64,000 nt of DNA from an uncultured Bacteroidia bacterium (lineage in GTDB: Bacteria > Bacteroidota > Bacteroidia > Bacteroidales > UBA932), in NCBI GenBank assembly GCA_902779785.1, contig CACZDC010000002.1:47263-111262 (forward strand). The letters are read 5' to 3'. Shown piece by piece: positions 1 to 64,000 of the stretch. A model generated the notes under the pieces. The model ran no database searches, was not told the DNA's origin, and saw only the letters and a program-made list of their open reading frames with translations. The position numbers were made by a program, and so were the translations under genes. Numbering within the stretch: the first letter of the stretch is position 1; each line of letters starts with the position of its first letter.

Positions 1-239
1 ATTCTCCCTATAATACTTATATGTATGCGGGACTTCCTCCGGGACCAATCTCCTGCCCTCCGAAGTCCTGTCTTGAAGCCGTGCTCCATCCGGAAGACCA
101 TAGTTATCTTTATTTCTGTGCCGATTCTCAGTTGAATGGCAAGCACGTTTTCGCAGTATCATATAAGGACCATCTCGACAACGCACGTGCTTTCCAGAAA
201 GCACTCACAAAGCGTTTGAAAGAGAAGCAGAACAGTTAA
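1..239 (+). CDS. mltG: MltG-like endolytic murein transglycosylase, C-terminal end (5' truncated)
   Basis: The reading frame is open from the left edge and stops at 239, so only the last ~78 residues are present. The segment contains 'SPYNTYMYAGLPPGPI', the hallmark of the YceG/MltG C-terminal region, followed by 'LEAVLHPEDHSYLYF' and 'VSYKDHLDNA', which also match the family. MltG is an inner-membrane enzyme that cleaves nascent glycan strands and sets their length. The catalytic Glu and the membrane anchor lie outside the window. A methionine at 21 is internal and not the start. The RSH gene follows after 5 bases, so the two are probably co-transcribed. Confidence 0.9.
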   Translation, partial: SPYNTYMYAGLPPGPISCPPKSCLEAVLHPEDHSYLYFCADSQLNGKHVFAVSYKDHLDNARAFQKALTKRLKEKQNS

Positions 240-244
240 GCTCT

Positions 245-2377
245 ATGGACGTCCAATTTGAAAATTACAGCCCTGAAGGCCAGGAAATGATAGCCAAGGC
301 GAGAGATTTCGCCGTCGCATCCCTTTCTGACCGGGTCCGCTTCGACGGGTCTCCGTTCATAGCCCACGCCGATGCGGTCGCACGTATCGTCGCGGACGAA
401 ATCGGCCTTCCACCGGAATGTATCGCTGCGGTCTATCTGCACGAGGCGGTGCGTTTCGAAGCGCAGGATATACGCTCTCTCGCTCTGGACGAGAGTGTGT
501 ATAAGATGGTTGACGGGCTCAACAAGATTGCGACCATCAAACCTAAGGACACGCGCCTGGAAGCGGAGAATTACAAGAAACTCATCATCCAGTATTCAAG
601 CGATCCGAGGGTGACGGTCCTCAAACTCGCAGACCGCCTGGAGGTGATGCGTTCGCTCTCGATGTTCCCAAAGTCGTCGAGGGAGAACAAGGTCCTGGAG
701 ACCCTGATGCTCTATATCCCGCTGGCCCATCAGCTCGGGCTGTACAATATGAAACGGGAGATGGAGGATATCTATCTTTCGTATGCAGAGCCGGAGCAGT
801 ATCGCCTGATTACCAATAAGTTGAAGGCTAGTCAGAAGGATCGGGAGCAGCTTATGATGGAGTTCATTGAACCTCTCAAGCTCAAACTTTCCGAGGCCGG
901 GATCAAGTATAAGCTGAAAATCCGGACCAAGGCCGCCTATTCGATATGGGCCAAGATGGTCAAGCAGAAAGTTCCTTTCGAGGGAGTGTTCGATGTCTTT
1001 GCCATACGTTTTATCATAGACTGTGACGGGGAGGACCACAAGTTGGAGAAGGATCTTTGCTGGCAGGTGTATTCCTTCGTTACCGAGGAATATGAGCCTG
1101 ACACGAAGCGTCTTCGCGACTGGGTTACCAATCCCAAGCCCAACGGCTATGAGTCCCTTCATATCACTGTCAAGAACCGCAGGGGAGCCTATGTCGAGGT
1201 GCAGATCCGCACCAAGCGAATGGATGATATGGCGGAGAACGGATTCGCATCGCACTGGGCCTACAAGGGGATCAAGAGGGAAGAGAGTATGGACAAATGG
1301 CTCGGGGCAGTGCGTTACGCCCTGGAGCATCCCGGGAATGAGTCTCCCGATGAACTGCCGCAGCCTCCGTCCAAGGAGATATTTGTCTTTACTCCGACAG
1401 GGGAATTGAAAATTCTTCCTGCGGGTGCTTCTGTGCTTGATTTCGCCTTTTCCATCCACTCCGGTCTCGGCTGTCGTTGCACCGGGGGAAAGGTCAATGG
1501 CAAGGCTGTGCCGATCAAGGAAAAGCTTTCTACCGGAGATGTCGTGGAGATACTGACCGGAAAGAACCAGCGCCCCAATCAGGATTGGCTCGGCTGGGTG
1601 ATTACCTCCAAGGCACGGACAAAAATCAAGCAGGCCATAAATGAGGGCGAACTGAAGCTTGCCGCAGCCGGCCGTGAACTTCTGGAGAGGCGTCTTAAGA
1701 ACTGGCGCCTGGAGTTTCCGGACGAGATGCGCACCGAAATGATGAAGCTCAAGAGATTCACCTCGGTGAACGCTTTTCTAGCGGCAATCGGAAGCGGGGA
1801 AATAGATGTTAATGAGATAAAAGAGTATATCCTTGGAGAGGCTGAGCGCCACGCCCAGACTCTTCAGGCTGCCCAGGCTCAGGAGACCGCCAGGCATTTT
1901 CAGGACGGCGGCTCTTCCAAGGACGATATCCTCGTAATCAATGCCAAGGACCTCAGGGGCCTGGACTACAGGATGGCCCGTTGCTGCAATCCTGTGTTCG
2001 GAGATGACGTGTTCGGCTTTGTGACGCGTGATTCCGGCATCAAGATACATCGAATCACCTGTCCGAACGCAGCCCGCCTTCTGGAGCTTTATCCATACAG
2101 GGTGCAGAAGGTACGCTGGGCGGACAGCCCTTCCAGCGGCAGTTTCCAGGTGGCGCTAAAAGTCGTTGCCGGTTTGGAAAGCAGTGTGCTTAACAAGATA
2201 ATGGAGATTGTCGGCAGCTTCAAGGTTTCGCTCCGCAGTTTCAACGTGTCGGAGAATCGTCGCAACGGCACTTATGAGATTTCGCTGAAAATTTCTGTCC
2301 CGTCTAACCTTGAACTCGACAAGGTCGTTTCGCAGATCAAGGCCGCCAGGCACGTGATTAAAGTCAGCAGGGTTTGA
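245..2377 (+). CDS. RelA/SpoT homologue (RSH), probably synthetase-only
   Basis: Long RSH protein of 710 residues: degenerate HD domain (~25-170), ppGpp synthetase domain (~225-345), TGS (~378-440), zinc-finger/RIS-like segment with 'MARCCNPV', and C-terminal ACT (~640-710). The synthetase part keeps 'FDVFAIR' (D250), 'NPKPNGYESLH' and 'VEVQIRT' (E318), so (p)ppGpp synthesis from GTP/GDP and ATP is expected. In the hydrolase part H41, H66 and D130 are kept. The HDxxED motif reads H66-E67-A-V-R70-F71, and the Asn of 'ADRLHNMR' is V134. By comparison with the Rel structure of Streptococcus, the manganese-binding and catalytic Asp/Glu/Asp/Asn are therefore replaced. Inference: synthesis without hydrolysis, so another gene must degrade the alarmone. 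The DUF6377 gene starts 12 bases downstream. Confidence 0.93.
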   Translation: MDVQFENYSPEGQEMIAKARDFAVASLSDRVRFDGSPFIAHADAVARIVADEIGLPPECIAAVYLHEAVRFEAQDIRSLALDESVYKMVDGLNKIATIKPKDTRLEAENYKKLIIQYSSDPRVTVLKLADRLEVMRSLSMFPKSSRENKVLETLMLYIPLAHQLGLYNMKREMEDIYLSYAEPEQYRLITNKLKASQKDREQLMMEFIEPLKLKLSEAGIKYKLKIRTKAAYSIWAKMVKQKVPFEGVFDVFAIRFIIDCDGEDHKLEKDLCWQVYSFVTEEYEPDTKRLRDWVTNPKPNGYESLHITVKNRRGAYVEVQIRTKRMDDMAENGFASHWAYKGIKREESMDKWLGAVRYALEHPGNESPDELPQPPSKEIFVFTPTGELKILPAGASVLDFAFSIHSGLGCRCTGGKVNGKAVPIKEKLSTGDVVEILTGKNQRPNQDWLGWVITSKARTKIKQAINEGELKLAAAGRELLERRLKNWRLEFPDEMRTEMMKLKRFTSVNAFLAAIGSGEIDVNEIKEYILGEAERHAQTLQAAQAQETARHFQDGGSSKDDILVINAKDLRGLDYRMARCCNPVFGDDVFGFVTRDSGIKIHRITCPNAARLLELYPYRVQKVRWADSPSSGSFQVALKVVAGLESSVLNKIMEIVGSFKVSLRSFNVSENRRNGTYEISLKISVPSNLELDKVVSQIKAARHVIKVSRV

Positions 2378-2389
2378 TGTTTTTTGCAA

Positions 2390-4018
2390 ATGATTGAAAA
2401 TCAGCCATATCGCTCTCGGTCTTTGTCCTTCGCGGGACAAAGACTGTGGCTTGTTTGCTTGATAATCAGCGTTTTGTGTGGCGCTTCTTGCAGCAGGACT
2501 CCTGTCGAGCAGGCCCTGCACGAGTTGGATTTGGCTATTGGGCAGCGGAGCAAATACGTGGAAGCCTTCGAGAGACAGAATGATTCTTTGAGGTCAGAGC
2601 TTTCGTCAGCATCCTCGGACAGCGCGCGTTGGGCGCTTTCCTCCCGCCTGTATCAGGCCTACCATCATTTCAGTGTCGATTCTGCAGGTCATTACGTTAT
2701 GAAGATGCAGCGCTATGCGGCATCTGAGGAGGAAGTCTTTCGCACAAGCCTTTCGGAGATTCAACTCCTGGTATGGGCTCACGATGAAGAGCGTGCTCTC
2801 TCTTTGTATCAGTCTATCGATACGAGCCGGATGAGTTTGCTGGGACTCCGGGATGAGTACCTTTCAAGTGGTATTGAAATTTTCACGAATATTTCCCGTT
2901 ACCCCCGTTTTCTCACGGAAGCAAGGAATTATAGCGACAGTCTTCGTGCCTATAGACAGGCCTATATCGCGGAAGATACTCTGTCTTATTACGGAAAGAA
3001 AGTGCTGGCTCAGTCGCTACGTGACGAAGGAAGGCTTGAGGAGGCCTTGTCTCTGTTCCAGGCTTGTTTCAGCGAGGCAAATGATTATCACGAGCTTACG
3101 TCGATAGCATACAATTCCGCTATGCTCTGCGGAATGCTGGGGAGGATTGATGATAAGAAAATATATCTCTCACGCAGCGCTATCTATGATTTCAAGGCTC
3201 CGAACCGTGACTTGCTGTCTTTGTATGAATTGGCTATGACCTTGTATGACGAAGGAGATCTGGAGCGCGCCAACCGTTATATCAAGATCCATTTCAACGA
3301 TGTGCTTGCAGGGGATTTTGAAGCCAAGGTACTTCGCTCCTCAAGGGCTCAGAACATTATAGTGGATGCTTCGCTGAAGGCGGAACGCTCCAAACGAAGA
3401 ATCTCTATGATAGGCTTGATCGTGGTTGTCCTTCTCCTTTTTATCATCTTCGTAATGTTGAATTATGTCCATCGTAAAGCCATTCAGCTTGCCGAGGCTA
3501 ATTCCGCACTCGAAGACAGCAACAAAGCTTTGGCGGAAAGCAACTCCGCCCTTGCCGAGGCCAACAAGATCAAGGACAATTATGTCTTCCGATATATGGA
3601 CCTCAGCATCCGTTATCTTGACAAAGTTGAACAAAATCGTCACGAATATCGGCAGATTGCAAAGAACAAGGGTACGGATGCCCTTCTGAAAGAGCTTCGT
3701 TCTCCTGCGGAATTCGCTGATTATAAGGAGTTTTACAGCATTTTTGATCAGACCTTCCTCGGGATTTTCCCTCACTTCGTGGAAGATGTGAATGCACTCC
3801 TTCGTGAGGATGCCCGTTTTGATATCGCTCAAAGTCACCAGTCTCTGCCGACGGAATTGAGAATTATGGCGACCCTGAAACTGGGTATCAATGACAGTCC
3901 ACGTATAGCGTCTTTCCTTAAGTGTTCTCTTTCAACTGTATATACTTACCGGGCGAAGCTAAGAAATCAGGCGCTTTGCCCTAAAGATGAGTTTGAAGAC
4001 CGTGTCAGGAGCTTGTAA
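2390..4018 (+). CDS. DUF6377-family membrane regulator (copy 1)
   Basis: The 542-residue protein has an N-terminal signal/anchor segment (~18-35, ending 'LCGASC'), a helical TPR-like periplasmic region opening with the family pattern 'LDLAIGQRSKYVE', one transmembrane helix (~340-360), a coiled coil with clear heptads ('EDSNKAL AESNSAL', ~365-390) and a C-terminal DUF6377 segment. That segment ends in an HTH-like motif ('LGINDSPRIASFLKCSLSTVYTYRAK' region, ~495-525). The family is Bacteroidota-specific and uncharacterised; the layout suggests a sensor that carries its own DNA-binding end at the inner membrane. I start at ATG 2390; an in-frame TTG at 2384 is less likely. It lies directly upstream of locus 1 and is paralogous to the gene at 43548, which lies directly upstream of locus 2. 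Regulation of those loci is inferred from position. Confidence 0.8.
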   Translation: MIENQPYRSRSLSFAGQRLWLVCLIISVLCGASCSRTPVEQALHELDLAIGQRSKYVEAFERQNDSLRSELSSASSDSARWALSSRLYQAYHHFSVDSAGHYVMKMQRYAASEEEVFRTSLSEIQLLVWAHDEERALSLYQSIDTSRMSLLGLRDEYLSSGIEIFTNISRYPRFLTEARNYSDSLRAYRQAYIAEDTLSYYGKKVLAQSLRDEGRLEEALSLFQACFSEANDYHELTSIAYNSAMLCGMLGRIDDKKIYLSRSAIYDFKAPNRDLLSLYELAMTLYDEGDLERANRYIKIHFNDVLAGDFEAKVLRSSRAQNIIVDASLKAERSKRRISMIGLIVVVLLLFIIFVMLNYVHRKAIQLAEANSALEDSNKALAESNSALAEANKIKDNYVFRYMDLSIRYLDKVEQNRHEYRQIAKNKGTDALLKELRSPAEFADYKEFYSIFDQTFLGIFPHFVEDVNALLREDARFDIAQSHQSLPTELRIMATLKLGINDSPRIASFLKCSLSTVYTYRAKLRNQALCPKDEFEDRVRSL

Positions 4019-4020
4019 AA

Positions 4021-4040
4021 ACTTATAAAAACACTTATAA
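4021..4040 (+). repeat. Direct repeats of ACTTATAA in the leader region of locus 1
   Basis: The octamer ACTTATAA occurs at 4021-4028 and 4033-4040. A third exact copy lies at 7185-7192, just before the palindrome upstream of susC. The rest of 4019-4213 is AT-rich and non-coding. It holds a weak -7-like GAACTTTG at 4168-4175 with no convincing -33 element. Confidence 0.35.
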
Positions 4041-4213
4041 CAGACGTTTGCCTCTTGTTATCGTAATCGGCGTCACAGTGCTCTGTGCCGCTGTTTTTTG
4101 TTTTTATCTTATCCTATTTGGACTTATATTTCTTCGTGCGTGTGTGGGAAAATTTTTTTTTAATTGTGAACTTTGCCTCAGCGTTAAGCTGATAACCAAA
4201 TGATTTTCGAAAT

Positions 4214-4360
4214 ATGAAAAAACAAAGCATCAAACCAGTCTATCAGGCTCCGGACTTGACTCGGATTCTTATTCGCACGGAATTGAATCTGTGCACCAGT
4301 ACGACAATGTCGGCTACTGTGGAAGATATGGATGAAACTGATTATGGATGGGAGATTTAG
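4214..4360 (+). CDS. Small peptide (48 aa), type 1 of a 'YxAP ... acidic tail' family
   Basis: A complete ORF of 48 codons, MKKQSIKPVYQAP... to ...DYGWEI, ending 2 bases before the ATG of the next lipoprotein. It has a basic N-terminus, a Y-x-x-P motif at residues 10-13, a hydrophobic/Ser-Thr centre with 'LCTSTT' at 26-31, and an acidic aromatic C-terminus. Two other short genes in this window (56693 and 63341) have the same length, the same 14-15 residue spacing from the Pro to the central Cys/Ala, and the same acidic end, and each also directly precedes a fimbrillin-like lipoprotein gene. The function is unknown. Short peptides of this kind are common and unannotated in Bacteroidales, to my knowledge. 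Confidence 0.6.
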   Translation: MKKQSIKPVYQAPDLTRILIRTELNLCTSTTMSATVEDMDETDYGWEI

Positions 4361-4362
4361 TT

Positions 4363-7032
4363 ATGAAAAAGTTAGTCACACTCTTTGCTCTTGCCGCTAT
4401 TTTCGGCACTCTTTCCGTCTCTTGCTCGAAAGAAAAAGCTGCTCTTGACGAGGAACTTGTCCCCGGTGGTACTGAGGTTACGGCGCCCGCTGATGACGAG
4501 AATCTTCCGGAAGGGATGATTCGACTGAATTTCAGTGTCTCTGCCGAGAACGATGCCAATCCTGAATTAAAGACCTCCTGGGACGGCACTAACCACACTT
4601 GGACCGACGGTGACCAGATCCGTATCCTCTGGGGCACCGGAGACAGCGATTATGACGATGTCGATGTCGTCAGCGGCGGAGTAAGCGCTGTCGTTCCCGA
4701 GACTGCCGAGACTTTCTATGCCGTGTATCCGACGACGGGCGCTTTCGCACTTAGAGATGGCGGTACCATTGATTTTGGCATTCCGATTTTACAGAGCGGG
4801 TCCTTTGAAGATGCGAATATGATGGCCGCCAAGACAACAAAAGAGGCCGCATTCCTCAAGTTCAGGAATCTAACTCACATTTTCAAGTTCCATCTTACGG
4901 ATGATTCTCCCTATGATCGTTTCCAAATTTGTACGAACAACGGAGCCATCGTTGTCAATACGTATGGAGTCAGCTTCGATAGCGAGGGTGCTGTTACCAT
5001 CGGAACTCGCTCAGAGGAAATCTCTGGCTATCCGAACAGTAAGTATGTTCGTCTTCATAGCGGAATGACTCCGGGCGGAGACTATTATTTTGCGGTCGTT
5101 CCCGGAGCCAACTATGGTCTAGGTTTCGGCGTGCAGGCGAGGGTCAGCGGCGATAGCGGCGATTATAGCGCAGCGGCACTTACTAAAGGATCGATTGATA
5201 CATCTAATCCTTGTGCCATCACGGATCTTGGCAATCTGGATACTTTTGTCCATTCCGACTGGTTTATTACTTCAGATGGTACTGGAGATGGAACCAGTTG
5301 GGACAATCCCGGCGGTCCTGCGCTCTTGCGCAGCCTTCTTGTAATGCCGTCCACTTTTACTACGGATCAGTCCAAGAAGAATCACACCTTCCGGCTTAAC
5401 AACGCAGTAATACATTTGAAGGAAGGTACTTACAATTTCCAGACAATATTGGCGGACAGTGGGGTACAACAGTTTGGGGCGACCGCATTCAGCGATGCTG
5501 TGGACAATGTCACGGTAATCGATGGCGGTTATCCTTCTTCCGCAAGTGGAAAAGACTTGAGCGGCTATGATCCTGTAAATCATCCTTCCGTCATTATCTC
5601 TAATCAGGCTGCAGCAAACGACCGTACCTTTTATTTTAACGGCGCCCGTCTTTATGACTGGACTTTCAAGGGCTTGAGTTTCCAAAATAATCCTAATGCT
5701 ACCAATTACAATACACCAGGAGGAGCGGTGGCCGTCAATGGAGCAACAAACGGCACAATCAAGTTCGAGGACTGCTCATTCTCTCTTACGACATCCAACA
5801 GCAGTGGCGGCGGAGCGCTTTCCTTCCGAGGTTCGGCCCAGGTAAATGCAGAATTCAAAAACTGCACCTTCTCATCCTGCAGTTCCACAGCTGGATTTGG
5901 CGGTGGCATTTGGATAAACACGGAGAATCATAATCTCAGCTTTGACTCTTGTACCATTTCCGGCAATACTGCTAACAAGGGCGGCGGATTCCTCTATAAT
6001 CAGAATTCAGGAACGGTTACCATTAAAAACTCTACCCTCGAAAACAATTCAGCAACAAACAGTACTGGCCTTGGCGGCGCTATCTATGCTTCAGGAAGCG
6101 GGACTATTGAGCTTTACAATACAAGTGTGAGCGGAAATGGAACTGATGCTCAGGAGCAGCACGGCGGCGCGATCTGGATGGGAGGAACTATCGAAGTTAA
6201 AATGCACCGCGGCTGTACTGTCTCCAATAACAAGTCATCATCGCGAGGAGGTGTGGTTCTTGTCGCTGAAACTTCAAAGTTCAGAGCGGACACAGTTGTA
6301 TTTAGTGGAAACTATGGAGCCAATGGCGGCGTCATACACGTCAACGGTGGTACTGCTTGGGTCAATTCCTGTGAATTCAGTGGTAATTCGGCGACAAATG
6401 GAGCAGCTCTCCGAGCACAAGGTTCAGCAGATTCTCAGGCCAATCTCATTGCGACCGGATGCCTCTTTGATGCAAATACTCCGAGCGGCTCAAACAATGG
6501 AGGCGGCTGTATCAATGCTAATGTGTACTCCAGAAGTATTATCGCGAATTCCACCATCAGGAATACCAGCGGAGGCAATGGCGCGGCCTTTTCAATTGAT
6601 GGCGGAGCCTCGGGAACGTACGGTTACATCTACGCAGTCAGCTGCACTTTCAGTGGCAATACCGTGGTTTTCGGACGCAATTACAATTATTGCTATTTCT
6701 ACAACTGTATAGCTGATCGCAACGTTACCACTGCCAATCCGGGCAAGGCCTATTCTATCTTGGGTGATAACCGTTACTCTACGGACAAAACAGTGGTAGA
6801 AACCGTGTCTGGTCTCGGCGCTGCTTGCCTTGGAACTTTCGCCGATGGTGTCTATCCTTTGAATTCTGCCAAGAGTGCTTCATATAGCGAAGGTATGTCT
6901 GCAGCCGACCTGCAGGGGCTGAACTTCAATAACATTACCCTCACTGCCGAGCAGAGCGCACTTCTCGCCAAGGACCAGAAGGGGAATGTTCGCAATGGCA
7001 CCATTATGGGGGCTTATGTGCAGACAGAATAA
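4363..7032 (+). CDS. Surface lipoprotein: fimbrillin-like domain plus right-handed beta-helix
   Basis: I start at ATG 4363 (MKKLVTLFALAA...), giving 889 residues; an upstream in-frame ATG at 4348 would lack a proper signal peptide. The lipobox ends 'LSVSC'. The N-terminal ~270 residues match the fimbrillin-like (FimB/Mfa2/BF2992-type) domain, with 'TWTDGDQI', 'FYAVYPTTG' and 'PILQSGSFED'. From ~330 onward repeated 'F..C.FS.N.A..GGA' units build a parallel beta-helix, as in polymorphic outer-membrane proteins and pectate-lyase-like folds. No polysaccharide-lyase catalytic residues were recognised, so binding or adhesion is as likely as catalysis. The protein should be lipid-anchored at the cell surface. 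A terminator-like hairpin follows, separating it from susC. Confidence 0.8.
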   Translation: MKKLVTLFALAAIFGTLSVSCSKEKAALDEELVPGGTEVTAPADDENLPEGMIRLNFSVSAENDANPELKTSWDGTNHTWTDGDQIRILWGTGDSDYDDVDVVSGGVSAVVPETAETFYAVYPTTGAFALRDGGTIDFGIPILQSGSFEDANMMAAKTTKEAAFLKFRNLTHIFKFHLTDDSPYDRFQICTNNGAIVVNTYGVSFDSEGAVTIGTRSEEISGYPNSKYVRLHSGMTPGGDYYFAVVPGANYGLGFGVQARVSGDSGDYSAAALTKGSIDTSNPCAITDLGNLDTFVHSDWFITSDGTGDGTSWDNPGGPALLRSLLVMPSTFTTDQSKKNHTFRLNNAVIHLKEGTYNFQTILADSGVQQFGATAFSDAVDNVTVIDGGYPSSASGKDLSGYDPVNHPSVIISNQAAANDRTFYFNGARLYDWTFKGLSFQNNPNATNYNTPGGAVAVNGATNGTIKFEDCSFSLTTSNSSGGGALSFRGSAQVNAEFKNCTFSSCSSTAGFGGGIWINTENHNLSFDSCTISGNTANKGGGFLYNQNSGTVTIKNSTLENNSATNSTGLGGAIYASGSGTIELYNTSVSGNGTDAQEQHGGAIWMGGTIEVKMHRGCTVSNNKSSSRGGVVLVAETSKFRADTVVFSGNYGANGGVIHVNGGTAWVNSCEFSGNSATNGAALRAQGSADSQANLIATGCLFDANTPSGSNNGGGCINANVYSRSIIANSTIRNTSGGNGAAFSIDGGASGTYGYIYAVSCTFSGNTVVFGRNYNYCYFYNCIADRNVTTANPGKAYSILGDNRYSTDKTVVETVSGLGAACLGTFADGVYPLNSAKSASYSEGMSAADLQGLNFNNITLTAEQSALLAKDQKGNVRNGTIMGAYVQTE

Positions 7033-7055
7033 TCTGGGCAGTCAGGCAATATGTG

Positions 7056-7096
7056 ATAAGGCATGTCGAAACGGCATGCCTTATCTTTATATTTTT
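7056..7096 (+). terminator. Rho-independent-type terminator after the beta-helix lipoprotein
   Basis: A perfect 10-bp inverted repeat: ATAAGGCATG at 7056-7065 and CATGCCTTAT at 7075-7084, with a 9-nt loop, followed by the T-rich run CTTTATATTTTT. It lies 24 bases after the stop at 7032. Two of the very few CATG tetramers in the left 45 kb are in this stem. Confidence 0.7.
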
Positions 7097-7195
7097 CCTT
7101 ATATCCTTTTGAATGTGTTCCTTGTAAAAAAGGCCTTGCAGGGCTATATGGAGCACATTTTTTGACAGGACAGCCTCAAAAACGACTTATAATTT

Positions 7196-7222
7196 CGCGC
7201 GCGTGTATTGCAAACGCGCGCG
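7196..7222. promoter_or_regulatory. CG-alternating palindrome overlapping the susC promoter (candidate operator)
   Basis: CGCGCGCGT at 7196-7204 and ACGCGCGCG at 7214-7222 form a perfect 9-bp inverted repeat around the 9-nt loop GTATTGCAA. The loop holds the proposed -33 TTG (7208-7210). A protein bound here would cover the promoter. No poly-T follows, so a terminator is unlikely. Confidence 0.5.
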
Positions 7223-7238
7223 CTATTCGCCAATTTTG
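7208..7238 (+). promoter_or_regulatory. Candidate Bacteroidota promoter for the susC operon of locus 1
   Basis: TTG at 7208-7210, then 20 nt, then CAATTTTG at 7231-7238, which matches TAnnTTTG at 7 of 8 positions. The same 20-nt spacing is seen at three other promoters in this window. The ATG of susC at 7263 would then have a leader of about 20 nt. Confidence 0.5.
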
Positions 7239-7262
7239 CACATAGCTAAACTGACAGCCAAT

Positions 7263-10200
7263 ATGAACATTCTGAAAAGAGTATTAATTATTGTTGCGGC
7301 TCTTCTTCTGCCGTCTTTGGGCTTGCTTGCACAGGTCTCGGTCGGCGGAACTGTCGTGGATGAAGGCGGAAAAGCCTTGCCCGGAGCGACGGTTTCGGTA
7401 GAAGGGACTGCAACAGGAGCGGTGACCGCCGCAGACGGCAGTTTTACGCTTAAAGTGCCGGGAGAAGACGCAATCCTTCTCTTTGAGTCCCTGGGCTACA
7501 AGAGTGTCAAGATGAAAGTCGGGAAACTCCGCCACTTTAACGTGACGCTCGAGGAAGATGCCACCTATCTTGAAGAAGTCGTCGTAATCGGTTTCGGCGA
7601 GCAGAAAAAAGCCGACTTGACAGGCTCGGTTGCTACGGTCAATATGGGCGATATAGAAAATGCGCCCAGCCTTGCCGTTGACCAGGCAATGCAGGGAAGG
7701 ATTGCCGGAGCCGACATCGTCAGCGTCTCCGGAGACCCGACGGAAGGCACTTCCATCCGTATCCGCGGCTCCCGTTCAATTACGGCAGGCAACGAGCCCT
7801 TGATAGTGGTGGACGGAGTCATAAACGCCGTACAGGACCTCTCCGACCTGAATTCTGCGGACATCGAGTCCATTTCTGTCCTGAAGGATGCGTCTTCTAC
7901 CGCCATCTATGGCGCGCAGGGTGCCAACGGCGTCATTATCGTGACCACCAAGGCCGGTTCTCCCGTCCAGAGCAAGGCAAATGTGACGCTGACCGCCAAG
8001 CTCGGTTTTGCCTCCCTTGCACGCGGCCTGGACCTGATGAACGCCCGGGAATTCGCTACCTATAATAACGACCGGATTGACTTTTCCAAGTCGAATACCG
8101 GTATGGTTTATCCTGCGACTCCGAGCTACAATCAGAAGTATGCCGACCCCGAAGCGCTTGGAGAAGGAACCGACTGGCTCAAGGCCATTACCCGCACGGC
8201 TCCCTTCCAGGAGTACGGCCTTTCGGTCAGCGGCAACAGCAAGCAGACCAATTACTTCTCCTCTCTTGCCTATGCCGATGACGAAGGTATTGTGAAAGAC
8301 TCCGGCAACCAGAGGACGAGTTTCCGTTTCAATATAGGCCATAAGTTCAACAAGTGGCTGAAAGTCAATTATAACGTCAATGTCCTCTATCGTTTCGCCA
8401 GGAACAATAAGGCAAATATCGGTGGCACTGGAGTGTGGTCCGGTGCAGTCTATATCTCTCCTGTGCTTGACATCGACAGTGAGATAAACGATCTCTACAA
8501 TTATGGCCAAGGTTCGCCCTTCAACAATCCGTTTATCACTATAATGCAGTCGATCAACCAGCGTAAGACCTTCTCAAATACACATACGCTTGCCATTGAC
8601 CTGACTCCCGTCAAGGGTCTGACCATAAAGAGCCGCAACACCTATTATCGTTACGACACTCATCTTTACAAATACTCGCCGGGAACCCTGCCTGTAAGGC
8701 GTCTCGCATCGACCGGGGGAGAGGCTACCCGCCAGGAATCTTCGATCTCCCAGTTGAATACCGATAACACCGTTACCTACAAAACTGATATCAAGCGAGT
8801 CCATCATCTGGATGTAATGGCCGGTATGTCAATGTATTATAAGGCGAATGACTATCATCAGATGATAGGCAAGGGGATGCTTGTGGACGATCTGACCTGG
8901 AATGACTTTGCGGCAATCGGAGACAAAGACAACTACAATATTTCTTCCCACGAGCAGACCGTCAAGAGAATGTCCTTTATGGGGCGGCTGAACTATAATT
9001 ACAAGCAGCGCTATTATCTGACCTTCACCTTCCGCGAGGATGCCTCGTCCAACTTTGCCGAAAACAACAAGTGGGGCTTCTTCCCCTCGGCTGCCGTAAA
9101 ATGGAATCTTGCCAATGAGCCCTGGCTCAAGCGTACACGATTATTCCAGGATTTGTCCCTGAGGCTCAGCGCAGGACGCACCGGTAACGATGCCATAGCG
9201 CCATACAGTTCGCTCCAGCGGCTCTCATCCTCAACCTCCGGATATCTCATAGGCGACGGTCAGGCTACATATTACTATCCTTCGCGCCTGGACAGCCCGG
9301 ATCTGACCTGGGAGAAGACCAACCTGTACAATGCCGCCCTGGATATGTCTGTGTTCAAGGGCAGGCTGAAACTGACAGCTGAAGGCTATCTTTCCTATAC
9401 GAAAGACCTCCTTCTCGAGGTCCAGAAGCCACAGCAGACCGGATATAGCAAATATACCCAGAACCTTGGCCGGACATCCAACAGGGGAGTGGAACTGACT
9501 CTTTCGACCAAGAATATCGTCAGCCGGAAGTTCTCTTGGACAAGTGATTTCACGATTTCCCACAACCGTCAGATGGTAGAGGATATCGGCGGGGAGAGCG
9601 AGGTCGTGGCAATGAAGGACCAGAAGGGATATATGATCTATGGCTACAAGGCCGGCTATCCGCTGAACTCTCTCTGGGGCCTGGAATATGGCGGAGTATG
9701 GCATAATTCCCAGGAAGTCGCCGACAATGACATTACTCACCAGTATGTCGACTATTACGCCAAGCCATACAAGAGCGGCCGTCCCAGATATGTCGATCAG
9801 AACCACGATGGAATCCTTGACAATCAGGATATTACCTATCTCGGTAATGCCGATCCGATTGTCTATGGCGGCCTGCAGAACAATTTCCATATCTATGGAT
9901 TCAACCTTGGGGTTTATTTCGCCTACTCGATCGGCGGAAGTATCTACAACTACTCCGAATTCTTTATGGCAGGCACCTACTGTTCCAACCAGTACCGCTA
10001 TATGCTGAATGCCTGGCATCCTTACCGGAATCCGGAATCAGACTTTCCTGCGGCCGGTGCCAGCGGTTCCAGTATGCTTCCGAGTGATTTTATGGTCCAC
10101 GACGCTTCCTTCCTGCGACTTAAAACACTGAGCCTTTCCTATACCTTCGACCTCAAGAAGAAGATAAAATGGGCAAAGAGCCTGCAAGTCGGAGTCAGCG

Positions 10201-10352
10201 CCGACAACCTCTTCCTTTGGACCAATTACAACGGCTTCGACCCGGATGTGTCCACAAAGGTCGAGGACCAGGAATCCACAATCCGGCGGGCTGATATCGG
10301 AGCTTATCCGAGGCCTCGCAAAATCATCGGTATGTTACAACTTAAATTCTAA
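7263..10352 (+). CDS. susC: SusC/RagA-family TonB-linked outer-membrane transporter (locus 1)
   Basis: I place the start at ATG 7263 (MNILKRVLIIVAALLLPSLG), giving a signal peptide and 1029 residues; the frame is open further upstream but would include promoter DNA. Order: signal peptide, carboxypeptidase-D-like CNA-B domain (~25-105, 'VSVGGTVVDEGGKALPGATV'), TonB plug with 'EEVVVIGFG', 'LIVVDGV' and 'SISVLKDASSTAIYGAQGANG', then the beta-barrel ending in 'IIGMLQLKF'. SusC-type proteins import oligomers across the outer membrane using TonB energy, with the SusD partner as a lid. The susD start overlaps this stop by one base. The substrate is unknown; neighbouring EEP enzymes and glycosidases suggest a phosphate-bearing glycan or nucleic acid. 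Confidence 0.97.
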   Translation: MNILKRVLIIVAALLLPSLGLLAQVSVGGTVVDEGGKALPGATVSVEGTATGAVTAADGSFTLKVPGEDAILLFESLGYKSVKMKVGKLRHFNVTLEEDATYLEEVVVIGFGEQKKADLTGSVATVNMGDIENAPSLAVDQAMQGRIAGADIVSVSGDPTEGTSIRIRGSRSITAGNEPLIVVDGVINAVQDLSDLNSADIESISVLKDASSTAIYGAQGANGVIIVTTKAGSPVQSKANVTLTAKLGFASLARGLDLMNAREFATYNNDRIDFSKSNTGMVYPATPSYNQKYADPEALGEGTDWLKAITRTAPFQEYGLSVSGNSKQTNYFSSLAYADDEGIVKDSGNQRTSFRFNIGHKFNKWLKVNYNVNVLYRFARNNKANIGGTGVWSGAVYISPVLDIDSEINDLYNYGQGSPFNNPFITIMQSINQRKTFSNTHTLAIDLTPVKGLTIKSRNTYYRYDTHLYKYSPGTLPVRRLASTGGEATRQESSISQLNTDNTVTYKTDIKRVHHLDVMAGMSMYYKANDYHQMIGKGMLVDDLTWNDFAAIGDKDNYNISSHEQTVKRMSFMGRLNYNYKQRYYLTFTFREDASSNFAENNKWGFFPSAAVKWNLANEPWLKRTRLFQDLSLRLSAGRTGNDAIAPYSSLQRLSSSTSGYLIGDGQATYYYPSRLDSPDLTWEKTNLYNAALDMSVFKGRLKLTAEGYLSYTKDLLLEVQKPQQTGYSKYTQNLGRTSNRGVELTLSTKNIVSRKFSWTSDFTISHNRQMVEDIGGESEVVAMKDQKGYMIYGYKAGYPLNSLWGLEYGGVWHNSQEVADNDITHQYVDYYAKPYKSGRPRYVDQNHDGILDNQDITYLGNADPIVYGGLQNNFHIYGFNLGVYFAYSIGGSIYNYSEFFMAGTYCSNQYRYMLNAWHPYRNPESDFPAAGASGSSMLPSDFMVHDASFLRLKTLSLSYTFDLKKKIKWAKSLQVGVSADNLFLWTNYNGFDPDVSTKVEDQESTIRRADIGAYPRPRKIIGMLQLKF

Positions 10353-11932
10353 TGGCCGTGAAAAAGAGAATACTTTACCTTGCAATCGTGGCCGTAGCGG
10401 CCGTGTCTTGTGATTTCCTGAAGGAAGACCCCGGCTCTTTCGTGGACCGGGAAGGCTACTATAAGACTGAAGCCCAGTGCCGCAGTGCCGTGAACTCCTG
10501 CTACGAAGGCCTGAGAACCATCTATACAACAAGTCTATTCACTATCGTTGAGGGCAATACCGACCTGGTGGTTGTCCCGTCTGTGTCCGACGTGAACGCA
10601 ATAATGGACATCAATCCCAGCCAGTGCAACATCTCGAAGACTGTCTGGAGCGCTTGCTACAAGGCTGTGATGTACTGCAACGCTGCGATATCCGGAATAG
10701 AAAAATCGACCACCATCGACGATGCTCTGAAAAAAGACCTCCTTGCCGAGGCGAAGACAATGCGGGCCTACTGGTATTATATGCTCACCTCTTTCTTCGG
10801 GGATGTTCCTTTCTATACAGACGATGTGGTGGATCAGGCGACTATGGACCGCATCGGCCATCTCGGCCGGATGGACGCTGTCCAGACAAGGGCCGCTCTT
10901 ATCGCTGAACTTCGGGATTGCTACAGTTATGGAACTGACTCGGAAAGCGGGGCTGAGGTTTATACCGGGGCCTTGAAAGAGGAAAGGGCCTGCAATCTTG
11001 AAAAGGGCCGTGCCGGATGGGCAATGGGCCTGATGCTGATCGGGAAGATGGCGCTTTGGAATGCCTGTACGGACAAGGGTGACAGCGAGGACTGGTACCA
11101 GTTGGCCATCGATGCTCTGGAGCATCTGGTGCCGGTGTACGGCCCGCTGTCGCAGTACCCGCTCAGCGAACTGTACTTCAGCGTCAAGGATACTCCGGAG
11201 CGTATTTTCGAGATACGTCACACCTATTCGCAAGGCACATTGTCTTATGCCGGGAATCTGGCCCAGAACTGTATGCCATCTTACAGCTCAAAGACCGACC
11301 TGTATGACGGAGTGTCGATCCCTTGGCTGGGGACGGAAGCGAAAGTCGGGACCTGCAACCGTCCGACCTCATATTTCTTCTCTTTCCTACAGCCCGATAA
11401 CGGAAAGGATCTCCGCACGGATATCAACCAGGGGCGACGCTGGGAAAAGACTAATTTCAAGAATGGTTTGGCAAATCCCTGGATGGGCCCGAAATTCTGG
11501 TGCCCGTATATGAAAACTACCTATGATTCAAATAATTATCCGGTTTTCCGTTATGCCGACGCCCTCCTGATGCTCGCCGAGTGCTACTGCGCAAAGCAAG
11601 ACCAGGCCAATTACGAGAAATACCTGAATGAGGTCCGCTCCCGTGCCGGCCTTGCCGCGTATACAGTCTCGGACTGGGAGGAGGCTATGCAGGAAATAAG
11701 GGATGAACGGGCCAGGGAACTTTTCGGAGAGTTCCAGCGCAAGTTCGACCTGGTCCGCTGGGGTATCTGGTACACCGCCGTCCGGGAATACTGGGAGCCT
11801 GAAATGAGGCGTAAGAAAATAGAGAATACCCACGCTCTGCCTTGCCATCGTTATATGCCCATTCCGATTGAGCAGGTGGTCAATTCAGGCTATGCCCTGG
11901 ACAATAAAGAATACAATGCTTATGGACTCTAG
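10352..11932 (+). CDS. susD: SusD/RagB-family surface substrate-binding lipoprotein (locus 1)
   Basis: The 526-residue protein has a signal peptide with lipobox 'AVAAVSC' and the SusD hallmarks: 'YKTEAQCRSAVNSCYEGL' near the N-terminus, 'YYMLTSFFGDVPFY', 'YADALLMLAECY', 'NEVRSRAGL' and 'EIRDERARELFGE' followed by 'FDLVRWG'. It binds substrate at the cell surface and closes the SusC barrel. TPR-like helices make up the scaffold. The start ATG shares its A with the TAA of susC, and the stop overlaps the next gene by 11 bases, which points to translational coupling. Paralogous to the protein at 50269, with many shared motifs but clearly diverged. Confidence 0.97.
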   Translation: MAVKKRILYLAIVAVAAVSCDFLKEDPGSFVDREGYYKTEAQCRSAVNSCYEGLRTIYTTSLFTIVEGNTDLVVVPSVSDVNAIMDINPSQCNISKTVWSACYKAVMYCNAAISGIEKSTTIDDALKKDLLAEAKTMRAYWYYMLTSFFGDVPFYTDDVVDQATMDRIGHLGRMDAVQTRAALIAELRDCYSYGTDSESGAEVYTGALKEERACNLEKGRAGWAMGLMLIGKMALWNACTDKGDSEDWYQLAIDALEHLVPVYGPLSQYPLSELYFSVKDTPERIFEIRHTYSQGTLSYAGNLAQNCMPSYSSKTDLYDGVSIPWLGTEAKVGTCNRPTSYFFSFLQPDNGKDLRTDINQGRRWEKTNFKNGLANPWMGPKFWCPYMKTTYDSNNYPVFRYADALLMLAECYCAKQDQANYEKYLNEVRSRAGLAAYTVSDWEEAMQEIRDERARELFGEFQRKFDLVRWGIWYTAVREYWEPEMRRKKIENTHALPCHRYMPIPIEQVVNSGYALDNKEYNAYGL

Positions 11933-12278
11933 ATTTATAAAGATATTTGCCATCTTGGCATTAATCCTGGGCGCAAGTGCCTGTTCCCAGCGATATGAGC
12001 TTCATCTTCCGCTTTCCCTCAACCGGGAGAAGATGGAATTCAATAAGGAAGGCGCTTCCTATTATGTCCTTGTCTATACGGACAATAACTGGACTGCCAG
12101 CCTGAGCGAGGAGGCTTCCTGGCTGGAACTTTCCCGCACGAGCGGAAGCGGCAACTCTCAGATTATGGTCACGGCCAAGTCCAATACGAGTGCGGAGAGG
12201 GAAGCCGTCCTGACAGTGGATGACGGAAGCGCGAGAAAAACAATGTTGATTACCCAGAAAACCGGGATAGAGGAATAG
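11922..12278 (+). CDS. Small BACON-type lipoprotein
   Basis: The ATG at 11922 (MDSRFIKIFAILALILG) gives 118 residues with lipobox 'LGASAC'; upstream in-frame codons lie inside susD and do not resemble a signal peptide. The mature part is a single BACON-like Ig fold: 'FNKEGASYYVLVYTDNNWTA', 'WLELSRTSGSG' and 'KTMLITQKTG'. BACON domains in SusCD loci are usually binding modules or spacers. It overlaps susD by 11 bases and is followed after 2 bases by the DUF5689 lipoprotein. Locus 2 has a two-domain counterpart at 51792 in the same position. Confidence 0.8.
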   Translation: MDSRFIKIFAILALILGASACSQRYELHLPLSLNREKMEFNKEGASYYVLVYTDNNWTASLSEEASWLELSRTSGSGNSQIMVTAKSNTSAEREAVLTVDDGSARKTMLITQKTGIEE

Positions 12279-12280
12279 CT

Positions 12281-14620
12281 ATGAAAAGAGTATTCATAAT
12301 TTTATTAGCGGCGCTTCTTGCCGTCGCCTGCGCAAAGGATCCCTTTGCCCGCAAGATTCACGAGGGCAGCGCCCTTGGTTATCCCGTAAAGCTGATAGAC
12401 CTGGAGTCAGCGGCCGGGGAAAAGATGGTTGCGGTCATTTCCAACAAGGAGTACTCGATTCGCAGTGACGCCGGATGGCTTTCCGTCCCGGGGTCAGCTC
12501 CTGCAGGCCGCGATGGCTTCCGTCTTGGCTACACGGAAAACAACTCACTTCCGAGAAAGGCTGAAGTCATCGTGTCCATAGATGAAACGAATCATAAGGA
12601 TACCCTGGTGGTCCGCCAGAAGAGCAAAGAGTCACCGCGGCTTAATGTCGCCACCAATGTGATAAGCCTCAAGGGTTCTGCCGGAGGACAGATCAGTGTC
12701 ACTCTGGATACTAATATCCCCGACGATAAGATCAGCCTTGACTATGAATGTGAAGGGAACTGGATCAGCAATATGAAGCTTTCCGGAGGCGTTCTTTCAT
12801 TCAGCTATGAAGCCAATCCGGAGGAGTTTGTACGTCGCGCTAGGGCAAGCCTGAGCTATACCGATATTTTTGAAAAGGAGTACAGGATTGATTTCCAGAT
12901 CAGCCAGAAGTCGTCTACCGATTCTTCCGGTGACGAACTTACTCTTCCGGAACTCTTCGCCCTTGCCGGTGAGGAGGGTTATCTGATTACCAAAGACGTT
13001 GTGACAGAGGGAATTGTAGTAAGTAATAAAGAATCCGGCAACTGCGGCGAGCCTCGCCAGACAGGCCTGACTTCAATAGACTACGATCCCGCTTTCAGCA
13101 CCGTTTATCTGGAGGCCCTGGACGGCTCTGTCGGCATTATGCTGAAAATGGATTCTCCTGAGGACAATGCCTTCGAGCAGGGCGACAAGGTGAAATGGTC
13201 CCTCAGGGGCGCGACTTTGTATAAGTCGAAAGTCGTTGATGCCCAGACCGATCCTGTCTATTATTACCTTACCGGAGTCAAGGGGAATATGGCCATAGAG
13301 AACGAGCATCTTGGTCGCGAAGGAATCCCGGTAAAGGAGAAATATATCGGCGGCCTGACGGATGAGGATATCTTTACTTACGTGACCATCAAGGACTGCG
13401 AACTGCCGGTGAGAAAGGGTTCCCTTACTCCCGTAAGCGAGAAATTCACTATGGCCGGAGGTTCGGACAAGGTCACCAAGTTCGCCATCCTGCTCCACGA
13501 CATTACCGGCGCTTCGATGTATCTCTATACCAATATGACCTGTCCATATCGCCGTGACGGCTCTATGCTTCCCCAGGGAAGCGGAAGGATGAGCGGCGTC
13601 GTGGTCCACGAGAGCTATCCTCGCTTCAATTATCTAGGCAGCATAGGCCGTTACCAGCTCAGGCATACCTCCAAAAATGATTTTGATATGGCCGAGAAGA
13701 TGGAGGATGGTTCATTCTCCGCGATTATCTGCGAATGGCGATATATAACGGCCAAGAATCTTGAGCAGTATCCCGCCACCGACGGCGACAAGTCCGCCTA
13801 CTTTACCTACAGCTTCGTTTATCCTTATTCGGGTGGTTATCTCGAAGACGGCAGGGCGGGGAAACTCCCGATAATCAAGGCTTCAGACTGGTCGTATATC
13901 GGGCCTGCCGGTATGAATTCCACAGGTCATAATGCCGGCCTCGGAGTAATTTTGTCCGACGGTCAGGACTGGATGAGTCCATACTGGAGCGGAGCCGGAG
14001 CGGAATACGCCGAGAAGATAAATGCCAACGGCTACGGGGAAGTCCCCACCGATGCCGGCTCGGCGTGGAGCACTAACCTTACGGCAAGAAACGGTGACCC
14101 CCAGTACACCACTTTCGTGTTCTCGACCAAGGGAATCACCAGTTCCAAGATGAGTATGCAGATATCGTCGATGAACCGTTTCTACAGCAGTACGCAGAAT
14201 ATCAGCGGCATCCCTTATTATCTGGAAGGTCCGCGCTACTGGTGGGTAGAGTATTCCCTTGACAACAGCAGCTGGACTAAGCTCGCTAAATATGCCCTTC
14301 CGGAACTCTGTCAGGAAACTCCGGTCACCCAGCCTTGGCAGACGCCTGGCTTTATGAGCGTGAACGTCGCCCTTCCGGCATCGATCCTGCTTGACAAGGA
14401 GACTGTCTATGTGCGTCTTATCCCTGACGAGGGGCTTCAGACCGGCAGCCAGACCGAATACCTTGAGCCGTCGATAAAGTATCCCAATTCCGGTTCATTC
14501 CCGACTTCCTGGAACTATATCGGCTTCCGTTACAATAAAGTCGATGCTCCCGCGACGGAGTTCGGCGGCGATGGCGGAAGCGACATCGATCCAGTTAATC
14601 CCGTTCAATATACTTGGTAG
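12281..14620 (+). CDS. BACON-DUF5689 surface lipoprotein (locus 1)
   Basis: The 779 residues begin with a signal peptide and lipobox 'LAVAC'. Two BACON-like domains (~25-115 and ~118-212) are followed by a DUF5689 domain (~225-460) with 'TLPELFALAG', 'TEGIVVSNKESGN' and 'VYLEALDGSVGIMLKM', then a C-terminal beta-rich domain (~480-765) ending in 'WNYIGFRYNK'. DUF5689 is an OB-fold-like module often seen near EEP nucleases in Bacteroidota; here it is probably a surface binding protein. It is a full-length paralogue of the protein at 52467 in locus 2, which shares the whole domain order, including the 'KGSLTPVSEKF' / 'KGPFTPINEGY' region. Confidence 0.78.
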   Translation: MKRVFIILLAALLAVACAKDPFARKIHEGSALGYPVKLIDLESAAGEKMVAVISNKEYSIRSDAGWLSVPGSAPAGRDGFRLGYTENNSLPRKAEVIVSIDETNHKDTLVVRQKSKESPRLNVATNVISLKGSAGGQISVTLDTNIPDDKISLDYECEGNWISNMKLSGGVLSFSYEANPEEFVRRARASLSYTDIFEKEYRIDFQISQKSSTDSSGDELTLPELFALAGEEGYLITKDVVTEGIVVSNKESGNCGEPRQTGLTSIDYDPAFSTVYLEALDGSVGIMLKMDSPEDNAFEQGDKVKWSLRGATLYKSKVVDAQTDPVYYYLTGVKGNMAIENEHLGREGIPVKEKYIGGLTDEDIFTYVTIKDCELPVRKGSLTPVSEKFTMAGGSDKVTKFAILLHDITGASMYLYTNMTCPYRRDGSMLPQGSGRMSGVVVHESYPRFNYLGSIGRYQLRHTSKNDFDMAEKMEDGSFSAIICEWRYITAKNLEQYPATDGDKSAYFTYSFVYPYSGGYLEDGRAGKLPIIKASDWSYIGPAGMNSTGHNAGLGVILSDGQDWMSPYWSGAGAEYAEKINANGYGEVPTDAGSAWSTNLTARNGDPQYTTFVFSTKGITSSKMSMQISSMNRFYSSTQNISGIPYYLEGPRYWWVEYSLDNSSWTKLAKYALPELCQETPVTQPWQTPGFMSVNVALPASILLDKETVYVRLIPDEGLQTGSQTEYLEPSIKYPNSGSFPTSWNYIGFRYNKVDAPATEFGGDGGSDIDPVNPVQYTW

Positions 14621-14624
14621 GCTT

Positions 14625-16478
14625 ATGAAAAAGTACTTTATAATAGCAATGGCCATAATTGCGGCCGCTTGTTCAAAGATATCGTCTTCGGAGCAGAAAG
14701 AAACCAAGATTCAACTGTGCTTTTCCGCCGAGGCTTCCGTCAGCAAGACCAGCCTCGGGGCGGACTGGAGCGTGAGCTGGGTCGAAGATGATCCTGTGTC
14801 CATCCTATGGAACGGAGGCCGGGCCGATACCAGGGCTAAGCTGAAAGACGGGAAAGCCTTTTTCAGCGCTGTAGTTGATGAAAAGGAGGAGTATTACGCA
14901 ATTTATCCTTCATCGATTCCTGCAACGGTCACCCCTGACGGAGAAATTGATTTCACAATTCCTTCAAGCCAGAGCGGCCGTTTCGAGGACTGCGCTGTTA
15001 TTACTGCAAAGACCAGCCGTAAGAGCCTGGATTTCGGACGCTTCAAAAGTGCAGTCGCGCTGGTGAGTTTTACAATCACAGGAGAGGATTATGGCTCAGT
15101 GGTCTTCACGGCTCCCGAGGTGGAAGCGGTAACGATTGCCACTCCTTCCGCCGGGAAATATTATTTCGCCCTTCCTGCCGGAGTGAGCCTCTCTTCCCTT
15201 AAATTCACCCTTGGAAGCAAGGGAACTGCCGAGGGCAAGAATCCCGTCACCCTTCAGGCAGGAGATATCCTCTGCATAGACAAGCCCCTGGAAGAGAATA
15301 TGGAGGTAATCGGTGATGTCCATATCAGTGATGTCTCCGCCTTGATTGCCCTGCTGAAAGACCCGGTAAAGCTTGGCTCACTGGACGGGCATACCATACA
15401 TATCGACGAAGGAACTTACGACCTCGGCTCTTCGGAAGAAGCCATTGAGTTGAAGCTGGACAGTCCTGTCAGCCTACGCCTTGCCGGCGTCGAGGGAAAG
15501 ACTATATTTACCACCTCGCTCGATGGTGACAAGGGCTGCATCCTGACAGCCAGTAAGAATGTCAGCCTCACTCTGGAAGGAATCCGCTTCACCGGCGCCT
15601 CGCACAACGGTACCGGCGGCGCCCTCTGCCTGACGGCCGGAGATCATTTAATCCGGAACTGCGAATTTATTGAAAATGAGTGTACGTCCACATCTTCGGA
15701 CCGCACCGGAGCCGGCATCTATGTCGGCGGCACGGCCTCGGCTGATATCAGGGGCTGCCTCTTTGAAGGAAACAAGGTCGCCGTCACCGGTGGCGGCGCC
15801 ATAGGCATTTACACTGAAAAAGTCTGCTCCATCGTGGATTGTACCTTCAATGGCAACAATCTCGGAAAGATAGGTAACGGCGGCGCCATCCTGCAGAAAA
15901 AGGCCGGGAATTATCTTTATGTCGTGGGCTGCCATTTTAAGGGAAATGCCTGTAAGACAAATGGATCCGATATCTTTTCTTCTGCCGGCGCAGGCCTCCT
16001 CCTATATGGCTGTGACTTTGCAGATCCCATCGGTGATTCGGCCGGAAACCTCGGCTGCGTAAGATCCAATGTGCCGCTTTTTGCCGGAAGCTGCACAATG
16101 ACCGCAGCCAAAGTCGGCGAGGCCAACGGCCTGCTGGCCATAGGAAAATCAAGCGATACGGAAAATGTAATCGTAGATAATATCATCCTTTGCAACGAGG
16201 GCAATGCCATCAGTTCGGCATTCACTTCCAGCAATACCTCTCTCCGTCGAACGCTAGTCTCTTATGGACACAACCTATATACCAAGGCTCCGAATATCGA
16301 TTTTAAAGGAGATGGCGTCTCCCTTGACAAGAGCGGAACAACTTTGTCGGAATACACTGCAAACGGTGCTCCGGAAGGCTATACCAGGGCTTCCGACGCT
16401 GAGAAAGAGGCGGCCCTCAATGCCGCTGTCGGCGGAAACGATTTTCTTTCCTGGCTTAAGACGAACAATCTGTTCTAA
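14625..16478 (+). CDS. Lipoprotein: fimbrillin-like domain plus beta-helix repeats
   Basis: The ATG at 14625 (MKKYFIIAMAIIAAAC) gives a clean lipoprotein signal; 617 residues. The N-terminal ~245 residues are fimbrillin-like ('WVEDDPVSILWNG', 'YYAIYPSS', 'PSSQSGRFED'). From ~260 there is a short parallel beta-helix with 'GGALCL', 'GAGIYVGG' and 'GGAIGIY' turns and Cys-rich strands. It looks like a shorter relative of the protein at 4363. It starts 4 bases after the DUF5689 gene and ends 3 bases before the tandem EEP gene. Probably a surface-exposed binding module; no catalytic residues recognised. Confidence 0.72.
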   Translation: MKKYFIIAMAIIAAACSKISSSEQKETKIQLCFSAEASVSKTSLGADWSVSWVEDDPVSILWNGGRADTRAKLKDGKAFFSAVVDEKEEYYAIYPSSIPATVTPDGEIDFTIPSSQSGRFEDCAVITAKTSRKSLDFGRFKSAVALVSFTITGEDYGSVVFTAPEVEAVTIATPSAGKYYFALPAGVSLSSLKFTLGSKGTAEGKNPVTLQAGDILCIDKPLEENMEVIGDVHISDVSALIALLKDPVKLGSLDGHTIHIDEGTYDLGSSEEAIELKLDSPVSLRLAGVEGKTIFTTSLDGDKGCILTASKNVSLTLEGIRFTGASHNGTGGALCLTAGDHLIRNCEFIENECTSTSSDRTGAGIYVGGTASADIRGCLFEGNKVAVTGGGAIGIYTEKVCSIVDCTFNGNNLGKIGNGGAILQKKAGNYLYVVGCHFKGNACKTNGSDIFSSAGAGLLLYGCDFADPIGDSAGNLGCVRSNVPLFAGSCTMTAAKVGEANGLLAIGKSSDTENVIVDNIILCNEGNAISSAFTSSNTSLRRTLVSYGHNLYTKAPNIDFKGDGVSLDKSGTTLSEYTANGAPEGYTRASDAEKEAALNAAVGGNDFLSWLKTNNLF

Positions 16479-16481
16479 AGG

Positions 16482-18236
16482 ATGAGACGCCTGACGCTCA
16501 TATTGCTGACACTTCTTTCCCTGTCCTTGTCCGGGAGAGAGATGCCGCGTTTCAAGGTCGGAACCTACAATCTCTTCACCTCGGATTCCCGCCTGAAATT
16601 TATCGGCCGGGACTCGACGGTGAGCAAGCAGCGGCTTTGGTGCAACAGCGCCGGGGCCGTCGCCGATATGATCGTCCATCTGGACTGCGACATTATGGGC
16701 GTGCAGGAGGTCTGCGACAGCATCTGGAACGGCCCCCGGAATATCCGCAAGCTGGTTGCGGACCGTGACCTTGAATACGAATGGATCCTCTATCCCAACA
16801 CCACGCACGGCCATATTTCCTATGACGATGCGATTGGCTACAAGCCTTCGGTATTCGAGTGTATCGAAAGCGGTATCTTCTGGCTTGCGGGAGTGTTTGA
16901 GAGGCCGGAAATGGCCGAAGATGCGCCTAAAGGCTCGATGCGGCCTTGTGTATGGGCCCGGATGAAGCACAAAGCTTCGGGCCGGGAATTCTATTTCCTC
17001 TCGGCCCATCTTCTTGTCTCGCAAAGGCAAAGCGACGGCTCCTGGAGCCACGAGGGAAATAAGTACAACGCAAAAATGCTGAGGCAGTGGGCCTATGAGA
17101 ATATCCCGGATGACGTCCCGTCTATCCTTGTGGGCGATATGAACGTGGATGACAAGGCCAAGCACTGGCTTTCCCTTGCCCAGTCCCGTTTTATGGACAC
17201 TAAACTCTATATGCTTCGGGCAAAAAGGATTTCCGCCGACGCCAAGACCTGGGGTACGCAGGATACCAAGAACGAGGACGGCTACAGCAAATGGTGGCCT
17301 GACCATATTATGTTCAATATGTTCCGGCCCCTGGACTATGTCATCGACCGCAGCAAGTTCCCGACCGCCGACGGTACTCTCCATTATCCTTCGGATCATC
17401 TTCCCGTGACCTCAGTGATGGAATTCCGGGACTACAGTGAAAGCGGGCTCCCGACTCCGGCAAAGAAGAAAAAAACTGTCCGGGCAGTCTCTTTCAACGT
17501 TCGTTACCGCAATAACAATGTTGACTGGGAAAACGGCTGGGACCACCGGAAATTCGCTATCCCCGCTATGATGAAGGATGTGCTGCCGGACGTGATGGGA
17601 ACGCAGGAAATCCAGCTTGATCAGATTCAGTATCTGGACAGGGAAGTTCCTCAGTATAAGCATATAGGCATATTTCGTGAGGGTGAGGAAAAAGGGGAGT
17701 GCGCTAGCGTCTATTACAACAGTGAGACAGTTGATCTTCTGGATTGGGGTGGTTTCTGGCTTAGCGAGACTCCGGAGCACTCCTCCCTCGGCTGGGATGC
17801 GGCGGTCAAGCGCACGGCAGTGTGGGCTCGTCTCAAGATGAAGGACAGCGGCAAGGAATTCCTTTTTGTAAATACTCATCTTGATCATAAGGGGATTGAG
17901 GCGCGCCGGAAGGGGATGGACCTCATTCTGGACACCCTGGCTGTGATAAATAAGGCAAAGCTTCCTATCGTAATAGCCGGTGACCTTAACAGCCAGCTTG
18001 AAGACAAGGCTCTGACGAGACTGTGCTCAGAGATGAACGACGCCCGTTCCACCGCCCAGAGCAGCGACGACAAGTACGCTTTCAACGGTTTCGGCTATTC
18101 CTGGACCGGGAATATCGACCATATCTTCTACAAGGGATTCCGTAAGTGTACCGATTTCAAAGTCGTGTCTCGGAAGTATCTGCATATCAATTATATATCC
18201 GACCATTATCCCATAAGGGCGGACTTCGAGCTATGA
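16482..18236 (+). CDS. Tandem two-domain EEP hydrolase
   Basis: A signal peptide (MRRLTLILLTLLSLSLSG) is followed by two complete endonuclease/exonuclease/phosphatase domains in 584 residues. Domain 1 (~22-310) keeps 'GTYNLF', 'GVQEVCD', 'SAHL', 'GDMN', 'PDHI' and 'SDHLP'. Domain 2 (~325-584) keeps 'SFNVR', 'GTQEIQ', 'NTHLDH', 'GDLN', 'IDHIF' and 'SDHYP'. All usual metal and catalytic residues are therefore present twice. EEP enzymes hydrolyse phosphodiesters or phosphomonoesters (DNases, sphingomyelinases, inositol phosphatases); the substrate cannot be told here. Domain 1 belongs with the other 'WCNSA'-motif EEPs of this locus, while domain 2 is of the common PUL-associated 'EEP-1' type. 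Secreted to the periplasm or surface. The next gene overlaps its stop (ATGA). Confidence 0.88.
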   Translation: MRRLTLILLTLLSLSLSGREMPRFKVGTYNLFTSDSRLKFIGRDSTVSKQRLWCNSAGAVADMIVHLDCDIMGVQEVCDSIWNGPRNIRKLVADRDLEYEWILYPNTTHGHISYDDAIGYKPSVFECIESGIFWLAGVFERPEMAEDAPKGSMRPCVWARMKHKASGREFYFLSAHLLVSQRQSDGSWSHEGNKYNAKMLRQWAYENIPDDVPSILVGDMNVDDKAKHWLSLAQSRFMDTKLYMLRAKRISADAKTWGTQDTKNEDGYSKWWPDHIMFNMFRPLDYVIDRSKFPTADGTLHYPSDHLPVTSVMEFRDYSESGLPTPAKKKKTVRAVSFNVRYRNNNVDWENGWDHRKFAIPAMMKDVLPDVMGTQEIQLDQIQYLDREVPQYKHIGIFREGEEKGECASVYYNSETVDLLDWGGFWLSETPEHSSLGWDAAVKRTAVWARLKMKDSGKEFLFVNTHLDHKGIEARRKGMDLILDTLAVINKAKLPIVIAGDLNSQLEDKALTRLCSEMNDARSTAQSSDDKYAFNGFGYSWTGNIDHIFYKGFRKCTDFKVVSRKYLHINYISDHYPIRADFEL

Positions 18237-19216
18237 AAAGGATTCTGAGCATATTGTCAATGCTTGCTGCCATTACGGCGCTTGCCGCTCCGAAGCAGCC
18301 CATCCGTGTGGGGACCTACGAGATTACGAATTCATTCAACCGTCGTGTCCAGGCTGAAAAAGGGACGATGTCGCCTCAGCGGATGTGGTGCAACAGCGCC
18401 GAAGCCGTGGCGGAGGCAATCATTGATGCCGACTGCGATGTAATGGGCATTCAGGATGTCTGCGATTCGATTGCCGGCCGCCGGGAAGGGGCCAGGCCGC
18501 TGATAGATGTCATCAAGACAAAGGGAGGAGACTACGACGCTCTTGTGCTGAGCAATGTCAATCCGAATTTCCCGCTTGAAGGAAGTATGCAGAACGGGAC
18601 CGGAGTTGTATGGCGTGCTTCGCGATTCGAACTTAGGGATTACGGAATCTACTGGCTCAGCGGTATCTATGACAAGCCGGGGAGAGATAAATCATTCTCT
18701 TACGGGGGAGGCAACGCCTCTTTTATGTGGGTGAAGCTCTACGACAAGTCGTCAGGGAAGGAACTGGTTTTTGCCAGTGCGAATGTGAATGGCCCCACCC
18801 AGTACGACAAGGGGAAGAAAGTCATCTACAACGAAATCAATGTCGCAAACTGCCGGAATCTCATCCGATATATGAAAAACGATGTCGTTCCCAAGGGAAT
18901 GCCGTCCATAATTACGCTCAATTCCCATAATGCGCCGTCACACGATGGCTACAAAGCGCTGATTTCCGATGTCTGGCAGGATGTCCATAATGTCCTGAAC
19001 GACGAAGGCTCGCTGGATGAGACGGCCGTCAAACTCAAGGATACGATGAACTCCAACGACGAGTCCAAACTTCAGGGCGGACGTCCTGACCATATTCTCG
19101 CCGATGGATTTACGCCTGTGGCTTATGCTGTGCTGAGGAAAAAGTTCCCGACCTCTGACGGAACGCTCCATTATCCCTCTCTGCATTTCCCTGTAATCGC
19201 TGATCTTAAGTATTGA
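18233..19216 (+). CDS. Catalytically degenerate EEP-like protein
   Basis: I start at ATG 18233 (MKRILSILSMLAAITALAAP), overlapping the previous stop as ATGA; 327 residues with a signal peptide. The fold signatures of the neighbouring EEPs are kept: 'MWCNSAEAVAEAI', 'DCDVMGIQDVCDSI', 'RPDHILADGF' and 'DGTLHYPS'. The catalytic positions are replaced: Asn to E30, Glu to D75, His of 'SAHL' to N184, Asp and Asn of 'GDMN' to N230 and H232, and Asp of 'SDH' to L317. The frame is intact and codon usage is normal, so this is not decay by frameshift. Inference: a non-enzymatic partner or binding protein derived from the adjacent enzyme. Confidence 0.82.
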   Translation: MKRILSILSMLAAITALAAPKQPIRVGTYEITNSFNRRVQAEKGTMSPQRMWCNSAEAVAEAIIDADCDVMGIQDVCDSIAGRREGARPLIDVIKTKGGDYDALVLSNVNPNFPLEGSMQNGTGVVWRASRFELRDYGIYWLSGIYDKPGRDKSFSYGGGNASFMWVKLYDKSSGKELVFASANVNGPTQYDKGKKVIYNEINVANCRNLIRYMKNDVVPKGMPSIITLNSHNAPSHDGYKALISDVWQDVHNVLNDEGSLDETAVKLKDTMNSNDESKLQGGRPDHILADGFTPVAYAVLRKKFPTSDGTLHYPSLHFPVIADLKY

Positions 19217-20007
19217 TGAAAAGAGGAATCATATTGTTCTCATTGATCTGCCTCTGTGCCTGCGGCAAAGAGACTGCTTATGTCTCGTTGAGAGCCGGGA
19301 TAGCTCCCTCGACAAAGAGTTATGCCGGAGAAAAGTCTGCGGACACTTTCCCTCTGTGCTGGTCGGAAGGTGATGTCATCAGCGTCAACGGCTGTCTTTC
19401 GGCTCCTCTCGGTGAAGCTTTTGACGGACGAAGCGAAGCGGAATTCCGTGTCGAGGGAGCATCACTTTCCGCTCCATATCGACTGCTTTATCCCGCCAGT
19501 GCAGGGCTAAGTTCCCAATTGACATTTGACGGTGTCCTTCCACCGATGTATGCAAGCGGAGACGCTTTTTCAGAGCCTTTTGAATTCCATCAGGCATCCT
19601 TCGGAATCCGCGTCAGTATCCGCGGGGATATGCCTTTGAACTCAATCACTCTGGAAGCTCCGGGAGGAGAGAGTCTTACAGGCAGTTTCACGCTTTCGTT
19701 CTCCGACGGCTCCCTGACTCCGCTTTCCGGGAATGCGCTCTTTACAAAGGATTTCGCTTCGCCGGAAGATATAAGCCAGACGAAGACCTATACTTTCTTT
19801 TTCTCCCCGGGGACCTTCTCCGAAGGTATCATCCTTCGTGCAGACAGTCCCTACGGACAGTCACGCCGCTGGCTTTTTGCAAGCGGCAGGGAGCTTGTGA
19901 GAGGAAAAATGTACTGCCTGCCGGAACTGTCATTTGTACGCAAGCCCGGAATAATCTATGTCGGTCTGGAAGAGATGACTGAAACCGAGGTCCCTTTTGA
20001 ATTATGA
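19216..20007 (+). CDS. Fimbrillin-like lipoprotein (stand-alone domain)
   Basis: The ATG at 19216 overlaps the last base of the previous stop; 263 residues, lipobox 'LCAC'. The whole mature protein is one fimbrillin-like domain with 'WSEGDVISVNG', 'YRLLYPASAG', 'LPPMYAS' and a late 'RELVRGKMYCLPEL' strand. It lacks the extra C-terminal module seen in its relatives at 20004, 21860, 56838 and 61258. It is translationally coupled on both sides. Likely a surface lipoprotein; a role as structural subunit or binding protein is open. Confidence 0.72.
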   Translation: MKRGIILFSLICLCACGKETAYVSLRAGIAPSTKSYAGEKSADTFPLCWSEGDVISVNGCLSAPLGEAFDGRSEAEFRVEGASLSAPYRLLYPASAGLSSQLTFDGVLPPMYASGDAFSEPFEFHQASFGIRVSIRGDMPLNSITLEAPGGESLTGSFTLSFSDGSLTPLSGNALFTKDFASPEDISQTKTYTFFFSPGTFSEGIILRADSPYGQSRRWLFASGRELVRGKMYCLPELSFVRKPGIIYVGLEEMTETEVPFEL

Positions 20008-21854
20008 GTTTTATGAAAAAAACATTGTGTCTGCTGCTTCCCGCGACATTGCTGCTCTCCTGTGCCAAGGATACCCCGGCGCCGGAGGACAGAGGTTTTT
20101 CCTTGAGAGCGGCTATGGAGGAGGTCAGAGTGAAAAACTCACTTGGCCCGAGAGGAACGGATAACAAGACTCCGATATACTGGGCTGACGGGGATGAAAT
20201 CAGCGTTAACGGAGTCATTTCCAGGCCCTTGTCCGGCCAGAGCGGTGCAAGCTCCTCGGCTGTGTTCGATTTTGGCAGTACTCCTGCTTCCGCTTCGGTT
20301 TACAATGTGCTTTATCCGGGGACATCGGAAACTGACAGACTCAGCTTTGACGGGAAGAGGATTCCGCTGTATGGCAGCGTGCAGTCGTTAAGTTCTGCTG
20401 TCAGCCTGCGTACGCCATCTTGCGTCATCCGTTTCAAAATCAAGGGTTCGGCTACTTTGACAGGGGTGCTCCTGTCATCTGTGAGCGGCGAGAGAATTGC
20501 CGGAGGGTTTACTCTTGCCAAGGATGCCGGCGGCGCCCTCACTGGAGTCCTTATTCCTGCCTCGGACGCATCCTCGCATATAGACTATTCTTTTGAAGAG
20601 CCTTTTGTCCTTACGCCTGAAGGCAGGACAGTTGTTCTTGTAATCCCCGCCGGAAATTATTCCAAGGGCCTCAAGGCGGTCGTTTCGGACAATTCGCTCA
20701 AGAGTATGACTCTTCGCTTTTTCGTCAGCGGTGCCCTTCTTCCAGCTGCACAGGTCTGCGCCTTCCAGAGTATAGAATACTCCGCCGGCAGCGAAGTCGT
20801 GGCGACCGAGGCGGAAGGTTTTGGCTCCGAGGACATAGCGCTCGATACTCAAGGGGGGCTGCAGGATTTGACGTCTGAGAGCGGGCAGAATATGGTCTCA
20901 ATCAAGGCCGGAACATATAATATCTGGTCTCCGGAGGCGAGGAAAACCGTGATGGACGCAGATCCCGAGGTAAGTGAACAGCGCTCGTGGGCTAACAGCT
21001 ATGAAGCCGTGGCGGCGATGATAAACTATCTGGACTGCGACGTAATGGGCCTGCAGGAGGTCTCCAGCAGGGCATATCATACTACCCTGACTGCCCCGAG
21101 AGAGGATTATGACGGCAATGTCCATACGATCAACTCGAAGATCCCCTCCTACAAATGGGTGATATACAATGCCCATAATACCACTTACGACAATCTGACG
21201 AGCAATACTACGGCTAACGGACTTGGTTCGACCGATGCCATAATCTACAAGTCTTCCGTCCTTCAGCTTGAAGCCTCCGGCAGATATTGGATTACCGGCA
21301 CGAAGAAGAAGGCCCCTCAGGATGATCCCAATTGGTCGACTATCCAGAACGGGGGTACTAACCGGCCGGCTACCTGGGCCAAGTTCACGCACAAGGCCAG
21401 CGGGAAGCAGTTCTATTTCATTACGACGCATCTTGACCTGCCGAATGCCGGCCCGTCGGAGGATCCGCTCTTGCCCCAGAGGCGTAATGCTTCGGAACTG
21501 ATAGAGTGGTTCGCTCCGCTGGTGGTCCAGGACGGCCTTCCGTCCATCATCTGCGGAGATATGAACACAGATACCGGAGAGTGCTATGAAAAGCTTAATT
21601 CTGGAGTCTGGAAAGATGTCTACGACAGTATGAAAGCCATCGGAACGCTTGAGTTCACGGAGCTTCGTTATCCCGGAACTATGAATGCCGACAAGCGGGA
21701 GTCCGGCATCGGTACCTGGCGTCCGGACCATATCCTGACAGATGGCTTTTCCTTGTCATACTATAAGGTCGGAAGGGAAAAATTCTCCACCAAGGACGGA
21801 AGTATGCATTATCCTTCCGACCATCTTCCGATAAAAATAATCGCAAACTTCTGA
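20004..21854 (+). CDS. Lipoprotein: fimbrillin-like domain fused to EEP hydrolase
   Basis: The start overlaps the previous stop (ATGA at 20004); an alternative start is ATG 20013. About 616 residues, lipobox 'LLLSC'. Residues ~25-270 are fimbrillin-like ('WADGDEISVNGVIS', 'VYNVLYPG'). Residues ~300-616 form an EEP domain with 'GTYNIW', 'GLQEVSS', 'TTHLDL', 'GDMNTD', 'RPDHIL' and 'SDHLP' all intact. The layout puts an active-looking phosphodiesterase or phosphatase on a lipid-anchored fimbrillin-type stalk. The protein at 61258 in locus 2 has the same architecture. Confidence 0.83.
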   Translation: MSFMKKTLCLLLPATLLLSCAKDTPAPEDRGFSLRAAMEEVRVKNSLGPRGTDNKTPIYWADGDEISVNGVISRPLSGQSGASSSAVFDFGSTPASASVYNVLYPGTSETDRLSFDGKRIPLYGSVQSLSSAVSLRTPSCVIRFKIKGSATLTGVLLSSVSGERIAGGFTLAKDAGGALTGVLIPASDASSHIDYSFEEPFVLTPEGRTVVLVIPAGNYSKGLKAVVSDNSLKSMTLRFFVSGALLPAAQVCAFQSIEYSAGSEVVATEAEGFGSEDIALDTQGGLQDLTSESGQNMVSIKAGTYNIWSPEARKTVMDADPEVSEQRSWANSYEAVAAMINYLDCDVMGLQEVSSRAYHTTLTAPREDYDGNVHTINSKIPSYKWVIYNAHNTTYDNLTSNTTANGLGSTDAIIYKSSVLQLEASGRYWITGTKKKAPQDDPNWSTIQNGGTNRPATWAKFTHKASGKQFYFITTHLDLPNAGPSEDPLLPQRRNASELIEWFAPLVVQDGLPSIICGDMNTDTGECYEKLNSGVWKDVYDSMKAIGTLEFTELRYPGTMNADKRESGIGTWRPDHILTDGFSLSYYKVGREKFSTKDGSMHYPSDHLPIKIIANF

Positions 21855-21859
21855 GGAAT

Positions 21860-23695
21860 ATGAAAAAGGCTGTCTTTATAGCAATCACCGCACTTGCGCT
21901 TGTTTCCTGTTCCAAGGAGTTTGCGTCTGAGTCACAGGTTTTTACACTCGAGGCAAGTATGCCCGGGACTCTGACCAAAGTCACCGTCGGGCCAGAGAGT
22001 CAGGGGGTATTTCCGCTTACGTGGGCAGAGGGTGATGTGATCACAGTGAACGGAATCACTTCTCTTCCTTTGTCTTCTTCGAAAGCAGGAGGTAAAACGG
22101 CCATATTCGCTTTTGACAAAAGCATCAGTGCTCCTTACAATGTCATTTATGGGGCGAGTTCGTCGGCCCGGATGGCCCCTCCGCAGCTTCAGCTATATTC
22201 TTCTTCGGGAATAAATGAAGAGTATCTGCGTATGGAAGCGAACAGCGAGGAGACTTCTTTTACGCTGGCCCACAGGACAGCCATAGTTGCCGTTTCACTG
22301 GTCGGCAGCGTATCTCTTGTCGGTATGGAGCTGAGCTCGGCGGATGGATCTCCGCTTTCAGACGGAGGCTCGGCGACTGAAGTAATGTCTTTCCCGGACG
22401 GAGGTATAAACATCTCAGAGGCAAAGACTTTTTATTTTGCCACCATTCCCGGAGAGCATCCCAAAGGACTGGATATCAAGCTTGTGGCTTCTGACGGCAG
22501 CGTGATGCATTATGGCGCCCTGAAGGCTGTGACGCTGGAAGCCGGGAAGGTATATGAACTGCCTCAGACTGAGTTTTCCGCCAATGCAGAGCCCGCTGAA
22601 CTCATCGGAGATTACGCAGCCCTGAAGGCATTTGCAGCCAGGGTCGCAGTCGGAGAGCTTTATCTGAATGCCAGGCTTGTTTCCGACATCGTCGTGGACG
22701 ACAGCTGGCTGCCGATAGAAGGTTTCAAGGGCGTACTTGACGGTGGAGGACATACTCTTTCAGGGCTTCACAAGGCACTTTTCAATGAACTGACCGGTTG
22801 CGTGAAGAACCTTGTGGTCAATGCCGAAATCAATATCAGCGGCGCTGACGACATAGTGGGGGACAACAGCGTATTCTGGGCTGGCATTATTGCGAACCGT
22901 CTATATACATATTCAAGCGTAAGTAATTGTATCACAGAGGGAAGCATTTCTTATACCCAGTGGGGCAAAGAACTGCGTGTCGGAGCAGTTGCGGGCTATG
23001 CGCCACGCGGGACGATTCTCTCTTGCGTGAACAGGGCTTCCGTTACTGCAACAGGGGACGGAAGTGCCATCGTCCAGGCCGGTGGCCTTATCGGCCGGAA
23101 TTATGCATCGTCTGATGAAATCATAATCCGTAATTGCCGTAATGAAGGGACGGTCCTTGTCAAAGGTGCCCTCAAGGGTGTTTATGCCGGAGGAATCATT
23201 GGAATGATGGACTCAAGGCATACTTCTGTCCTTTCCGGCGATGTGAATTGCGGCTCCGTCTCCATAGACCCGTCGGCGAGCATAAGCGGGGAAGTCCGCC
23301 TGGGAGGAATCGCCGGCTATGCTCTCGCCGAGCTGGAAAACTGCCTGAATTACGGGACGCTCCATAGCGCGGCGCCGATGACTCAGCCCCAGAGTGTCGG
23401 CGGTATTGCCGGTCAGATAATCACCTCTTCGGTGTCAGGCTGCGTAAACTCCGGAACCATAGTGCTGGATGCTCCCCAGGCCGGAGTTATCCGCGCCGGC
23501 GGCATACTCGCCTATGCAGGAGGAGACAGCGTGGTTAACTCGATAAATCTGTCGTCTTGCAGCTTTACCGGCAGTATGGAAGTGAATGTCGCCTCTCATT
23601 CAAGCATTTATGTAAAAGCTATCACCGGACTATATTCAGATATTACTTATACGGAAACAGATTGTATTTCAAGCGGAAGCGTGAGTGTGAAATGA
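21860..23695 (+). CDS. Lipoprotein: fimbrillin-like domain plus GLUG-like repeats
   Basis: 611 residues, lipobox 'LALVSC'. The N-terminal ~235 residues are fimbrillin-like ('WAEGDVITVNGITS', 'YNVIYGASS'). After 'FKGVLDGGGHTLSGL' (~285) come GLUG-like repeats built on 'GGIAGY...NC.N.G.V' ('AGGLIGRNY', 'AGGIIGMM', 'GGIAGYAL', 'GGIAGQII'), which usually form a beta-helix. GLUG modules occur in bacterial adhesins and surface proteins. The C-terminal half is the counterpart of residues ~925-1452 of the protein at 56838. The next gene overlaps the stop by ATGA. Confidence 0.75.
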   Translation: MKKAVFIAITALALVSCSKEFASESQVFTLEASMPGTLTKVTVGPESQGVFPLTWAEGDVITVNGITSLPLSSSKAGGKTAIFAFDKSISAPYNVIYGASSSARMAPPQLQLYSSSGINEEYLRMEANSEETSFTLAHRTAIVAVSLVGSVSLVGMELSSADGSPLSDGGSATEVMSFPDGGINISEAKTFYFATIPGEHPKGLDIKLVASDGSVMHYGALKAVTLEAGKVYELPQTEFSANAEPAELIGDYAALKAFAARVAVGELYLNARLVSDIVVDDSWLPIEGFKGVLDGGGHTLSGLHKALFNELTGCVKNLVVNAEINISGADDIVGDNSVFWAGIIANRLYTYSSVSNCITEGSISYTQWGKELRVGAVAGYAPRGTILSCVNRASVTATGDGSAIVQAGGLIGRNYASSDEIIIRNCRNEGTVLVKGALKGVYAGGIIGMMDSRHTSVLSGDVNCGSVSIDPSASISGEVRLGGIAGYALAELENCLNYGTLHSAAPMTQPQSVGGIAGQIITSSVSGCVNSGTIVLDAPQAGVIRAGGILAYAGGDSVVNSINLSSCSFTGSMEVNVASHSSIYVKAITGLYSDITYTETDCISSGSVSVK

Positions 23696-26586
23696 AAATT
23701 AAACTGACATTATTGGCTTTGCTGTCTGTGACGGCCCTCTATGCCCAGAGCTATACTGTGGGAACTTTCAACCTGTGTACCTCGGGTTCCAGGAAAAGTT
23801 TTGTTGAAAAAGGAAAGGCCGGTGTGATTGCCGGGCCGCAGAGATACTGGTGTAACAGTGCCACAGCAGTTGCTGACGCCATTGCAGATATGGAGTGTGA
23901 CATCCTCGGTGTCCAGGAGGTCTGTGACAGCATCTGGGGAGTAAAAGGGGATAAAGATATCAAAGCTCTGGTCGCGCAGAGGAAGGATATTTACGATTGG
24001 ATCCTCTACCCGAATACAAAAAAAGGGATTTCATACGATGTGGCCATCGCCTACAGACGCGAGCTTTTCGATACCCTTGCGACAGGTATTTTCTGGACCG
24101 GCGGACATCCGGAGAAGCCCGTGACTAGAAAAGGGGAGCCCAAGTATACTTGCAAGCCTTGTGTCTGGGCACTGTTCCGTGATAGGAAAAGCGGGAGACA
24201 GTTCTATTTCCTGGACACCCATACTGTAGTCCCGCAGAAGTATAAGAATGACGAGTGGCCTCGCAACCGGGGCAATATCTTGAACCTTCAGGAACTGCGC
24301 CGCTGCGCCGAGGCCCTGGTACCGGAGGATGTGCCGTCCATCCTTGTCGGAGACTTGAATGTCTCTCACAAGTCGAACGACTGGAAAAATATCTCCGAAG
24401 GCCGCTGGGAAGATGTCTATACCCGTTTCTATGAGGACGGGACCTTGGATTTCGACGATCGGAAATGGGGTACCCAGAACAGCAAGGACGAGGAGTCGTG
24501 GACAACGTGGCATCCAGACCATATTATGCTGCACGGTTTCAAGGCTAAGGATTTTATGGTAAAAAGGGACAAGTATCCGAGCGCCGACGGGACCTTGCAT
24601 TATCCCTCCGACCATTTCCCCCTGGTGGCTAAGGTCTTTTTTGACGAAAAGCGGCTGGAATGGAAATGGGAAAGGGCCGTTTCGCCGGACGGGCGTATAT
24701 CCATTGAAGTGAGTTCAGCTGACAGCTGTGCCTTTTACCGTGTCGTTTCGGACGGGAAAACGCTCGTAAGCCCGTCCAGGATTTCTATGACTCTGAGTGA
24801 CGGAACTGTCTTCGGGGCAGAACGGCCGAAAAAGATAGAGAAGGGCGAGGGCAGCCTTATGCTGAATTACAAAGGCTATTCGCTTGAGGCGCGTGCCTTC
24901 GACGACGGCGTCGCCTGGCGGTGGAGTACGGCGAAAAGGAAGCCGTACCAAGTCGTTTCCGAGCAGGCGTCTTTCTGTTTTGGCGCCTCTGCCAAGACCA
25001 CTCTGTCATATACCCATAAGAACGTGGATCCGTATCAGGACGATTTCCAGAACCTTTATACGGACTTGCAGTTCCCGGTCTGGTCAACGGGTAAGCCGCT
25101 TCTGGATGTAGCTCCTGGGCCATTTGACAAGCCGGTTGATATGAGCGCGCTGAAAAAGGCGCCTTTGGCTGTCGTGCCGGCACTGGTAGAGACCGGTCCA
25201 GTGAAAATGATAATCGCAGAGTCAGATTTGATCTCCTATCCTGGTATGTTTCTTAAGCCGTTCGGCTGCGGTTTCACGGCTGACTTCGCCGGATATCCTT
25301 CCGACTTGAAACAAGGCGGAAAGAGAAATCTGCAGTGGATTGTAACAGCCAGAGAGAATTATATCGCCTCCTGCAACGGCAAGGCACGTTCTTTCCCCTG
25401 GAGAGTAATCTGTATCGCGAGAGAGGATAAAGAATTGGCAGAGAATGACTTGATTACCCGTCTGGCGCCGCCTGCCGAGGGCGGCTTCTCGTGGGTCAAG
25501 CCCGGGAAGGTGGCCTGGGAGTGGTGGAGTCAATTTGCCATCGGCGATGTCGATTTCACGCCCGGGGTCAATACTGAGACTTACAAGGCGTATATCGATT
25601 TTGCCGCAAGAAACGGTATTGAATATGTCCTTATGGACGAAGGCTGGGCTGTCCGCTATGCCGACGACCTCTTTGCCGTCGTCCCCGAGATTGACCTCAA
25701 GGAAATCATTGCCTACGGCAAGAAAAAGAATGTAGGAATCATTCTCTGGGCCGGTTATTCAGCCTTCGTGAAAGATATTGAAAAGGTTTGCTCCCATTAT
25801 GCGGCGATGGGTGTCAAGGGCTTCAAAATCGACTTTTTCGAACGCAATGACCAGATAGTCCAGGACGTGATGTATCAGACTGCCCGTCTGGCGGCCAAGT
25901 ATCGACTACTTATCGACTTCCACGGCTGTCCGCCTCCGGCAGGCCTTCAGAAACAGTTCCCCAATGTCCTTAATTACGAGGGAATCTTCGGACTGGAGCA
26001 GCTCCGCAACCGTGCGCTGCCGCAGTATGATATGGTGAGGTTCGATGTCACGGCACCGTATATCCGCTTTGTCACCGGTCCAGCTGACTATACTCCCGGT
26101 GCGTTCCTGAACGGCACGAGAGAGACTTTTGTTCCATATAAGCCTGCTCCGATGTCGCAAGGGACGCGTTGCCGTCAACTGGCTGAATACGTTGTATTTG
26201 ACGGTCCTATGCAGATGCTTTGCGATGGTCCGGCACGATATGAGGCCGATCAGCAGTGCGCTGAATTCATCTACCGTGTACCGACTGTATGGGACGAAAC
26301 CAGGGTATTGGACGGAAAGATCGGCGAGTATATCGTCACCGCCCGCCGCAAAGGAAACAGCTGGTACATCGGTGCCTTGACCGACTGGAATGAACGCGAA
26401 CTGAGCATCGATATAAGTGAACTCGGTCTGACCGGGGCTTCCGTCGAGGCCTGGGAAGATGGCCCGGAGGCCGCCTTAAAGGCTTCCGACTGGGGCAAGC
26501 GTTCCTTCGATGTCACCGGCGCTCCCTTCAAAATCCGTCTCGCTCCCGGCGGAGGTTGGGCGGGAATTGTTAAATTTGCGGAATGA
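23692..26586 (+). CDS. EEP hydrolase fused to GH97 glycosidase
   Basis: The ATG at 23692 overlaps the previous stop (ATGA); 964 residues with signal peptide MKIKLTLLALLSVTALYAQS. The N-terminal EEP domain (~20-310) is intact: 'GTFNLC', 'GVQEVCD', 'DTHTV', 'GDLN', 'HPDHIM' and 'SDHFP'. It is followed by a full GH97 unit: N-terminal beta-sandwich (~315-570), catalytic barrel with 'VAWEWWSQFAIG', 'GIEYVLMDEGW', 'GFKIDFFERND' and 'NYEGIFGLE', and a C-terminal sheet. D714 in 'KIDFF' sits where retaining GH97 alpha-galactosidases have their nucleophile, so a retaining mechanism is predicted rather than SusB-type inversion; E763 is a candidate acid/base. The fusion suggests a substrate bearing both a phosphoester and an alpha-glycosidic sugar. 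Confidence 0.85.
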   Translation: MKIKLTLLALLSVTALYAQSYTVGTFNLCTSGSRKSFVEKGKAGVIAGPQRYWCNSATAVADAIADMECDILGVQEVCDSIWGVKGDKDIKALVAQRKDIYDWILYPNTKKGISYDVAIAYRRELFDTLATGIFWTGGHPEKPVTRKGEPKYTCKPCVWALFRDRKSGRQFYFLDTHTVVPQKYKNDEWPRNRGNILNLQELRRCAEALVPEDVPSILVGDLNVSHKSNDWKNISEGRWEDVYTRFYEDGTLDFDDRKWGTQNSKDEESWTTWHPDHIMLHGFKAKDFMVKRDKYPSADGTLHYPSDHFPLVAKVFFDEKRLEWKWERAVSPDGRISIEVSSADSCAFYRVVSDGKTLVSPSRISMTLSDGTVFGAERPKKIEKGEGSLMLNYKGYSLEARAFDDGVAWRWSTAKRKPYQVVSEQASFCFGASAKTTLSYTHKNVDPYQDDFQNLYTDLQFPVWSTGKPLLDVAPGPFDKPVDMSALKKAPLAVVPALVETGPVKMIIAESDLISYPGMFLKPFGCGFTADFAGYPSDLKQGGKRNLQWIVTARENYIASCNGKARSFPWRVICIAREDKELAENDLITRLAPPAEGGFSWVKPGKVAWEWWSQFAIGDVDFTPGVNTETYKAYIDFAARNGIEYVLMDEGWAVRYADDLFAVVPEIDLKEIIAYGKKKNVGIILWAGYSAFVKDIEKVCSHYAAMGVKGFKIDFFERNDQIVQDVMYQTARLAAKYRLLIDFHGCPPPAGLQKQFPNVLNYEGIFGLEQLRNRALPQYDMVRFDVTAPYIRFVTGPADYTPGAFLNGTRETFVPYKPAPMSQGTRCRQLAEYVVFDGPMQMLCDGPARYEADQQCAEFIYRVPTVWDETRVLDGKIGEYIVTARRKGNSWYIGALTDWNERELSIDISELGLTGASVEAWEDGPEAALKASDWGKRSFDVTGAPFKIRLAPGGGWAGIVKFAE

Positions 26587-29500
26587 AACGATTGTATCGG
26601 ACTGTTATCGTTCTTTTGCTAGTGGCGTGTTCATCGGTCGAAAAACACGACGGGTATTCTTTGCTGCGCCAAAATAATGGTCCCGAACTTGGATATGATT
26701 CTGCTCCGATAATTACGCAGGATGGCCGATACTTCAAGGATTTGAACCGCAACGCCAGGCTGGATCCATACGAGGACTGGCGGCTGAGCCCGGAGGAGAG
26801 GGCAGCGGATCTGGCCGCCCAACTGCCTCCGGAGTACCTTTCCGGCCTTATGACCAATGGGCATACGGTCAATGTCCCCGGGATATCGTCTATGAGTGTC
26901 AGTGGAATTACCTACAATGGAATGCCATATTCCGAGAGCGGTGCCGAGCCATCAGATATCTGCGACCGTCTTCGGGAGGCCTTGGAGAACTTCGATACCC
27001 GCCAGGTCCTTCTTGCCCATTCCGACGGCCCCGAGACAATCGCTCGCTGGAACAATAAGGTCCAGGCCTTGGTAGAGGCTCTTCCTTTCGGCATTCCCTG
27101 TGCCAATTCCACCGACCCTCGCAACGAGATAAAAGCGACCGACGAGTACAATGCCGGAAGCGGGGGAGTATGTTCCCAATGGCCGACTCCGCTTGGTCTG
27201 GCGGCTACTTTCGACAGCGCTGCAGTCCGGGATTTCGCAGCCTGCGTCAAGCGGGAATATCAGGCCCTGGGCTTCCGCACGGCGCTTTCGCCGCAAGCTG
27301 ACCTCGCCACAGAACCGCGCTGGAGACGCGTCCCCGGCACTTTCGGGGAAAATCCGGAATTGGTGTCCTCAATGGTCCGGGCATATATTGATGAAATGCA
27401 GCCTGAGATAAGTTGCATCGAAAAGCACTGGCCGGGCGGCGGCACGGGAGAAGGAGGGCGTGACGCCCACCTTGCAATAGGAAAATACGGCGTCTTCCCC
27501 GGAGGGCGGCTTGCCGCTCATATGGACGTCTTTGATTTGAGTGCGGCCGGCATAATGCCCTATTATACAATTTCTTATGGACAGGACCCGTCGGGAGAGA
27601 ACGTTGGCAACAGCTACAGCTCCTATATGATTGATTCCCTGCTCAGGAAAAAGTATGGCTACGAGGGGATTGTGTGTACCGACTGGGGCATAGTCGCTGA
27701 CTATAACGGCGACCCGCTTACTACCGGAGGCAAGTGCTACGGTGTAGAAGACTTGAGCATAGGAGAGCGTATCCTGAAGGCTCTGGAAGCCGGTGTGGAT
27801 ATGTTCGGCGGTTCGGTGAAGGCAGCTGAAATTATGGATGCCTGGAAGCTTTGGTGCAACAGATACGGTGAGGACTCCGCCCGAAGGCGCTGGGAGAGTT
27901 CCGCCAGTAAAAACCTTGCTGCGATGATCCGTACCGGCGTTTTTGAGAATCCGTACGTTGATGTTTCCAAAGCCGTAGAAGTATTGTCCGACCCGGAGTC
28001 TTTCGCAAAGGGGGAGGATGCGCAGGTGAAGTCTGTCGTAATGCTGAAAAACCATAGCGGCGTCCTGCCTTTTCCCCGCGGATCGAAGGTCTATGTCCCT
28101 CTGAGACATATCCCCGGAGTCTATTCAATGACCGGCCGGCAGAAAAAAGCTCCGTATGAAGGATATTCCGTCGATACCACGGAAGTTGCGAAGTATTATA
28201 CGATAGTCTCGACTCCGGAAGAGGCTGATTTCGCGCTTGTGGCCATCACCGAGCCGGAGGGAGGAATAGGTTACAAAGATGGACAGTATATGCCCATCTC
28301 TCTTCAATATTCGCCCTATACGGCCGTTAGGGCACACAAGGGGGAGCGCTCCTATCGCGGGAAGACCATTCGTGTGGAAAACGAGACGGACCTCGGTCTT
28401 GTGCGTGATACCAAGGCTGCTATGGGCGGAAAACCTGTAGTGGTGCTGCTGCAGACGACTCGTCCTGTAGTTATGGAATTCGAGCCCTTCGCCGACGCTA
28501 TCCTGGTCGCCTTCGGTGTACGCAGCAAGGCTTTTATGGAACTTGTATCAGGCTCCCGCGAGCCCACCGGCCGTCTTCCGATGCAGTTCCCGGCTTCAAT
28601 GGATGAGGTGGAATGCCAGAGGGAAGATGTCCCGCAGGATATGACACCCTGGACTGACTCTGATGGAAACGTGTATGATTTTGGCTTTGGACTGCGCTGT
28701 AAAGCATCGTTAGAGTCGGAAAGCGAGCCCTTTGTTATGCTGCGTCTCCGAGGAACGGCAAGTTTTTCCGATGAGAACTGGGAAAAGTCATACCGGGCAA
28801 TCAAGGACAGTCCCGGCTGCTGCGACGAGGTCTGGTTTTCTACCGGGCTGGGCTTCGCGGAAGAGGAAACTATGCGCGACAGGGCGGAACGGATCCGGCA
28901 GGGCTCAAGGCAGCTGAAGCAATTGGGAATAGGCAGTTCTCTCCAGATCCAGATGACCATAGGGCACGGGGATCAGATTGCCAGGGGAGAGGAGCACTTG
29001 TACGATGCGCTTACTTGGGGACGATGGACCGGATACTCCGGCATCGTGGATAAATACTGTACTTGTCCGCGTGATCCCGAGTTTCTCGGCTATATCCGTA
29101 GGATGTCGCAGATCTATGCTGAAACCCGGCCCCGCAGCCTCTGGATCGATGATGACCTGCGTTACGGCAATCATCAGCCGGCCACTACCAAGACTTCTCC
29201 GATAGGATGCTGGTGCGAGCGGTGTATAGCCGATTTCAACTCGCTCGATGGCTCCGATTGGACGGCGAAGACCCTGCTGGAAGCTATGGAAAATGATCCG
29301 GCCCTTTCGGAGAAATGGGAGCAGTTCTGCATCTCTTCTCTCACCGAAGTCGCCCGTATCATCGCAGAAGAATTCACCCGGATCTCTCCGGAAACCAGAT
29401 TTGGCCTTCAAGGCGGCCGTAAAGCTGAATCTGTCAAGGTACAGGCTGCAATCTTGAGCACGCTGCACGAGGTCAGCGGCAATGATTGCGGCTACCGTCC

Positions 29501-30314
29501 CGGCGGCGGTTCCTACTATGACGACAGTTCTGCCGCTCCTCAAATCATAAAGAGTATGGGCTCGGCCCGTTTCCGCAGATTGCTTGGGGAGTACGATTGG
29601 ATTACGGAGTGGTGTCCCGAGATAGAGACTTTTCCAAGGGTCTATGGTTCTCGCACCCCGCAGGGCATACTCGTAGAGGGCTTTGCGGCTCTTGCGTATG
29701 GCCTTGACAAGCTGAGCCTCTTCGTGATGGCCCCTGAAATGGAAAGCGATACGCTCTATTCCCGAAGAATCCTGCAACCGATCGCCGAGGGTCTTCCTAT
29801 GCTGAGGGCCTATGCCGAGGCGAACAAGGCTACGTCTCCAGTCGGCTTTGCAGCGGAAGCTTCCTGCGACAGCCTTTATCTCTTCGGCTGTATGGCGATT
29901 CCCGTCCTGCCCGGTCCCGGAAAGGAACTTGGAATGCTTGGAGTGGAGGATCTGGAAAGGGCGGAGCTGACGAAAATGACCTCTTCTCAAGTGCAGCAGC
30001 TCCGTGAAACTTTTGATGGCCGGGCCAAATCTCCGGTGGTGTGCTGCTCTCCCTTTGTCGGCCTGGTGGTCCCCAGGATTGACGCCCTCGGAAGACTTCG
30101 TACGCTTGGCTTGCTGAATGTGCGAATTGACAGTCAGGGGCCCGTCAGACTGCGTTTCTCGCGCCTGCCAAAGAGCGTCAGAGATGTAGTCTGGTACGAA
30201 ATGAAAGGAGAACCTGTACATCTTGGCGTCGAGAGGGAGGCCGGCGAAGCATATGTTACGATTCCTAAGCTTGGCGCCTGGAACGCCGGTTTCCTGTCTT
30301 TCAATGAACAATAG
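26583..30314 (+). CDS. GH3 glycosidase fused to a second TIM-barrel-like domain
   Basis: 1243 residues, start overlapping the previous stop (ATGA), lipobox 'LLVAC'. Residues ~45-700 are a GH3 enzyme: 'DLNRNARLDPYEDWRLSPEE', 'KHWPGGGTGEGGRDAH', nucleophile D367 in 'IVCTDWG', and the second domain with 'VVMLKNHSGVLPF'. Most GH3 proteins end near here. This one carries ~520 more residues with 'SLWIDDDLRYGNHQP', 'CWCERCIADF' and 'EYDWITEWCPE', resembling GH42-like or uncharacterised glycosidase barrels; I cannot assign a family. GH3 enzymes are exo-acting on beta-glucosides, xylosides or N-acetylglucosaminides. Surface or periplasmic lipoprotein. Confidence 0.82.
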   Translation: MKRLYRTVIVLLLVACSSVEKHDGYSLLRQNNGPELGYDSAPIITQDGRYFKDLNRNARLDPYEDWRLSPEERAADLAAQLPPEYLSGLMTNGHTVNVPGISSMSVSGITYNGMPYSESGAEPSDICDRLREALENFDTRQVLLAHSDGPETIARWNNKVQALVEALPFGIPCANSTDPRNEIKATDEYNAGSGGVCSQWPTPLGLAATFDSAAVRDFAACVKREYQALGFRTALSPQADLATEPRWRRVPGTFGENPELVSSMVRAYIDEMQPEISCIEKHWPGGGTGEGGRDAHLAIGKYGVFPGGRLAAHMDVFDLSAAGIMPYYTISYGQDPSGENVGNSYSSYMIDSLLRKKYGYEGIVCTDWGIVADYNGDPLTTGGKCYGVEDLSIGERILKALEAGVDMFGGSVKAAEIMDAWKLWCNRYGEDSARRRWESSASKNLAAMIRTGVFENPYVDVSKAVEVLSDPESFAKGEDAQVKSVVMLKNHSGVLPFPRGSKVYVPLRHIPGVYSMTGRQKKAPYEGYSVDTTEVAKYYTIVSTPEEADFALVAITEPEGGIGYKDGQYMPISLQYSPYTAVRAHKGERSYRGKTIRVENETDLGLVRDTKAAMGGKPVVVLLQTTRPVVMEFEPFADAILVAFGVRSKAFMELVSGSREPTGRLPMQFPASMDEVECQREDVPQDMTPWTDSDGNVYDFGFGLRCKASLESESEPFVMLRLRGTASFSDENWEKSYRAIKDSPGCCDEVWFSTGLGFAEEETMRDRAERIRQGSRQLKQLGIGSSLQIQMTIGHGDQIARGEEHLYDALTWGRWTGYSGIVDKYCTCPRDPEFLGYIRRMSQIYAETRPRSLWIDDDLRYGNHQPATTKTSPIGCWCERCIADFNSLDGSDWTAKTLLEAMENDPALSEKWEQFCISSLTEVARIIAEEFTRISPETRFGLQGGRKAESVKVQAAILSTLHEVSGNDCGYRPGGGSYYDDSSAAPQIIKSMGSARFRRLLGEYDWITEWCPEIETFPRVYGSRTPQGILVEGFAALAYGLDKLSLFVMAPEMESDTLYSRRILQPIAEGLPMLRAYAEANKATSPVGFAAEASCDSLYLFGCMAIPVLPGPGKELGMLGVEDLERAELTKMTSSQVQQLRETFDGRAKSPVVCCSPFVGLVVPRIDALGRLRTLGLLNVRIDSQGPVRLRFSRLPKSVRDVVWYEMKGEPVHLGVEREAGEAYVTIPKLGAWNAGFLSFNEQ

Positions 30315-30320
30315 CTGGAA

Positions 30321-31775
30321 ATGAAACGTATTCCGATAATTCTTTGCCTTATTTTAGCGTTAGCCTGCACGCGCAAGACCGAAGTCCCGGCCATACTCTT
30401 CGGCGGGGAAATGCACAATTCCAATGCCTCGACCCCGGAGTCCATAGACGCATCAATGGACATTGCCAAAGCCTTGGGATTCAACGCCGTGCTTGCGCCG
30501 GTAAGCTGGGAACTGCTCGAGCCCGTAGAAGGACAGTTTGACTTCTCCCTGGTGGACCATCTCCTGAAGGCGGCGGAGAAAAGGGACCTGTACCTCGGTC
30601 TGTTGTGGTTCGGAACCTGGAAGAACGGCGAATCATCCTATCCTCCGCTCTGGGTCAAGTCCGATACCGGAACTTATTTCCGGGCTCTGGATGCCGATGG
30701 GAACAAGACTACGGCCATTTCTCCTTTCTGCGAGACTGCAAGGAATGCAGACGCCAGGGCTTTCGCCGCATTGATGGCCCATATCAAGAAAGCTGACAGG
30801 CAGCGACGCATACTCTGCGTCCAGGTTGAAAACGAATGCGGAGTCTTCCTGGAAAGGGACTTTTCGCCTCAGGCCAATGCTGCCTATAAAGGCGAAGACC
30901 CTCAGCGCTTTATGGCCGCCGCCTATGCCGCCTACATCAATGCAGTGGCCGCCGCGGGCAAGGCAGTTTACGATATCCCTATGTTCGCGAATGCCTGGCT
31001 TGCTCCTGCCGACAAGCCATACGGCAAATACCCCAACGGCGGTCCAAGGGTGAATGTGCTGGATGTATGGAAAGAAAAGGCCCCGCATCTGGACTGGCTG
31101 TCTCCGGACATTTACGGATCAGCTCTGAAGGAAATGTGCGCGGCTTATTCGCAGGGGCAGACTCTTTTCATCCCGGAGACCAACTGCCAGGCCGGAAGGT
31201 TTTGGTATGCCCTCGGAGAAGCCGGCGCAAAGGCTGTTTTCGGTTTCGGCTATGAGGAGTTTTACGACGATCCTTATTTCACGTCGGAGTGCCGGGTGAT
31301 ATCGGAGATGATGCCTCTGATTTCCGAGGGACAGCCTATGCGTGGCTTTGTCAGGATAGACAAACAGGATGCCCCGGATGCAGTGGATACTCTTTCTCTT
31401 GGAAATCATACTTTCTATGTGCATTGCATCGAAGGCGAAAAGAATGCGCACGGAATCATTGTCCAGACCGCGGAGGATGAGTTCACCGTAGCCGGAGTAG
31501 GCGCCTGGATAGATTTCGGACCACGGACTAAAATCGCCTTCTGCGAGGAAGTCCGGGACGGAAAAGTCTCTCAGGTGCTGAACGGCGACGAAACCGGCCA
31601 TCACAATATGCTTTACCTCCGCGGGAGGCTTTTCCAGCAGGATTATACCTCGCCGGACGGGACGCTTGTGCCCGCCCCGATGTACGGTCTCTCTTATCAG
31701 CGCCGCTTCCGTGCCTCAGCTCAGGAACGCTTCAAAGTTTCGGGTATATATAGAATAAAGTTGTACAATCAATGA
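30321..31775 (+). CDS. GH35-type (DUF5597) beta-galactosidase-like lipoprotein
   Basis: 484 residues, lipobox 'LALAC'. The N-terminal half matches the DUF5597-associated GH35 group: 'FGGEMHNSNAS', 'NAVLAPVSWELLEP', 'LLWFGTWKNGESSY'. Clan-A catalytic residues are visible: E172 in 'QVENEC' (acid/base) and E286 in 'FIPETN' (nucleophile). The C-terminal ~150 residues are the DUF5597 beta domain. Retaining beta-galactosidase activity is expected by family, but specificity in this group varies. It lies 6 bases after the GH3 gene and overlaps the esterase gene by 4 bases. Confidence 0.85.
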   Translation: MKRIPIILCLILALACTRKTEVPAILFGGEMHNSNASTPESIDASMDIAKALGFNAVLAPVSWELLEPVEGQFDFSLVDHLLKAAEKRDLYLGLLWFGTWKNGESSYPPLWVKSDTGTYFRALDADGNKTTAISPFCETARNADARAFAALMAHIKKADRQRRILCVQVENECGVFLERDFSPQANAAYKGEDPQRFMAAAYAAYINAVAAAGKAVYDIPMFANAWLAPADKPYGKYPNGGPRVNVLDVWKEKAPHLDWLSPDIYGSALKEMCAAYSQGQTLFIPETNCQAGRFWYALGEAGAKAVFGFGYEEFYDDPYFTSECRVISEMMPLISEGQPMRGFVRIDKQDAPDAVDTLSLGNHTFYVHCIEGEKNAHGIIVQTAEDEFTVAGVGAWIDFGPRTKIAFCEEVRDGKVSQVLNGDETGHHNMLYLRGRLFQQDYTSPDGTLVPAPMYGLSYQRRFRASAQERFKVSGIYRIKLYNQ

Positions 31776-32866
31776 TTCAGATGAAGAATACTTGCATTTT
31801 ACGCGTCGTTTCCCTGCTTTTGCTCCTGTCTGTGTGGACGGGGGCATTGGCCCAGAACTATACGGACGCCAGAGATCTGACCCTGTTCGGCAAGGCCTTC
31901 GAGACTGCCCATCCCTACGACCGGATGGACCCAGTCGAGGGAATGAGCAAGGGCGAAAAGTCTCAAGCTCAGCTCTCTGCCGGACTTGCAGTGGCGTTCA
32001 AAACCAATTCGCCCAAGATCGGGGTCAGGGTGGTATTCCGCGAACAGGCGGGAAACGGAGGCAACAATGGACCCATTGCGGCCCGAGGCTTTGATCTCTA
32101 TATCAAGAAGGATGGCCGCTGGCTGTGGGCCTGGAATGCTTACCCGAAGAATACTGCCGAAACTCCGCACGAGGTTCAGTTGCTGGAGAACGGAGGAAGT
32201 TCGGAAAAGGACTGCCTTCTGTATCTGCCTCTGTCGTCCAAAATCGAGTCGCTTGAAGTGATTACGGACGAGGGCTCCTGGATAGAAGCAGCAGCGAGAC
32301 CATTCAAGAAGAAGATAGTGGTCTGGGGCTCGTCCTATACCGCAGGCTCAGGTGCGGGACGCTGCGCTATGACCTGGGAGGCGCAGCTTTCACGCGCGAC
32401 AGGATACGATTTTATGAATTATGGTTTCAGTGGGAATTGCAAGCTTCAGGCTTATTTCGCCGAGGAACTTGTAAAGGCAGACGCGGATGCCTATGTCCTG
32501 GACGCCTTTTCAAATCCCAGCGCCGATATGATACGGGAGCGGCTTGAACCGTTCATCAAGATTATGACGGAGTCCCGTCCGGGCGTACCTTTGATTTTTG
32601 TCCGGACAATTTATCGCGAAAAACGCAATTTCAGCGAGACCTACGACGCCCGCGAACACGCAAAGCGCCAGGCGGCCGAGGAAATGATGCAGGAAATGGT
32701 CAAAAAATATCCAGATGTATATTGGGTAAATACTACAAATGCCACCTCAGAGGAGCACGAGGCGACCTCCGACGGCTCCCATCCGGATTCCTATGGTTAT
32801 ACGCTCTGGATGCAGTCTGTGAAAGAACCTGTGATGGAAATACTCTCAAAGTATGAAAAAAATTAA
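31772..32866 (+). CDS. SGNH/GDSL-type esterase with N-terminal beta-sandwich
   Basis: 364 residues; the start at 31772 overlaps the GH35 stop (ATGA), with ATG 31781 as alternative. A signal peptide ends at 'GALAQ'. Residues ~25-180 form a beta-sandwich typical of PUL-associated SGNH proteins. The hydrolase domain has 'WGSSYTAG' (nucleophile Ser, S188 by alignment), 'GFSGNCKL' (Gly/Asn blocks) and 'SDGSHPDSYG' (Asp-His). Such proteins usually remove acetyl or other acyl groups from glycans before glycosidase action. The stop overlaps the symporter start by 14 bases. Confidence 0.85.
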   Translation: MIQMKNTCILRVVSLLLLLSVWTGALAQNYTDARDLTLFGKAFETAHPYDRMDPVEGMSKGEKSQAQLSAGLAVAFKTNSPKIGVRVVFREQAGNGGNNGPIAARGFDLYIKKDGRWLWAWNAYPKNTAETPHEVQLLENGGSSEKDCLLYLPLSSKIESLEVITDEGSWIEAAARPFKKKIVVWGSSYTAGSGAGRCAMTWEAQLSRATGYDFMNYGFSGNCKLQAYFAEELVKADADAYVLDAFSNPSADMIRERLEPFIKIMTESRPGVPLIFVRTIYREKRNFSETYDAREHAKRQAAEEMMQEMVKKYPDVYWVNTTNATSEEHEATSDGSHPDSYGYTLWMQSVKEPVMEILSKYEKN

Positions 32867-34019
32867 ACTGAGTCTTTTCGTAAAAGTGCTGATAGCCATA
32901 GTGCTGGGTGCTCTTCTGGGACTTGTGGCCCCGGAGGTGTTGGTCCGTATCTTCAAGACCTTCAACATACTCTTCGCCCAGCTTCTGAAATTCATCGTGC
33001 CGCTTCTGGTCCTCGGACTGGTGACTCCGGCAATCTATGGTCTCGGAAAGGGGGCGGGCAAGATGCTGCTGATTGTGGTCGCGGTGGCGTATATATCGAC
33101 CATCTGCGCGGGTCTTTTCGCCTATGGCTGCTCCAGCGCCTTCCTTCCGAACATAATTGAGCCCGGCTCCCTTTCCGCCGAGGCCGCCGAGACAAAGACT
33201 TTCGCCCCTTATGTGGACCTGAAGATTCCGCCACTGTGCGATATCCTGACGGCTCTCTGTCTCTCCTTTATGATAGGAATATGCTGCATCTATATGAAGG
33301 GGGATGTGCTCCGCCGTTGGTTCAATGAGTTCGGGGAGGTAGTCAAGATGACCATAGAAAAGGCCATAATCCCTCTTATGCCGCTGTATATTTTCACTAT
33401 GATGTGCGAAATGTCGGCGGCCGGTAAAATCGCTGCGGTTATGGGAAGCGGCGCCAAGGTCATACTGACCGGAGTCGTCCTGTCCATACTTTATCTTGTA
33501 GTGCAGTATTGCATTGCCGGCGCCATTGCCGGAAAGAACCCTTTCAGATGCCTCTGGAATATGCTCCCGGCCTATCTGACGGGCTTTTCCATCTGTTCTT
33601 CTTCGGCTGTGATCCCTGTCACGACGGAGTGTACGCTTAAAAACGGAGTTTCTAGGGAAGTTACCGATTTCGTGGTCCCGCTATGCTCCAACGTCCATAT
33701 GTGCGGCTCGGTAATCAAGCTGGCGACTACAGCTGTGGCTGTGGCTTATATGATGGGCACGCCGATCTCTTTCCCGCTTTTCCTGAACTTCGTGCTGATG
33801 CTCGGAGTAGCCACCGTGGCTTCTCCGGGAGTTATGAGCGGAGTACTGATGGCCTCGGTTGGCTTCCTGGAGTCCATACTGGGCTTCACTCCGGAAATGA
33901 CGGCCCTTCTGATGACCATTTATCTTGCACTGGACGGCTATGGCCCTGCCTGCAATGTGACAGGTGACGGGGCGATTGCCCTTGGTCTCGACCGCTTTTT
34001 CCGCCGCCGGGCAGAGTAA
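32853..34019 (+). CDS. Dicarboxylate/amino acid:cation symporter (DAACS family)
   Basis: 388 residues, inner-membrane protein with about eight hydrophobic helices and the two re-entrant regions of the family. Conserved parts include 'FIVPLLVLGLVTP', 'ICSSSAVIPVT' (HP1 serine-rich loop) and 'NVTGDGAIAL' in helix 8. The consensus 'D..RT..NV.GD' of acidic-substrate carriers reads 'DGYGPACNVTGD', so the Arg that binds the side-chain carboxylate in glutamate/aspartate carriers is missing. A neutral amino acid or another solute is therefore more likely than glutamate or C4-dicarboxylate. Last gene of the locus 1 run, overlapping the esterase gene. Confidence 0.85.
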   Translation: MKKIKLSLFVKVLIAIVLGALLGLVAPEVLVRIFKTFNILFAQLLKFIVPLLVLGLVTPAIYGLGKGAGKMLLIVVAVAYISTICAGLFAYGCSSAFLPNIIEPGSLSAEAAETKTFAPYVDLKIPPLCDILTALCLSFMIGICCIYMKGDVLRRWFNEFGEVVKMTIEKAIIPLMPLYIFTMMCEMSAAGKIAAVMGSGAKVILTGVVLSILYLVVQYCIAGAIAGKNPFRCLWNMLPAYLTGFSICSSSAVIPVTTECTLKNGVSREVTDFVVPLCSNVHMCGSVIKLATTAVAVAYMMGTPISFPLFLNFVLMLGVATVASPGVMSGVLMASVGFLESILGFTPEMTALLMTIYLALDGYGPACNVTGDGAIALGLDRFFRRRAE

Positions 34020-34034
34020 TCCATCATTTTTTCG

Positions 34035-34042
34035 TATCTTTG
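34035..34042 (+). promoter_or_regulatory. -7 box TATCTTTG before the SDR gene
   Basis: Perfect match to TAnnTTTG, 18 bases before ATG 34061 and just after the symporter stop. No TTG is present at the -33 spacing seen elsewhere, so the promoter may be weak. It starts the three-gene redox cluster and argues against using an upstream TTG as start of the SDR gene. Confidence 0.5.
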
Positions 34043-34060
34043 GCCGTTATTATCGTGACA

Positions 34061-34828
34061 ATGACGGCATTGATTACAGGCGGCAGCTCCGGGATGGGGC
34101 TGGAATATGCTTCCCAGCTGGCTGCGAAGGGCTATGACCTTGTCCTGGTAAGCAACCGGGAGGAGGAGCTAAAGTCGGCCGGAGAGCGGCTTGAAACTAA
34201 GTATCCCGTGAGGGTGACTACTCATTTCCAGGACCTTGCGGCTCCGGATGCGGCGGATGAACTCTTTCGCTGGTGCACCGAAACCCTTGGAGTACTTCCG
34301 GATATCCTCGTCAACAATGCCGGAATGTTCTTTTTCAAGGAACTCTCCCTCGAGGACCTTGACCGAGTGCAGGCAATGCTCAATCTCCATATGGTCACGG
34401 TGACTCGCAGCTGTCTTCTCTTCGGCGAGGCGATGAAAAAGCGCGGCTCCGGGAGGATCCTCATTATGTCTTCGATGGCCGCCCGCATTCCGGCGCCGGG
34501 GATCACGATCTATTCAGCCACAAAGGCTTACCTCAAAAGTTTCGGCCGATCGCTGTCATACGAGCTGAAACCATACGGAGTCAGCGTGACCACGGTATGT
34601 CCTGCGGCGATAGCTACGCCTTTGTACCGTCTGGACGAAAAGAAGATGAAATTCGGCGTCCGCTGCGGCCTGATACATACGCCGAAATGGCTGGTCAGGC
34701 GTGCCATAAGGGCAATGCTGCACGGACGCAGGGTGATTTCCCCTTCGCTTATGAACCTCTGGCTTCCCGCACTGATAGCCCTTCTCCCGGGGCCGCTGGT
34801 GGCCGCAATATGGAAAAGACTAAAGTAG
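34061..34828 (+). CDS. Short-chain dehydrogenase (3beta-hydroxysteroid dehydrogenase candidate)
   Basis: Starting at ATG 34061 the protein has 255 residues. Classical SDR signatures: 'TGGSSGMG' (cofactor loop), 'LVNNAG' and the catalytic 'SSM...YSATK' Ser-Tyr-Lys. The C-terminus is hydrophobic ('LPALIALLPGPLVAAIW'), which hints at membrane association as in steroid dehydrogenases of the 17beta-HSD type. An Asn rather than Asp/Arg-rich loop after the first strand leaves the cofactor uncertain. The stop abuts the start of a steroid 5-alpha-reductase homologue, and an OYE reductase follows. In Parabacteroides and Odoribacteraceae a 3beta-HSDH, 5AR and 5BR are clustered for bile-acid conversion, so this assignment rests mainly on context. 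Confidence 0.75.
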   Translation: MTALITGGSSGMGLEYASQLAAKGYDLVLVSNREEELKSAGERLETKYPVRVTTHFQDLAAPDAADELFRWCTETLGVLPDILVNNAGMFFFKELSLEDLDRVQAMLNLHMVTVTRSCLLFGEAMKKRGSGRILIMSSMAARIPAPGITIYSATKAYLKSFGRSLSYELKPYGVSVTTVCPAAIATPLYRLDEKKMKFGVRCGLIHTPKWLVRRAIRAMLHGRRVISPSLMNLWLPALIALLPGPLVAAIWKRLK

Positions 34829-35593
34829 ATGCAGGCCGGATTCAATATCTTCCTTATCGTGATGGCCGTTATAGCCGTCATCGTCTTCCTTGCCCTTTAC
34901 CGCGTGGATGCGGGCTATGGAAAGTTTTATCAGCCGAAATGGGGGCCGACTCTCGACAATCATCTGGGATGGTTTCTGATGGAGGCGCCGGTCTTTGTTG
35001 CGATGCTACTTCTGTGGTGGTTTTCTCCGATGCGGCAAGACCCGGTGCGTATTGTATTTCTGCTTCTTTTCGAGTGCCATTATTTCCATCGCGCCTTCAT
35101 TTTTCCGATGAAACTGCGATCCCACAGCAGAATGCCCTGGGCGATTGTCCTGATGGGAGCGCTTTTCAATACTCTGAACGCCTTTATGCAGGGTGGATGG
35201 ATATTCTATGTCTCTGAGGCTGAGGCGTATCCGTCGTCCTGGCTCTTGAGCCTGCCCTTTATCATCGGAGCGTTGCTCTTCTTTGCCGGAATGTGGATTA
35301 ATATCCAGTCTGACGGGATTATCCGCAATCTCAGAAAGCCCGGAGACACCGCCCATTATCTCCCTCAGGGAGGTATGTTCCGCTTTGTCACAAGCGCGAA
35401 TTATTTCGGAGAGTGGCTGGAATGGACAGGCTTCGCCATCCTGACCTGGTCGTGGGCGGGGGCGGTCTTTTCCCTATGGACCTTTGCCAATCTATGTCCC
35501 AGGGCGGCCCGGACGTACGAACTCTACAAAGAAGAATTTCCCGAGCAGATGGAGGAGGCTAGGCTGAAACGTATGATCCCTTTCATTTACTGA
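34829..35593 (+). CDS. Steroid 5-alpha-reductase family membrane protein (5AR)
   Basis: 254 residues, polytopic, the same size as human SRD5A1. The match to the 3-oxo-5-alpha-steroid 4-dehydrogenase family is strong: 'FLMEAPVF' (counterpart of the catalytic 'QELP' loop), 'NIQSDGIIRNLRKPGD' (NADPH region), 'SANYFGEWLEWTGFAI' (Asn/Glu active-site motif) and a C-terminus in 'MIPFIY'. These enzymes reduce the delta-4 double bond of 3-oxo-steroids to the 5alpha (allo) product with NADPH. The gene starts directly after the SDR stop and is followed after 1 base by the flavin reductase, forming an apparent bile-acid/steroid operon. Confidence 0.88.
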   Translation: MQAGFNIFLIVMAVIAVIVFLALYRVDAGYGKFYQPKWGPTLDNHLGWFLMEAPVFVAMLLLWWFSPMRQDPVRIVFLLLFECHYFHRAFIFPMKLRSHSRMPWAIVLMGALFNTLNAFMQGGWIFYVSEAEAYPSSWLLSLPFIIGALLFFAGMWINIQSDGIIRNLRKPGDTAHYLPQGGMFRFVTSANYFGEWLEWTGFAILTWSWAGAVFSLWTFANLCPRAARTYELYKEEFPEQMEEARLKRMIPFIY

Positions 35594-35594
35594 T

Positions 35595-36857
35595 ATGGTA
35601 GAATCTCCTGTTTTCACTCCGGTTAAAATCGGCCCTGTGACGCTGCGGAACCGGGTTATCCGTTCCGCGGCCTTCGAGAATATGGCCTATGGCAACTCGC
35701 CTTCGCAGGACTTGTACGACTACCACGTGGCCGTGGCCAGGGGAGGGGTTGGGATGACCACGCTTGCCTATGCTTCGGTAAACCGCAGCGGACTGTCCTT
35801 CGACGGGCAGCTTTGGATGAGGAAAGAGATAGTCCCCGGGCTGAGGCGCATTACCGACGCGGTCCACGCCGAGGGCGCGAAATGTTCCATCCAGCTTGGC
35901 CATTGCGGCAATATGACTCACCGCGCGACCTGCGGCTGTATGCCTGTGGGCGCCTCAAGCGGTTTCAACCTCTACTCTCCTACCTTTGTCAGGGGCCTCC
36001 GGAAGGATGAACTGGACTCTCTGGTCGAAGATTTCGGCCATGCCGTGGACCTTGCCCGCGAGGCGGGCTTCGACTGCGTGGAAATCCACGCGGGGCACGG
36101 CTATCTTATCAGTCAGTTCCTTTCGCCCTATACCAACCATCGCCGGGACGAATACGGCGGCTCGCTAGAAAACAGGATGCGGCTTATGAGACGGGTGATA
36201 AAATGCGTCCTGGAGCACGCCGGGAACGATATCGGGGTGATAGTCAAGATGAATATGTACGACGGTTTCCGCCGGGGGATGAAAAGGGAAGAGTGCCTCG
36301 AAGTCGCGAAGGAGCTGGAACGTCTCGGCGTCCACGCAATAGTGCTGTCGGCCGGTTTTGTCAGCAAGGCGCCGATGGCCGTGATGCACGGGGCTATGCC
36401 AATCAAGACTCTGGCCTATTATATGGACTGGAAGAAGTTCTGGTGGCTCAAGGCTCTGCTGTTCTTCTTCGGGCGGATTATGATTCCGACCGTCCCGTAC
36501 AAGGAGGCGTATTTCCTGGAGGACGCCAAAGTCTTCCGCAAAGCTGTCGGCCTGCCGCTTATCTATGTGGGCGGCCTGACCTCGCTGTCCAAGATGGAAG
36601 AAGTGCTTTCCGAGGGTTTCCAGGGCCTCCAGGTGGCTCGTGCGCTGGTCCACGATACTGACTTTGTCAACAAACTCCGCTCCGGGGAGCAGAAATGCAG
36701 CGGCTGCGCCCATTCGAATTATTGCATAGGACGTATGTACACCCTTGAGATGAAGTGCAATCGCTGTGTTGAGAATCTTCCCGCACGGCTCCGCCGCGAG
36801 GTTGAAAAGGCTGAAAAGAGATGGGGAAGTGAAGGCAATATGAAAAATAATTCCTAA
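35595..36857 (+). CDS. Old-yellow-enzyme family NADH:flavin oxidoreductase (5beta-reductase candidate)
   Basis: 420 residues: a single FMN-binding TIM barrel with 'IEIHAGHGYLISQFLSPYTN' type motif (here 'VEIHAGHGYLISQF'), 'RRDEYGGSLENR', and 'IYVGGLTS' near the phosphate site. It lacks the FAD/NAD domain of the larger 2,4-dienoyl-CoA reductase/BaiCD type, but carries C-terminal cysteines 'CSGCAHSNYC' and 'MKCNRC' that could hold an Fe-S cluster or zinc. With a 5AR and an SDR directly upstream, reduction of the steroid delta-4 bond to the 5beta form is the best inference. It contains one of only two coding CATG sites found in the left 45 kb (36039). Confidence 0.8.
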   Translation: MVESPVFTPVKIGPVTLRNRVIRSAAFENMAYGNSPSQDLYDYHVAVARGGVGMTTLAYASVNRSGLSFDGQLWMRKEIVPGLRRITDAVHAEGAKCSIQLGHCGNMTHRATCGCMPVGASSGFNLYSPTFVRGLRKDELDSLVEDFGHAVDLAREAGFDCVEIHAGHGYLISQFLSPYTNHRRDEYGGSLENRMRLMRRVIKCVLEHAGNDIGVIVKMNMYDGFRRGMKREECLEVAKELERLGVHAIVLSAGFVSKAPMAVMHGAMPIKTLAYYMDWKKFWWLKALLFFFGRIMIPTVPYKEAYFLEDAKVFRKAVGLPLIYVGGLTSLSKMEEVLSEGFQGLQVARALVHDTDFVNKLRSGEQKCSGCAHSNYCIGRMYTLEMKCNRCVENLPARLRREVEKAEKRWGSEGNMKNNS

Positions 36858-36862
36858 ATTTG
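36855..36862 (+). promoter_or_regulatory. -7 box TAAATTTG before glpA
   Basis: Perfect TAnnTTTG match that overlaps the stop codon of the flavin reductase gene. No TTG is present at the usual -33 distance. The expected transcript start near 36866-36869 gives glpA (ATG 36919) a leader of about 50 nt. Confidence 0.5.
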
Positions 36863-36918
36863 TAGTCAGTGACCACTGATTTGACATGCTCTCAGAGAGA
36901 AATCTGACGTTTAAATAT

Positions 36919-38514
36919 ATGAAAGCTAACGAATTCGATGTCATTATCATCGGCGGAGGCATCACGGGAGCCGGGACGCAGCGAGACTGCGCCAAGCGTG
37001 GACTGCGTACGCTGCTGATCGAGCGCAGCGACATCGCCACTGGTGCGACGGGCCGTAACCACGGACTTCTTCACTCCGGGGCGCGCTATGCCGTCAACGA
37101 TGCGGAATCCGCCGAGGAGTGCATCCGTGAGAATATGATTCTCCGCAAGATTGCCGCCCATTGCGTCGAAGAGACTGAAGGCCTTTTCATTACGCTTCCC
37201 GAGGACGACCTGGAATATCAGAAAACCTTCGTGGAGCGCTGCAAGGCCGCCGGAATCAATGCCGAGGTAATTGATCCCGCAGACGCCAGGCGTTTGGAAC
37301 CGTCTGTAAATCCGGAACTTATCGGGGCGGTGAAAGTCCCCGACGGCAGCGTGGATCCATTCCGCCTTTGTGCGGCCAATATGCTGGACGCCAAGCTGCA
37401 CGGCGGCCAGGTCCTTCTCTATACGGAGGTCACAGGCTTCATCAAGGACGGCGACACTATCAAAGGTGTGCGTACATATAACCATCAGACCCACGAGAGC
37501 GGCGAGTACTATGCCCCTGTAACTGTCAATGCCTGCGGCATCTGGGGACAGAGAATCGCCGAGATGGCCGGAGTCAAGATAGGAATGTTCCCCGCCAAGG
37601 GCGCCCTTCTGATCTTTGCCCATCGTGTCAACAATGTGGTCATCAACCGTTGTCGCAAGCCGGCGAATGCGGACATCCTGGTCCCGGGCGATACTGTCTG
37701 TGTGATCGGAACCACCTCTACCAGAATACCTTTCGAGGAGTGTGACAACGTCAGGGTGACTCCGGACGAGGTGGACCTCCTCATAAGCGAAGGAGCGAAA
37801 CTCGCCCCCGCACTCAATAGCACCAGAATACTGCGTGCCTATGCCGGCGTGCGCCCTCTGGTAAGCGCCGACAACGATCCTAGCGGCCGTAATATTTCCC
37901 GTGGCATCGTCTGTCTGGACCACGAAGAGCGCGATGGCCTGAAAGGCTTCATCACGATTACCGGCGGAAAGCTGATGACTTACCGGCTTATGGCCGAGAT
38001 GGCTACCGACGCGGTCTGCAGAAAACTGGGCGTGGACAAAAAGTGCGAAACTGCAGTTACGCCCCTTCCCGGCAGCGAAAAGCCTTCTTACAAGGAGGTC
38101 GCCGACCAGATTTGGGAGTCGCCGACTACGGTCCAGAAGGCCTCGGCAGGCCGTATGGGCACAAGGGCGGCGCGAATCAAGGACAATGACCGCTACGACC
38201 AGGCCCTTATCTGCGAGTGCGAGGAGGTGTCCGTGGGCGAGATCAATTCGGCCATCGAGCGTATGGACGTCAGTACCCTTACTGACCTCAGGCGGCGGAC
38301 CCGTGTCGGAATGGGCACTTGTCAGGGAGAGCTTTGCGCTTGCAGGGCTGCCGGACTTCTGGCCAAGGCACACGGCTGCATCCAGAGGGAAAGGGAGGAC
38401 TTGAACGACTTCCTCACGGAGAGATGGAAGGGCAATTTCCCCATCGGCTGGGGAGATACCTTGCGTGAATCGGAATATACTCAATGGGTCTATAAACACG
38501 TTTTGGGAGTATGA
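36919..38514 (+). CDS. glpA: Anaerobic glycerol-3-phosphate dehydrogenase subunit A
   Basis: I prefer ATG 36919 (MKANEFDVIIIGGG), which places the FAD-binding beta strand at the N-terminus as in other GlpA proteins; ATG 36886 would add 11 residues. 531 residues: 'GGGITGAG' FAD motif, 'ATGATGRNHGLLHSGARY' of the GlpA/GlpD family, and a C-terminal BFD-like [2Fe-2S] domain with 'CECEEV' and 'GMGTCQGELC'. It oxidises sn-glycerol-3-phosphate to dihydroxyacetone phosphate, passing electrons through GlpB and GlpC to the quinone pool. glpB overlaps the stop by 4 bases. Confidence 0.95.
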   Translation: MKANEFDVIIIGGGITGAGTQRDCAKRGLRTLLIERSDIATGATGRNHGLLHSGARYAVNDAESAEECIRENMILRKIAAHCVEETEGLFITLPEDDLEYQKTFVERCKAAGINAEVIDPADARRLEPSVNPELIGAVKVPDGSVDPFRLCAANMLDAKLHGGQVLLYTEVTGFIKDGDTIKGVRTYNHQTHESGEYYAPVTVNACGIWGQRIAEMAGVKIGMFPAKGALLIFAHRVNNVVINRCRKPANADILVPGDTVCVIGTTSTRIPFEECDNVRVTPDEVDLLISEGAKLAPALNSTRILRAYAGVRPLVSADNDPSGRNISRGIVCLDHEERDGLKGFITITGGKLMTYRLMAEMATDAVCRKLGVDKKCETAVTPLPGSEKPSYKEVADQIWESPTTVQKASAGRMGTRAARIKDNDRYDQALICECEEVSVGEINSAIERMDVSTLTDLRRRTRVGMGTCQGELCACRAAGLLAKAHGCIQREREDLNDFLTERWKGNFPIGWGDTLRESEYTQWVYKHVLGV

Positions 38515-39635
38515 AACTGAATACCGTAATCATAGGAGGCGGACTGGCGGGCCTTACCGCCGGGATACGCCTTCAGAAGGCCGGGAAAAGCACTGCGATC
38601 ATTTCTGCCGGGCAGAACGCCTTACATTTCTTCTCCGGGCGCTTCGAATCCGTCAGTGAATCTTCCGCAGATTTCATTGATTTCTTCGCAGAGGCCGGAG
38701 TCAGGCTCCACTATCACGAGGGCGTCTCGCTTATGCCTATGGGCAAACTCGTCCCCTCCAGCCTTTCTCTTGAGGACGTGAGTATTTTCCCGGAGGGCGG
38801 TCTTCCGCGTAAGGCCTTGATAGTCAATTTCACCGGCTATCACGACTTCTTTTCCTCCTTCCTTGCGGAAGGTCTGGAGAAAGAGGGCTGCGCCTGCCGC
38901 ATCCGCTTTATACGGATTGATGAGATGGAGCGCCTCAGGGAATCGCCCAGCGAGATGCGTTCGGTTCACATTGCCCGCATTATGGACAAGGCCTGGGAAA
39001 AGGTCGTCCAGGAGGTCAGGGTCCTGCTGAAAGACGAGGATACGGTCATACTTCCTCAGGTTTTCGGCCTGAAGGATTCGCATACACCTTCGCTGATACG
39101 GGAGAGAATCCCGGCCAAGGTGGTTTTTGCCGGGACTCTTCCTCCCTCCGTGCCGGGAATCCGTACGCAGCTTCAGCTGAGGAGGCGCTATGAGCTTCTC
39201 GGCGGTACTTTCCTGATGGGTGACGAGGCCGTTTCGGCTGAGACGGACGGCGCTCGCGTGAGTAGTATCTCTACAAAGAATCTCCAAGGGCATCCGCTTG
39301 AAGCTGAGCATTTTATCCTCGCTACAGGGGGCTTTTTCTCAAAAGGGCTGTCCTCCAATCCTCAGAAGGTCTGGGAGCCGCTTTTCGGCTTGGATGTCGA
39401 GGCTCTCGCCGACAGGAACGAGTGGTATGATCCGGACTTCCTGAAGGAACAGCCCTATATGGGCTTCGGCGTTAAGACAGACGCCTCGCTGCGCGCTCTT
39501 AAAGCAGGAGAAATAATTGATAATCTATATGTTGCCGGGTCTATTCTCGGCGCGACACATCCTGAACTCGGCAGCGGTGCAGGTCTTGCCCTTCGCAGCG
39601 CTTTTGCCGTCGCTGATTTAATTGCCAAGCTATGA
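38511..39635 (+). CDS. glpB: Anaerobic glycerol-3-phosphate dehydrogenase subunit B
   Basis: 374 residues with the N-terminal flavin motif 'VIIGGGLAGLTAGIRLQKAG', 'HFFSGRFESVS' typical of GlpB, and a C-terminal 'GSILGATHPELGSGAGLAL' segment. GlpB carries flavin and links the GlpA dehydrogenase to the iron-sulphur subunit. The ATGA overlaps with glpA and glpC show strict operon structure. Confidence 0.94.
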   Translation: MKLNTVIIGGGLAGLTAGIRLQKAGKSTAIISAGQNALHFFSGRFESVSESSADFIDFFAEAGVRLHYHEGVSLMPMGKLVPSSLSLEDVSIFPEGGLPRKALIVNFTGYHDFFSSFLAEGLEKEGCACRIRFIRIDEMERLRESPSEMRSVHIARIMDKAWEKVVQEVRVLLKDEDTVILPQVFGLKDSHTPSLIRERIPAKVVFAGTLPPSVPGIRTQLQLRRRYELLGGTFLMGDEAVSAETDGARVSSISTKNLQGHPLEAEHFILATGGFFSKGLSSNPQKVWEPLFGLDVEALADRNEWYDPDFLKEQPYMGFGVKTDASLRALKAGEIIDNLYVAGSILGATHPELGSGAGLALRSAFAVADLIAKL

Positions 39636-40843
39636 CACTTCAGGAATATACCAGCAGTATCCACAATTTCGAGGAATGTATGAAGTGCACAGTGTGCACC
39701 GCCTACTGTCCTGTGGTCCAGGTCAATCCGCTCTATCCCGGTCCGAAACAGGCCGGCCCGGACGGGGAACGCCTGCGTTTGAAAGATCCGTATTTCTTTA
39801 ACAAGGCTCTTAAGTACTGCCTGAACTGCAAGCGCTGCGAGGTCGCCTGCCCTTCCGGTGTCCACGTCGCCGACCTGATCCAGGCTGCGCGCATCCGTTA
39901 TGACCACAGTGCTCCTAAGCTTCGTGACAGGCTGCTAGCCTCTACGGATTTTATGGGTTCGCTCGCAAGGCCTTTTGCGCCCATTGTCAATGCGGTCACA
40001 GGTCTCGGCGTTACCAAGAAGGTCCTGGATGCGACTATGAAGATCGACAGCCACCGCACCTTCCCGAAGTACAGCGCCTCGAGTTTCGAGCGCTGGCTCA
40101 AGCGCCGCCGCAAGGAACAGGCCGCTTTCCCCGAGCAGGTCGCTTACTTCCACGGCTGCTATGTCAATTATAACTATCCTCAGCTTGGCAAGGACCTGGT
40201 GAAGGTGCTGAATGCGCTCGGTGTGGGGGTGCAACTTCTGGAGAAGGAAAAATGCTGCGGCATAGCGATGATAGTCAACGGGATGTCGAAGGAGGCCACG
40301 AAGCACGCTGTCCATAATGTGGCCGTTCTTGGAAAGGCTGTGGAAAAAGGGCTTAAGGTCGTCACGACTTCTTCTACTTGCACTTTGACTATGAGGGAGG
40401 AGTATCCTGCGCTTCTGGGTGTGGACAATTCTGCGGTGAAGGACAGTCTCCTTCTGGCGACTCGCTATATTTTCGAGCGCCTTGAGGCCGGTGCTCAGTT
40501 GAAATTCCGTCCGGATTTCCATTTGAAAGTCGCTTATCATACTCCTTGCCATATGGAAAAGCTTGGCTGGGGAGTATTCTCGGAGAAATTGCTGAAAATG
40601 ATTCCCGGAGTGGAGTTCACGCTTCTGGATTCAGCCTGCTGCGGCATTTCCGGGACCTATGGCTTCAAGAAGGAGAACTATGAGGCCTCGCAGGCTATCG
40701 GTGCCGCCCTTTTCGAGCAGATCCGTGCCGTCAATCCGGACGTCGTCGCCTGCGACTGCGAAACCTGCAAGTGGCAGATCGAGATGTCCACCGGCTACTC
40801 TGTCAAGAATCCGATCTCCATACTCGCCGAAGCCCTGGCATAG
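39632..40843 (+). CDS. glpC: Anaerobic glycerol-3-phosphate dehydrogenase subunit C
   Basis: 403 residues. Two 4Fe-4S binding motifs near the N-terminus ('CMKCTVCTAYCP' and 'CLNCKRCEVACPSGV') are followed by two CCG domains ('FHGCYVNY...CCGI' and 'HTPCHMEKLG...ACCGISGTYG'), as in heterodisulfide-reductase-like subunits. GlpC anchors the complex to the membrane and feeds the quinone pool. Last gene of glpABC; no terminator was found directly after it on this strand. Confidence 0.95.
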   Translation: MTLQEYTSSIHNFEECMKCTVCTAYCPVVQVNPLYPGPKQAGPDGERLRLKDPYFFNKALKYCLNCKRCEVACPSGVHVADLIQAARIRYDHSAPKLRDRLLASTDFMGSLARPFAPIVNAVTGLGVTKKVLDATMKIDSHRTFPKYSASSFERWLKRRRKEQAAFPEQVAYFHGCYVNYNYPQLGKDLVKVLNALGVGVQLLEKEKCCGIAMIVNGMSKEATKHAVHNVAVLGKAVEKGLKVVTTSSTCTLTMREEYPALLGVDNSAVKDSLLLATRYIFERLEAGAQLKFRPDFHLKVAYHTPCHMEKLGWGVFSEKLLKMIPGVEFTLLDSACCGISGTYGFKKENYEASQAIGAALFEQIRAVNPDVVACDCETCKWQIEMSTGYSVKNPISILAEALA

Positions 40844-40937
40844 TCGTTTTGCTTCCGGGCCCCGCGCCTTCGTGCCTTGCAGCTTGAAAACATAGTCACG
40901 GGCAGAAAAACGTCTGGGAACGTGTCCGCACCACAAA

Positions 40938-40968
40938 CCCCCGGCCTGGACAAAAAACGCCCCGGGGG
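40938..40968. terminator. GC-rich inverted repeat between convergent glpC and the TSCPD gene
   Basis: CCCCCGG at 40938-40944 and CCGGGGG at 40962-40968 can pair across a 17-nt loop. Read on the minus strand, the CCCCGGGG core is followed by CGTTTTTTG, so it could end transcription of the minus-strand genes. It sits in the 149-base gap between convergent genes; nothing else is seen there. Confidence 0.35.
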
Positions 40969-40992
40969 ACGTGCCTGCAGGCGGAAATGGAA

Positions 40993-41283
40993 TCAGAGGA
41001 GTTGGCGGAGGGCTCTGGCGAGCTGGTCGGGGCAACTGGTGCCGCGTGCTTTGCAGTCGATGCCGGAAAGGCGCGCGATGACATCGGCGGCTTTCATCCC
41101 GGCGCAGAGTGAGGCTACTCCCTGGGTGTTGCCGTGGCAGCCTTTAGTATATTGGAGACTGCGGATGGTTTCTCCCTCGAGTTCGATGTCTATCTGAAGG
41201 GAGCAGACCGCGTCGCTGGTCTTGAACGAGGCTTTCCGGATGCCGTCTTCTATGCTGTCGGACAGTTTAATGGGCTCAAACAT
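40993..41283 (-). CDS. TSCPD-domain protein (TIGR03905-type)
   Basis: A 96-residue protein with 'KGCHGNTQGVASLCAGM', 'LSGIDCKARGTSCPDQLARAL', which is the TSCPD domain also found at the C-terminus of some ribonucleotide reductases. The stand-alone family (TIGR03905) has no established function. It is the downstream gene of a two-gene minus-strand unit, 20 bases after the outer-membrane protein gene. Confidence 0.85.
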   Translation of the reverse strand: MFEPIKLSDSIEDGIRKASFKTSDAVCSLQIDIELEGETIRSLQYTKGCHGNTQGVASLCAGMKAADVIARLSGIDCKARGTSCPDQLARALRQLL

Positions 41284-41303
41284 AATGCTCTTTGCAAAAC
41301 CAT

Positions 41304-42020
41304 TTAGAATTCGATTCCTACAGAAGCGCCGGCGTGGACCATACGGGTGTAGGGATTGACGACTAAACTGAATTCCAGCGGGATCGACAGCGCTCCGGCT
41401 TTGAAGCTTTTGCTGTAGCCGAGGCCTATGTGTACGGGCATAAAATTCTTGCTGTAGTCGGTGTAGTAGCCTTTCAGGATACTTGTGCCGAGAGTAAGGC
41501 TGGCAGTTCCGCCGTCCTCGAATTCATAGTATGTACCAATATCAAGGAAGGAGGAGAAGGTCAGGGGTCCGGTGCTGCCGTCCTCGTTCTCTTTCCAGTC
41601 ACCCCAGACGAAGGTGTACCAGCCGATATTCAGCGGAATCGCGGAGCTCTCGTACAGAAGTCCGATTTCGTCCATATGGGAAGAAAGGCCGTGCCTCCAG
41701 TCGAAATAGTATTCCGGCGTGCCTGCTACGTGTGAAAAATAGTCCAGCAGATGGATGGAGAAATCTCCAATGGTATATGACAAGTCCCAGTCGATCTCTT
41801 TGTAGAGACCGTCGGTGGAGAAATATGAATTGTTCTCCAAGCGGAAGCCTCCGAGATTGAATCCTATGTTAGGGTTCAGGTGAAAACCGCAAAGTTTGTC
41901 TCCCCTCCATATATATGTAGAGGAAAAAATCAGTGAGCCGTCCACCGATACGGAAGGCTTTTCAGCTGCCAGACTCAGCGGCAGGAGAAATAAGGCGAAA
42001 AGAACAACAGCTTTTTTCAT
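41304..42020 (-). CDS. Putative outer-membrane beta-barrel protein
   Basis: The reading frame stays open far upstream, but the start must be the ATG at 42020 (MKKAVVLFALFLLPLSLAAE), which gives a signal peptide and lies in the divergent promoter region. 238 residues of alternating strands: 'SLIFSSTYIWRGD', 'HLNPNIGFNLGGF', 'FMPVHIGLGYSKSF', ending in a terminal Phe as usual for outer-membrane barrels. It resembles TorF-type small porins of Bacteroidota. Divergent from the GlpT-like gene, so it may be linked to organophosphate uptake, but this is only positional. Confidence 0.72.
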   Translation of the reverse strand: MKKAVVLFALFLLPLSLAAEKPSVSVDGSLIFSSTYIWRGDKLCGFHLNPNIGFNLGGFRLENNSYFSTDGLYKEIDWDLSYTIGDFSIHLLDYFSHVAGTPEYYFDWRHGLSSHMDEIGLLYESSAIPLNIGWYTFVWGDWKENEDGSTGPLTFSSFLDIGTYYEFEDGGTASLTLGTSILKGYYTDYSKNFMPVHIGLGYSKSFKAGALSIPLEFSLVVNPYTRMVHAGASVGIEF

Positions 42021-42044
42021 ATTGTGTGCAATATATGCATTTTT

Positions 42045-42076
42045 TTTGACAAGACAGCGAATTATTCTTAACTTTG
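42045..42076 (+). promoter_or_regulatory. Bacteroidota promoter of the GlpT-like gene
   Basis: TTTG at 42045-42048, 20-nt spacer, TAACTTTG at 42069-42076, a perfect fit to the -33/-7 consensus. The start codon at 42093 lies 16 bases after the -7 box. Confidence 0.8.
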
Positions 42077-42092
42077 GACGATTGCGAATGAA

Positions 42093-43523
42093 ATGAAAAC
42101 AGAAAAGAGTTTCAAGTACTGGCAATGGAGAGTCATCATCTGCTCGATGATGGGCTACTCCATCTTCTACTTTGTCCGTAAGAATTTCTCCTTTGCTATG
42201 CCGGCCCTTTCGGCGGAATACGGTATTGGCGACCTCCAGCTTGGCACGATTCTTACGGCCGTAGGCGTAATCTATGGTATCTCCAAGTTTATCAACGGCT
42301 TCATCGCCGACAGGGCCAACGCCCGCTGGCATCTGGTCATAGGACTGAGCGCCTGCGTCCTGCTTAATTTCCTCTTCGGCTGGAGTGCGAAGCTGAGTGC
42401 TTGGATCGCCGGAGCGCCCGACGGACCGGATTTCGTCAATGCGATGGTATGGACCATAGGCATTCTGCTCGTGTTGAACAACGTGTTCCAGGGCTGCGGA
42501 TTCGCTCCTTGCAACCGTCTTATGGTCCACTGGGTGCCGCCGAAGGAGCTTGCTACGAAGATGAGCATCTGGAATACCTCCCACAGCATTGGCGCAGGTA
42601 TAGTGTCGATTCTCTGCGGTGCCATTATCGGCGGGATGGGACTGAATATGGCAGGCAATCCTGATGTGGTCGGCACTATCGCCGGACACCTCGGCAAGGC
42701 GGCCGATGATCCTGTCGTCCTGCAGGCAGCCTCCCACGTCGGAGCGTGGCAGTGGTGTTTTTGGATTCCTGCAATCATCGGCGCCTTCGGCGTGTTTTTC
42801 ATTATTGTCACGCTAAGGGATACGCCGAAATCCGTCGGCCTTGCCGAACTTGAGGGAACCAAGACGGAACTTGATGACAACGACTCCGGTGCCGAATATC
42901 GAAAATTCGTCCGCAGGAAGGTGCTGGGGAGTCCTGTGGTATGGACGCTGGCCATCTGCGACCTTTTCGTGTATATCGTTCGTTTTGCAGTCCTGGACTG
43001 GGGGCCGAAGTTCCTCCAGCAAGGGGAGAGCGCACTTTCGCCGCAGCTCGCAGGCTGGACGATAGCCATTTTCGAGGTGGCAGGCTGTGCCGGGATGATT
43101 TTCGCCGGATGGGCTACGGACAAGCTGCTGAAAAGCAAAGGACAGCGGATGTGCGTAATCGAGATGCTCATCACAGCCGTATGCCTTGTCGGACTCTGGC
43201 TTCTGCCCAAGGGACATCCGGTCGCAATGCTGGTACTGCTTGCCGTGACAGGCTTCTTCCTCTATGGTCCTCAGGCCCTTCTCGGAGTCATCGCTTCCAA
43301 CCACGTGACCAAGAAGGCAGCCTCCTCCGCCGTCGGCCTTATCGGCCTGATGAGCTATGTAAGCACGATCTTCACCGGTTTCGGAGTCGGTCTGCTTTCA
43401 AAACTCTTCCAGGATGCATTCTGGAGCAATCTCTTCCTGATTATGGGCGGAGTCGCGATTGTCGGCGGTCTTGTCGTCCTTCCTCTTTGGAATATGAAGT
43501 CGGACGGCTATTTGCACGATTAG
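42093..43523 (+). CDS. glpT: GlpT/UhpT-type organophosphate:phosphate antiporter (MFS)
   Basis: 476 residues with about 12 transmembrane helices. The OPA-family N-terminal motif is clear ('YSIFYFVRKNFSFAMPAL', 'GTILTAVGVIYGISKFINGF'), as are 'NNVFQGCGFAPCNRLMVHW' and 'GYGFFLYGPQALLG'-like 'GFFLYGPQALLGV'. OPA carriers exchange sn-glycerol-3-phosphate or hexose-6-phosphate for inorganic phosphate. The nearby glpABC operon makes glycerol-3-phosphate the best guess; a UhpC-like or hexose-phosphate role cannot be excluded. It has its own strong promoter. Confidence 0.85.
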   Translation: MKTEKSFKYWQWRVIICSMMGYSIFYFVRKNFSFAMPALSAEYGIGDLQLGTILTAVGVIYGISKFINGFIADRANARWHLVIGLSACVLLNFLFGWSAKLSAWIAGAPDGPDFVNAMVWTIGILLVLNNVFQGCGFAPCNRLMVHWVPPKELATKMSIWNTSHSIGAGIVSILCGAIIGGMGLNMAGNPDVVGTIAGHLGKAADDPVVLQAASHVGAWQWCFWIPAIIGAFGVFFIIVTLRDTPKSVGLAELEGTKTELDDNDSGAEYRKFVRRKVLGSPVVWTLAICDLFVYIVRFAVLDWGPKFLQQGESALSPQLAGWTIAIFEVAGCAGMIFAGWATDKLLKSKGQRMCVIEMLITAVCLVGLWLLPKGHPVAMLVLLAVTGFFLYGPQALLGVIASNHVTKKAASSAVGLIGLMSYVSTIFTGFGVGLLSKLFQDAFWSNLFLIMGGVAIVGGLVVLPLWNMKSDGYLHD

Positions 43524-43542
43524 AGAAATCTTCTTATTTTTG
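43511..43542 (+). promoter_or_regulatory. Promoter of DUF6377 copy 2, giving a near-leaderless transcript
   Basis: TTTG at 43511-43514, 20-nt spacer, TATTTTTG at 43535-43542: both elements perfect. The -33 box lies in the last codons of the GlpT-like gene. The GTG start at 43548 is only 5 bases after the -7 box, so the mRNA would begin at or within a few bases of the start codon. Confidence 0.75.
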
Positions 43543-43547
43543 GCAGC

Positions 43548-45125
43548 GTGAAACGTTCGCTACTTGTGCTGCTCATCCTTGTGCTGTCTCTTCCTTGCGG
43601 GGGAGCTGAGGTCCCACGTACTGACAGGACAGATGGCCTGATCCGGGAATTGCTGGTCAAACTGGACAGTACAGGCATTTATGCAGCCATAAAGGAGGGA
43701 AAGATCGATGCTCAGAAGTCAAAGCTTCCGGGAGAGAGTGATGTCGAGAGTTCTGAAATATGCCTGAGGATTGCGGAGGAGTATTTCAATTTCAGGATTG
43801 ACTCTTCTATGGTCTATCTGGAAAAGGCGGCACGGTTTGCCGAACGTTCCGCTGTAGATTCCCTGCGATATGAAGTGTCCATAAAAAAGGCCCGTGTGCT
43901 GTCATTCGCCGGATTGTACAATGAGTCCAGAGAAGTCCTGGAAGGTATTCCGAGAAGTAAAATGAAGGGCGAGTTACTTGTCCTCTACTATAATTCTTTT
44001 TCGCATCTCTATCACGAACTTTACAGCAATACGGGCTCTTCGTCAGGTTTTCACGACGAATATGTAGATACCTATAATCTTTACAGGGATTCTCTTCTTT
44101 CGATAGCGGATACTGCCAGCGTGCTGTATCTCCGTTCCTATGAAAAGAAAGCCGCTCGTGCCCGAGAGTTTGCCGAGGCCATCAGGTGCAACAGTCTCCG
44201 TCTTTCGAAAATCGATGACAAGCGTTCCGGGGCCTATGCCACGTGTCTTTATGACCGTTTCCTGATTTCATACTACTATGAGCGTAACCTTACGGGCGAG
44301 GCTGTGGATAATCTCCTTGAGTGCGCAATAATAGAAGTAGAGAATTGTAACAGGAATATAGCTTCGCTTCTCAGGGTTGAAGCACTTCTGATCAATATTA
44401 ATGAAATAAAGTCGGCAAAGAAAGTCTCTGACTACTACTACGCTTCACTTCTTGCGTTCGGATCGAAAAAACGGCTTATTGACGTCATAGAGCAGACCAT
44501 AATAATCAACGAGAGCAATCTCCAGCTGCTCAGGAAAAAGAACAAACAGATTGTGGCGGCCCTGGTCTTTATCTCGCTTCTTGTCATCGCCCTGTTCCTT
44601 ATACTTTTCGTATTGAACAGTTCCAGACTCAAGATCCAGCGCCTGAAAGACAATCTCCAGCGTTCCGGAAGAATATCCCGAAACTATGTCGGGGTGGTTT
44701 TCAAACTCTATTCCTCTTACATGAAACGTCTGGATGTTTTCCGTATCAAAATCCATTCCAGCCTGAAAAGGGGAAATGTCGAGCAGGCACTTGAGCTTAC
44801 AAGTCCGTCCGGAGAAGTCAGCTCGGTAGAGAGAAGGGAATTATTCCATAATTTCGACGTCGCCTTCGTGGATATTTTCCCGGACTATATCAAGACGGTT
44901 AATGACTGTCTTAAGCCGGAAGAGAGAATCGTCCCCAAGAAAACCGAGATATTGAACAACGAACTTCGTATCCTCGCCCTCATTAAACTTGGCATAGAAG
45001 ACTATACGGAAATCGCGGATTTGATGCATTGTTCGGTAAAAACCGTATATAATCTAAGGTCTGTCCTGAAGTCTCGTCTGGCCATCCCGGAAGACGAGTT
45101 TATGAAGATTATCTCGGAGCTGTAG
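43548..45125 (+). CDS. DUF6377-family membrane regulator (copy 2)
   Basis: 525 residues starting at GTG 43548 (MKRSLLVLLILVLSLPCGG, a signal peptide). Next come helical repeats with 'LLVKLDSTGIYAAIKEGKI', one transmembrane helix (~335-357, 'ALVFISLLVIALFLILFVL'), a short helix, then the DUF6377 segment ('HNFDVAFVDIFPDYIKTVN') ending in an HTH-like motif ('LGIEDYTEIADLMHCSVKTVYNLRS'). Same layout as the protein at 2390, but without its heptad-repeat coiled coil. Locus 2 begins 167 bases downstream. Promoter elements are excellent and the transcript would be near-leaderless. It contains one CATG site (44720). Confidence 0.8.
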   Translation: MKRSLLVLLILVLSLPCGGAEVPRTDRTDGLIRELLVKLDSTGIYAAIKEGKIDAQKSKLPGESDVESSEICLRIAEEYFNFRIDSSMVYLEKAARFAERSAVDSLRYEVSIKKARVLSFAGLYNESREVLEGIPRSKMKGELLVLYYNSFSHLYHELYSNTGSSSGFHDEYVDTYNLYRDSLLSIADTASVLYLRSYEKKAARAREFAEAIRCNSLRLSKIDDKRSGAYATCLYDRFLISYYYERNLTGEAVDNLLECAIIEVENCNRNIASLLRVEALLININEIKSAKKVSDYYYASLLAFGSKKRLIDVIEQTIIINESNLQLLRKKNKQIVAALVFISLLVIALFLILFVLNSSRLKIQRLKDNLQRSGRISRNYVGVVFKLYSSYMKRLDVFRIKIHSSLKRGNVEQALELTSPSGEVSSVERRELFHNFDVAFVDIFPDYIKTVNDCLKPEERIVPKKTEILNNELRILALIKLGIEDYTEIADLMHCSVKTVYNLRSVLKSRLAIPEDEFMKIISEL

Positions 45126-45147
45126 GTCCTTTTTGCTATTATTTCAT

Positions 45148-45213
45148 TTCCCGAAATTAGTTATTAAAATTCTTTACTTTGTTGATAGTCAATAAGTAAG
45201 GCCTTCCCGAAAT
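45148..45213 (+). repeat. Direct repeats TTCCCGAAAT upstream of locus 2
   Basis: The 10-mer occurs at 45148-45157 and 45204-45213, flanking the 37-bp shared element. Its core TTC-CC-GAA is a short palindrome, as expected for a binding half-site pair. Nothing is known of the binding protein. Confidence 0.4.
45158..45194 (+). promoter_or_regulatory. Shared 37-bp cis element, copy A
   Basis: It starts TAGT, contains TTAAAATT then 15 nt then AGTCAATA, and matches 63188-63224 at 27 of 37 positions without gaps. The distance from its last base to the first base of the downstream TATTTTTG box is 73 nt in both places. Further aligned blocks (TCCC; TCCnATTTTT; GAGC) lie in between. Likely an activator site for locus 2 transcripts. 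Confidence 0.6.
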
Positions 45214-45236
45214 ACAAATATCTTTCCCATTTTTAC

Positions 45237-45263
45237 AGAGCCTATCAAAAAGGCTCTTTTTTT
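45237..45263 (+). terminator. Terminator hairpin after DUF6377 copy 2
   Basis: AGAGCC at 45237-45242, loop TATCAAAAA, GGCTCT at 45252-45257, then a run of seven T. It insulates the regulator gene from locus 2; the T run leads straight into the -7 box at 45267. Confidence 0.75.
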
Positions 45264-45266
45264 ATA

Positions 45267-45274
45267 TATTTTTG
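45267..45274 (+). promoter_or_regulatory. -7 box TATTTTTG of locus 2
   Basis: Perfect TAnnTTTG match 18 bases before ATG 45293. No TTG lies at the -33 distance, which fits a promoter that needs an activator bound at the upstream shared element. Confidence 0.6.
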
Positions 45275-45292
45275 TGAAGAAACACACGTATT

Positions 45293-46318
45293 ATGCGAAA
45301 CGCTATCACTAATATCAAAGCTATTGCTTTGGCCCTGCTGTTTATGACACCGGCTGCGTTCATTCCGGCCAGTGCGAAAAAGCCTCAGGAAAAGAATTTT
45401 CTCCGGGTGCTTTACTGGAATATCCAGAACGGAATGTGGGCCGGTCAGGGGGACAATTACCAGAAGTTCGTCGACTGGATCAATTCCAAAGAACCGGATA
45501 TCTGCCTTTTCGAAGAAGGCGCTACGATCTACTACACCGGGACACACGACCATATGCCCAACGAAGAGCGCTATCTGCCCTCCCATTGGGGCGAGCTTTG
45601 CGCCAGGTGGGGACACCAGTACCATTTCGTCGTCCCGCGCCGCCCTTCGACATCGACTCCTTATGGGCTTACAAACTATCCGGGTGTGGTCACCTCACGT
45701 TTCCCGATTGACAGCATTTGCATCGTCAAGGGCAGCAAACCTGATTCGGTAGTCGTCAATTACAGCGGCTGGTATCAGATCCATGTCGACGGCGTCGAGA
45801 AGCCTCTGAACATCGTGACGGTCCACCTCAAGAACGGAAAATACGGGCGGGGAGTCCCCAAGGATCAACAAAAGGCCAGTGCTGAGAGGTACGAGGGAGA
45901 GCAGTACCGTGTCATAGAGCTTACCTGCATCCTGAATGGTACGGTCCGCAAGTCCGAAAATCCTGACAAGGAACTCTGGATTATGGCCGGAGACTACAAC
46001 TCCTACAGCCGGAAAGACAATTACAAATACAAGTGGAACAACGCTTCGCTTGGCTTCCAGGCCCAGGACTACATGATTTTTCATTCGTCTCTGTACGATC
46101 TTTTCGACTGCTGCTATCCGGATGACTTCCTGCCGACCTGCGGTAACCTGAGAATCGACTATATGTACGTCTCGAAGCCCATGCTCAAGGCTTGCATAGA
46201 CATCTATCAGCAGCCTGACGACTATACGAAGCGTGAGTATTCCGGGGTGAGTTCCTTCTACATCCCCTCCGACCACTATCCCATCATAGCGGACTTCAAA
46301 CTGTCAAAAATGAAATAA
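45293..46318 (+). CDS. Secreted EEP-family hydrolase, first gene of locus 2
   Basis: 341 residues with a signal peptide ending near 'IPASA'. Intact EEP residues: 'YWNIQNG', 'CLFEE', 'VHLKN', 'AGDYNS', 'RIDYMYV' and 'PSDHYPI'. It lacks the 'WCNSA' motif of the locus 1 enzymes and belongs to a different EEP subgroup. Predicted metal-dependent phosphodiesterase or phosphatase in the periplasm or outside; specificity unknown. The lipoprotein gene follows after 7 bases. From this gene on, CATG sites become common (first at 45782). Confidence 0.85.
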   Translation: MRNAITNIKAIALALLFMTPAAFIPASAKKPQEKNFLRVLYWNIQNGMWAGQGDNYQKFVDWINSKEPDICLFEEGATIYYTGTHDHMPNEERYLPSHWGELCARWGHQYHFVVPRRPSTSTPYGLTNYPGVVTSRFPIDSICIVKGSKPDSVVVNYSGWYQIHVDGVEKPLNIVTVHLKNGKYGRGVPKDQQKASAERYEGEQYRVIELTCILNGTVRKSENPDKELWIMAGDYNSYSRKDNYKYKWNNASLGFQAQDYMIFHSSLYDLFDCCYPDDFLPTCGNLRIDYMYVSKPMLKACIDIYQQPDDYTKREYSGVSSFYIPSDHYPIIADFKLSKMK

Positions 46319-46325
46319 GCGCAAT

Positions 46326-47204
46326 ATGGACAAAAAAGTTTTAATTCTTCTGGGTGTATCCCTTGCCGCAGTCATTTCCTGCGGTAAGAAGGAAAAGGAG
46401 ACACCGCCGACCCGGAGCGAGTTCATTACGGTCTATGAGACATCTGAGGCCAAGGCTGTGGACAACATCCAGGTCCCTTTCGAAGGGGCCCAGGATGGAA
46501 AAATCCACGTCAAGTCAAACGTTCCGCTCCAGTGGAAGTACCTGATTGACCTGAATGAACCGGACCAGGAATGGTTCTCTATCAAGTCCGTGGAAGAGGT
46601 TGAGCCGGGGCATTTCGTGGTGACCTATGACGCCGCGTCGCTTCTTCCTCTCAATTCTCTGGAGCGTCGCGACGGCAATCTGAGTTTCTCCAGCCCGGAA
46701 GCATTCCTCGGGAAATACCTCCCCATCCGCCAGGGTTATTCGCGGCGTTTTTTTGAGGACTTCTCCGACCTGAATGACGGGACCGTCACGCTGACAGGCA
46801 AGCAGACGTTCACCACGGATGAGTATCCGGAACTAAACAAGGATTTCTTTGATTACATCTCTTTCAATGCCTGGGCTGAAACGGACAATGAGTTCCGCTC
46901 GAAGAACATTACCCTGGATGTTACCGTTTCCGGCGGCATATTCTATGACACCCGACTGACAACTTTCAGAGTTAACATTCCCATTGGAACGGGTGCCGAC
47001 AAGAGCAACCTCAAATATTTCCTGCTGATGGGAAACGGTGAGAGGATGAGTTCCAAGACTCATTTCATCTTCTCTGTCGCCAACGATGACAGGGTTTATG
47101 TCCATATTGACAACTTCGCGGCATACGTTGTGACCGAGGCAGAGATGATCAGTCTGTTCGAAGAAGAAGATTTACTTGACGATGAGGAGGTAGAATGGGA
47201 ATGA
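46326..47204 (+). CDS. Lipoprotein of unknown function
   Basis: 292 residues, lipobox 'AAVISC'. The part at ~40-150 has a BACON/Ig-like strand pattern ('VPLQWKYLIDL', 'EWFSIKSVEEVEPGHF'). The rest ('FDYISFNAWAETDNEF', 'NIPIGTGADKSNLKYFLLMG') matches no family I recognise. The C-terminus is very acidic (eleven acidic residues among the last ~16). It is coupled to susC (ATGA overlap at 47201) and sits between an EEP enzyme and the transporter, so a surface accessory role in substrate capture is likely. Confidence 0.65.
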   Translation: MDKKVLILLGVSLAAVISCGKKEKETPPTRSEFITVYETSEAKAVDNIQVPFEGAQDGKIHVKSNVPLQWKYLIDLNEPDQEWFSIKSVEEVEPGHFVVTYDAASLLPLNSLERRDGNLSFSSPEAFLGKYLPIRQGYSRRFFEDFSDLNDGTVTLTGKQTFTTDEYPELNKDFFDYISFNAWAETDNEFRSKNITLDVTVSGGIFYDTRLTTFRVNIPIGTGADKSNLKYFLLMGNGERMSSKTHFIFSVANDDRVYVHIDNFAAYVVTEAEMISLFEEEDLLDDEEVEWE

Positions 47205-50200
47205 AAAAGTTTATCACACTTATTCTGGTTTGCATGACGCTCATCCCTGCGTTTGCCCAGACCAAGAAAGTCAGCGGTACGGTCCGCGACGAGAACTCCG
47301 AGGCCCTCACCGGCGCCATTGTCGTCGTCAAGAGCGGCGGAGCCAACGGCATGGTCGCATCTTCATCAACTACGGATGCCGCAGGACGTTACACCGTCCA
47401 GTGCAAGGATAACGATTACATATCCGTCCATTTCCTGGGCTACGCCGAAACGGTTTTGCCTGTCAAGGGAAAAACTACGATAGATATCACGATGATGCCG
47501 GATGCCGGCCAGCAACTTGAAGACGTCGTGGTCATCGGCTATGGTGCCGTAAAGAAGGCCGACCTAACCGGCTCCGTTACCAATGTCAAGATGGCGGAAA
47601 TTCGCGACGAGCCGGTGCTTTCCGTGGACCAGGCCCTGCAGGGCCGTATTGCCGGTATGGAAGTTACTTCCACCGACGGAGAACCGGGCTCCGACGCTGT
47701 CATCCGTATCCGCGGTACCCGTTCCATCACCGCATCCAACGACCCGCTGATCGTCGTGGACGGCGTAATGGACGCAGTTTCTTCGCTCAGCGACATCAAC
47801 CCTTCCGATATTGAGGCCATCTCGGTGCTGAAAGACGCCTCTGCGACCGCAATCTATGGCGCACGCGGCGCCAATGGTGTCATCATCATTACTACCAAGG
47901 GCAGTGCGGATGCCTCGGACGCCGGGCAGAACCTTGCCATCTCCTTCAGGGCAAGCGCCGGTGTCTCGTCGCTTCCTCGCAACCTTGACCTGATGAACGC
48001 CGAGCAGTATGGTATCTACCGCAACGAATATTTCCAGCATATAGGCACCTCCGCCAATATGGACATGACTACTCCGCTCAGCGGCATGTCCGTCAAGACC
48101 CCGTTCACCAACGGAGAGGGCACCAACTGGATCCAGGATGTCTCCCGGGTTGCGCCTTACCAGCACTATTCCCTCTCGATGAATGGTTTCGCCGGGAAGC
48201 AGAAATTCTACGCTGCACTCTCCTACAGCGACGAACAGGGTATCATCAAGGAGAGCGGCAAGCAGAACATTACCGGAACCCTCAACATCACCAACGATAT
48301 TTTCAAGTGGCTCCGTGTCTATGCCAACCTCCGTTACCAGTACCGTTTCCAGGACAACTTCCTCACGCAAATCGGCGGCGGAGGAATTCAGTACGCGGCC
48401 CAGTATCTTTCCCCGCTCATCCGGCCGAACGATTCCTACAACCCTCTGGCACAGGGTAACTCGACTATCGACAATGCTGTCGCCCGCCTGAAAGAAAATA
48501 CCGACAAGACTGACCGCAGCATGCTGAACATCTCCGTGGGCGCTAACGTCAGGATAGCCGCTCCGTTGAAGTACAAGACAAAGTTCAACTACTACTTCTT
48601 TGACCGCCAGCGCTATAAATACAACCCATCCACCCTCCCGTCAAGGACCGAGGCCATGGGTGGTTACGCCTACCGGCAGAACTACGGAGAGCAGAGTCTT
48701 TACGTTGAGAACACTCTGGAGTATTCCTGGGAAAACAAGAACCATCATTTCGACGTTACCCTAGGTCAGACTTTCAAGCATTTCACCAGCCAAGCCTTCA
48801 GCCTTGACGGTGACGGCTATATCGTAGATGAAGTCAAGTGGAACAATATGGGCGCGGTTTTGAACAAGGAAAGTTACGGTGCCAGCACCTCGAAGACAGT
48901 CAAGGACAAGATGGCTTTCTTCCTCCGTTCGAACTACAATTACAAGAGGCGTTATTACCTCACCCTCACCGGCCGTCTGGACGGGGCGTCCAATTTTGCC
49001 GCCAACCACAAATGGGGCTTTTTCCCGGCCGTGGCATTCAGGTGGAACATAGCCCGTGAACCCTGGCTCAGGAATGCCGAATGGCTGGACGACCTTTCCC
49101 TCAAACTCAGTCTCGGCCAGTCCGGAAACGACCTTAACCAGGCCTACCGTTCCCTGGCCAGGATGGACGGCAGTTCGGGTGGTTATCCCTGGAACGGCTC
49201 TTACAGCCAGGATTACTGGCAGGCGCGCATTGCGTCTCCCAACCTTACCTGGGAAACCACCACTTCGGGCAACATTGCCCTTGACTTCGCAATCCTGAAC
49301 AACCGTTTCGGCTTTACATTCGAAGCATACCGTGCGGTTACGACCGACCTTCTTCTCACCGTCAAGACTGCGCAGCATACCGGCTATGACAACAAATATC
49401 AGAATATCGGCCGTACTACCTCGCAGGGTCTGGAACTGACTCTGAATTCAAGAAACATCGTAAAGCGCGGTTTCGTCTGGACGAGTTCCTTCACGATTTC
49501 CCACAACTCCTCGATTGTGAATGATATCGGTTCGGAGGCCGAAGTCTCCTCAAGGAACTCTCCTACAGGTGGTTATATGACCATAGGATACCGTGTCGGT
49601 TATCCGGTGAATGCTTTCTGGGGATTCCAGTATGCCGGCGTTTGGCACAATCAGGAGGAAATAAATCGCAACAAGATCACCCACTCCTATGCCAACGACG
49701 CCTCTTCCACCAAACTTGGTTATCCTATCTATATCGACCAGAACCATGACGGTTCGCTGAACTCCGAGGATATTGTCTTCCTCGGCTCTCCGGACCCGAT
49801 TGTCTCCGGCGGTTTGCAGAACACCTTCCGCATCAAGGGCCTTTCGATAGGCGTGTTCTTCTCCTACTCCGTAGGCGGCAAGGCATTCAACTACTCCGAG
49901 TTCTATATGGCGGGTTCCCGCCGCACGAACCAGTATGCCTACATGGTCAACTGCTATCATCCTATCAAGAACCCGAATTCCAACCTTCCAAGGGCCGGTA
50001 TTTACGACGGTAATGCCGTGCCGAGTTCCTTCCTGGTCCATGACTCCTCATATTTTCGCCTGAAGACAGTCAGCATCGGCTATCGATTCAACCTCAAGAG
50101 CCGTATCCTCCGTGAACTCGAGGTCTCCTGCTCGGGCGAGAACTTGTATCTCTGGACCAACTACAACGGTTTCGACCCGGATGTCTCGTCCGGCGGCACG

Positions 50201-50269
50201 AACGGATACGACAATTCGTATTATCCTAAGCCCCGACGCGTGGTGTTATCATTGAAATTGCAATATTGA
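47201..50269 (+). CDS. susC: SusC/RagA-family TonB-linked outer-membrane transporter (locus 2)
   Basis: I choose ATG 47201 (MKKFITLILVCMTLIPAFAQ), which overlaps the previous stop as ATGA and follows a GGAGG-like site; ATG 47195 adds two residues. 1022 residues: signal peptide, CNA-B domain ('KVSGTVRDENSEALTGAIV'), plug with 'EDVVVIGYG', 'LIVVDGVMDAV' and 'SVLKDASATAIYGARGANG', and a barrel ending 'RRVVLSLKLQY'. Paralogue of the locus 1 SusC with many shared stretches, including 'TNYNGFDPDVS' near the end. Codon choice is visibly different (C-ending codons before Met are frequent), in line with separate recent history. Confidence 0.97.
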   Translation: MKKFITLILVCMTLIPAFAQTKKVSGTVRDENSEALTGAIVVVKSGGANGMVASSSTTDAAGRYTVQCKDNDYISVHFLGYAETVLPVKGKTTIDITMMPDAGQQLEDVVVIGYGAVKKADLTGSVTNVKMAEIRDEPVLSVDQALQGRIAGMEVTSTDGEPGSDAVIRIRGTRSITASNDPLIVVDGVMDAVSSLSDINPSDIEAISVLKDASATAIYGARGANGVIIITTKGSADASDAGQNLAISFRASAGVSSLPRNLDLMNAEQYGIYRNEYFQHIGTSANMDMTTPLSGMSVKTPFTNGEGTNWIQDVSRVAPYQHYSLSMNGFAGKQKFYAALSYSDEQGIIKESGKQNITGTLNITNDIFKWLRVYANLRYQYRFQDNFLTQIGGGGIQYAAQYLSPLIRPNDSYNPLAQGNSTIDNAVARLKENTDKTDRSMLNISVGANVRIAAPLKYKTKFNYYFFDRQRYKYNPSTLPSRTEAMGGYAYRQNYGEQSLYVENTLEYSWENKNHHFDVTLGQTFKHFTSQAFSLDGDGYIVDEVKWNNMGAVLNKESYGASTSKTVKDKMAFFLRSNYNYKRRYYLTLTGRLDGASNFAANHKWGFFPAVAFRWNIAREPWLRNAEWLDDLSLKLSLGQSGNDLNQAYRSLARMDGSSGGYPWNGSYSQDYWQARIASPNLTWETTTSGNIALDFAILNNRFGFTFEAYRAVTTDLLLTVKTAQHTGYDNKYQNIGRTTSQGLELTLNSRNIVKRGFVWTSSFTISHNSSIVNDIGSEAEVSSRNSPTGGYMTIGYRVGYPVNAFWGFQYAGVWHNQEEINRNKITHSYANDASSTKLGYPIYIDQNHDGSLNSEDIVFLGSPDPIVSGGLQNTFRIKGLSIGVFFSYSVGGKAFNYSEFYMAGSRRTNQYAYMVNCYHPIKNPNSNLPRAGIYDGNAVPSSFLVHDSSYFRLKTVSIGYRFNLKSRILRELEVSCSGENLYLWTNYNGFDPDVSSGGTNGYDNSYYPKPRRVVLSLKLQY

Positions 50270-51786
50270 TGAGCCGTATGAAAAAGTATATCAGCATATT
50301 TTTGGCTTGCGCCATTCTCTTTCCGATGGCATCCTGCGCACTTAAAGAGGATGCTTCCGTAATCGTAAGTCCCTACGACTTCTTCGAGACTCCTGCGCAG
50401 ATACGTGCTGCGCTCAACGGCTGCTACGATCCTCTGAACCGTATTCACGATCTGCGCTATTATATTGCCATTGAAGGCTCCACCGATCTTGCAATTACAA
50501 ACCATTCCGCCCAGCCGGACGCCCGCTTTGACATAAATCCGGCAAGGCCCGGTTCAGCAACCAACACCTGGCAGTACGGCTATTATGGGGTGCGCTACTG
50601 CCTCAGCACTATCGCCGGCATCCACCGCTCTTCGCTTTCCGAGGCTGAAAAAATGCCGTTCGAAGCCGAGGCCCGCATCCTCCTTTCCTATTATTATTAT
50701 GTATTGACCAGTTTCTTCGGTGACGTGCCGTTCTACGAAGACTATGTCGAGAACGAAGATGACATGCTGCGCATTGCACAGATTGGCCGCATGAGCGCCG
50801 TCGAGACCCGCAATACTCTTATCGAGGAACTTAAACTCTTCGTCCCTTCTCTTCCTCAGGTGCGTACCCACGACCAGGAGTTCAACAGTTGCGGCGCGGC
50901 GATGGGCTGGATGATGATTGCCAAGATGGCTGCATGGAACAAGCAGTGGGACGATGTGATTACCGCCTGCGAGCATCTTGTAGAAATCTACGGTGACCTT
51001 AATCAGTATGATTACAATGATGTAATGTTCCGCAACAAGAATACACCTGAGTCCATTTTCGAGATCAATCACGAATGGGAGGAAGGCGGTATCGACTATT
51101 ACACTCCAAGTTCCCTGGCGATAAGCGCTATAGTAATGCCTTACCCGAGAACCAGCGGAACAGCAATTTATGATGGCGTGACTATTTCTGAACTTGGTGA
51201 CAAATCCACCTGCTACAGGCCTGTCGCTCCTACTACCTATATGAAGAGCAATCTCGCCTCTACCAAGACCTATCCCGACGATGTCCGCCGCCCAATCAAT
51301 ATGGTGTCAAGTTGGGAAGGGAAGAATTTCAATACCACCTGGATGGGGCCGAAATTCTGGTGCCCCGACGTGTACTACAACCATGACAGAAACAACTACA
51401 AGATTTTCCGCTACGCAGACGCGCTTTTGCTTCTTGCCGAGGCCTGGTGCGAAAAAGCTGATTACTCAAAGTCGATTGACTATCTCAACAGAGTCCGCAG
51501 CCGTGCCCATATCCTCCCTTACGTTTTTGTCAGTGAGGTGAAACTCCGTGGAGAAATCCGAGACGAAAGAGCACGGGAACTCTTTGGGGAATGGGGACGT
51601 AAATACGACCTCGTCCGCTGGGGAATATGGTACGACCAGGTGGTTGCTTTCAACACCTATACGGAGGCTATGAAGAATATCCGCCCCTGCCACGAGTACT
51701 ATCCTATCCCGGACGTCCAGTGTGCCCGCTCCGGCCGTGTGCTTACGAATCCAGAGTATGACAAATATAATCTTTCAGCTGAATAA
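50269..51786 (+). CDS. susD: SusD/RagB-family surface substrate-binding lipoprotein (locus 2)
   Basis: Start ATG 50269 shares its base with the susC stop (TGATG); ATG 50278 is an alternative. About 505 residues, lipobox 'MASC'. SusD signatures: 'IRAALNGCYDPLNRIH', 'YYYVLTSFFGDVPFYEDYV', 'YADALLLLAEAWCEKADY', 'NRVRSRA' and 'EIRDERARELFGEWGRKYDL'. It closes the SusC barrel and binds ligand at the surface. Locus 1 SusD (10352) is a clear paralogue. Confidence 0.97.
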   Translation: MSRMKKYISIFLACAILFPMASCALKEDASVIVSPYDFFETPAQIRAALNGCYDPLNRIHDLRYYIAIEGSTDLAITNHSAQPDARFDINPARPGSATNTWQYGYYGVRYCLSTIAGIHRSSLSEAEKMPFEAEARILLSYYYYVLTSFFGDVPFYEDYVENEDDMLRIAQIGRMSAVETRNTLIEELKLFVPSLPQVRTHDQEFNSCGAAMGWMMIAKMAAWNKQWDDVITACEHLVEIYGDLNQYDYNDVMFRNKNTPESIFEINHEWEEGGIDYYTPSSLAISAIVMPYPRTSGTAIYDGVTISELGDKSTCYRPVAPTTYMKSNLASTKTYPDDVRRPINMVSSWEGKNFNTTWMGPKFWCPDVYYNHDRNNYKIFRYADALLLLAEAWCEKADYSKSIDYLNRVRSRAHILPYVFVSEVKLRGEIRDERARELFGEWGRKYDLVRWGIWYDQVVAFNTYTEAMKNIRPCHEYYPIPDVQCARSGRVLTNPEYDKYNLSAE

Positions 51787-51791
51787 GGACC

Positions 51792-52463
51792 ATGAAGAAG
51801 ATTACATTATATATAATGACGCTCCTTGCAGCCTTGTCCTGTGCCAAGAATGCAGAGTATGACCAGACTTTGGGGCTTCTCTCGGAGTACAATGTCCTTT
51901 CTGCCGACGGTGGCAGCACCCAGGTGGCCGTTTTCTCGAACACGGACTGGACCGTCGAGATGGACCATCCCGTATCCTGGGCGTCCATAGACCGGCTCGG
52001 AGGCAGCAAATGCAGTTATCTCGTGTTCGACTTCGAGGCGAATTTCGGCCGTGCACGCCGCGTACTTCTTGTCTTCCATGCAGGAGGCGAGACCATGACC
52101 CTGAACATGTATCAGAAAGGCCGCTTCAGCGATAGTGAATGCCAAATGACTCTCCAAACATCTTCCCTGGCAGTTTCGGCCGAAGGCGGCACGGAGGTCA
52201 TTCCTTTCTCCACCAACCTGGTGTACAGTCTTGACGAGATGTTCCTGACTCTTTCATACCCGGAAGGACAAGAGCCTGCAGCTCCATGGATCAGCCTCAA
52301 GAGTGTGGAAAAGGATAAGCTTAGCATTGAGGTTGCGCCCAATACCACCGGCGCGCTCCGTCAGGCAAAAGTGAGAATCAGCCATACGGACGCCGGCTCC
52401 TATGACTCCACTCTCGGGGACACTATTTTTTCAAACACCCTCGACGTCATCCAGACTCAATAG
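51792..52463 (+). CDS. Two-domain BACON lipoprotein
   Basis: 223 residues, lipobox 'LAALSC'. Two BACON-like Ig domains: ~30-110 ('VLSADGGSTQVAVFSNTDWT', 'TMTLNMYQKG') and ~120-220 ('LAVSAEGGTEVIPFSTNL', 'NTLDVIQTQ'). It holds the same position after susD as the single-BACON gene at 11922. Probably a ligand-binding or spacer lipoprotein at the surface. Confidence 0.82.
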   Translation: MKKITLYIMTLLAALSCAKNAEYDQTLGLLSEYNVLSADGGSTQVAVFSNTDWTVEMDHPVSWASIDRLGGSKCSYLVFDFEANFGRARRVLLVFHAGGETMTLNMYQKGRFSDSECQMTLQTSSLAVSAEGGTEVIPFSTNLVYSLDEMFLTLSYPEGQEPAAPWISLKSVEKDKLSIEVAPNTTGALRQAKVRISHTDAGSYDSTLGDTIFSNTLDVIQTQ

Positions 52464-52466
52464 CCT

Positions 52467-54698
52467 ATGAAAAAGACAACAATACTTGTAGTTTCGTCAT
52501 TGGCACTTCTGTCGCTCGCTTCCTGCGACAAGAACTACCATGAAGTCTTTGCCCCCGACGAACTCGGGATGGAAACGCACGAATTCATTGTCGAGAAGGA
52601 AGGTGGGAATATAGAGATTCCGTACCTGTCGAACAGACAGGGAACCATATCTTTGATGAACCCCTCCGACGAGGCATGGGTCACCCTGGGTGCCGGCACG
52701 TTTGATGTCGACGGCTCCCTTCCCGTGAGTGTGAAGGCGAATAGCGGCTTCAAACGCCGCGCAGACATTCTCTTTACGAGCGATACCCGCAAGGACACCG
52801 TGTCTGTATTGCAGCGTGGGGCTGTCGATGAGATATTCTATGTCGCCGCCGGCTCGATGGTCGTGTACAACGGCAAAGATGAACTCAATACAATAGTCAC
52901 CGAAATCAATGTGCCCCTTGAACGGATTAAGTCAGAGATCCTGTTCCCGGGGAAGGACGAGTGGATCAAAGACGGCAATCTTACCGCCAACGCATATACT
53001 TTCAGGACCACAGACAACCCTGACAAACTCTATATGCGCCGGGCTTACATTCTCCTTTCGTTCCTTGATGGATGGGATGAAATCCAGACGGCGAGAATTA
53101 CGGTTGTCCAGGCCCGGGCCGACAATCAGATCGGGACGAAGTTTACCCCCGAAGCCCTGAGAACTGTTGCCACGGTCGGAGGGTACACCCTTCCTGACGA
53201 CGCCTATGTCGAGGGCTATATCGTGAGTACGACGCAGGACAGCAATTCCGGTGACATAATTATAGAGGACCTGATTCGGGGTACCGGCGAAATTGACTAT
53301 ACCGTTACCGATTGTACGTCATACCTTGTGGGCGAGGACGGTAAGGGCTTCCGGCTCATTTCTGTATCCGCCTCGGAAAATGATTTCAAGCGCTACAGCC
53401 ACGTCAGTCTTGGAATCGGCGGGGCAGTTCTGAAGAAGTCCCAGACTGCGCCCATATGCTACACCATAGAAGGTGTTAAGTCAAGTGAAATCATTACCAG
53501 CATGGACGCTTCCCATACGATGCCACGAAAAGAAAAGAGCATAACAGAACTTACTGATGATGACGTCAACACCCTCGTGACTATCAAGGATTGCGAGATT
53601 CCTATGCGAAAAGGCCCGTTCACTCCTATCAACGAAGGATATGGTATGCTTCACGGAATCAACAGGGTAGCCAAGTATCCTATGCTTATCCGCGACAAGA
53701 CGGGCGGAAGCATGTACATGTATATCAATATCACCGTTCCATGGCGTCGTGACGGCACGAAGATGCCTTACGGCAGCGGTTCTATAAGCGGCGTCGTAGT
53801 CAGCGAGCAGTACAAGTCATTCGGCACAATGAGCCGTTATCAACTTCGCCCTATGACAAGGGATGACATCGCTCTTAAGGACGATTTCCACGACGGTTTC
53901 TCCGCTCTGATTACCGAATTCCGTTGGACGAAGATTCCTGGCGAGTTTGAGTCTACGGAACTCCCCGGTGCCATCCTTGCAACCGAGGGCAACGGAGAGA
54001 TGACTCACACATATCCGGATTATACCAGTGGTCTCGGAGTCCGTTTCAGCAATTTCTCGAATTCTTATTTCTATCTTGGCCCCTGCGGTACGGGAAAGTA
54101 TAAGGGACATATTTCAAACGGCTGTGGACTTACTCTTCCGGACGGTACGGATTACAAACCTTGGGAAGGTCAGGAAAGCGCGCAGAATACAGACGGCAAG
54201 GGCTGGATTGCAACCGCCATACGCCTCAGTTGGGGCAACAAGTATTGGTGGGATAGCGACAACAGCCGTGGTTACGCATATCTTGTTGGGTTCTCCACTG
54301 CCGGCATCACCTCTGACAAAGTGTCGATGCAATTCGCAATGTATAATAATTCAGGCAGCATGCGTTCTCCTCGCAACTGGAAAGCCCAGTACAGTCTGAC
54401 TACGTCCTCCTGCGCTGAGGAAGATGATTCGAAGTGGGAGGATATCGGTGAGTTCTCGGTAAGTGATGTCGTTACCTGGGGTGACTCAGGTAACGGTGTC
54501 CGCGAATGGCAGACAACAGGGACGCAAGTCTTCGATTTCCCGCTTCCGCTTGAAATACTTGGCAAGGAAAAGGTTTATATCCGCCTGATGCCGCGTAACA
54601 ACGTAGCCGGTGATGCCAATTCGCCGAATGGTTCCACCATCAAAAACAACAGCGGCTACAATACTATGGATTATTTTGCTGTACGCTACAACAAGTAG
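52467..54698 (+). CDS. BACON-DUF5689 surface lipoprotein (locus 2)
   Basis: 743 residues, lipobox 'LSLASC'. BACON-like domains at ~28-118 and ~120-215, DUF5689 (~215-450; 'EGYIVSTTQDSNSGDIIIED', 'YTVTDCTSYLVGEDGKGF') and a C-terminal beta-rich domain ('STAGITSDKVSMQFAMYN', 'MDYFAVRYNK'). Collinear with the protein at 12281. The shared order BACON-BACON-DUF5689-C-domain in both loci suggests one conserved role at the surface, perhaps presenting substrate to the EEP enzymes. Confidence 0.78.
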   Translation: MKKTTILVVSSLALLSLASCDKNYHEVFAPDELGMETHEFIVEKEGGNIEIPYLSNRQGTISLMNPSDEAWVTLGAGTFDVDGSLPVSVKANSGFKRRADILFTSDTRKDTVSVLQRGAVDEIFYVAAGSMVVYNGKDELNTIVTEINVPLERIKSEILFPGKDEWIKDGNLTANAYTFRTTDNPDKLYMRRAYILLSFLDGWDEIQTARITVVQARADNQIGTKFTPEALRTVATVGGYTLPDDAYVEGYIVSTTQDSNSGDIIIEDLIRGTGEIDYTVTDCTSYLVGEDGKGFRLISVSASENDFKRYSHVSLGIGGAVLKKSQTAPICYTIEGVKSSEIITSMDASHTMPRKEKSITELTDDDVNTLVTIKDCEIPMRKGPFTPINEGYGMLHGINRVAKYPMLIRDKTGGSMYMYINITVPWRRDGTKMPYGSGSISGVVVSEQYKSFGTMSRYQLRPMTRDDIALKDDFHDGFSALITEFRWTKIPGEFESTELPGAILATEGNGEMTHTYPDYTSGLGVRFSNFSNSYFYLGPCGTGKYKGHISNGCGLTLPDGTDYKPWEGQESAQNTDGKGWIATAIRLSWGNKYWWDSDNSRGYAYLVGFSTAGITSDKVSMQFAMYNNSGSMRSPRNWKAQYSLTTSSCAEEDDSKWEDIGEFSVSDVVTWGDSGNGVREWQTTGTQVFDFPLPLEILGKEKVYIRLMPRNNVAGDANSPNGSTIKNNSGYNTMDYFAVRYNK

Positions 54699-54701
54699 AT
54701 T

Positions 54702-56675
54702 ATGAAAAGATTCTTCACAATAGCAATCCTCCTGCTGCCGGCTCTGGTCGCCTGCACCGACGATTCCTCCGAGGGAAGCGAGGGTGCGACAAGCGTCGTG
54801 CTGACGGCAGAAAAAGTCGATCTCCAGGTCGGCGAGTCAAAAACCATCGGCGCCACCGTCCTTCCCGCCTCGCTCGGGATGGGCGTTGTATGGAGTGTCT
54901 TAGACGGGACCTATGCCGAGGTTAAAGACGGTACAATCACCGGAAAAGCAGAGGGCGTGACCTATGTCGTCGCCACCTCCGAGGACGGCAACCAGAAAGC
55001 CGCCTGCATGGTGAGCGTGAATCCGGCGGCGAAATATACCGTGTCCATCACAAATGATCGCGGCGTCGTCCTGACCGGGCTCTACGGCTATCCAGGCATG
55101 AAAATGGAACTTTCCGCTGTTACTTCCGACGGTGAGGAGCATAGCTTTACCTGGAGCCTGGATGAAGGGGCGGCAGGCACGGTCACCTCTGACGGTGTTC
55201 TCACTTTCGGTACTGCGGCAAGTACTGATCCAGCCTATGTATATGACTCACAGGCCTATCTGACAGTTGTTTCCGAAGAAGGTTTTGGTTGCCAGCTTCC
55301 GTTCCGGAGCAGTCTGAAAGGCGGAGTCAAGGTCGGTGAGGTCTTCTATCCTTCCGCCTCAGTCGTTACAGTCGAGGCCAATCAAACTTACCCCATGTCA
55401 GTGCTTTATGAAGGTGAACTTATTCCTGAAGCCGTCCCTACGACTGCTGTCAGTTTTGAGTTGAGTAATCCTTCTGCTTTCTCGATTCAGGACGTAGCCG
55501 GCTCATTCATGCTCGTTACCGGTGAGGAAACAGGAGTTTCATCCACCGTCACCCTCAGCCTTGCCGGCTCATCTGAAAAAGTTGATATTGCCCAACTCAA
55601 GATAGACAAGGTCTATCCTATCATAGCCCAGTTTACGGATGCTACGTCTTCAACCTTGTCCTTCCTCTGGACGGAAGGCGGCACTGAGATTGAGGATGCG
55701 CAAAAGCCTTATACCATATATCTATATAAGGATGAGGAATGCACTCAACTCGAGGTTTCCTTCAGTATTCCTGCAGGTGACGAATGCTGGAGCAACCGTC
55801 ATCCTAAGTTCATATTCTCCGGCCTTGCTCCTGACACTCCTTACTGGTTCAAGGTTGTTGATACGACTCCTCTTGAACCCGGTGAAGAGGCGATAGAATC
55901 CGGTGTGATTCCTGCGAGAACCGAGGCATTCACCCATGTCATGGTCTCCGATAACGCCGCCTCAGAAGGTGATATCATCCTTGCCGAAGACTTCGGTCAG
56001 CTCTGTTGGGGTGCGGATGCAGTCAGTCTTGCGGCCGGATATGACGTGGCCACAGCCAGCGTAGCATACAATGGTAATACCGGAAAGAGTTTTATGAGCC
56101 GTGATGCCGCTCGCTTCCGTGGACATATATCTACCGAACCATTTGGCGACAGGGTCCTTACTGCCAATTCAACCGCAAAGAAAGAGGCAGGACTCAGAAT
56201 TGCCAAGTGGGCGCAGGGCTATTATGCCAGAATTTACGTTGGCCCTGGGTATCTTTTCCTCGGCACCCCGTCATATGGTACTCATATCATAACTCCGGAG
56301 CTGATTAATATTCCGGAAGGAAAGAGTGCCAAACTGAAAGTTACGCTTCATGCGGCCGGCTATGCATCCGGAGCCAAGGCTGTTCTTGCCGTGCAGCATA
56401 TGAAAATTTCCAATGAGATATCTTCCGGTACCCAGACCAACAAGGGGAAGGACGAGCAGGGCAGGGATGCACCTATGCTCAATCTTACGGATAATAGTCA
56501 AACCATCACCTATTCCGGCGGCCTTACCAAACTCACCGAGTTTGAAATTGTCCTCGACGGTGTGGTTAAGGGAGACAGGCTTGCCTTCGGACCTACGGTA
56601 GAAATCCCTGCAAAGAGTAACAACAACATGATGCTCATCTCCGACATGACCATCCAGATACTTGAATTGCAATAA
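54702..56675 (+). CDS. Big_2 / FN3-like multidomain surface lipoprotein
   Basis: 657 residues, lipobox 'LVAC'. An Ig-like Big_2 domain (~25-110; 'VVLTAEKVDLQVGESKTIGA', 'GTITGKAEG') and a second Ig-like domain (~115-205) lead to an FN3-like domain (~310-395; 'FIFSGLAPDTPYWFKVVDTT') and then a beta-sandwich I call the AEDF unit (~420-655), which opens with 'GDIILAEDFGQLCWGAD' and ends in 'MTIQILELQ'. The FN3-AEDF pair occurs twice more in the protein at 56838. The function is unknown; carbohydrate binding is plausible. No counterpart in locus 1. Confidence 0.7.
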   Translation: MKRFFTIAILLLPALVACTDDSSEGSEGATSVVLTAEKVDLQVGESKTIGATVLPASLGMGVVWSVLDGTYAEVKDGTITGKAEGVTYVVATSEDGNQKAACMVSVNPAAKYTVSITNDRGVVLTGLYGYPGMKMELSAVTSDGEEHSFTWSLDEGAAGTVTSDGVLTFGTAASTDPAYVYDSQAYLTVVSEEGFGCQLPFRSSLKGGVKVGEVFYPSASVVTVEANQTYPMSVLYEGELIPEAVPTTAVSFELSNPSAFSIQDVAGSFMLVTGEETGVSSTVTLSLAGSSEKVDIAQLKIDKVYPIIAQFTDATSSTLSFLWTEGGTEIEDAQKPYTIYLYKDEECTQLEVSFSIPAGDECWSNRHPKFIFSGLAPDTPYWFKVVDTTPLEPGEEAIESGVIPARTEAFTHVMVSDNAASEGDIILAEDFGQLCWGADAVSLAAGYDVATASVAYNGNTGKSFMSRDAARFRGHISTEPFGDRVLTANSTAKKEAGLRIAKWAQGYYARIYVGPGYLFLGTPSYGTHIITPELINIPEGKSAKLKVTLHAAGYASGAKAVLAVQHMKISNEISSGTQTNKGKDEQGRDAPMLNLTDNSQTITYSGGLTKLTEFEIVLDGVVKGDRLAFGPTVEIPAKSNNNMMLISDMTIQILELQ

Positions 56676-56692
56676 TTGAAAAACCATATAAG

Positions 56693-56824
56693 ATGGAAAC
56701 CAAAAAAACTTACACTGCGCCCGAATGCAGGATCAGGCTCTCGTGGATAGCCTCGTCCATGCTGGCGAGCACAACGCTCGACCCCATCACTGACAATGGT
56801 GAAACAATCGAGTGGGATGATTAA
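56693..56824 (+). CDS. Small peptide (43 aa), type 2 of the 'YxAP ... acidic tail' family
   Basis: A complete ORF METKKTYTAP... to ...ETIEWDD, 17 bases after the previous stop and 13 before the next lipoprotein start. It shows the same plan as the peptide at 4214: basic N-terminus, Y-x-x-P at 7-10, central 'MLASTT', acidic/Trp end. The central position occupied by Cys in the other two is Ala here. Too short for routine gene calling. Confidence 0.55.
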   Translation: METKKTYTAPECRIRLSWIASSMLASTTLDPITDNGETIEWDD

Positions 56825-56837
56825 AATGTACTGCCTT

Positions 56838-59800
56838 ATGAAAAAGATTTTACTCCTTTCCGCTGCAGTACTTTCAATCATTGCAGCCGCTTCCTGCGCC
56901 AAGGAAGAAACCGGTCCGGAAAGTTTCCGCACCATAATCAACGCCAGCCTCGCCTCTACCAAGACCGCCCTCGGCGACAAGGAAGGCACATCCTGGCCCA
57001 ACTACTGGAAAACCGGCGACAAGATCAGTGTCAACGGAGTCGCTTCCGAAGCGCTTGCCGCGGAGTATGACGGCAAGGCCTCGGCAAGCTTCACCTTCGA
57101 AAGTCTTGTCGAGACTCCGTACTGCGCCATTTATCCCGCATCGGCGCTTGAGTCTTACAGTGACGGCAGCGCTACAGTAAGCCTTCCTGCTGTCCAGGAA
57201 TATGTCGCAGGTTCATATGATCCTTCGGCTTTCATTATGGGCGGAAAGAGCACTGAGGCTTCTTCAGTGGTCCTTTCTCCTTGCGTAAGTATTGTCCACA
57301 TCAGCCTCAGCGGCACAGAGTCCATAAGCAAAGTCAAGCTTACAGGTCCTGCCGGCTCAGTTCTCAGCGGTACTTTTACGACCAATTTCAGCACTTATAC
57401 TCCTCAGCAGAGCGTTTCCAACGAGGTGGAGATGGTTCCGGAGAATCCGGTTGCCCTGCCGGCAGAGTTTTTCATCTGCGTGCCCGCAGGTCTCAGCGGC
57501 TCCCTGAAAGTTGAGGCCTTTGACAACGAGGGCGGTTCCATGACAAAGAATGCGACCGTCAAATCGCCGCTCGCCGCAGGTCAGATGTACTCTCCTTCGA
57601 CAATTCCTTATACCGCATCCTATGACATTGCAATCAGTGCGGAGTGCATTACAAGTTCTACTGCCGTAATTTGCTGGGATAATTCTCCCGCTGCCGCCTA
57701 TACCATAGGAGTGTACTCCGACGCGGCTTGCTCCGCGCTCGTTGACAGTTATGCGGTTGAGGCAGGCAGTTCCTGCTGGGCTGACAAATCGCCCCGCTTC
57801 TGCATCAGCGGCCTTGCTGCAAATACAACTTACTACGTCAAGGTTACCAATGCGACTCGCAGTGTGGACAGCAATATCCTTCCCGTCAAGACGTCAGAGT
57901 TCGAAATCGTTCAGGTTTCATCTACTCCCGCTGATGAAGGCGATGTGATCCTGGCTGAGGACTTCAGCGAACTCCGCTGGGACTGCGACATGATAGGTAA
58001 TGGCGCCGGCTGGTTCCCGACTTCAGAGGCGCAGACCTCCTTCGGAACCGTTGAAGTTGGTTCATGGCAGGCTGCAGCCACCGCCAATGAGAAACAACTT
58101 TCTTCCCAGACAAACGCTCTGGTCTATAGCCGACTGATGAACTGGGCACAGGGTGCCAACAAGAATATGTACATCCACCCGGGTTATCTCAAACTCGTCG
58201 GCAGCAAGAATGTTACCCACCTTGTGACTCCGGCGCTCAACAATATTCCGGACGGCTTGACTGCCACCCTTAAGGTCGAGGTGACCGCCAGCAGATACTA
58301 CAGCGAGTCCAATGGCACCTTTGCTACAGACAAGGCCATCGTTGCCGTCCAAACCGGCAACGAAATCGGCGAACTCATCGCCGATGCGACGAATAAGCTT
58401 GACCTTTCATCCAACATCGCTTCCTTCAGCCTTAAGGACGAAGTTGCCTGGAACACATACACAGTGACTGTCAGCAACGTTGTCAAGGGCAACCGCCTCG
58501 CTTTCGGCGCTGACAAGTCCGTCTCCGGCAACGATGCCCGTATGAACATCAGCGACATCAAGGTCACCGTCGTTGAACTCCTCGCTCCCGGCGAACTTTC
58601 CCTCAGCCTCAAGGAAGTGAGTTCCAGCACGGCAAGCTTTACCTGGACCCATGTCGGCTCAGATGCGGCATATGACATTTCCAAGGCCTATCTTGCCGCC
58701 ATTTACAGCGATTCCGACTGCCTCAACCTTGTCGCATCCTATGCGATTCCGGCAGAAAGCGGATGCTGGGACAACAAGCAACCTTCCTTCGTTTTCTCCG
58801 GACTTGCGCCCTCCACGAATTACTGGGTCAAGGTGACTGACACTACCGAGGATGTTGATTCCGAAGTTGTCAGTTGCACCACATCGGCCTTTACAGTGGT
58901 TGACGCCACTACCGTCAGCAATGCCGGCGTAGGCGACGTGATTCTCGCGGAAGACTTCTCTGAAATTGGCTGGGGTGCTGAAGAGCTTACCACATCAGCC
59001 GGCTTCTATCCTACTTCCAAGAGGCTTGACGCCCCCTCCGGCGCCTATACTACTGACGATGGCGCTTTCTCCAAGTACAATGGACAGGCAGGCCGTCTTT
59101 ACGGAGACTGCAAGGTGGAGAGCGACAAGAGACTCTTCAACTGGGGCTTCTTCGGCAACAGCAACGTCTTTGCATATGCCGGTTATGTCCGTGTTGGAGC
59201 GGCTTCTTCCGGTGCGAACACGCACATCGTTTCTCCGGCTCTCAGCGGCATTCCTTCCGGTAAGAAAGCAACCATTGACGTGACAGTAACCGCCGGGCAG
59301 TATGCCACCAATGCCAACGATGTTGCCGTTTTCGTCGAAAAGGCTTCTGACATGTCTCTGGTGCTCGCTCCTGACGAGAAAGACAACAGCGATTTCTCCA
59401 GCAAGGGTGGCAAATATTTGGGCGCCAGCCTTGCCAAGACCAGTGCTTATCCTTTGAATGCAACGACCCGTGCATGGACGACGAGTACCGTCCGCATTCC
59501 GAATGTCACAAGTGACACCCGTCTCCTCTTCGGCTCCTATGATAACAACGACACAAAGAACCGCTTCTTCCTCAATGATGTCGTCGTAAAGATTGTCGAG
59601 CTTAAGGATCAGGACGCCGTTGACATTGAGGTGAATATCCAGGATTTCGAATCCTTCAAGGCTTTCCTGACCGCCTGGGAGCCCGGAAAGGCTGTCAGAG
59701 GCAATGTGGTCGCCGACATCACGCTCACATCCGAACAGCTTGCGGAGATTGACGCCCTCTATCCTGTGGCTGATTTCGACGGAATTCTCAACGGTAACGA

Positions 59801-61196
59801 CCACACCATTACCGGCCTCACCAAGCCGCTTTTCAACGATTTCCGTGGTACGGCAAGCAAGCTTACGCTTAATTCCACGCTGAACATCACGGATGCTCAG
59901 GACAAAGTTGGTATCTTTGCAAAGAGCGCAACAAATGCGACTCTCACTGGATGTGTTTCGAAGGGTTCCATCGCACATGCTTCCTCGACCTCAGTTGACG
60001 GAGAACTCATTATCGGAGGTTTGATAGGCAGCATTTCAGAGAGTACCCTTATCACCTGTCAGAATCAGGCCAGCCTCTCCAATACCACTACCGCTACTGA
60101 ATATGTCAGGATGGGTGGTCTTGTGGGCTTTGCGGACGGGGCCAACACCCTCTCCGGAGATGCGGATAACTATAACAGCAATGCAGGTACGCTTCTGGAG
60201 AATTCCGAATCCACCTATATTGCTGTGGGCGGTATCTGCGCTTTGGCAAACGATTCTTCCACTAGTCTGGACTATGCCAGGAACCTGGAAGACGGCGATA
60301 TCACTATAAGCGGAGGTACAAGGTATTATACCTATGTCGGCGGCGTACTCGCCTGCAACAGTTCTACGCCCAGCTTCTCTTACACTAAGAACGCCGGTGA
60401 CATTACCTTCTCTGAGCTTACTGTTTCCCAAGCTGTGTATGCCGGTGGTATCCACGGAGGATTCCTTGCAAACGGCTCACATACCATTACCGGTTGTGAG
60501 AATACCGGAGATATCAACTGTCCGAATTTAGGAGGAAATGGCGGCAATATGGCAGCATCAGCTAAAATCTCTGTTGTTACCTACATTGGAGGTATTTCAG
60601 CTGTCGCAGGGGATGGTGCCGCAAGAACATCAAAGGTTTTCAACAATTGTGTTAACAGAGGTAATATAACTGTTTATAATCAACTTTGGACCCGACTGGG
60701 GGGCTGCTTCGGCTATGGAAACAAGAATCCAAGCGGCTGCGAGAATCATGGAAAGATTGTGTATTACCTCAAAGATGTTAAGACTCATAAGCAGAATGGA
60801 GCGATAGGTGGCGTCATCGGTTATATCAACATCGCTTCCGTGTCCAATCTTACCAATACCGGAGGTGTACAGAGCACAGGTTCTTCACCAAACTGCTACA
60901 CAGGAGGAATCGTTGGACAGGAAGGTGGTAATATGGATACCATGACAGATTGCTACGTCGGAAAATCCGGAGTCAATATCGTTGGCGCAGGAAGCGGCTC
61001 ATTTGGCGACACCGGTGCAGGTTTGTTCGTCGCTTCAAAGACAGCCAAGGCCTGGACATTCACGGGTTGTAAAGTTATTAACGGAACCAAATGCCAGGGC
61101 ACGGTAATTACCGATGAAAATATGGCCGATGCCGTTGTAGGTCGTAAGCATGCTACGTCCATAACCGATCCGCCAACCCTTGTTGATAGTTTCTAA
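56838..61196 (+). CDS. Giant surface lipoprotein: fimbrillin-like, 2x FN3-AEDF, GLUG-like repeats
   Basis: The ATG at 56838 (MKKILLLSAAVLSIIAAASC) gives the lipoprotein signal; 1452 residues, the longest protein here. Fimbrillin-like domain ~25-255 ('WKTGDKISVNGVAS', 'YCAIYPASA', 'YVAGSYD'); FN3-like ~260-350 and AEDF unit ~365-575; a second FN3-like ~580-680 and AEDF unit ~695-925; then GLUG-like repeats from 'FDGILNGNDHTITGL' to the end ('GGLIGSIS', 'GGLVGFAD', 'GGVIGYIN'). The two FN3-AEDF pairs look like an internal tandem duplication. Both ends match the protein at 21860, as if the FN3-AEDF block had been inserted between its halves. Likely an adhesin or binding protein. Confidence 0.78.
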   Translation: MKKILLLSAAVLSIIAAASCAKEETGPESFRTIINASLASTKTALGDKEGTSWPNYWKTGDKISVNGVASEALAAEYDGKASASFTFESLVETPYCAIYPASALESYSDGSATVSLPAVQEYVAGSYDPSAFIMGGKSTEASSVVLSPCVSIVHISLSGTESISKVKLTGPAGSVLSGTFTTNFSTYTPQQSVSNEVEMVPENPVALPAEFFICVPAGLSGSLKVEAFDNEGGSMTKNATVKSPLAAGQMYSPSTIPYTASYDIAISAECITSSTAVICWDNSPAAAYTIGVYSDAACSALVDSYAVEAGSSCWADKSPRFCISGLAANTTYYVKVTNATRSVDSNILPVKTSEFEIVQVSSTPADEGDVILAEDFSELRWDCDMIGNGAGWFPTSEAQTSFGTVEVGSWQAAATANEKQLSSQTNALVYSRLMNWAQGANKNMYIHPGYLKLVGSKNVTHLVTPALNNIPDGLTATLKVEVTASRYYSESNGTFATDKAIVAVQTGNEIGELIADATNKLDLSSNIASFSLKDEVAWNTYTVTVSNVVKGNRLAFGADKSVSGNDARMNISDIKVTVVELLAPGELSLSLKEVSSSTASFTWTHVGSDAAYDISKAYLAAIYSDSDCLNLVASYAIPAESGCWDNKQPSFVFSGLAPSTNYWVKVTDTTEDVDSEVVSCTTSAFTVVDATTVSNAGVGDVILAEDFSEIGWGAEELTTSAGFYPTSKRLDAPSGAYTTDDGAFSKYNGQAGRLYGDCKVESDKRLFNWGFFGNSNVFAYAGYVRVGAASSGANTHIVSPALSGIPSGKKATIDVTVTAGQYATNANDVAVFVEKASDMSLVLAPDEKDNSDFSSKGGKYLGASLAKTSAYPLNATTRAWTTSTVRIPNVTSDTRLLFGSYDNNDTKNRFFLNDVVVKIVELKDQDAVDIEVNIQDFESFKAFLTAWEPGKAVRGNVVADITLTSEQLAEIDALYPVADFDGILNGNDHTITGLTKPLFNDFRGTASKLTLNSTLNITDAQDKVGIFAKSATNATLTGCVSKGSIAHASSTSVDGELIIGGLIGSISESTLITCQNQASLSNTTTATEYVRMGGLVGFADGANTLSGDADNYNSNAGTLLENSESTYIAVGGICALANDSSTSLDYARNLEDGDITISGGTRYYTYVGGVLACNSSTPSFSYTKNAGDITFSELTVSQAVYAGGIHGGFLANGSHTITGCENTGDINCPNLGGNGGNMAASAKISVVTYIGGISAVAGDGAARTSKVFNNCVNRGNITVYNQLWTRLGGCFGYGNKNPSGCENHGKIVYYLKDVKTHKQNGAIGGVIGYINIASVSNLTNTGGVQSTGSSPNCYTGGIVGQEGGNMDTMTDCYVGKSGVNIVGAGSGSFGDTGAGLFVASKTAKAWTFTGCKVINGTKCQGTVITDENMADAVVGRKHATSITDPPTLVDSF

Positions 61197-61257
61197 TCCT
61201 CTCTATTATCCCGGGCGCCCTGACCGGCACCCGAGGTACAAAATAAATAGTACGACT

Positions 61258-63129
61258 ATGAAAAAGAAGTTAGTTTTTGTAGCCTTTGCGCTTTTGGCGC
61301 TCTCTTGCACCAAGCAGCAGGAAAGTACTCTTACGACAGACGGCGGAGCTAGAGTTTTTAAGATTACTGCCTCTGTCGATGAGACAAAGACTACCCTGAG
61401 TTATGATGGCTCAGTCTATAAGATTTTATGGGCTACCGGAGACAAGATTTCCGTCAACAAACAGGAGTCTAATGCGGTCAGCTCTTCGGACAACGGCAAG
61501 AAGAGCGTCAATTTCACCGTTACGCTCGACGGGAACGCCCCTTACAAGGTCCTCTATCCGGCTAATACTTCATCAGATAAAGTCGTCAGCCTTCCTGCGA
61601 CCCAGAACTATGTAGCCGGCAGTTTCGACCATCGTGCGGCTCCGATGTACGGCAACGCGACGGTGCTGGGTGAGAACGATTGCAGCGTTAAACTCAGCAA
61701 TTTCTGCGGTATGCTGCGTTTCGCCCTCAAGGGCTCTGCAACTCTCGACAGGATTGAGATTAACGCACTGGGAGGCGAGAATCTTTACGGTAATTTCACC
61801 CTTGATACAAACGATACCGGTTTTAACGGCGAATTCAGCGGTGGCACCGCGGGCACGTTGACCTGCGACCTCAATGACCTCGTCCTCAGTAACACTGACA
61901 CACCTATCTATGTTCCGATTCCGGCCCAGACCTATTCTTCCGGCCTTGAAGCCCTGGTCTATCAGGCTGACGGTGCCTTCATGCGCCTGAAGTTCTGGGG
62001 CAGCAGCAGCGTTGACCTCCAGGGCTCCGACATCGCAGAGTTCGAGTCCAAGACCTTCGCTGCCGGACGTACGGAGAACATCTTTACTATCAATAGCTTA
62101 ACGGCTGAAGACGGCGGCGAGCCCACTGCTACGCCTCCGGGAATCACCGTCGGCGTATACAATATCAAGATGGCTGAGAACCGTTCAGGCGATAACTCCA
62201 CTTACATAAGCATGGACCGTTCCGATGTCCAGGCCGGTCTTGGCTCCAGCATCGCGGGTATGGCAGCGGATATCTTCGGAATCAACGAAATCGGTGAGGA
62301 TAACATGCCGGGAAAGACGCATGACATCAAGGCTTGGGCCATCGCCCAGGGGCTCTCCAGCAGCGATTACACCTGGAAGATGAATTATCCAAACAAGGTG
62401 AGCAGGGACGGCAACATTATTACTGGTTACACGTATTCCGCCGAAATGTATTACGCCAACGTTTTCGTCTATAACAAGAATACCATCGCGGTAGAAGATG
62501 ATGGCTACGTGTGGCTTTGTAACGATAAAGACGATTACTGGTCTTCTGCAAAAAATGCCTACGAACACAGCACAGGCCGCCATACGGCAGTATATGCCAA
62601 ATGCCGGCACAAGGTCTCAGGCCAGCGTTTCTGGTTCATCGTGACTCACTTTGACACCTATATTAATAACGATGACGGCGACAACCTTAACAACGTCAAG
62701 AGTTTCAAGACATTCGCCCAGCATCTGAAGGACGATGTGGAAGACCTTCCCATAATTGCCGTAGGAGACCTCAATTTCGGTCCTAAGGAACAGGACAAAA
62801 CCACCGACTGCCCCAACTATCTTGAACTTACGTCTTACTGGACCGATGCTTACGACAAGGTCAAGGCCGACGGCAATATGACCGATTACTACAAGAAGTA
62901 CGATGGCACCCAGACCGGCAGCCAACACAACTATTACTATTCCTTCCTTGAGTTCACGAAGAACCATCCGGACAGACGCCTGGACCACATAGTCACCAAG
63001 AACAGTGCTTCTCAGAATGTGACTCCAATCTCATACAAGACCATCCGCAGGACCTATGTCGCCGAGGATGACAATACCTGGTGCCCTTCAGACCACCTGC
63101 CAGTTGTTGCATATATATGTTTCGATTGA
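61258..63129 (+). CDS. Lipoprotein: fimbrillin-like domain fused to EEP hydrolase (locus 2)
   Basis: Start at ATG 61258 (MKKKLVFVAFALLALSC); 623 residues. Fimbrillin-like domain ~20-290 ('WATGDKISVNKQES', 'YKVLYPANTS', 'PMYGNATV', 'NFCGMLRFALKGSATL'); EEP domain ~320-623 with 'GVYNIK', 'GINEIGED', 'VTHFDTY', 'GDLNFG', 'RLDHIV' and 'SDHLPVV', all catalytic positions occupied. Same architecture as the protein at 20004, but the EEP half is of another subgroup. The fimbrillin half is almost the same as that of the truncated gene at 63495, a recent duplication. Confidence 0.83.
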   Translation: MKKKLVFVAFALLALSCTKQQESTLTTDGGARVFKITASVDETKTTLSYDGSVYKILWATGDKISVNKQESNAVSSSDNGKKSVNFTVTLDGNAPYKVLYPANTSSDKVVSLPATQNYVAGSFDHRAAPMYGNATVLGENDCSVKLSNFCGMLRFALKGSATLDRIEINALGGENLYGNFTLDTNDTGFNGEFSGGTAGTLTCDLNDLVLSNTDTPIYVPIPAQTYSSGLEALVYQADGAFMRLKFWGSSSVDLQGSDIAEFESKTFAAGRTENIFTINSLTAEDGGEPTATPPGITVGVYNIKMAENRSGDNSTYISMDRSDVQAGLGSSIAGMAADIFGINEIGEDNMPGKTHDIKAWAIAQGLSSSDYTWKMNYPNKVSRDGNIITGYTYSAEMYYANVFVYNKNTIAVEDDGYVWLCNDKDDYWSSAKNAYEHSTGRHTAVYAKCRHKVSGQRFWFIVTHFDTYINNDDGDNLNNVKSFKTFAQHLKDDVEDLPIIAVGDLNFGPKEQDKTTDCPNYLELTSYWTDAYDKVKADGNMTDYYKKYDGTQTGSQHNYYYSFLEFTKNHPDRRLDHIVTKNSASQNVTPISYKTIRRTYVAEDDNTWCPSDHLPVVAYICFD

Positions 63130-63187
63130 CAGGGCTCTTTCAGGCGGAATTTAATTACTTATTCGCAAACAATTTATTTCCTAAAAA

Positions 63188-63224
63188 TAGTATTTAAAAT
63201 TATTTAATAGTCTGTCAGTCAATA
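63188..63224 (+). promoter_or_regulatory. Shared 37-bp cis element, copy B
   Basis: Gap-free match (27 of 37) to 45158-45194, with the same TTAAAATT - 15 nt - AGTCAATA core and the same 73-nt step to a TATTTTTG box. It lies in the 211-base gap after the EEP lipoprotein, which suggests that a new transcript of the same regulon begins here. Confidence 0.6.
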
Positions 63225-63273
63225 TAATATATATTCCCTTTTCGCGTGCGTATTTCCTATTTTTCGCGAGCGC

Positions 63274-63304
63274 TTGCACCTTACGCGTGCGGGAGGTATT
63301 TTTG
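63274..63304 (+). promoter_or_regulatory. Promoter of the third small peptide / fimbrillin gene
   Basis: TTG at 63274-63276, 20-nt spacer, TATTTTTG at 63297-63304 (perfect -7). The surroundings are rich in CGCG steps (CGCGTGCG at 63243-63250 and 63284-63291), like the susC promoter at 7208. Confidence 0.65.
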
Positions 63305-63340
63305 TAAAGTTAATGCACAAAACAACAAACCATATACGTT

Positions 63341-63475
63341 ATGAAAAAACACTATCTAACACCTTTTCTTGAGGTAATCCGCATCCAGACATTTGAAGTC
63401 ATTTGCGGTGGAGCTTCGGGTGAAGACATGATCCCGAATCAGAGCTTGGGAGGCTATGATGATGACTCCGATTAA
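63341..63475 (+). CDS. Small peptide (44 aa), type 3 of the 'YxxP ... acidic tail' family
   Basis: A complete ORF MKKHYLTPFLEVIRIQ... to ...GGYDDDSD, with its own promoter 37 bases upstream. Y-x-x-P at residues 5-8, 'VICGGAS' at 20-26, acidic tail. It precedes the truncated fimbrillin-like lipoprotein by 19 bases. A GG pair after the Cys could be a processing site, as in double-glycine leader peptides, but no matching peptidase or transporter is in the window. Confidence 0.6.
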   Translation: MKKHYLTPFLEVIRIQTFEVICGGASGEDMIPNQSLGGYDDDSD

Positions 63476-63494
63476 CACTAAAACGAAATCACTT

Positions 63495-64000
63495 ATGACA
63501 AGTTTTATGAGGAAAATCGGATTCATCCTGCTTGCATCAAGCTGGATTATTCCGTCCTGCTCCAAGCAGCAGGAGAACACTCCTGCGACAGACGGCCCGG
63601 CCAAGCTTTACAAGCTCTCCGCCTCTGTCGATGAGACGAAGACCACCATCGCTAAAGACGTCGATGTTTACAAGATTAAGTGGGCGACCGGTGACAAGAT
63701 TTCTGTCAACGGCCAGCTGTCCAATGAAGTGAGTGCTGCCGACAACGGGAAGAAGAGCGTCAATTTCACCGTCACTCTTGGCGAGACCGGTCCTTACAAG
63801 GTCCTTTATCCCGCTACCACATCCGAGAATGTCGTTTCTCTTCCCGCCACTCAGAACTACGTGGCCGACAGTTTCGACCCCGCGGCCGCCCCTATGTACG
63901 GCAACGCAACGAAGAGGGGAGACAACGAGTGCAGCGTGAAACTCTCCAATTTCTGCGGTATGTTGCGTTTTGCTCTTAAAGGCAGCGCTACACTCGACAG
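63495..64000 (+). CDS. Fimbrillin-like lipoprotein, N-terminal part (3' truncated by window end)
   Basis: The frame is open from ATG 63495 (alternative 63507) to the right edge, 168 codons. The signal peptide has lipobox 'IIPSC'. The sequence follows the protein at 61258 closely ('ASVDETKTT', 'WATGDKISVNGQLSNEVS', 'GKKSVNFTVTLG', 'SLPATQNYVA', 'NFCGMLRFALKGSATLD'), so it is a recent paralogue. Whether it also carries a C-terminal EEP module cannot be seen. Confidence 0.8.
   Translation, partial: MTSFMRKIGFILLASSWIIPSCSKQQENTPATDGPAKLYKLSASVDETKTTIAKDVDVYKIKWATGDKISVNGQLSNEVSAADNGKKSVNFTVTLGETGPYKVLYPATTSENVVSLPATQNYVADSFDPAAAPMYGNATKRGDNECSVKLSNFCGMLRFALKGSATLD

Follow-up and report, generated by a model that had tools for sequence, protein, structure and literature searches.

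The locus and its CATG border

The stretch of DNA analysed here (the window, 64,000 nucleotides) forms the terminal 64 kb of a contig of 111 kb in the genome assembly of an uncultured Bacteroidia bacterium; this source genome (G000) comprises 2.78 Mb in 126 contigs, with 95% completeness and a contamination of 4.79%. The features of the window, including a locus for a SusC-like/SusD-like pair in resident DNA and a second one, locus 2, toward the contig end, are as follows:

1-44710, no strand: resident DNA purged of CATG, with four CATG before 44,710, that at 44720 lying just beyond the fitted border (counts, change-point fit)
7203-16478, + strand: resident SusC/SusD/DUF5689/beta-helix locus, without CATG and with partial similarity to the locus 2 relatives
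7203-10352, + strand: SusC-like protein of the resident locus
10352-11932, + strand: SusD-like protein of the resident locus
12281-14620, + strand: DUF5689 protein of the resident locus
14544-16478, + strand: beta-helix protein of the resident locus
43548-45125, + strand: DUF6377 protein gene, with one CATG
43960-45780, no strand: border interval, best position 44,710 (change-point fit)
44711-64000, no strand: CATG-rich island (locus 2), up to the contig end (counts, two-state and change-point fits)
45293-46318, + strand: endonuclease/exonuclease/phosphatase-family protein, locus 2
46326-47204, + strand: protein without Pfam or NCBIfam match, kept in related loci
47195-50269, + strand: SusC-like TonB-dependent receptor, 74-83% identical to those of four other genomes
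50266-51786, + strand: SusD-like protein, locus 2
51792-56675, + strand: three genes, with BACON, DUF5689 plus BACON, and Big_2 domains
56796-61196, + strand: large protein of 1466 aa, with an fn3 match of 28.2 bits (cut-off 25)
61180-63129, + strand: 649-aa protein without Pfam match, with a weak C-terminal exodeoxyribonuclease III-like match far below the cut-off

The three BACON/DUF5689/Big_2 genes probably code for surface proteins, to judge by their domains, and the 1466-aa protein also has matches to Pur_ac_phosph_N and Peptidase_M26_N, both below the cut-offs. The CHU_C family has no match in the source genome, the control being likewise silent. Each of the two SusC/SusD loci has a DUF6377 gene upstream (2384-4018 and 43548-45125); the former gene lacks CATG, and the latter sits at the island border.

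An exact count left of position 45,126 returns precisely the five CATG (7062, 7075, 36039, 36885 and 44720) that the preliminary description had listed by eye, against a zero-order expectation of 175 (its own figure was about 180) and a Markov expectation of 140 (observed/expected 0.04). To the right, where it had put about 50, there are 53, the first at 45,782 and the last at 63,427, against a Markov expectation of 80 (0.66), so that the density is anything but similar on the two sides. The G+C content is nearly the same (0.526 left, 0.514 right), and when all 136 strand-merged tetramers are compared CATG differs most between left and right (25-fold, binomial p = 6.5e-23); the runner-up by p-value, CAAC, differs 2.3-fold. 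As a separate observation, CTAG is depleted on both sides of the window (15 of 38 expected on the left, 3 of 16 on the right); this word is under-represented in most genomes, according to Rusinov et al. (2015; PMC4687349).

A one-change-point Poisson fit places the change best at 44,710, with a 2-log-unit range of 43,960-45,780, and a two-state fit starts the island at window position 44,689 (contig C2 position 91951 minus 47262). The gap between the DUF6377 gene and locus 2, with which the border had been equated, falls inside the fitted range, but the best position suggests that the border may lie within the DUF6377 gene (43,548-45,125) rather than 3' of it.

Islands in the source genome and relatives of locus 2

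A two-state fit of CATG covering 788 kb of the source genome separates resident DNA with 0.076 sites per kb from islands with 3.11 per kb. The islands number 21 and make up 17% of this sample; 13 are flanked on both sides by purged DNA and 8 touch the end of a contig or of a stretch, among them the whole of contig C60, which is sparse (15 sites in 13.9 kb). For locus 2, the contig includes only the left border. The alternation of low and high density is thus widespread in the genome, but it is not without relation to gene origin, the pattern that had been named as speaking against acquisition: the high stretches are gene- or operon-sized, some consisting of a single gene, and those whose proteins were read (eight from islands, besides two neighbours) carry SusC-like TonB-dependent receptors, restriction systems and an integrase, with a Type I restriction locus and the integrase sharing one island. 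The enclosed islands accordingly have what is expected of genomic islands, namely a composition unlike the surroundings, sharp borders and embedding in resident DNA. One two-gene cassette, which pairs a C5 methyltransferase with an NgoMIV-type endonuclease and has seven CATG (L113:13058-14852, corresponding to G000:C1:213058-214852), sits exactly between the gene for a class II tRNA synthetase (D/K/N type) and murB, both without CATG.

Among 24 loci found, four (L062-L065) carry close relatives of the locus 2 SusC (74-83% identical), and the gene order of locus 2 is common to orthologous loci of congeners. With GCATGC as a stand-in for CATG, counts are ordinary in the genomes of L062, L064 and L065 (518, 609 and 566, respectively), i.e., relatives of the island occur in genomes without avoidance; the genome of L063 has fewer (235 in 2.0 Mb), an intermediate density. 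The DUF6377 gene is perhaps part of the locus 2 cassette, since one also lies upstream of the relative in L064 and L065 and a fragment (the gene end) at the start of the L062 contig; tblastn found none in the L063 stretch. Its history may nonetheless differ from that of the SusC gene, because over its length it is 59% identical to its counterparts in L064 and L065, versus 74 and 83% for SusC.

Whether such DNA has been adjusted can be read from a five-way alignment of about 9.5 kb of the window and L062-L065. Where at least two of L062, L064 and L065 have CATG, the window keeps 9 of 22 sites (41%), close to the 42% of the median word, so locus 2 is not yet adjusted and has suffered no CATG loss so far. 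When the consensus is instead defined for L063 by sites where two or more of the other four sequences have CATG, that locus keeps only 3 of 25 (median word 40%), and 14/23, 12/21 and 15/20 consensus sites are kept in L062, L064 and L065, respectively. In L063, removal of CATG thus looks to be under way, possibly in mid-course. Taken together with the islands elsewhere in the genome, the median-like retention upholds the earlier proposal that locus 2 is acquired, unadjusted DNA: it looks like one of many genomic islands.

Loss of the DNA site within genomes and across the genus

Stretches with at least three sites in 3 kb were masked before resident counts were taken in the source genome and in a distant species of low density, G043. 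The host avoidance already suspected from the window is borne out by the coding sequence, with observed/expected ratios of 0.017 in G000 (35 versus 2089 expected) and 0.042 in G043 (50 versus 1198). It extends to intergenic DNA (7 versus about 45 expected in G000, 2 versus about 33 in G043), including divergent intergenic regions (none versus about 10, the two genomes pooled), although in G000 the intergenic DNA is less purged than the coding DNA. All three codon phases are affected in resident DNA: C precedes ATG in 1.1% of cases versus 40.6% for other A-codons, histidine is coded by CAT in 4.3% before G versus 61.6% otherwise, and NCA stands before TG in 1.1% versus 13.0%. Histidine before G-codons is no rarer in resident DNA (420/1514) than in islands (50/174), from which it follows that CAT was exchanged for CAC rather than the residue lost. 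The avoidance therefore targets the DNA site, in every codon phase and between genes, mostly by synonymous changes, and an RNA-only cause or deamination alone is disfavoured.

The process can be followed between two species, the high G023 and the low G047, in an alignment of 46.9 kb, made up of nine blocks that passed an 80% identity threshold and range from 84 to 97%. Only 8 of 114 G023 sites survive in G047, whereas other tetramers with at least 40 occurrences have a median retention of 67% and a next-lowest value of 43%. TATG/CATA accounts for 70 of 106 replacements. Reading frames were accepted only where more than 55% of differences fall at third codon positions, which framed 101 of the 114 sites, a single one of them in the xCA|TGx phase; 80 of the 97 changed framed sites are synonymous. 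At xxC|ATG, 4/90 sites are intact and the C is kept in 10/90, versus 1484/1685 for xxC before other A-codons, which puts the loss rate of C before ATG at about 17 times that of matched control codons. None of ten CAT|G is kept (six became CACG, three TATG with a His-to-Tyr change, and one CTGG), while before other codons 55 of 79 CAT are kept and 15 became CAC. With G011 as outgroup, nine ancestral CATG can be inferred for the rpoB region; G047 has lost seven of them and G023 one, which places the recent gain of the trait on the G047 side.

Across the genus, genomes were called low at fewer than 50 GCATGC per Mb, a density uncorrected for base composition. In a first set, 11 of 49 genomes were low, the source genome included, and in a larger draw 43 of 400. 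GCATGC falls below half of the reversed control word in 35 of the 43 low congeners and in one of 32 non-congeners; four of these 32 have fewer than 50 per Mb, and in three of the four the control word is scarcer still. The idea of two clean modes within the genus did not hold up, since the 400 genomes form one main mode from which a long tail extends to the left. In an rpoB tree (gene obtained from 26 of 34 genomes, seven low ones included) the low genomes lie on separate branches: G000 groups with three high genomes (100/100), G047 adjoins the high G023 (100/97) and both join the high G011 (100/100), and the other low genomes are weakly supported or in polytomous positions. On this tree, avoidance would have arisen repeatedly within the genus.

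Candidate agents and competing explanations

Methyltransferases were sought in 28 genomes (11 low and 72-97% complete, the intermediate G041, and 16 high), and none of the six families searched is found throughout the low genomes while missing from the high ones. D12 occurs in 1/11 low genomes, C5 in 2/11 and N6_Mtase in 4/11; N6_N4 exceeds the cut-off in 5/11 and Eco57I in 6/11, including one match read as housekeeping-type; MT-A70 has none in the 28 genomes, its control also being silent. NlaIII has the specificity CATG, and an NlaIII-like pair had been suggested as the thing to look for. Such a pair would share the target seen here, but it was not found: ICEA (PF05315), which we take to be the NlaIII-type family, matched none of 81 genomes, the control genomes likewise being silent. 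A scan of proteins from 60 sources for [DNS]PP[YFW], with PrmC, TrmN, RlmD etc. set apart as housekeeping by reading, gave 10 matches, two of them read as DNA methyltransferases, both in islands.

The source genome does carry an array of systems: the NgoMIV-type pair, a PstI/SdaI-type pair, two MmeI-type IIG enzymes (L241:2972-5776 with three CATG, L242:388-3222 with 12), the Type I locus and a Type III-like methyltransferase (type assigned by reading). The relatives of its two visible pairs presumably cut GCCGGC and CTGCAG-type sites, and both words are hardly avoided (0.84 and 0.88). The PstI/SdaI-type pair lies near ATP synthase genes (L240:172-2705, on G000:C46), with two CATG in the 8 kb examined, and is perhaps an older resident. 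As the agent it was rejected on the CTGCAG ratio and on the methyltransferase matches of other low genomes, which by reading look different.

These patterns are probably best accounted for by strong purifying selection on CATG at the level of DNA, most likely through Type II-like restriction, with locus 2 as an acquired island. A CATG-specific activity of this kind would occasionally cut sites of the host, so that over time nearly all resident sites would be lost through any substitution compatible with the coding sequence; DNA acquired from congeners not under this pressure would arrive at normal CATG density and stand out as sharp islands, of which locus 2 (from about 44.7 kb) would be one as yet unadjusted. 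The selection would act in the source species and in about one in ten of the genomes examined from the genus, and a restriction-modification system that is also mobile fits best as the agent. Four observations run contrary to this reading: an agent gene common to the low genomes was not found in the six methyltransferase families and ICEA, the depletion of CATG far exceeds that of GCCGGC and CTGCAG, intergenic DNA of the source genome is less purged than coding DNA, and C-to-T is over-represented among the changes at lost xxC|ATG sites, with His-to-Tyr at three of ten CAT|G.

PMC4687349 reports that orthodox Type II sites are avoided, which it explains by protection that fails now and then and by vanished systems that have left their traces. 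The present case is like those described there in the genome-wide depletion of a short palindrome even without a visible system, and unlike them in that congeners differ in the trait and acquired islands can be made out gene by gene; the resident observed/expected ratio here is about 0.02-0.05, and no agent gene was found in the families searched. One may ask if a CATG restriction system has since been lost, or resides on unbinned plasmids or mobile elements, with the avoidance as its trace—a possibility that overlaps the selection reading and is to be entertained only tentatively. It would suit the lack of a shared family among those searched and the separate branches of the low genomes, and PMC4687349 also records avoidance in genomes whose relatives alone encode the system. 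Yet G000 and G043, two distant species, retain very little CATG, so that the loss would need to be recent in each, and the locus 2 relative in L063 looks as if caught amid removal.

The results indicate an agent missed by the family searches made here; gaps in the assemblies, too, may hide it. A precedent is UpaP162 of Ureaplasma parvum, a CATG system in which, according to PMC6191088, an endonuclease is joined by a methyltransferase that blocks NlaIII. The endonuclease of this system is without homology to reported ones, which makes an unrecognised CATG enzyme plausible here too; the likeness is one of target. A bolder proposal, and a rather doubtful one, is that a CATG-directed cutting or damaging system outside the known methyltransferase families spreads in the genus and purges genomes fast.

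Mutation without selection, e.g., deamination of a methylated C in CATG, is improbable as the whole cause. The preponderance of TATG/CATA among the replacements, the three His-to-Tyr changes and the excess of C-to-T at xxC|ATG (64 of 80 changes, versus 121 of 201 in the control) are what it would produce, and this last excess makes a cytosine-directed mutational component beside selection possible. Against it, CAT|G went to CACG in 6/10 cases, versus 15/79 to CAC before other codons, the xxC|ATG cytosine also went to A more often (12/90, versus 36/1685), and histidine before G is not depleted in the source genome.

That locus 2 was joined by an error of assembly or binning, the other option raised in the preliminary description, is more unlikely still. 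Its extension to the contig end, the eight islands that touch ends and the stated contamination leave some room for it, but the 13 enclosed islands, some of a single gene, speak against chimerism as a general cause, and the order of DUF6377 and locus 2 recurs at L062, L064 and L065, with a DNA identity of about 68-72% that would be too little for a joint at shared words. Base-calling errors at methylated CATG, though such errors are known from long-read assemblies, can practically be dismissed, as the changes follow codon phase with mostly synonymous outcome and islands on the same contigs retain CATG.

Among open-access literature, no title reporting such CATG avoidance was found; the word CATG is contained in PMC3849833 (H. 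pylori) and PMC9516812 (marine methylation). In these low-CATG genomes, CATG acts as a natural stain for recent transfer with a resolution of about 1 kb, even without a G+C difference, and intermediates such as L063 suggest a clock. By comparing congeners that avoid CATG with others that do not, both the rate and the cause of restriction-site avoidance can be tested directly, and the best material for finding the agent is offered by four congeners (G340, G368, G358 and G324) that have only 9-19 GCATGC in 2.0-2.7 Mb.
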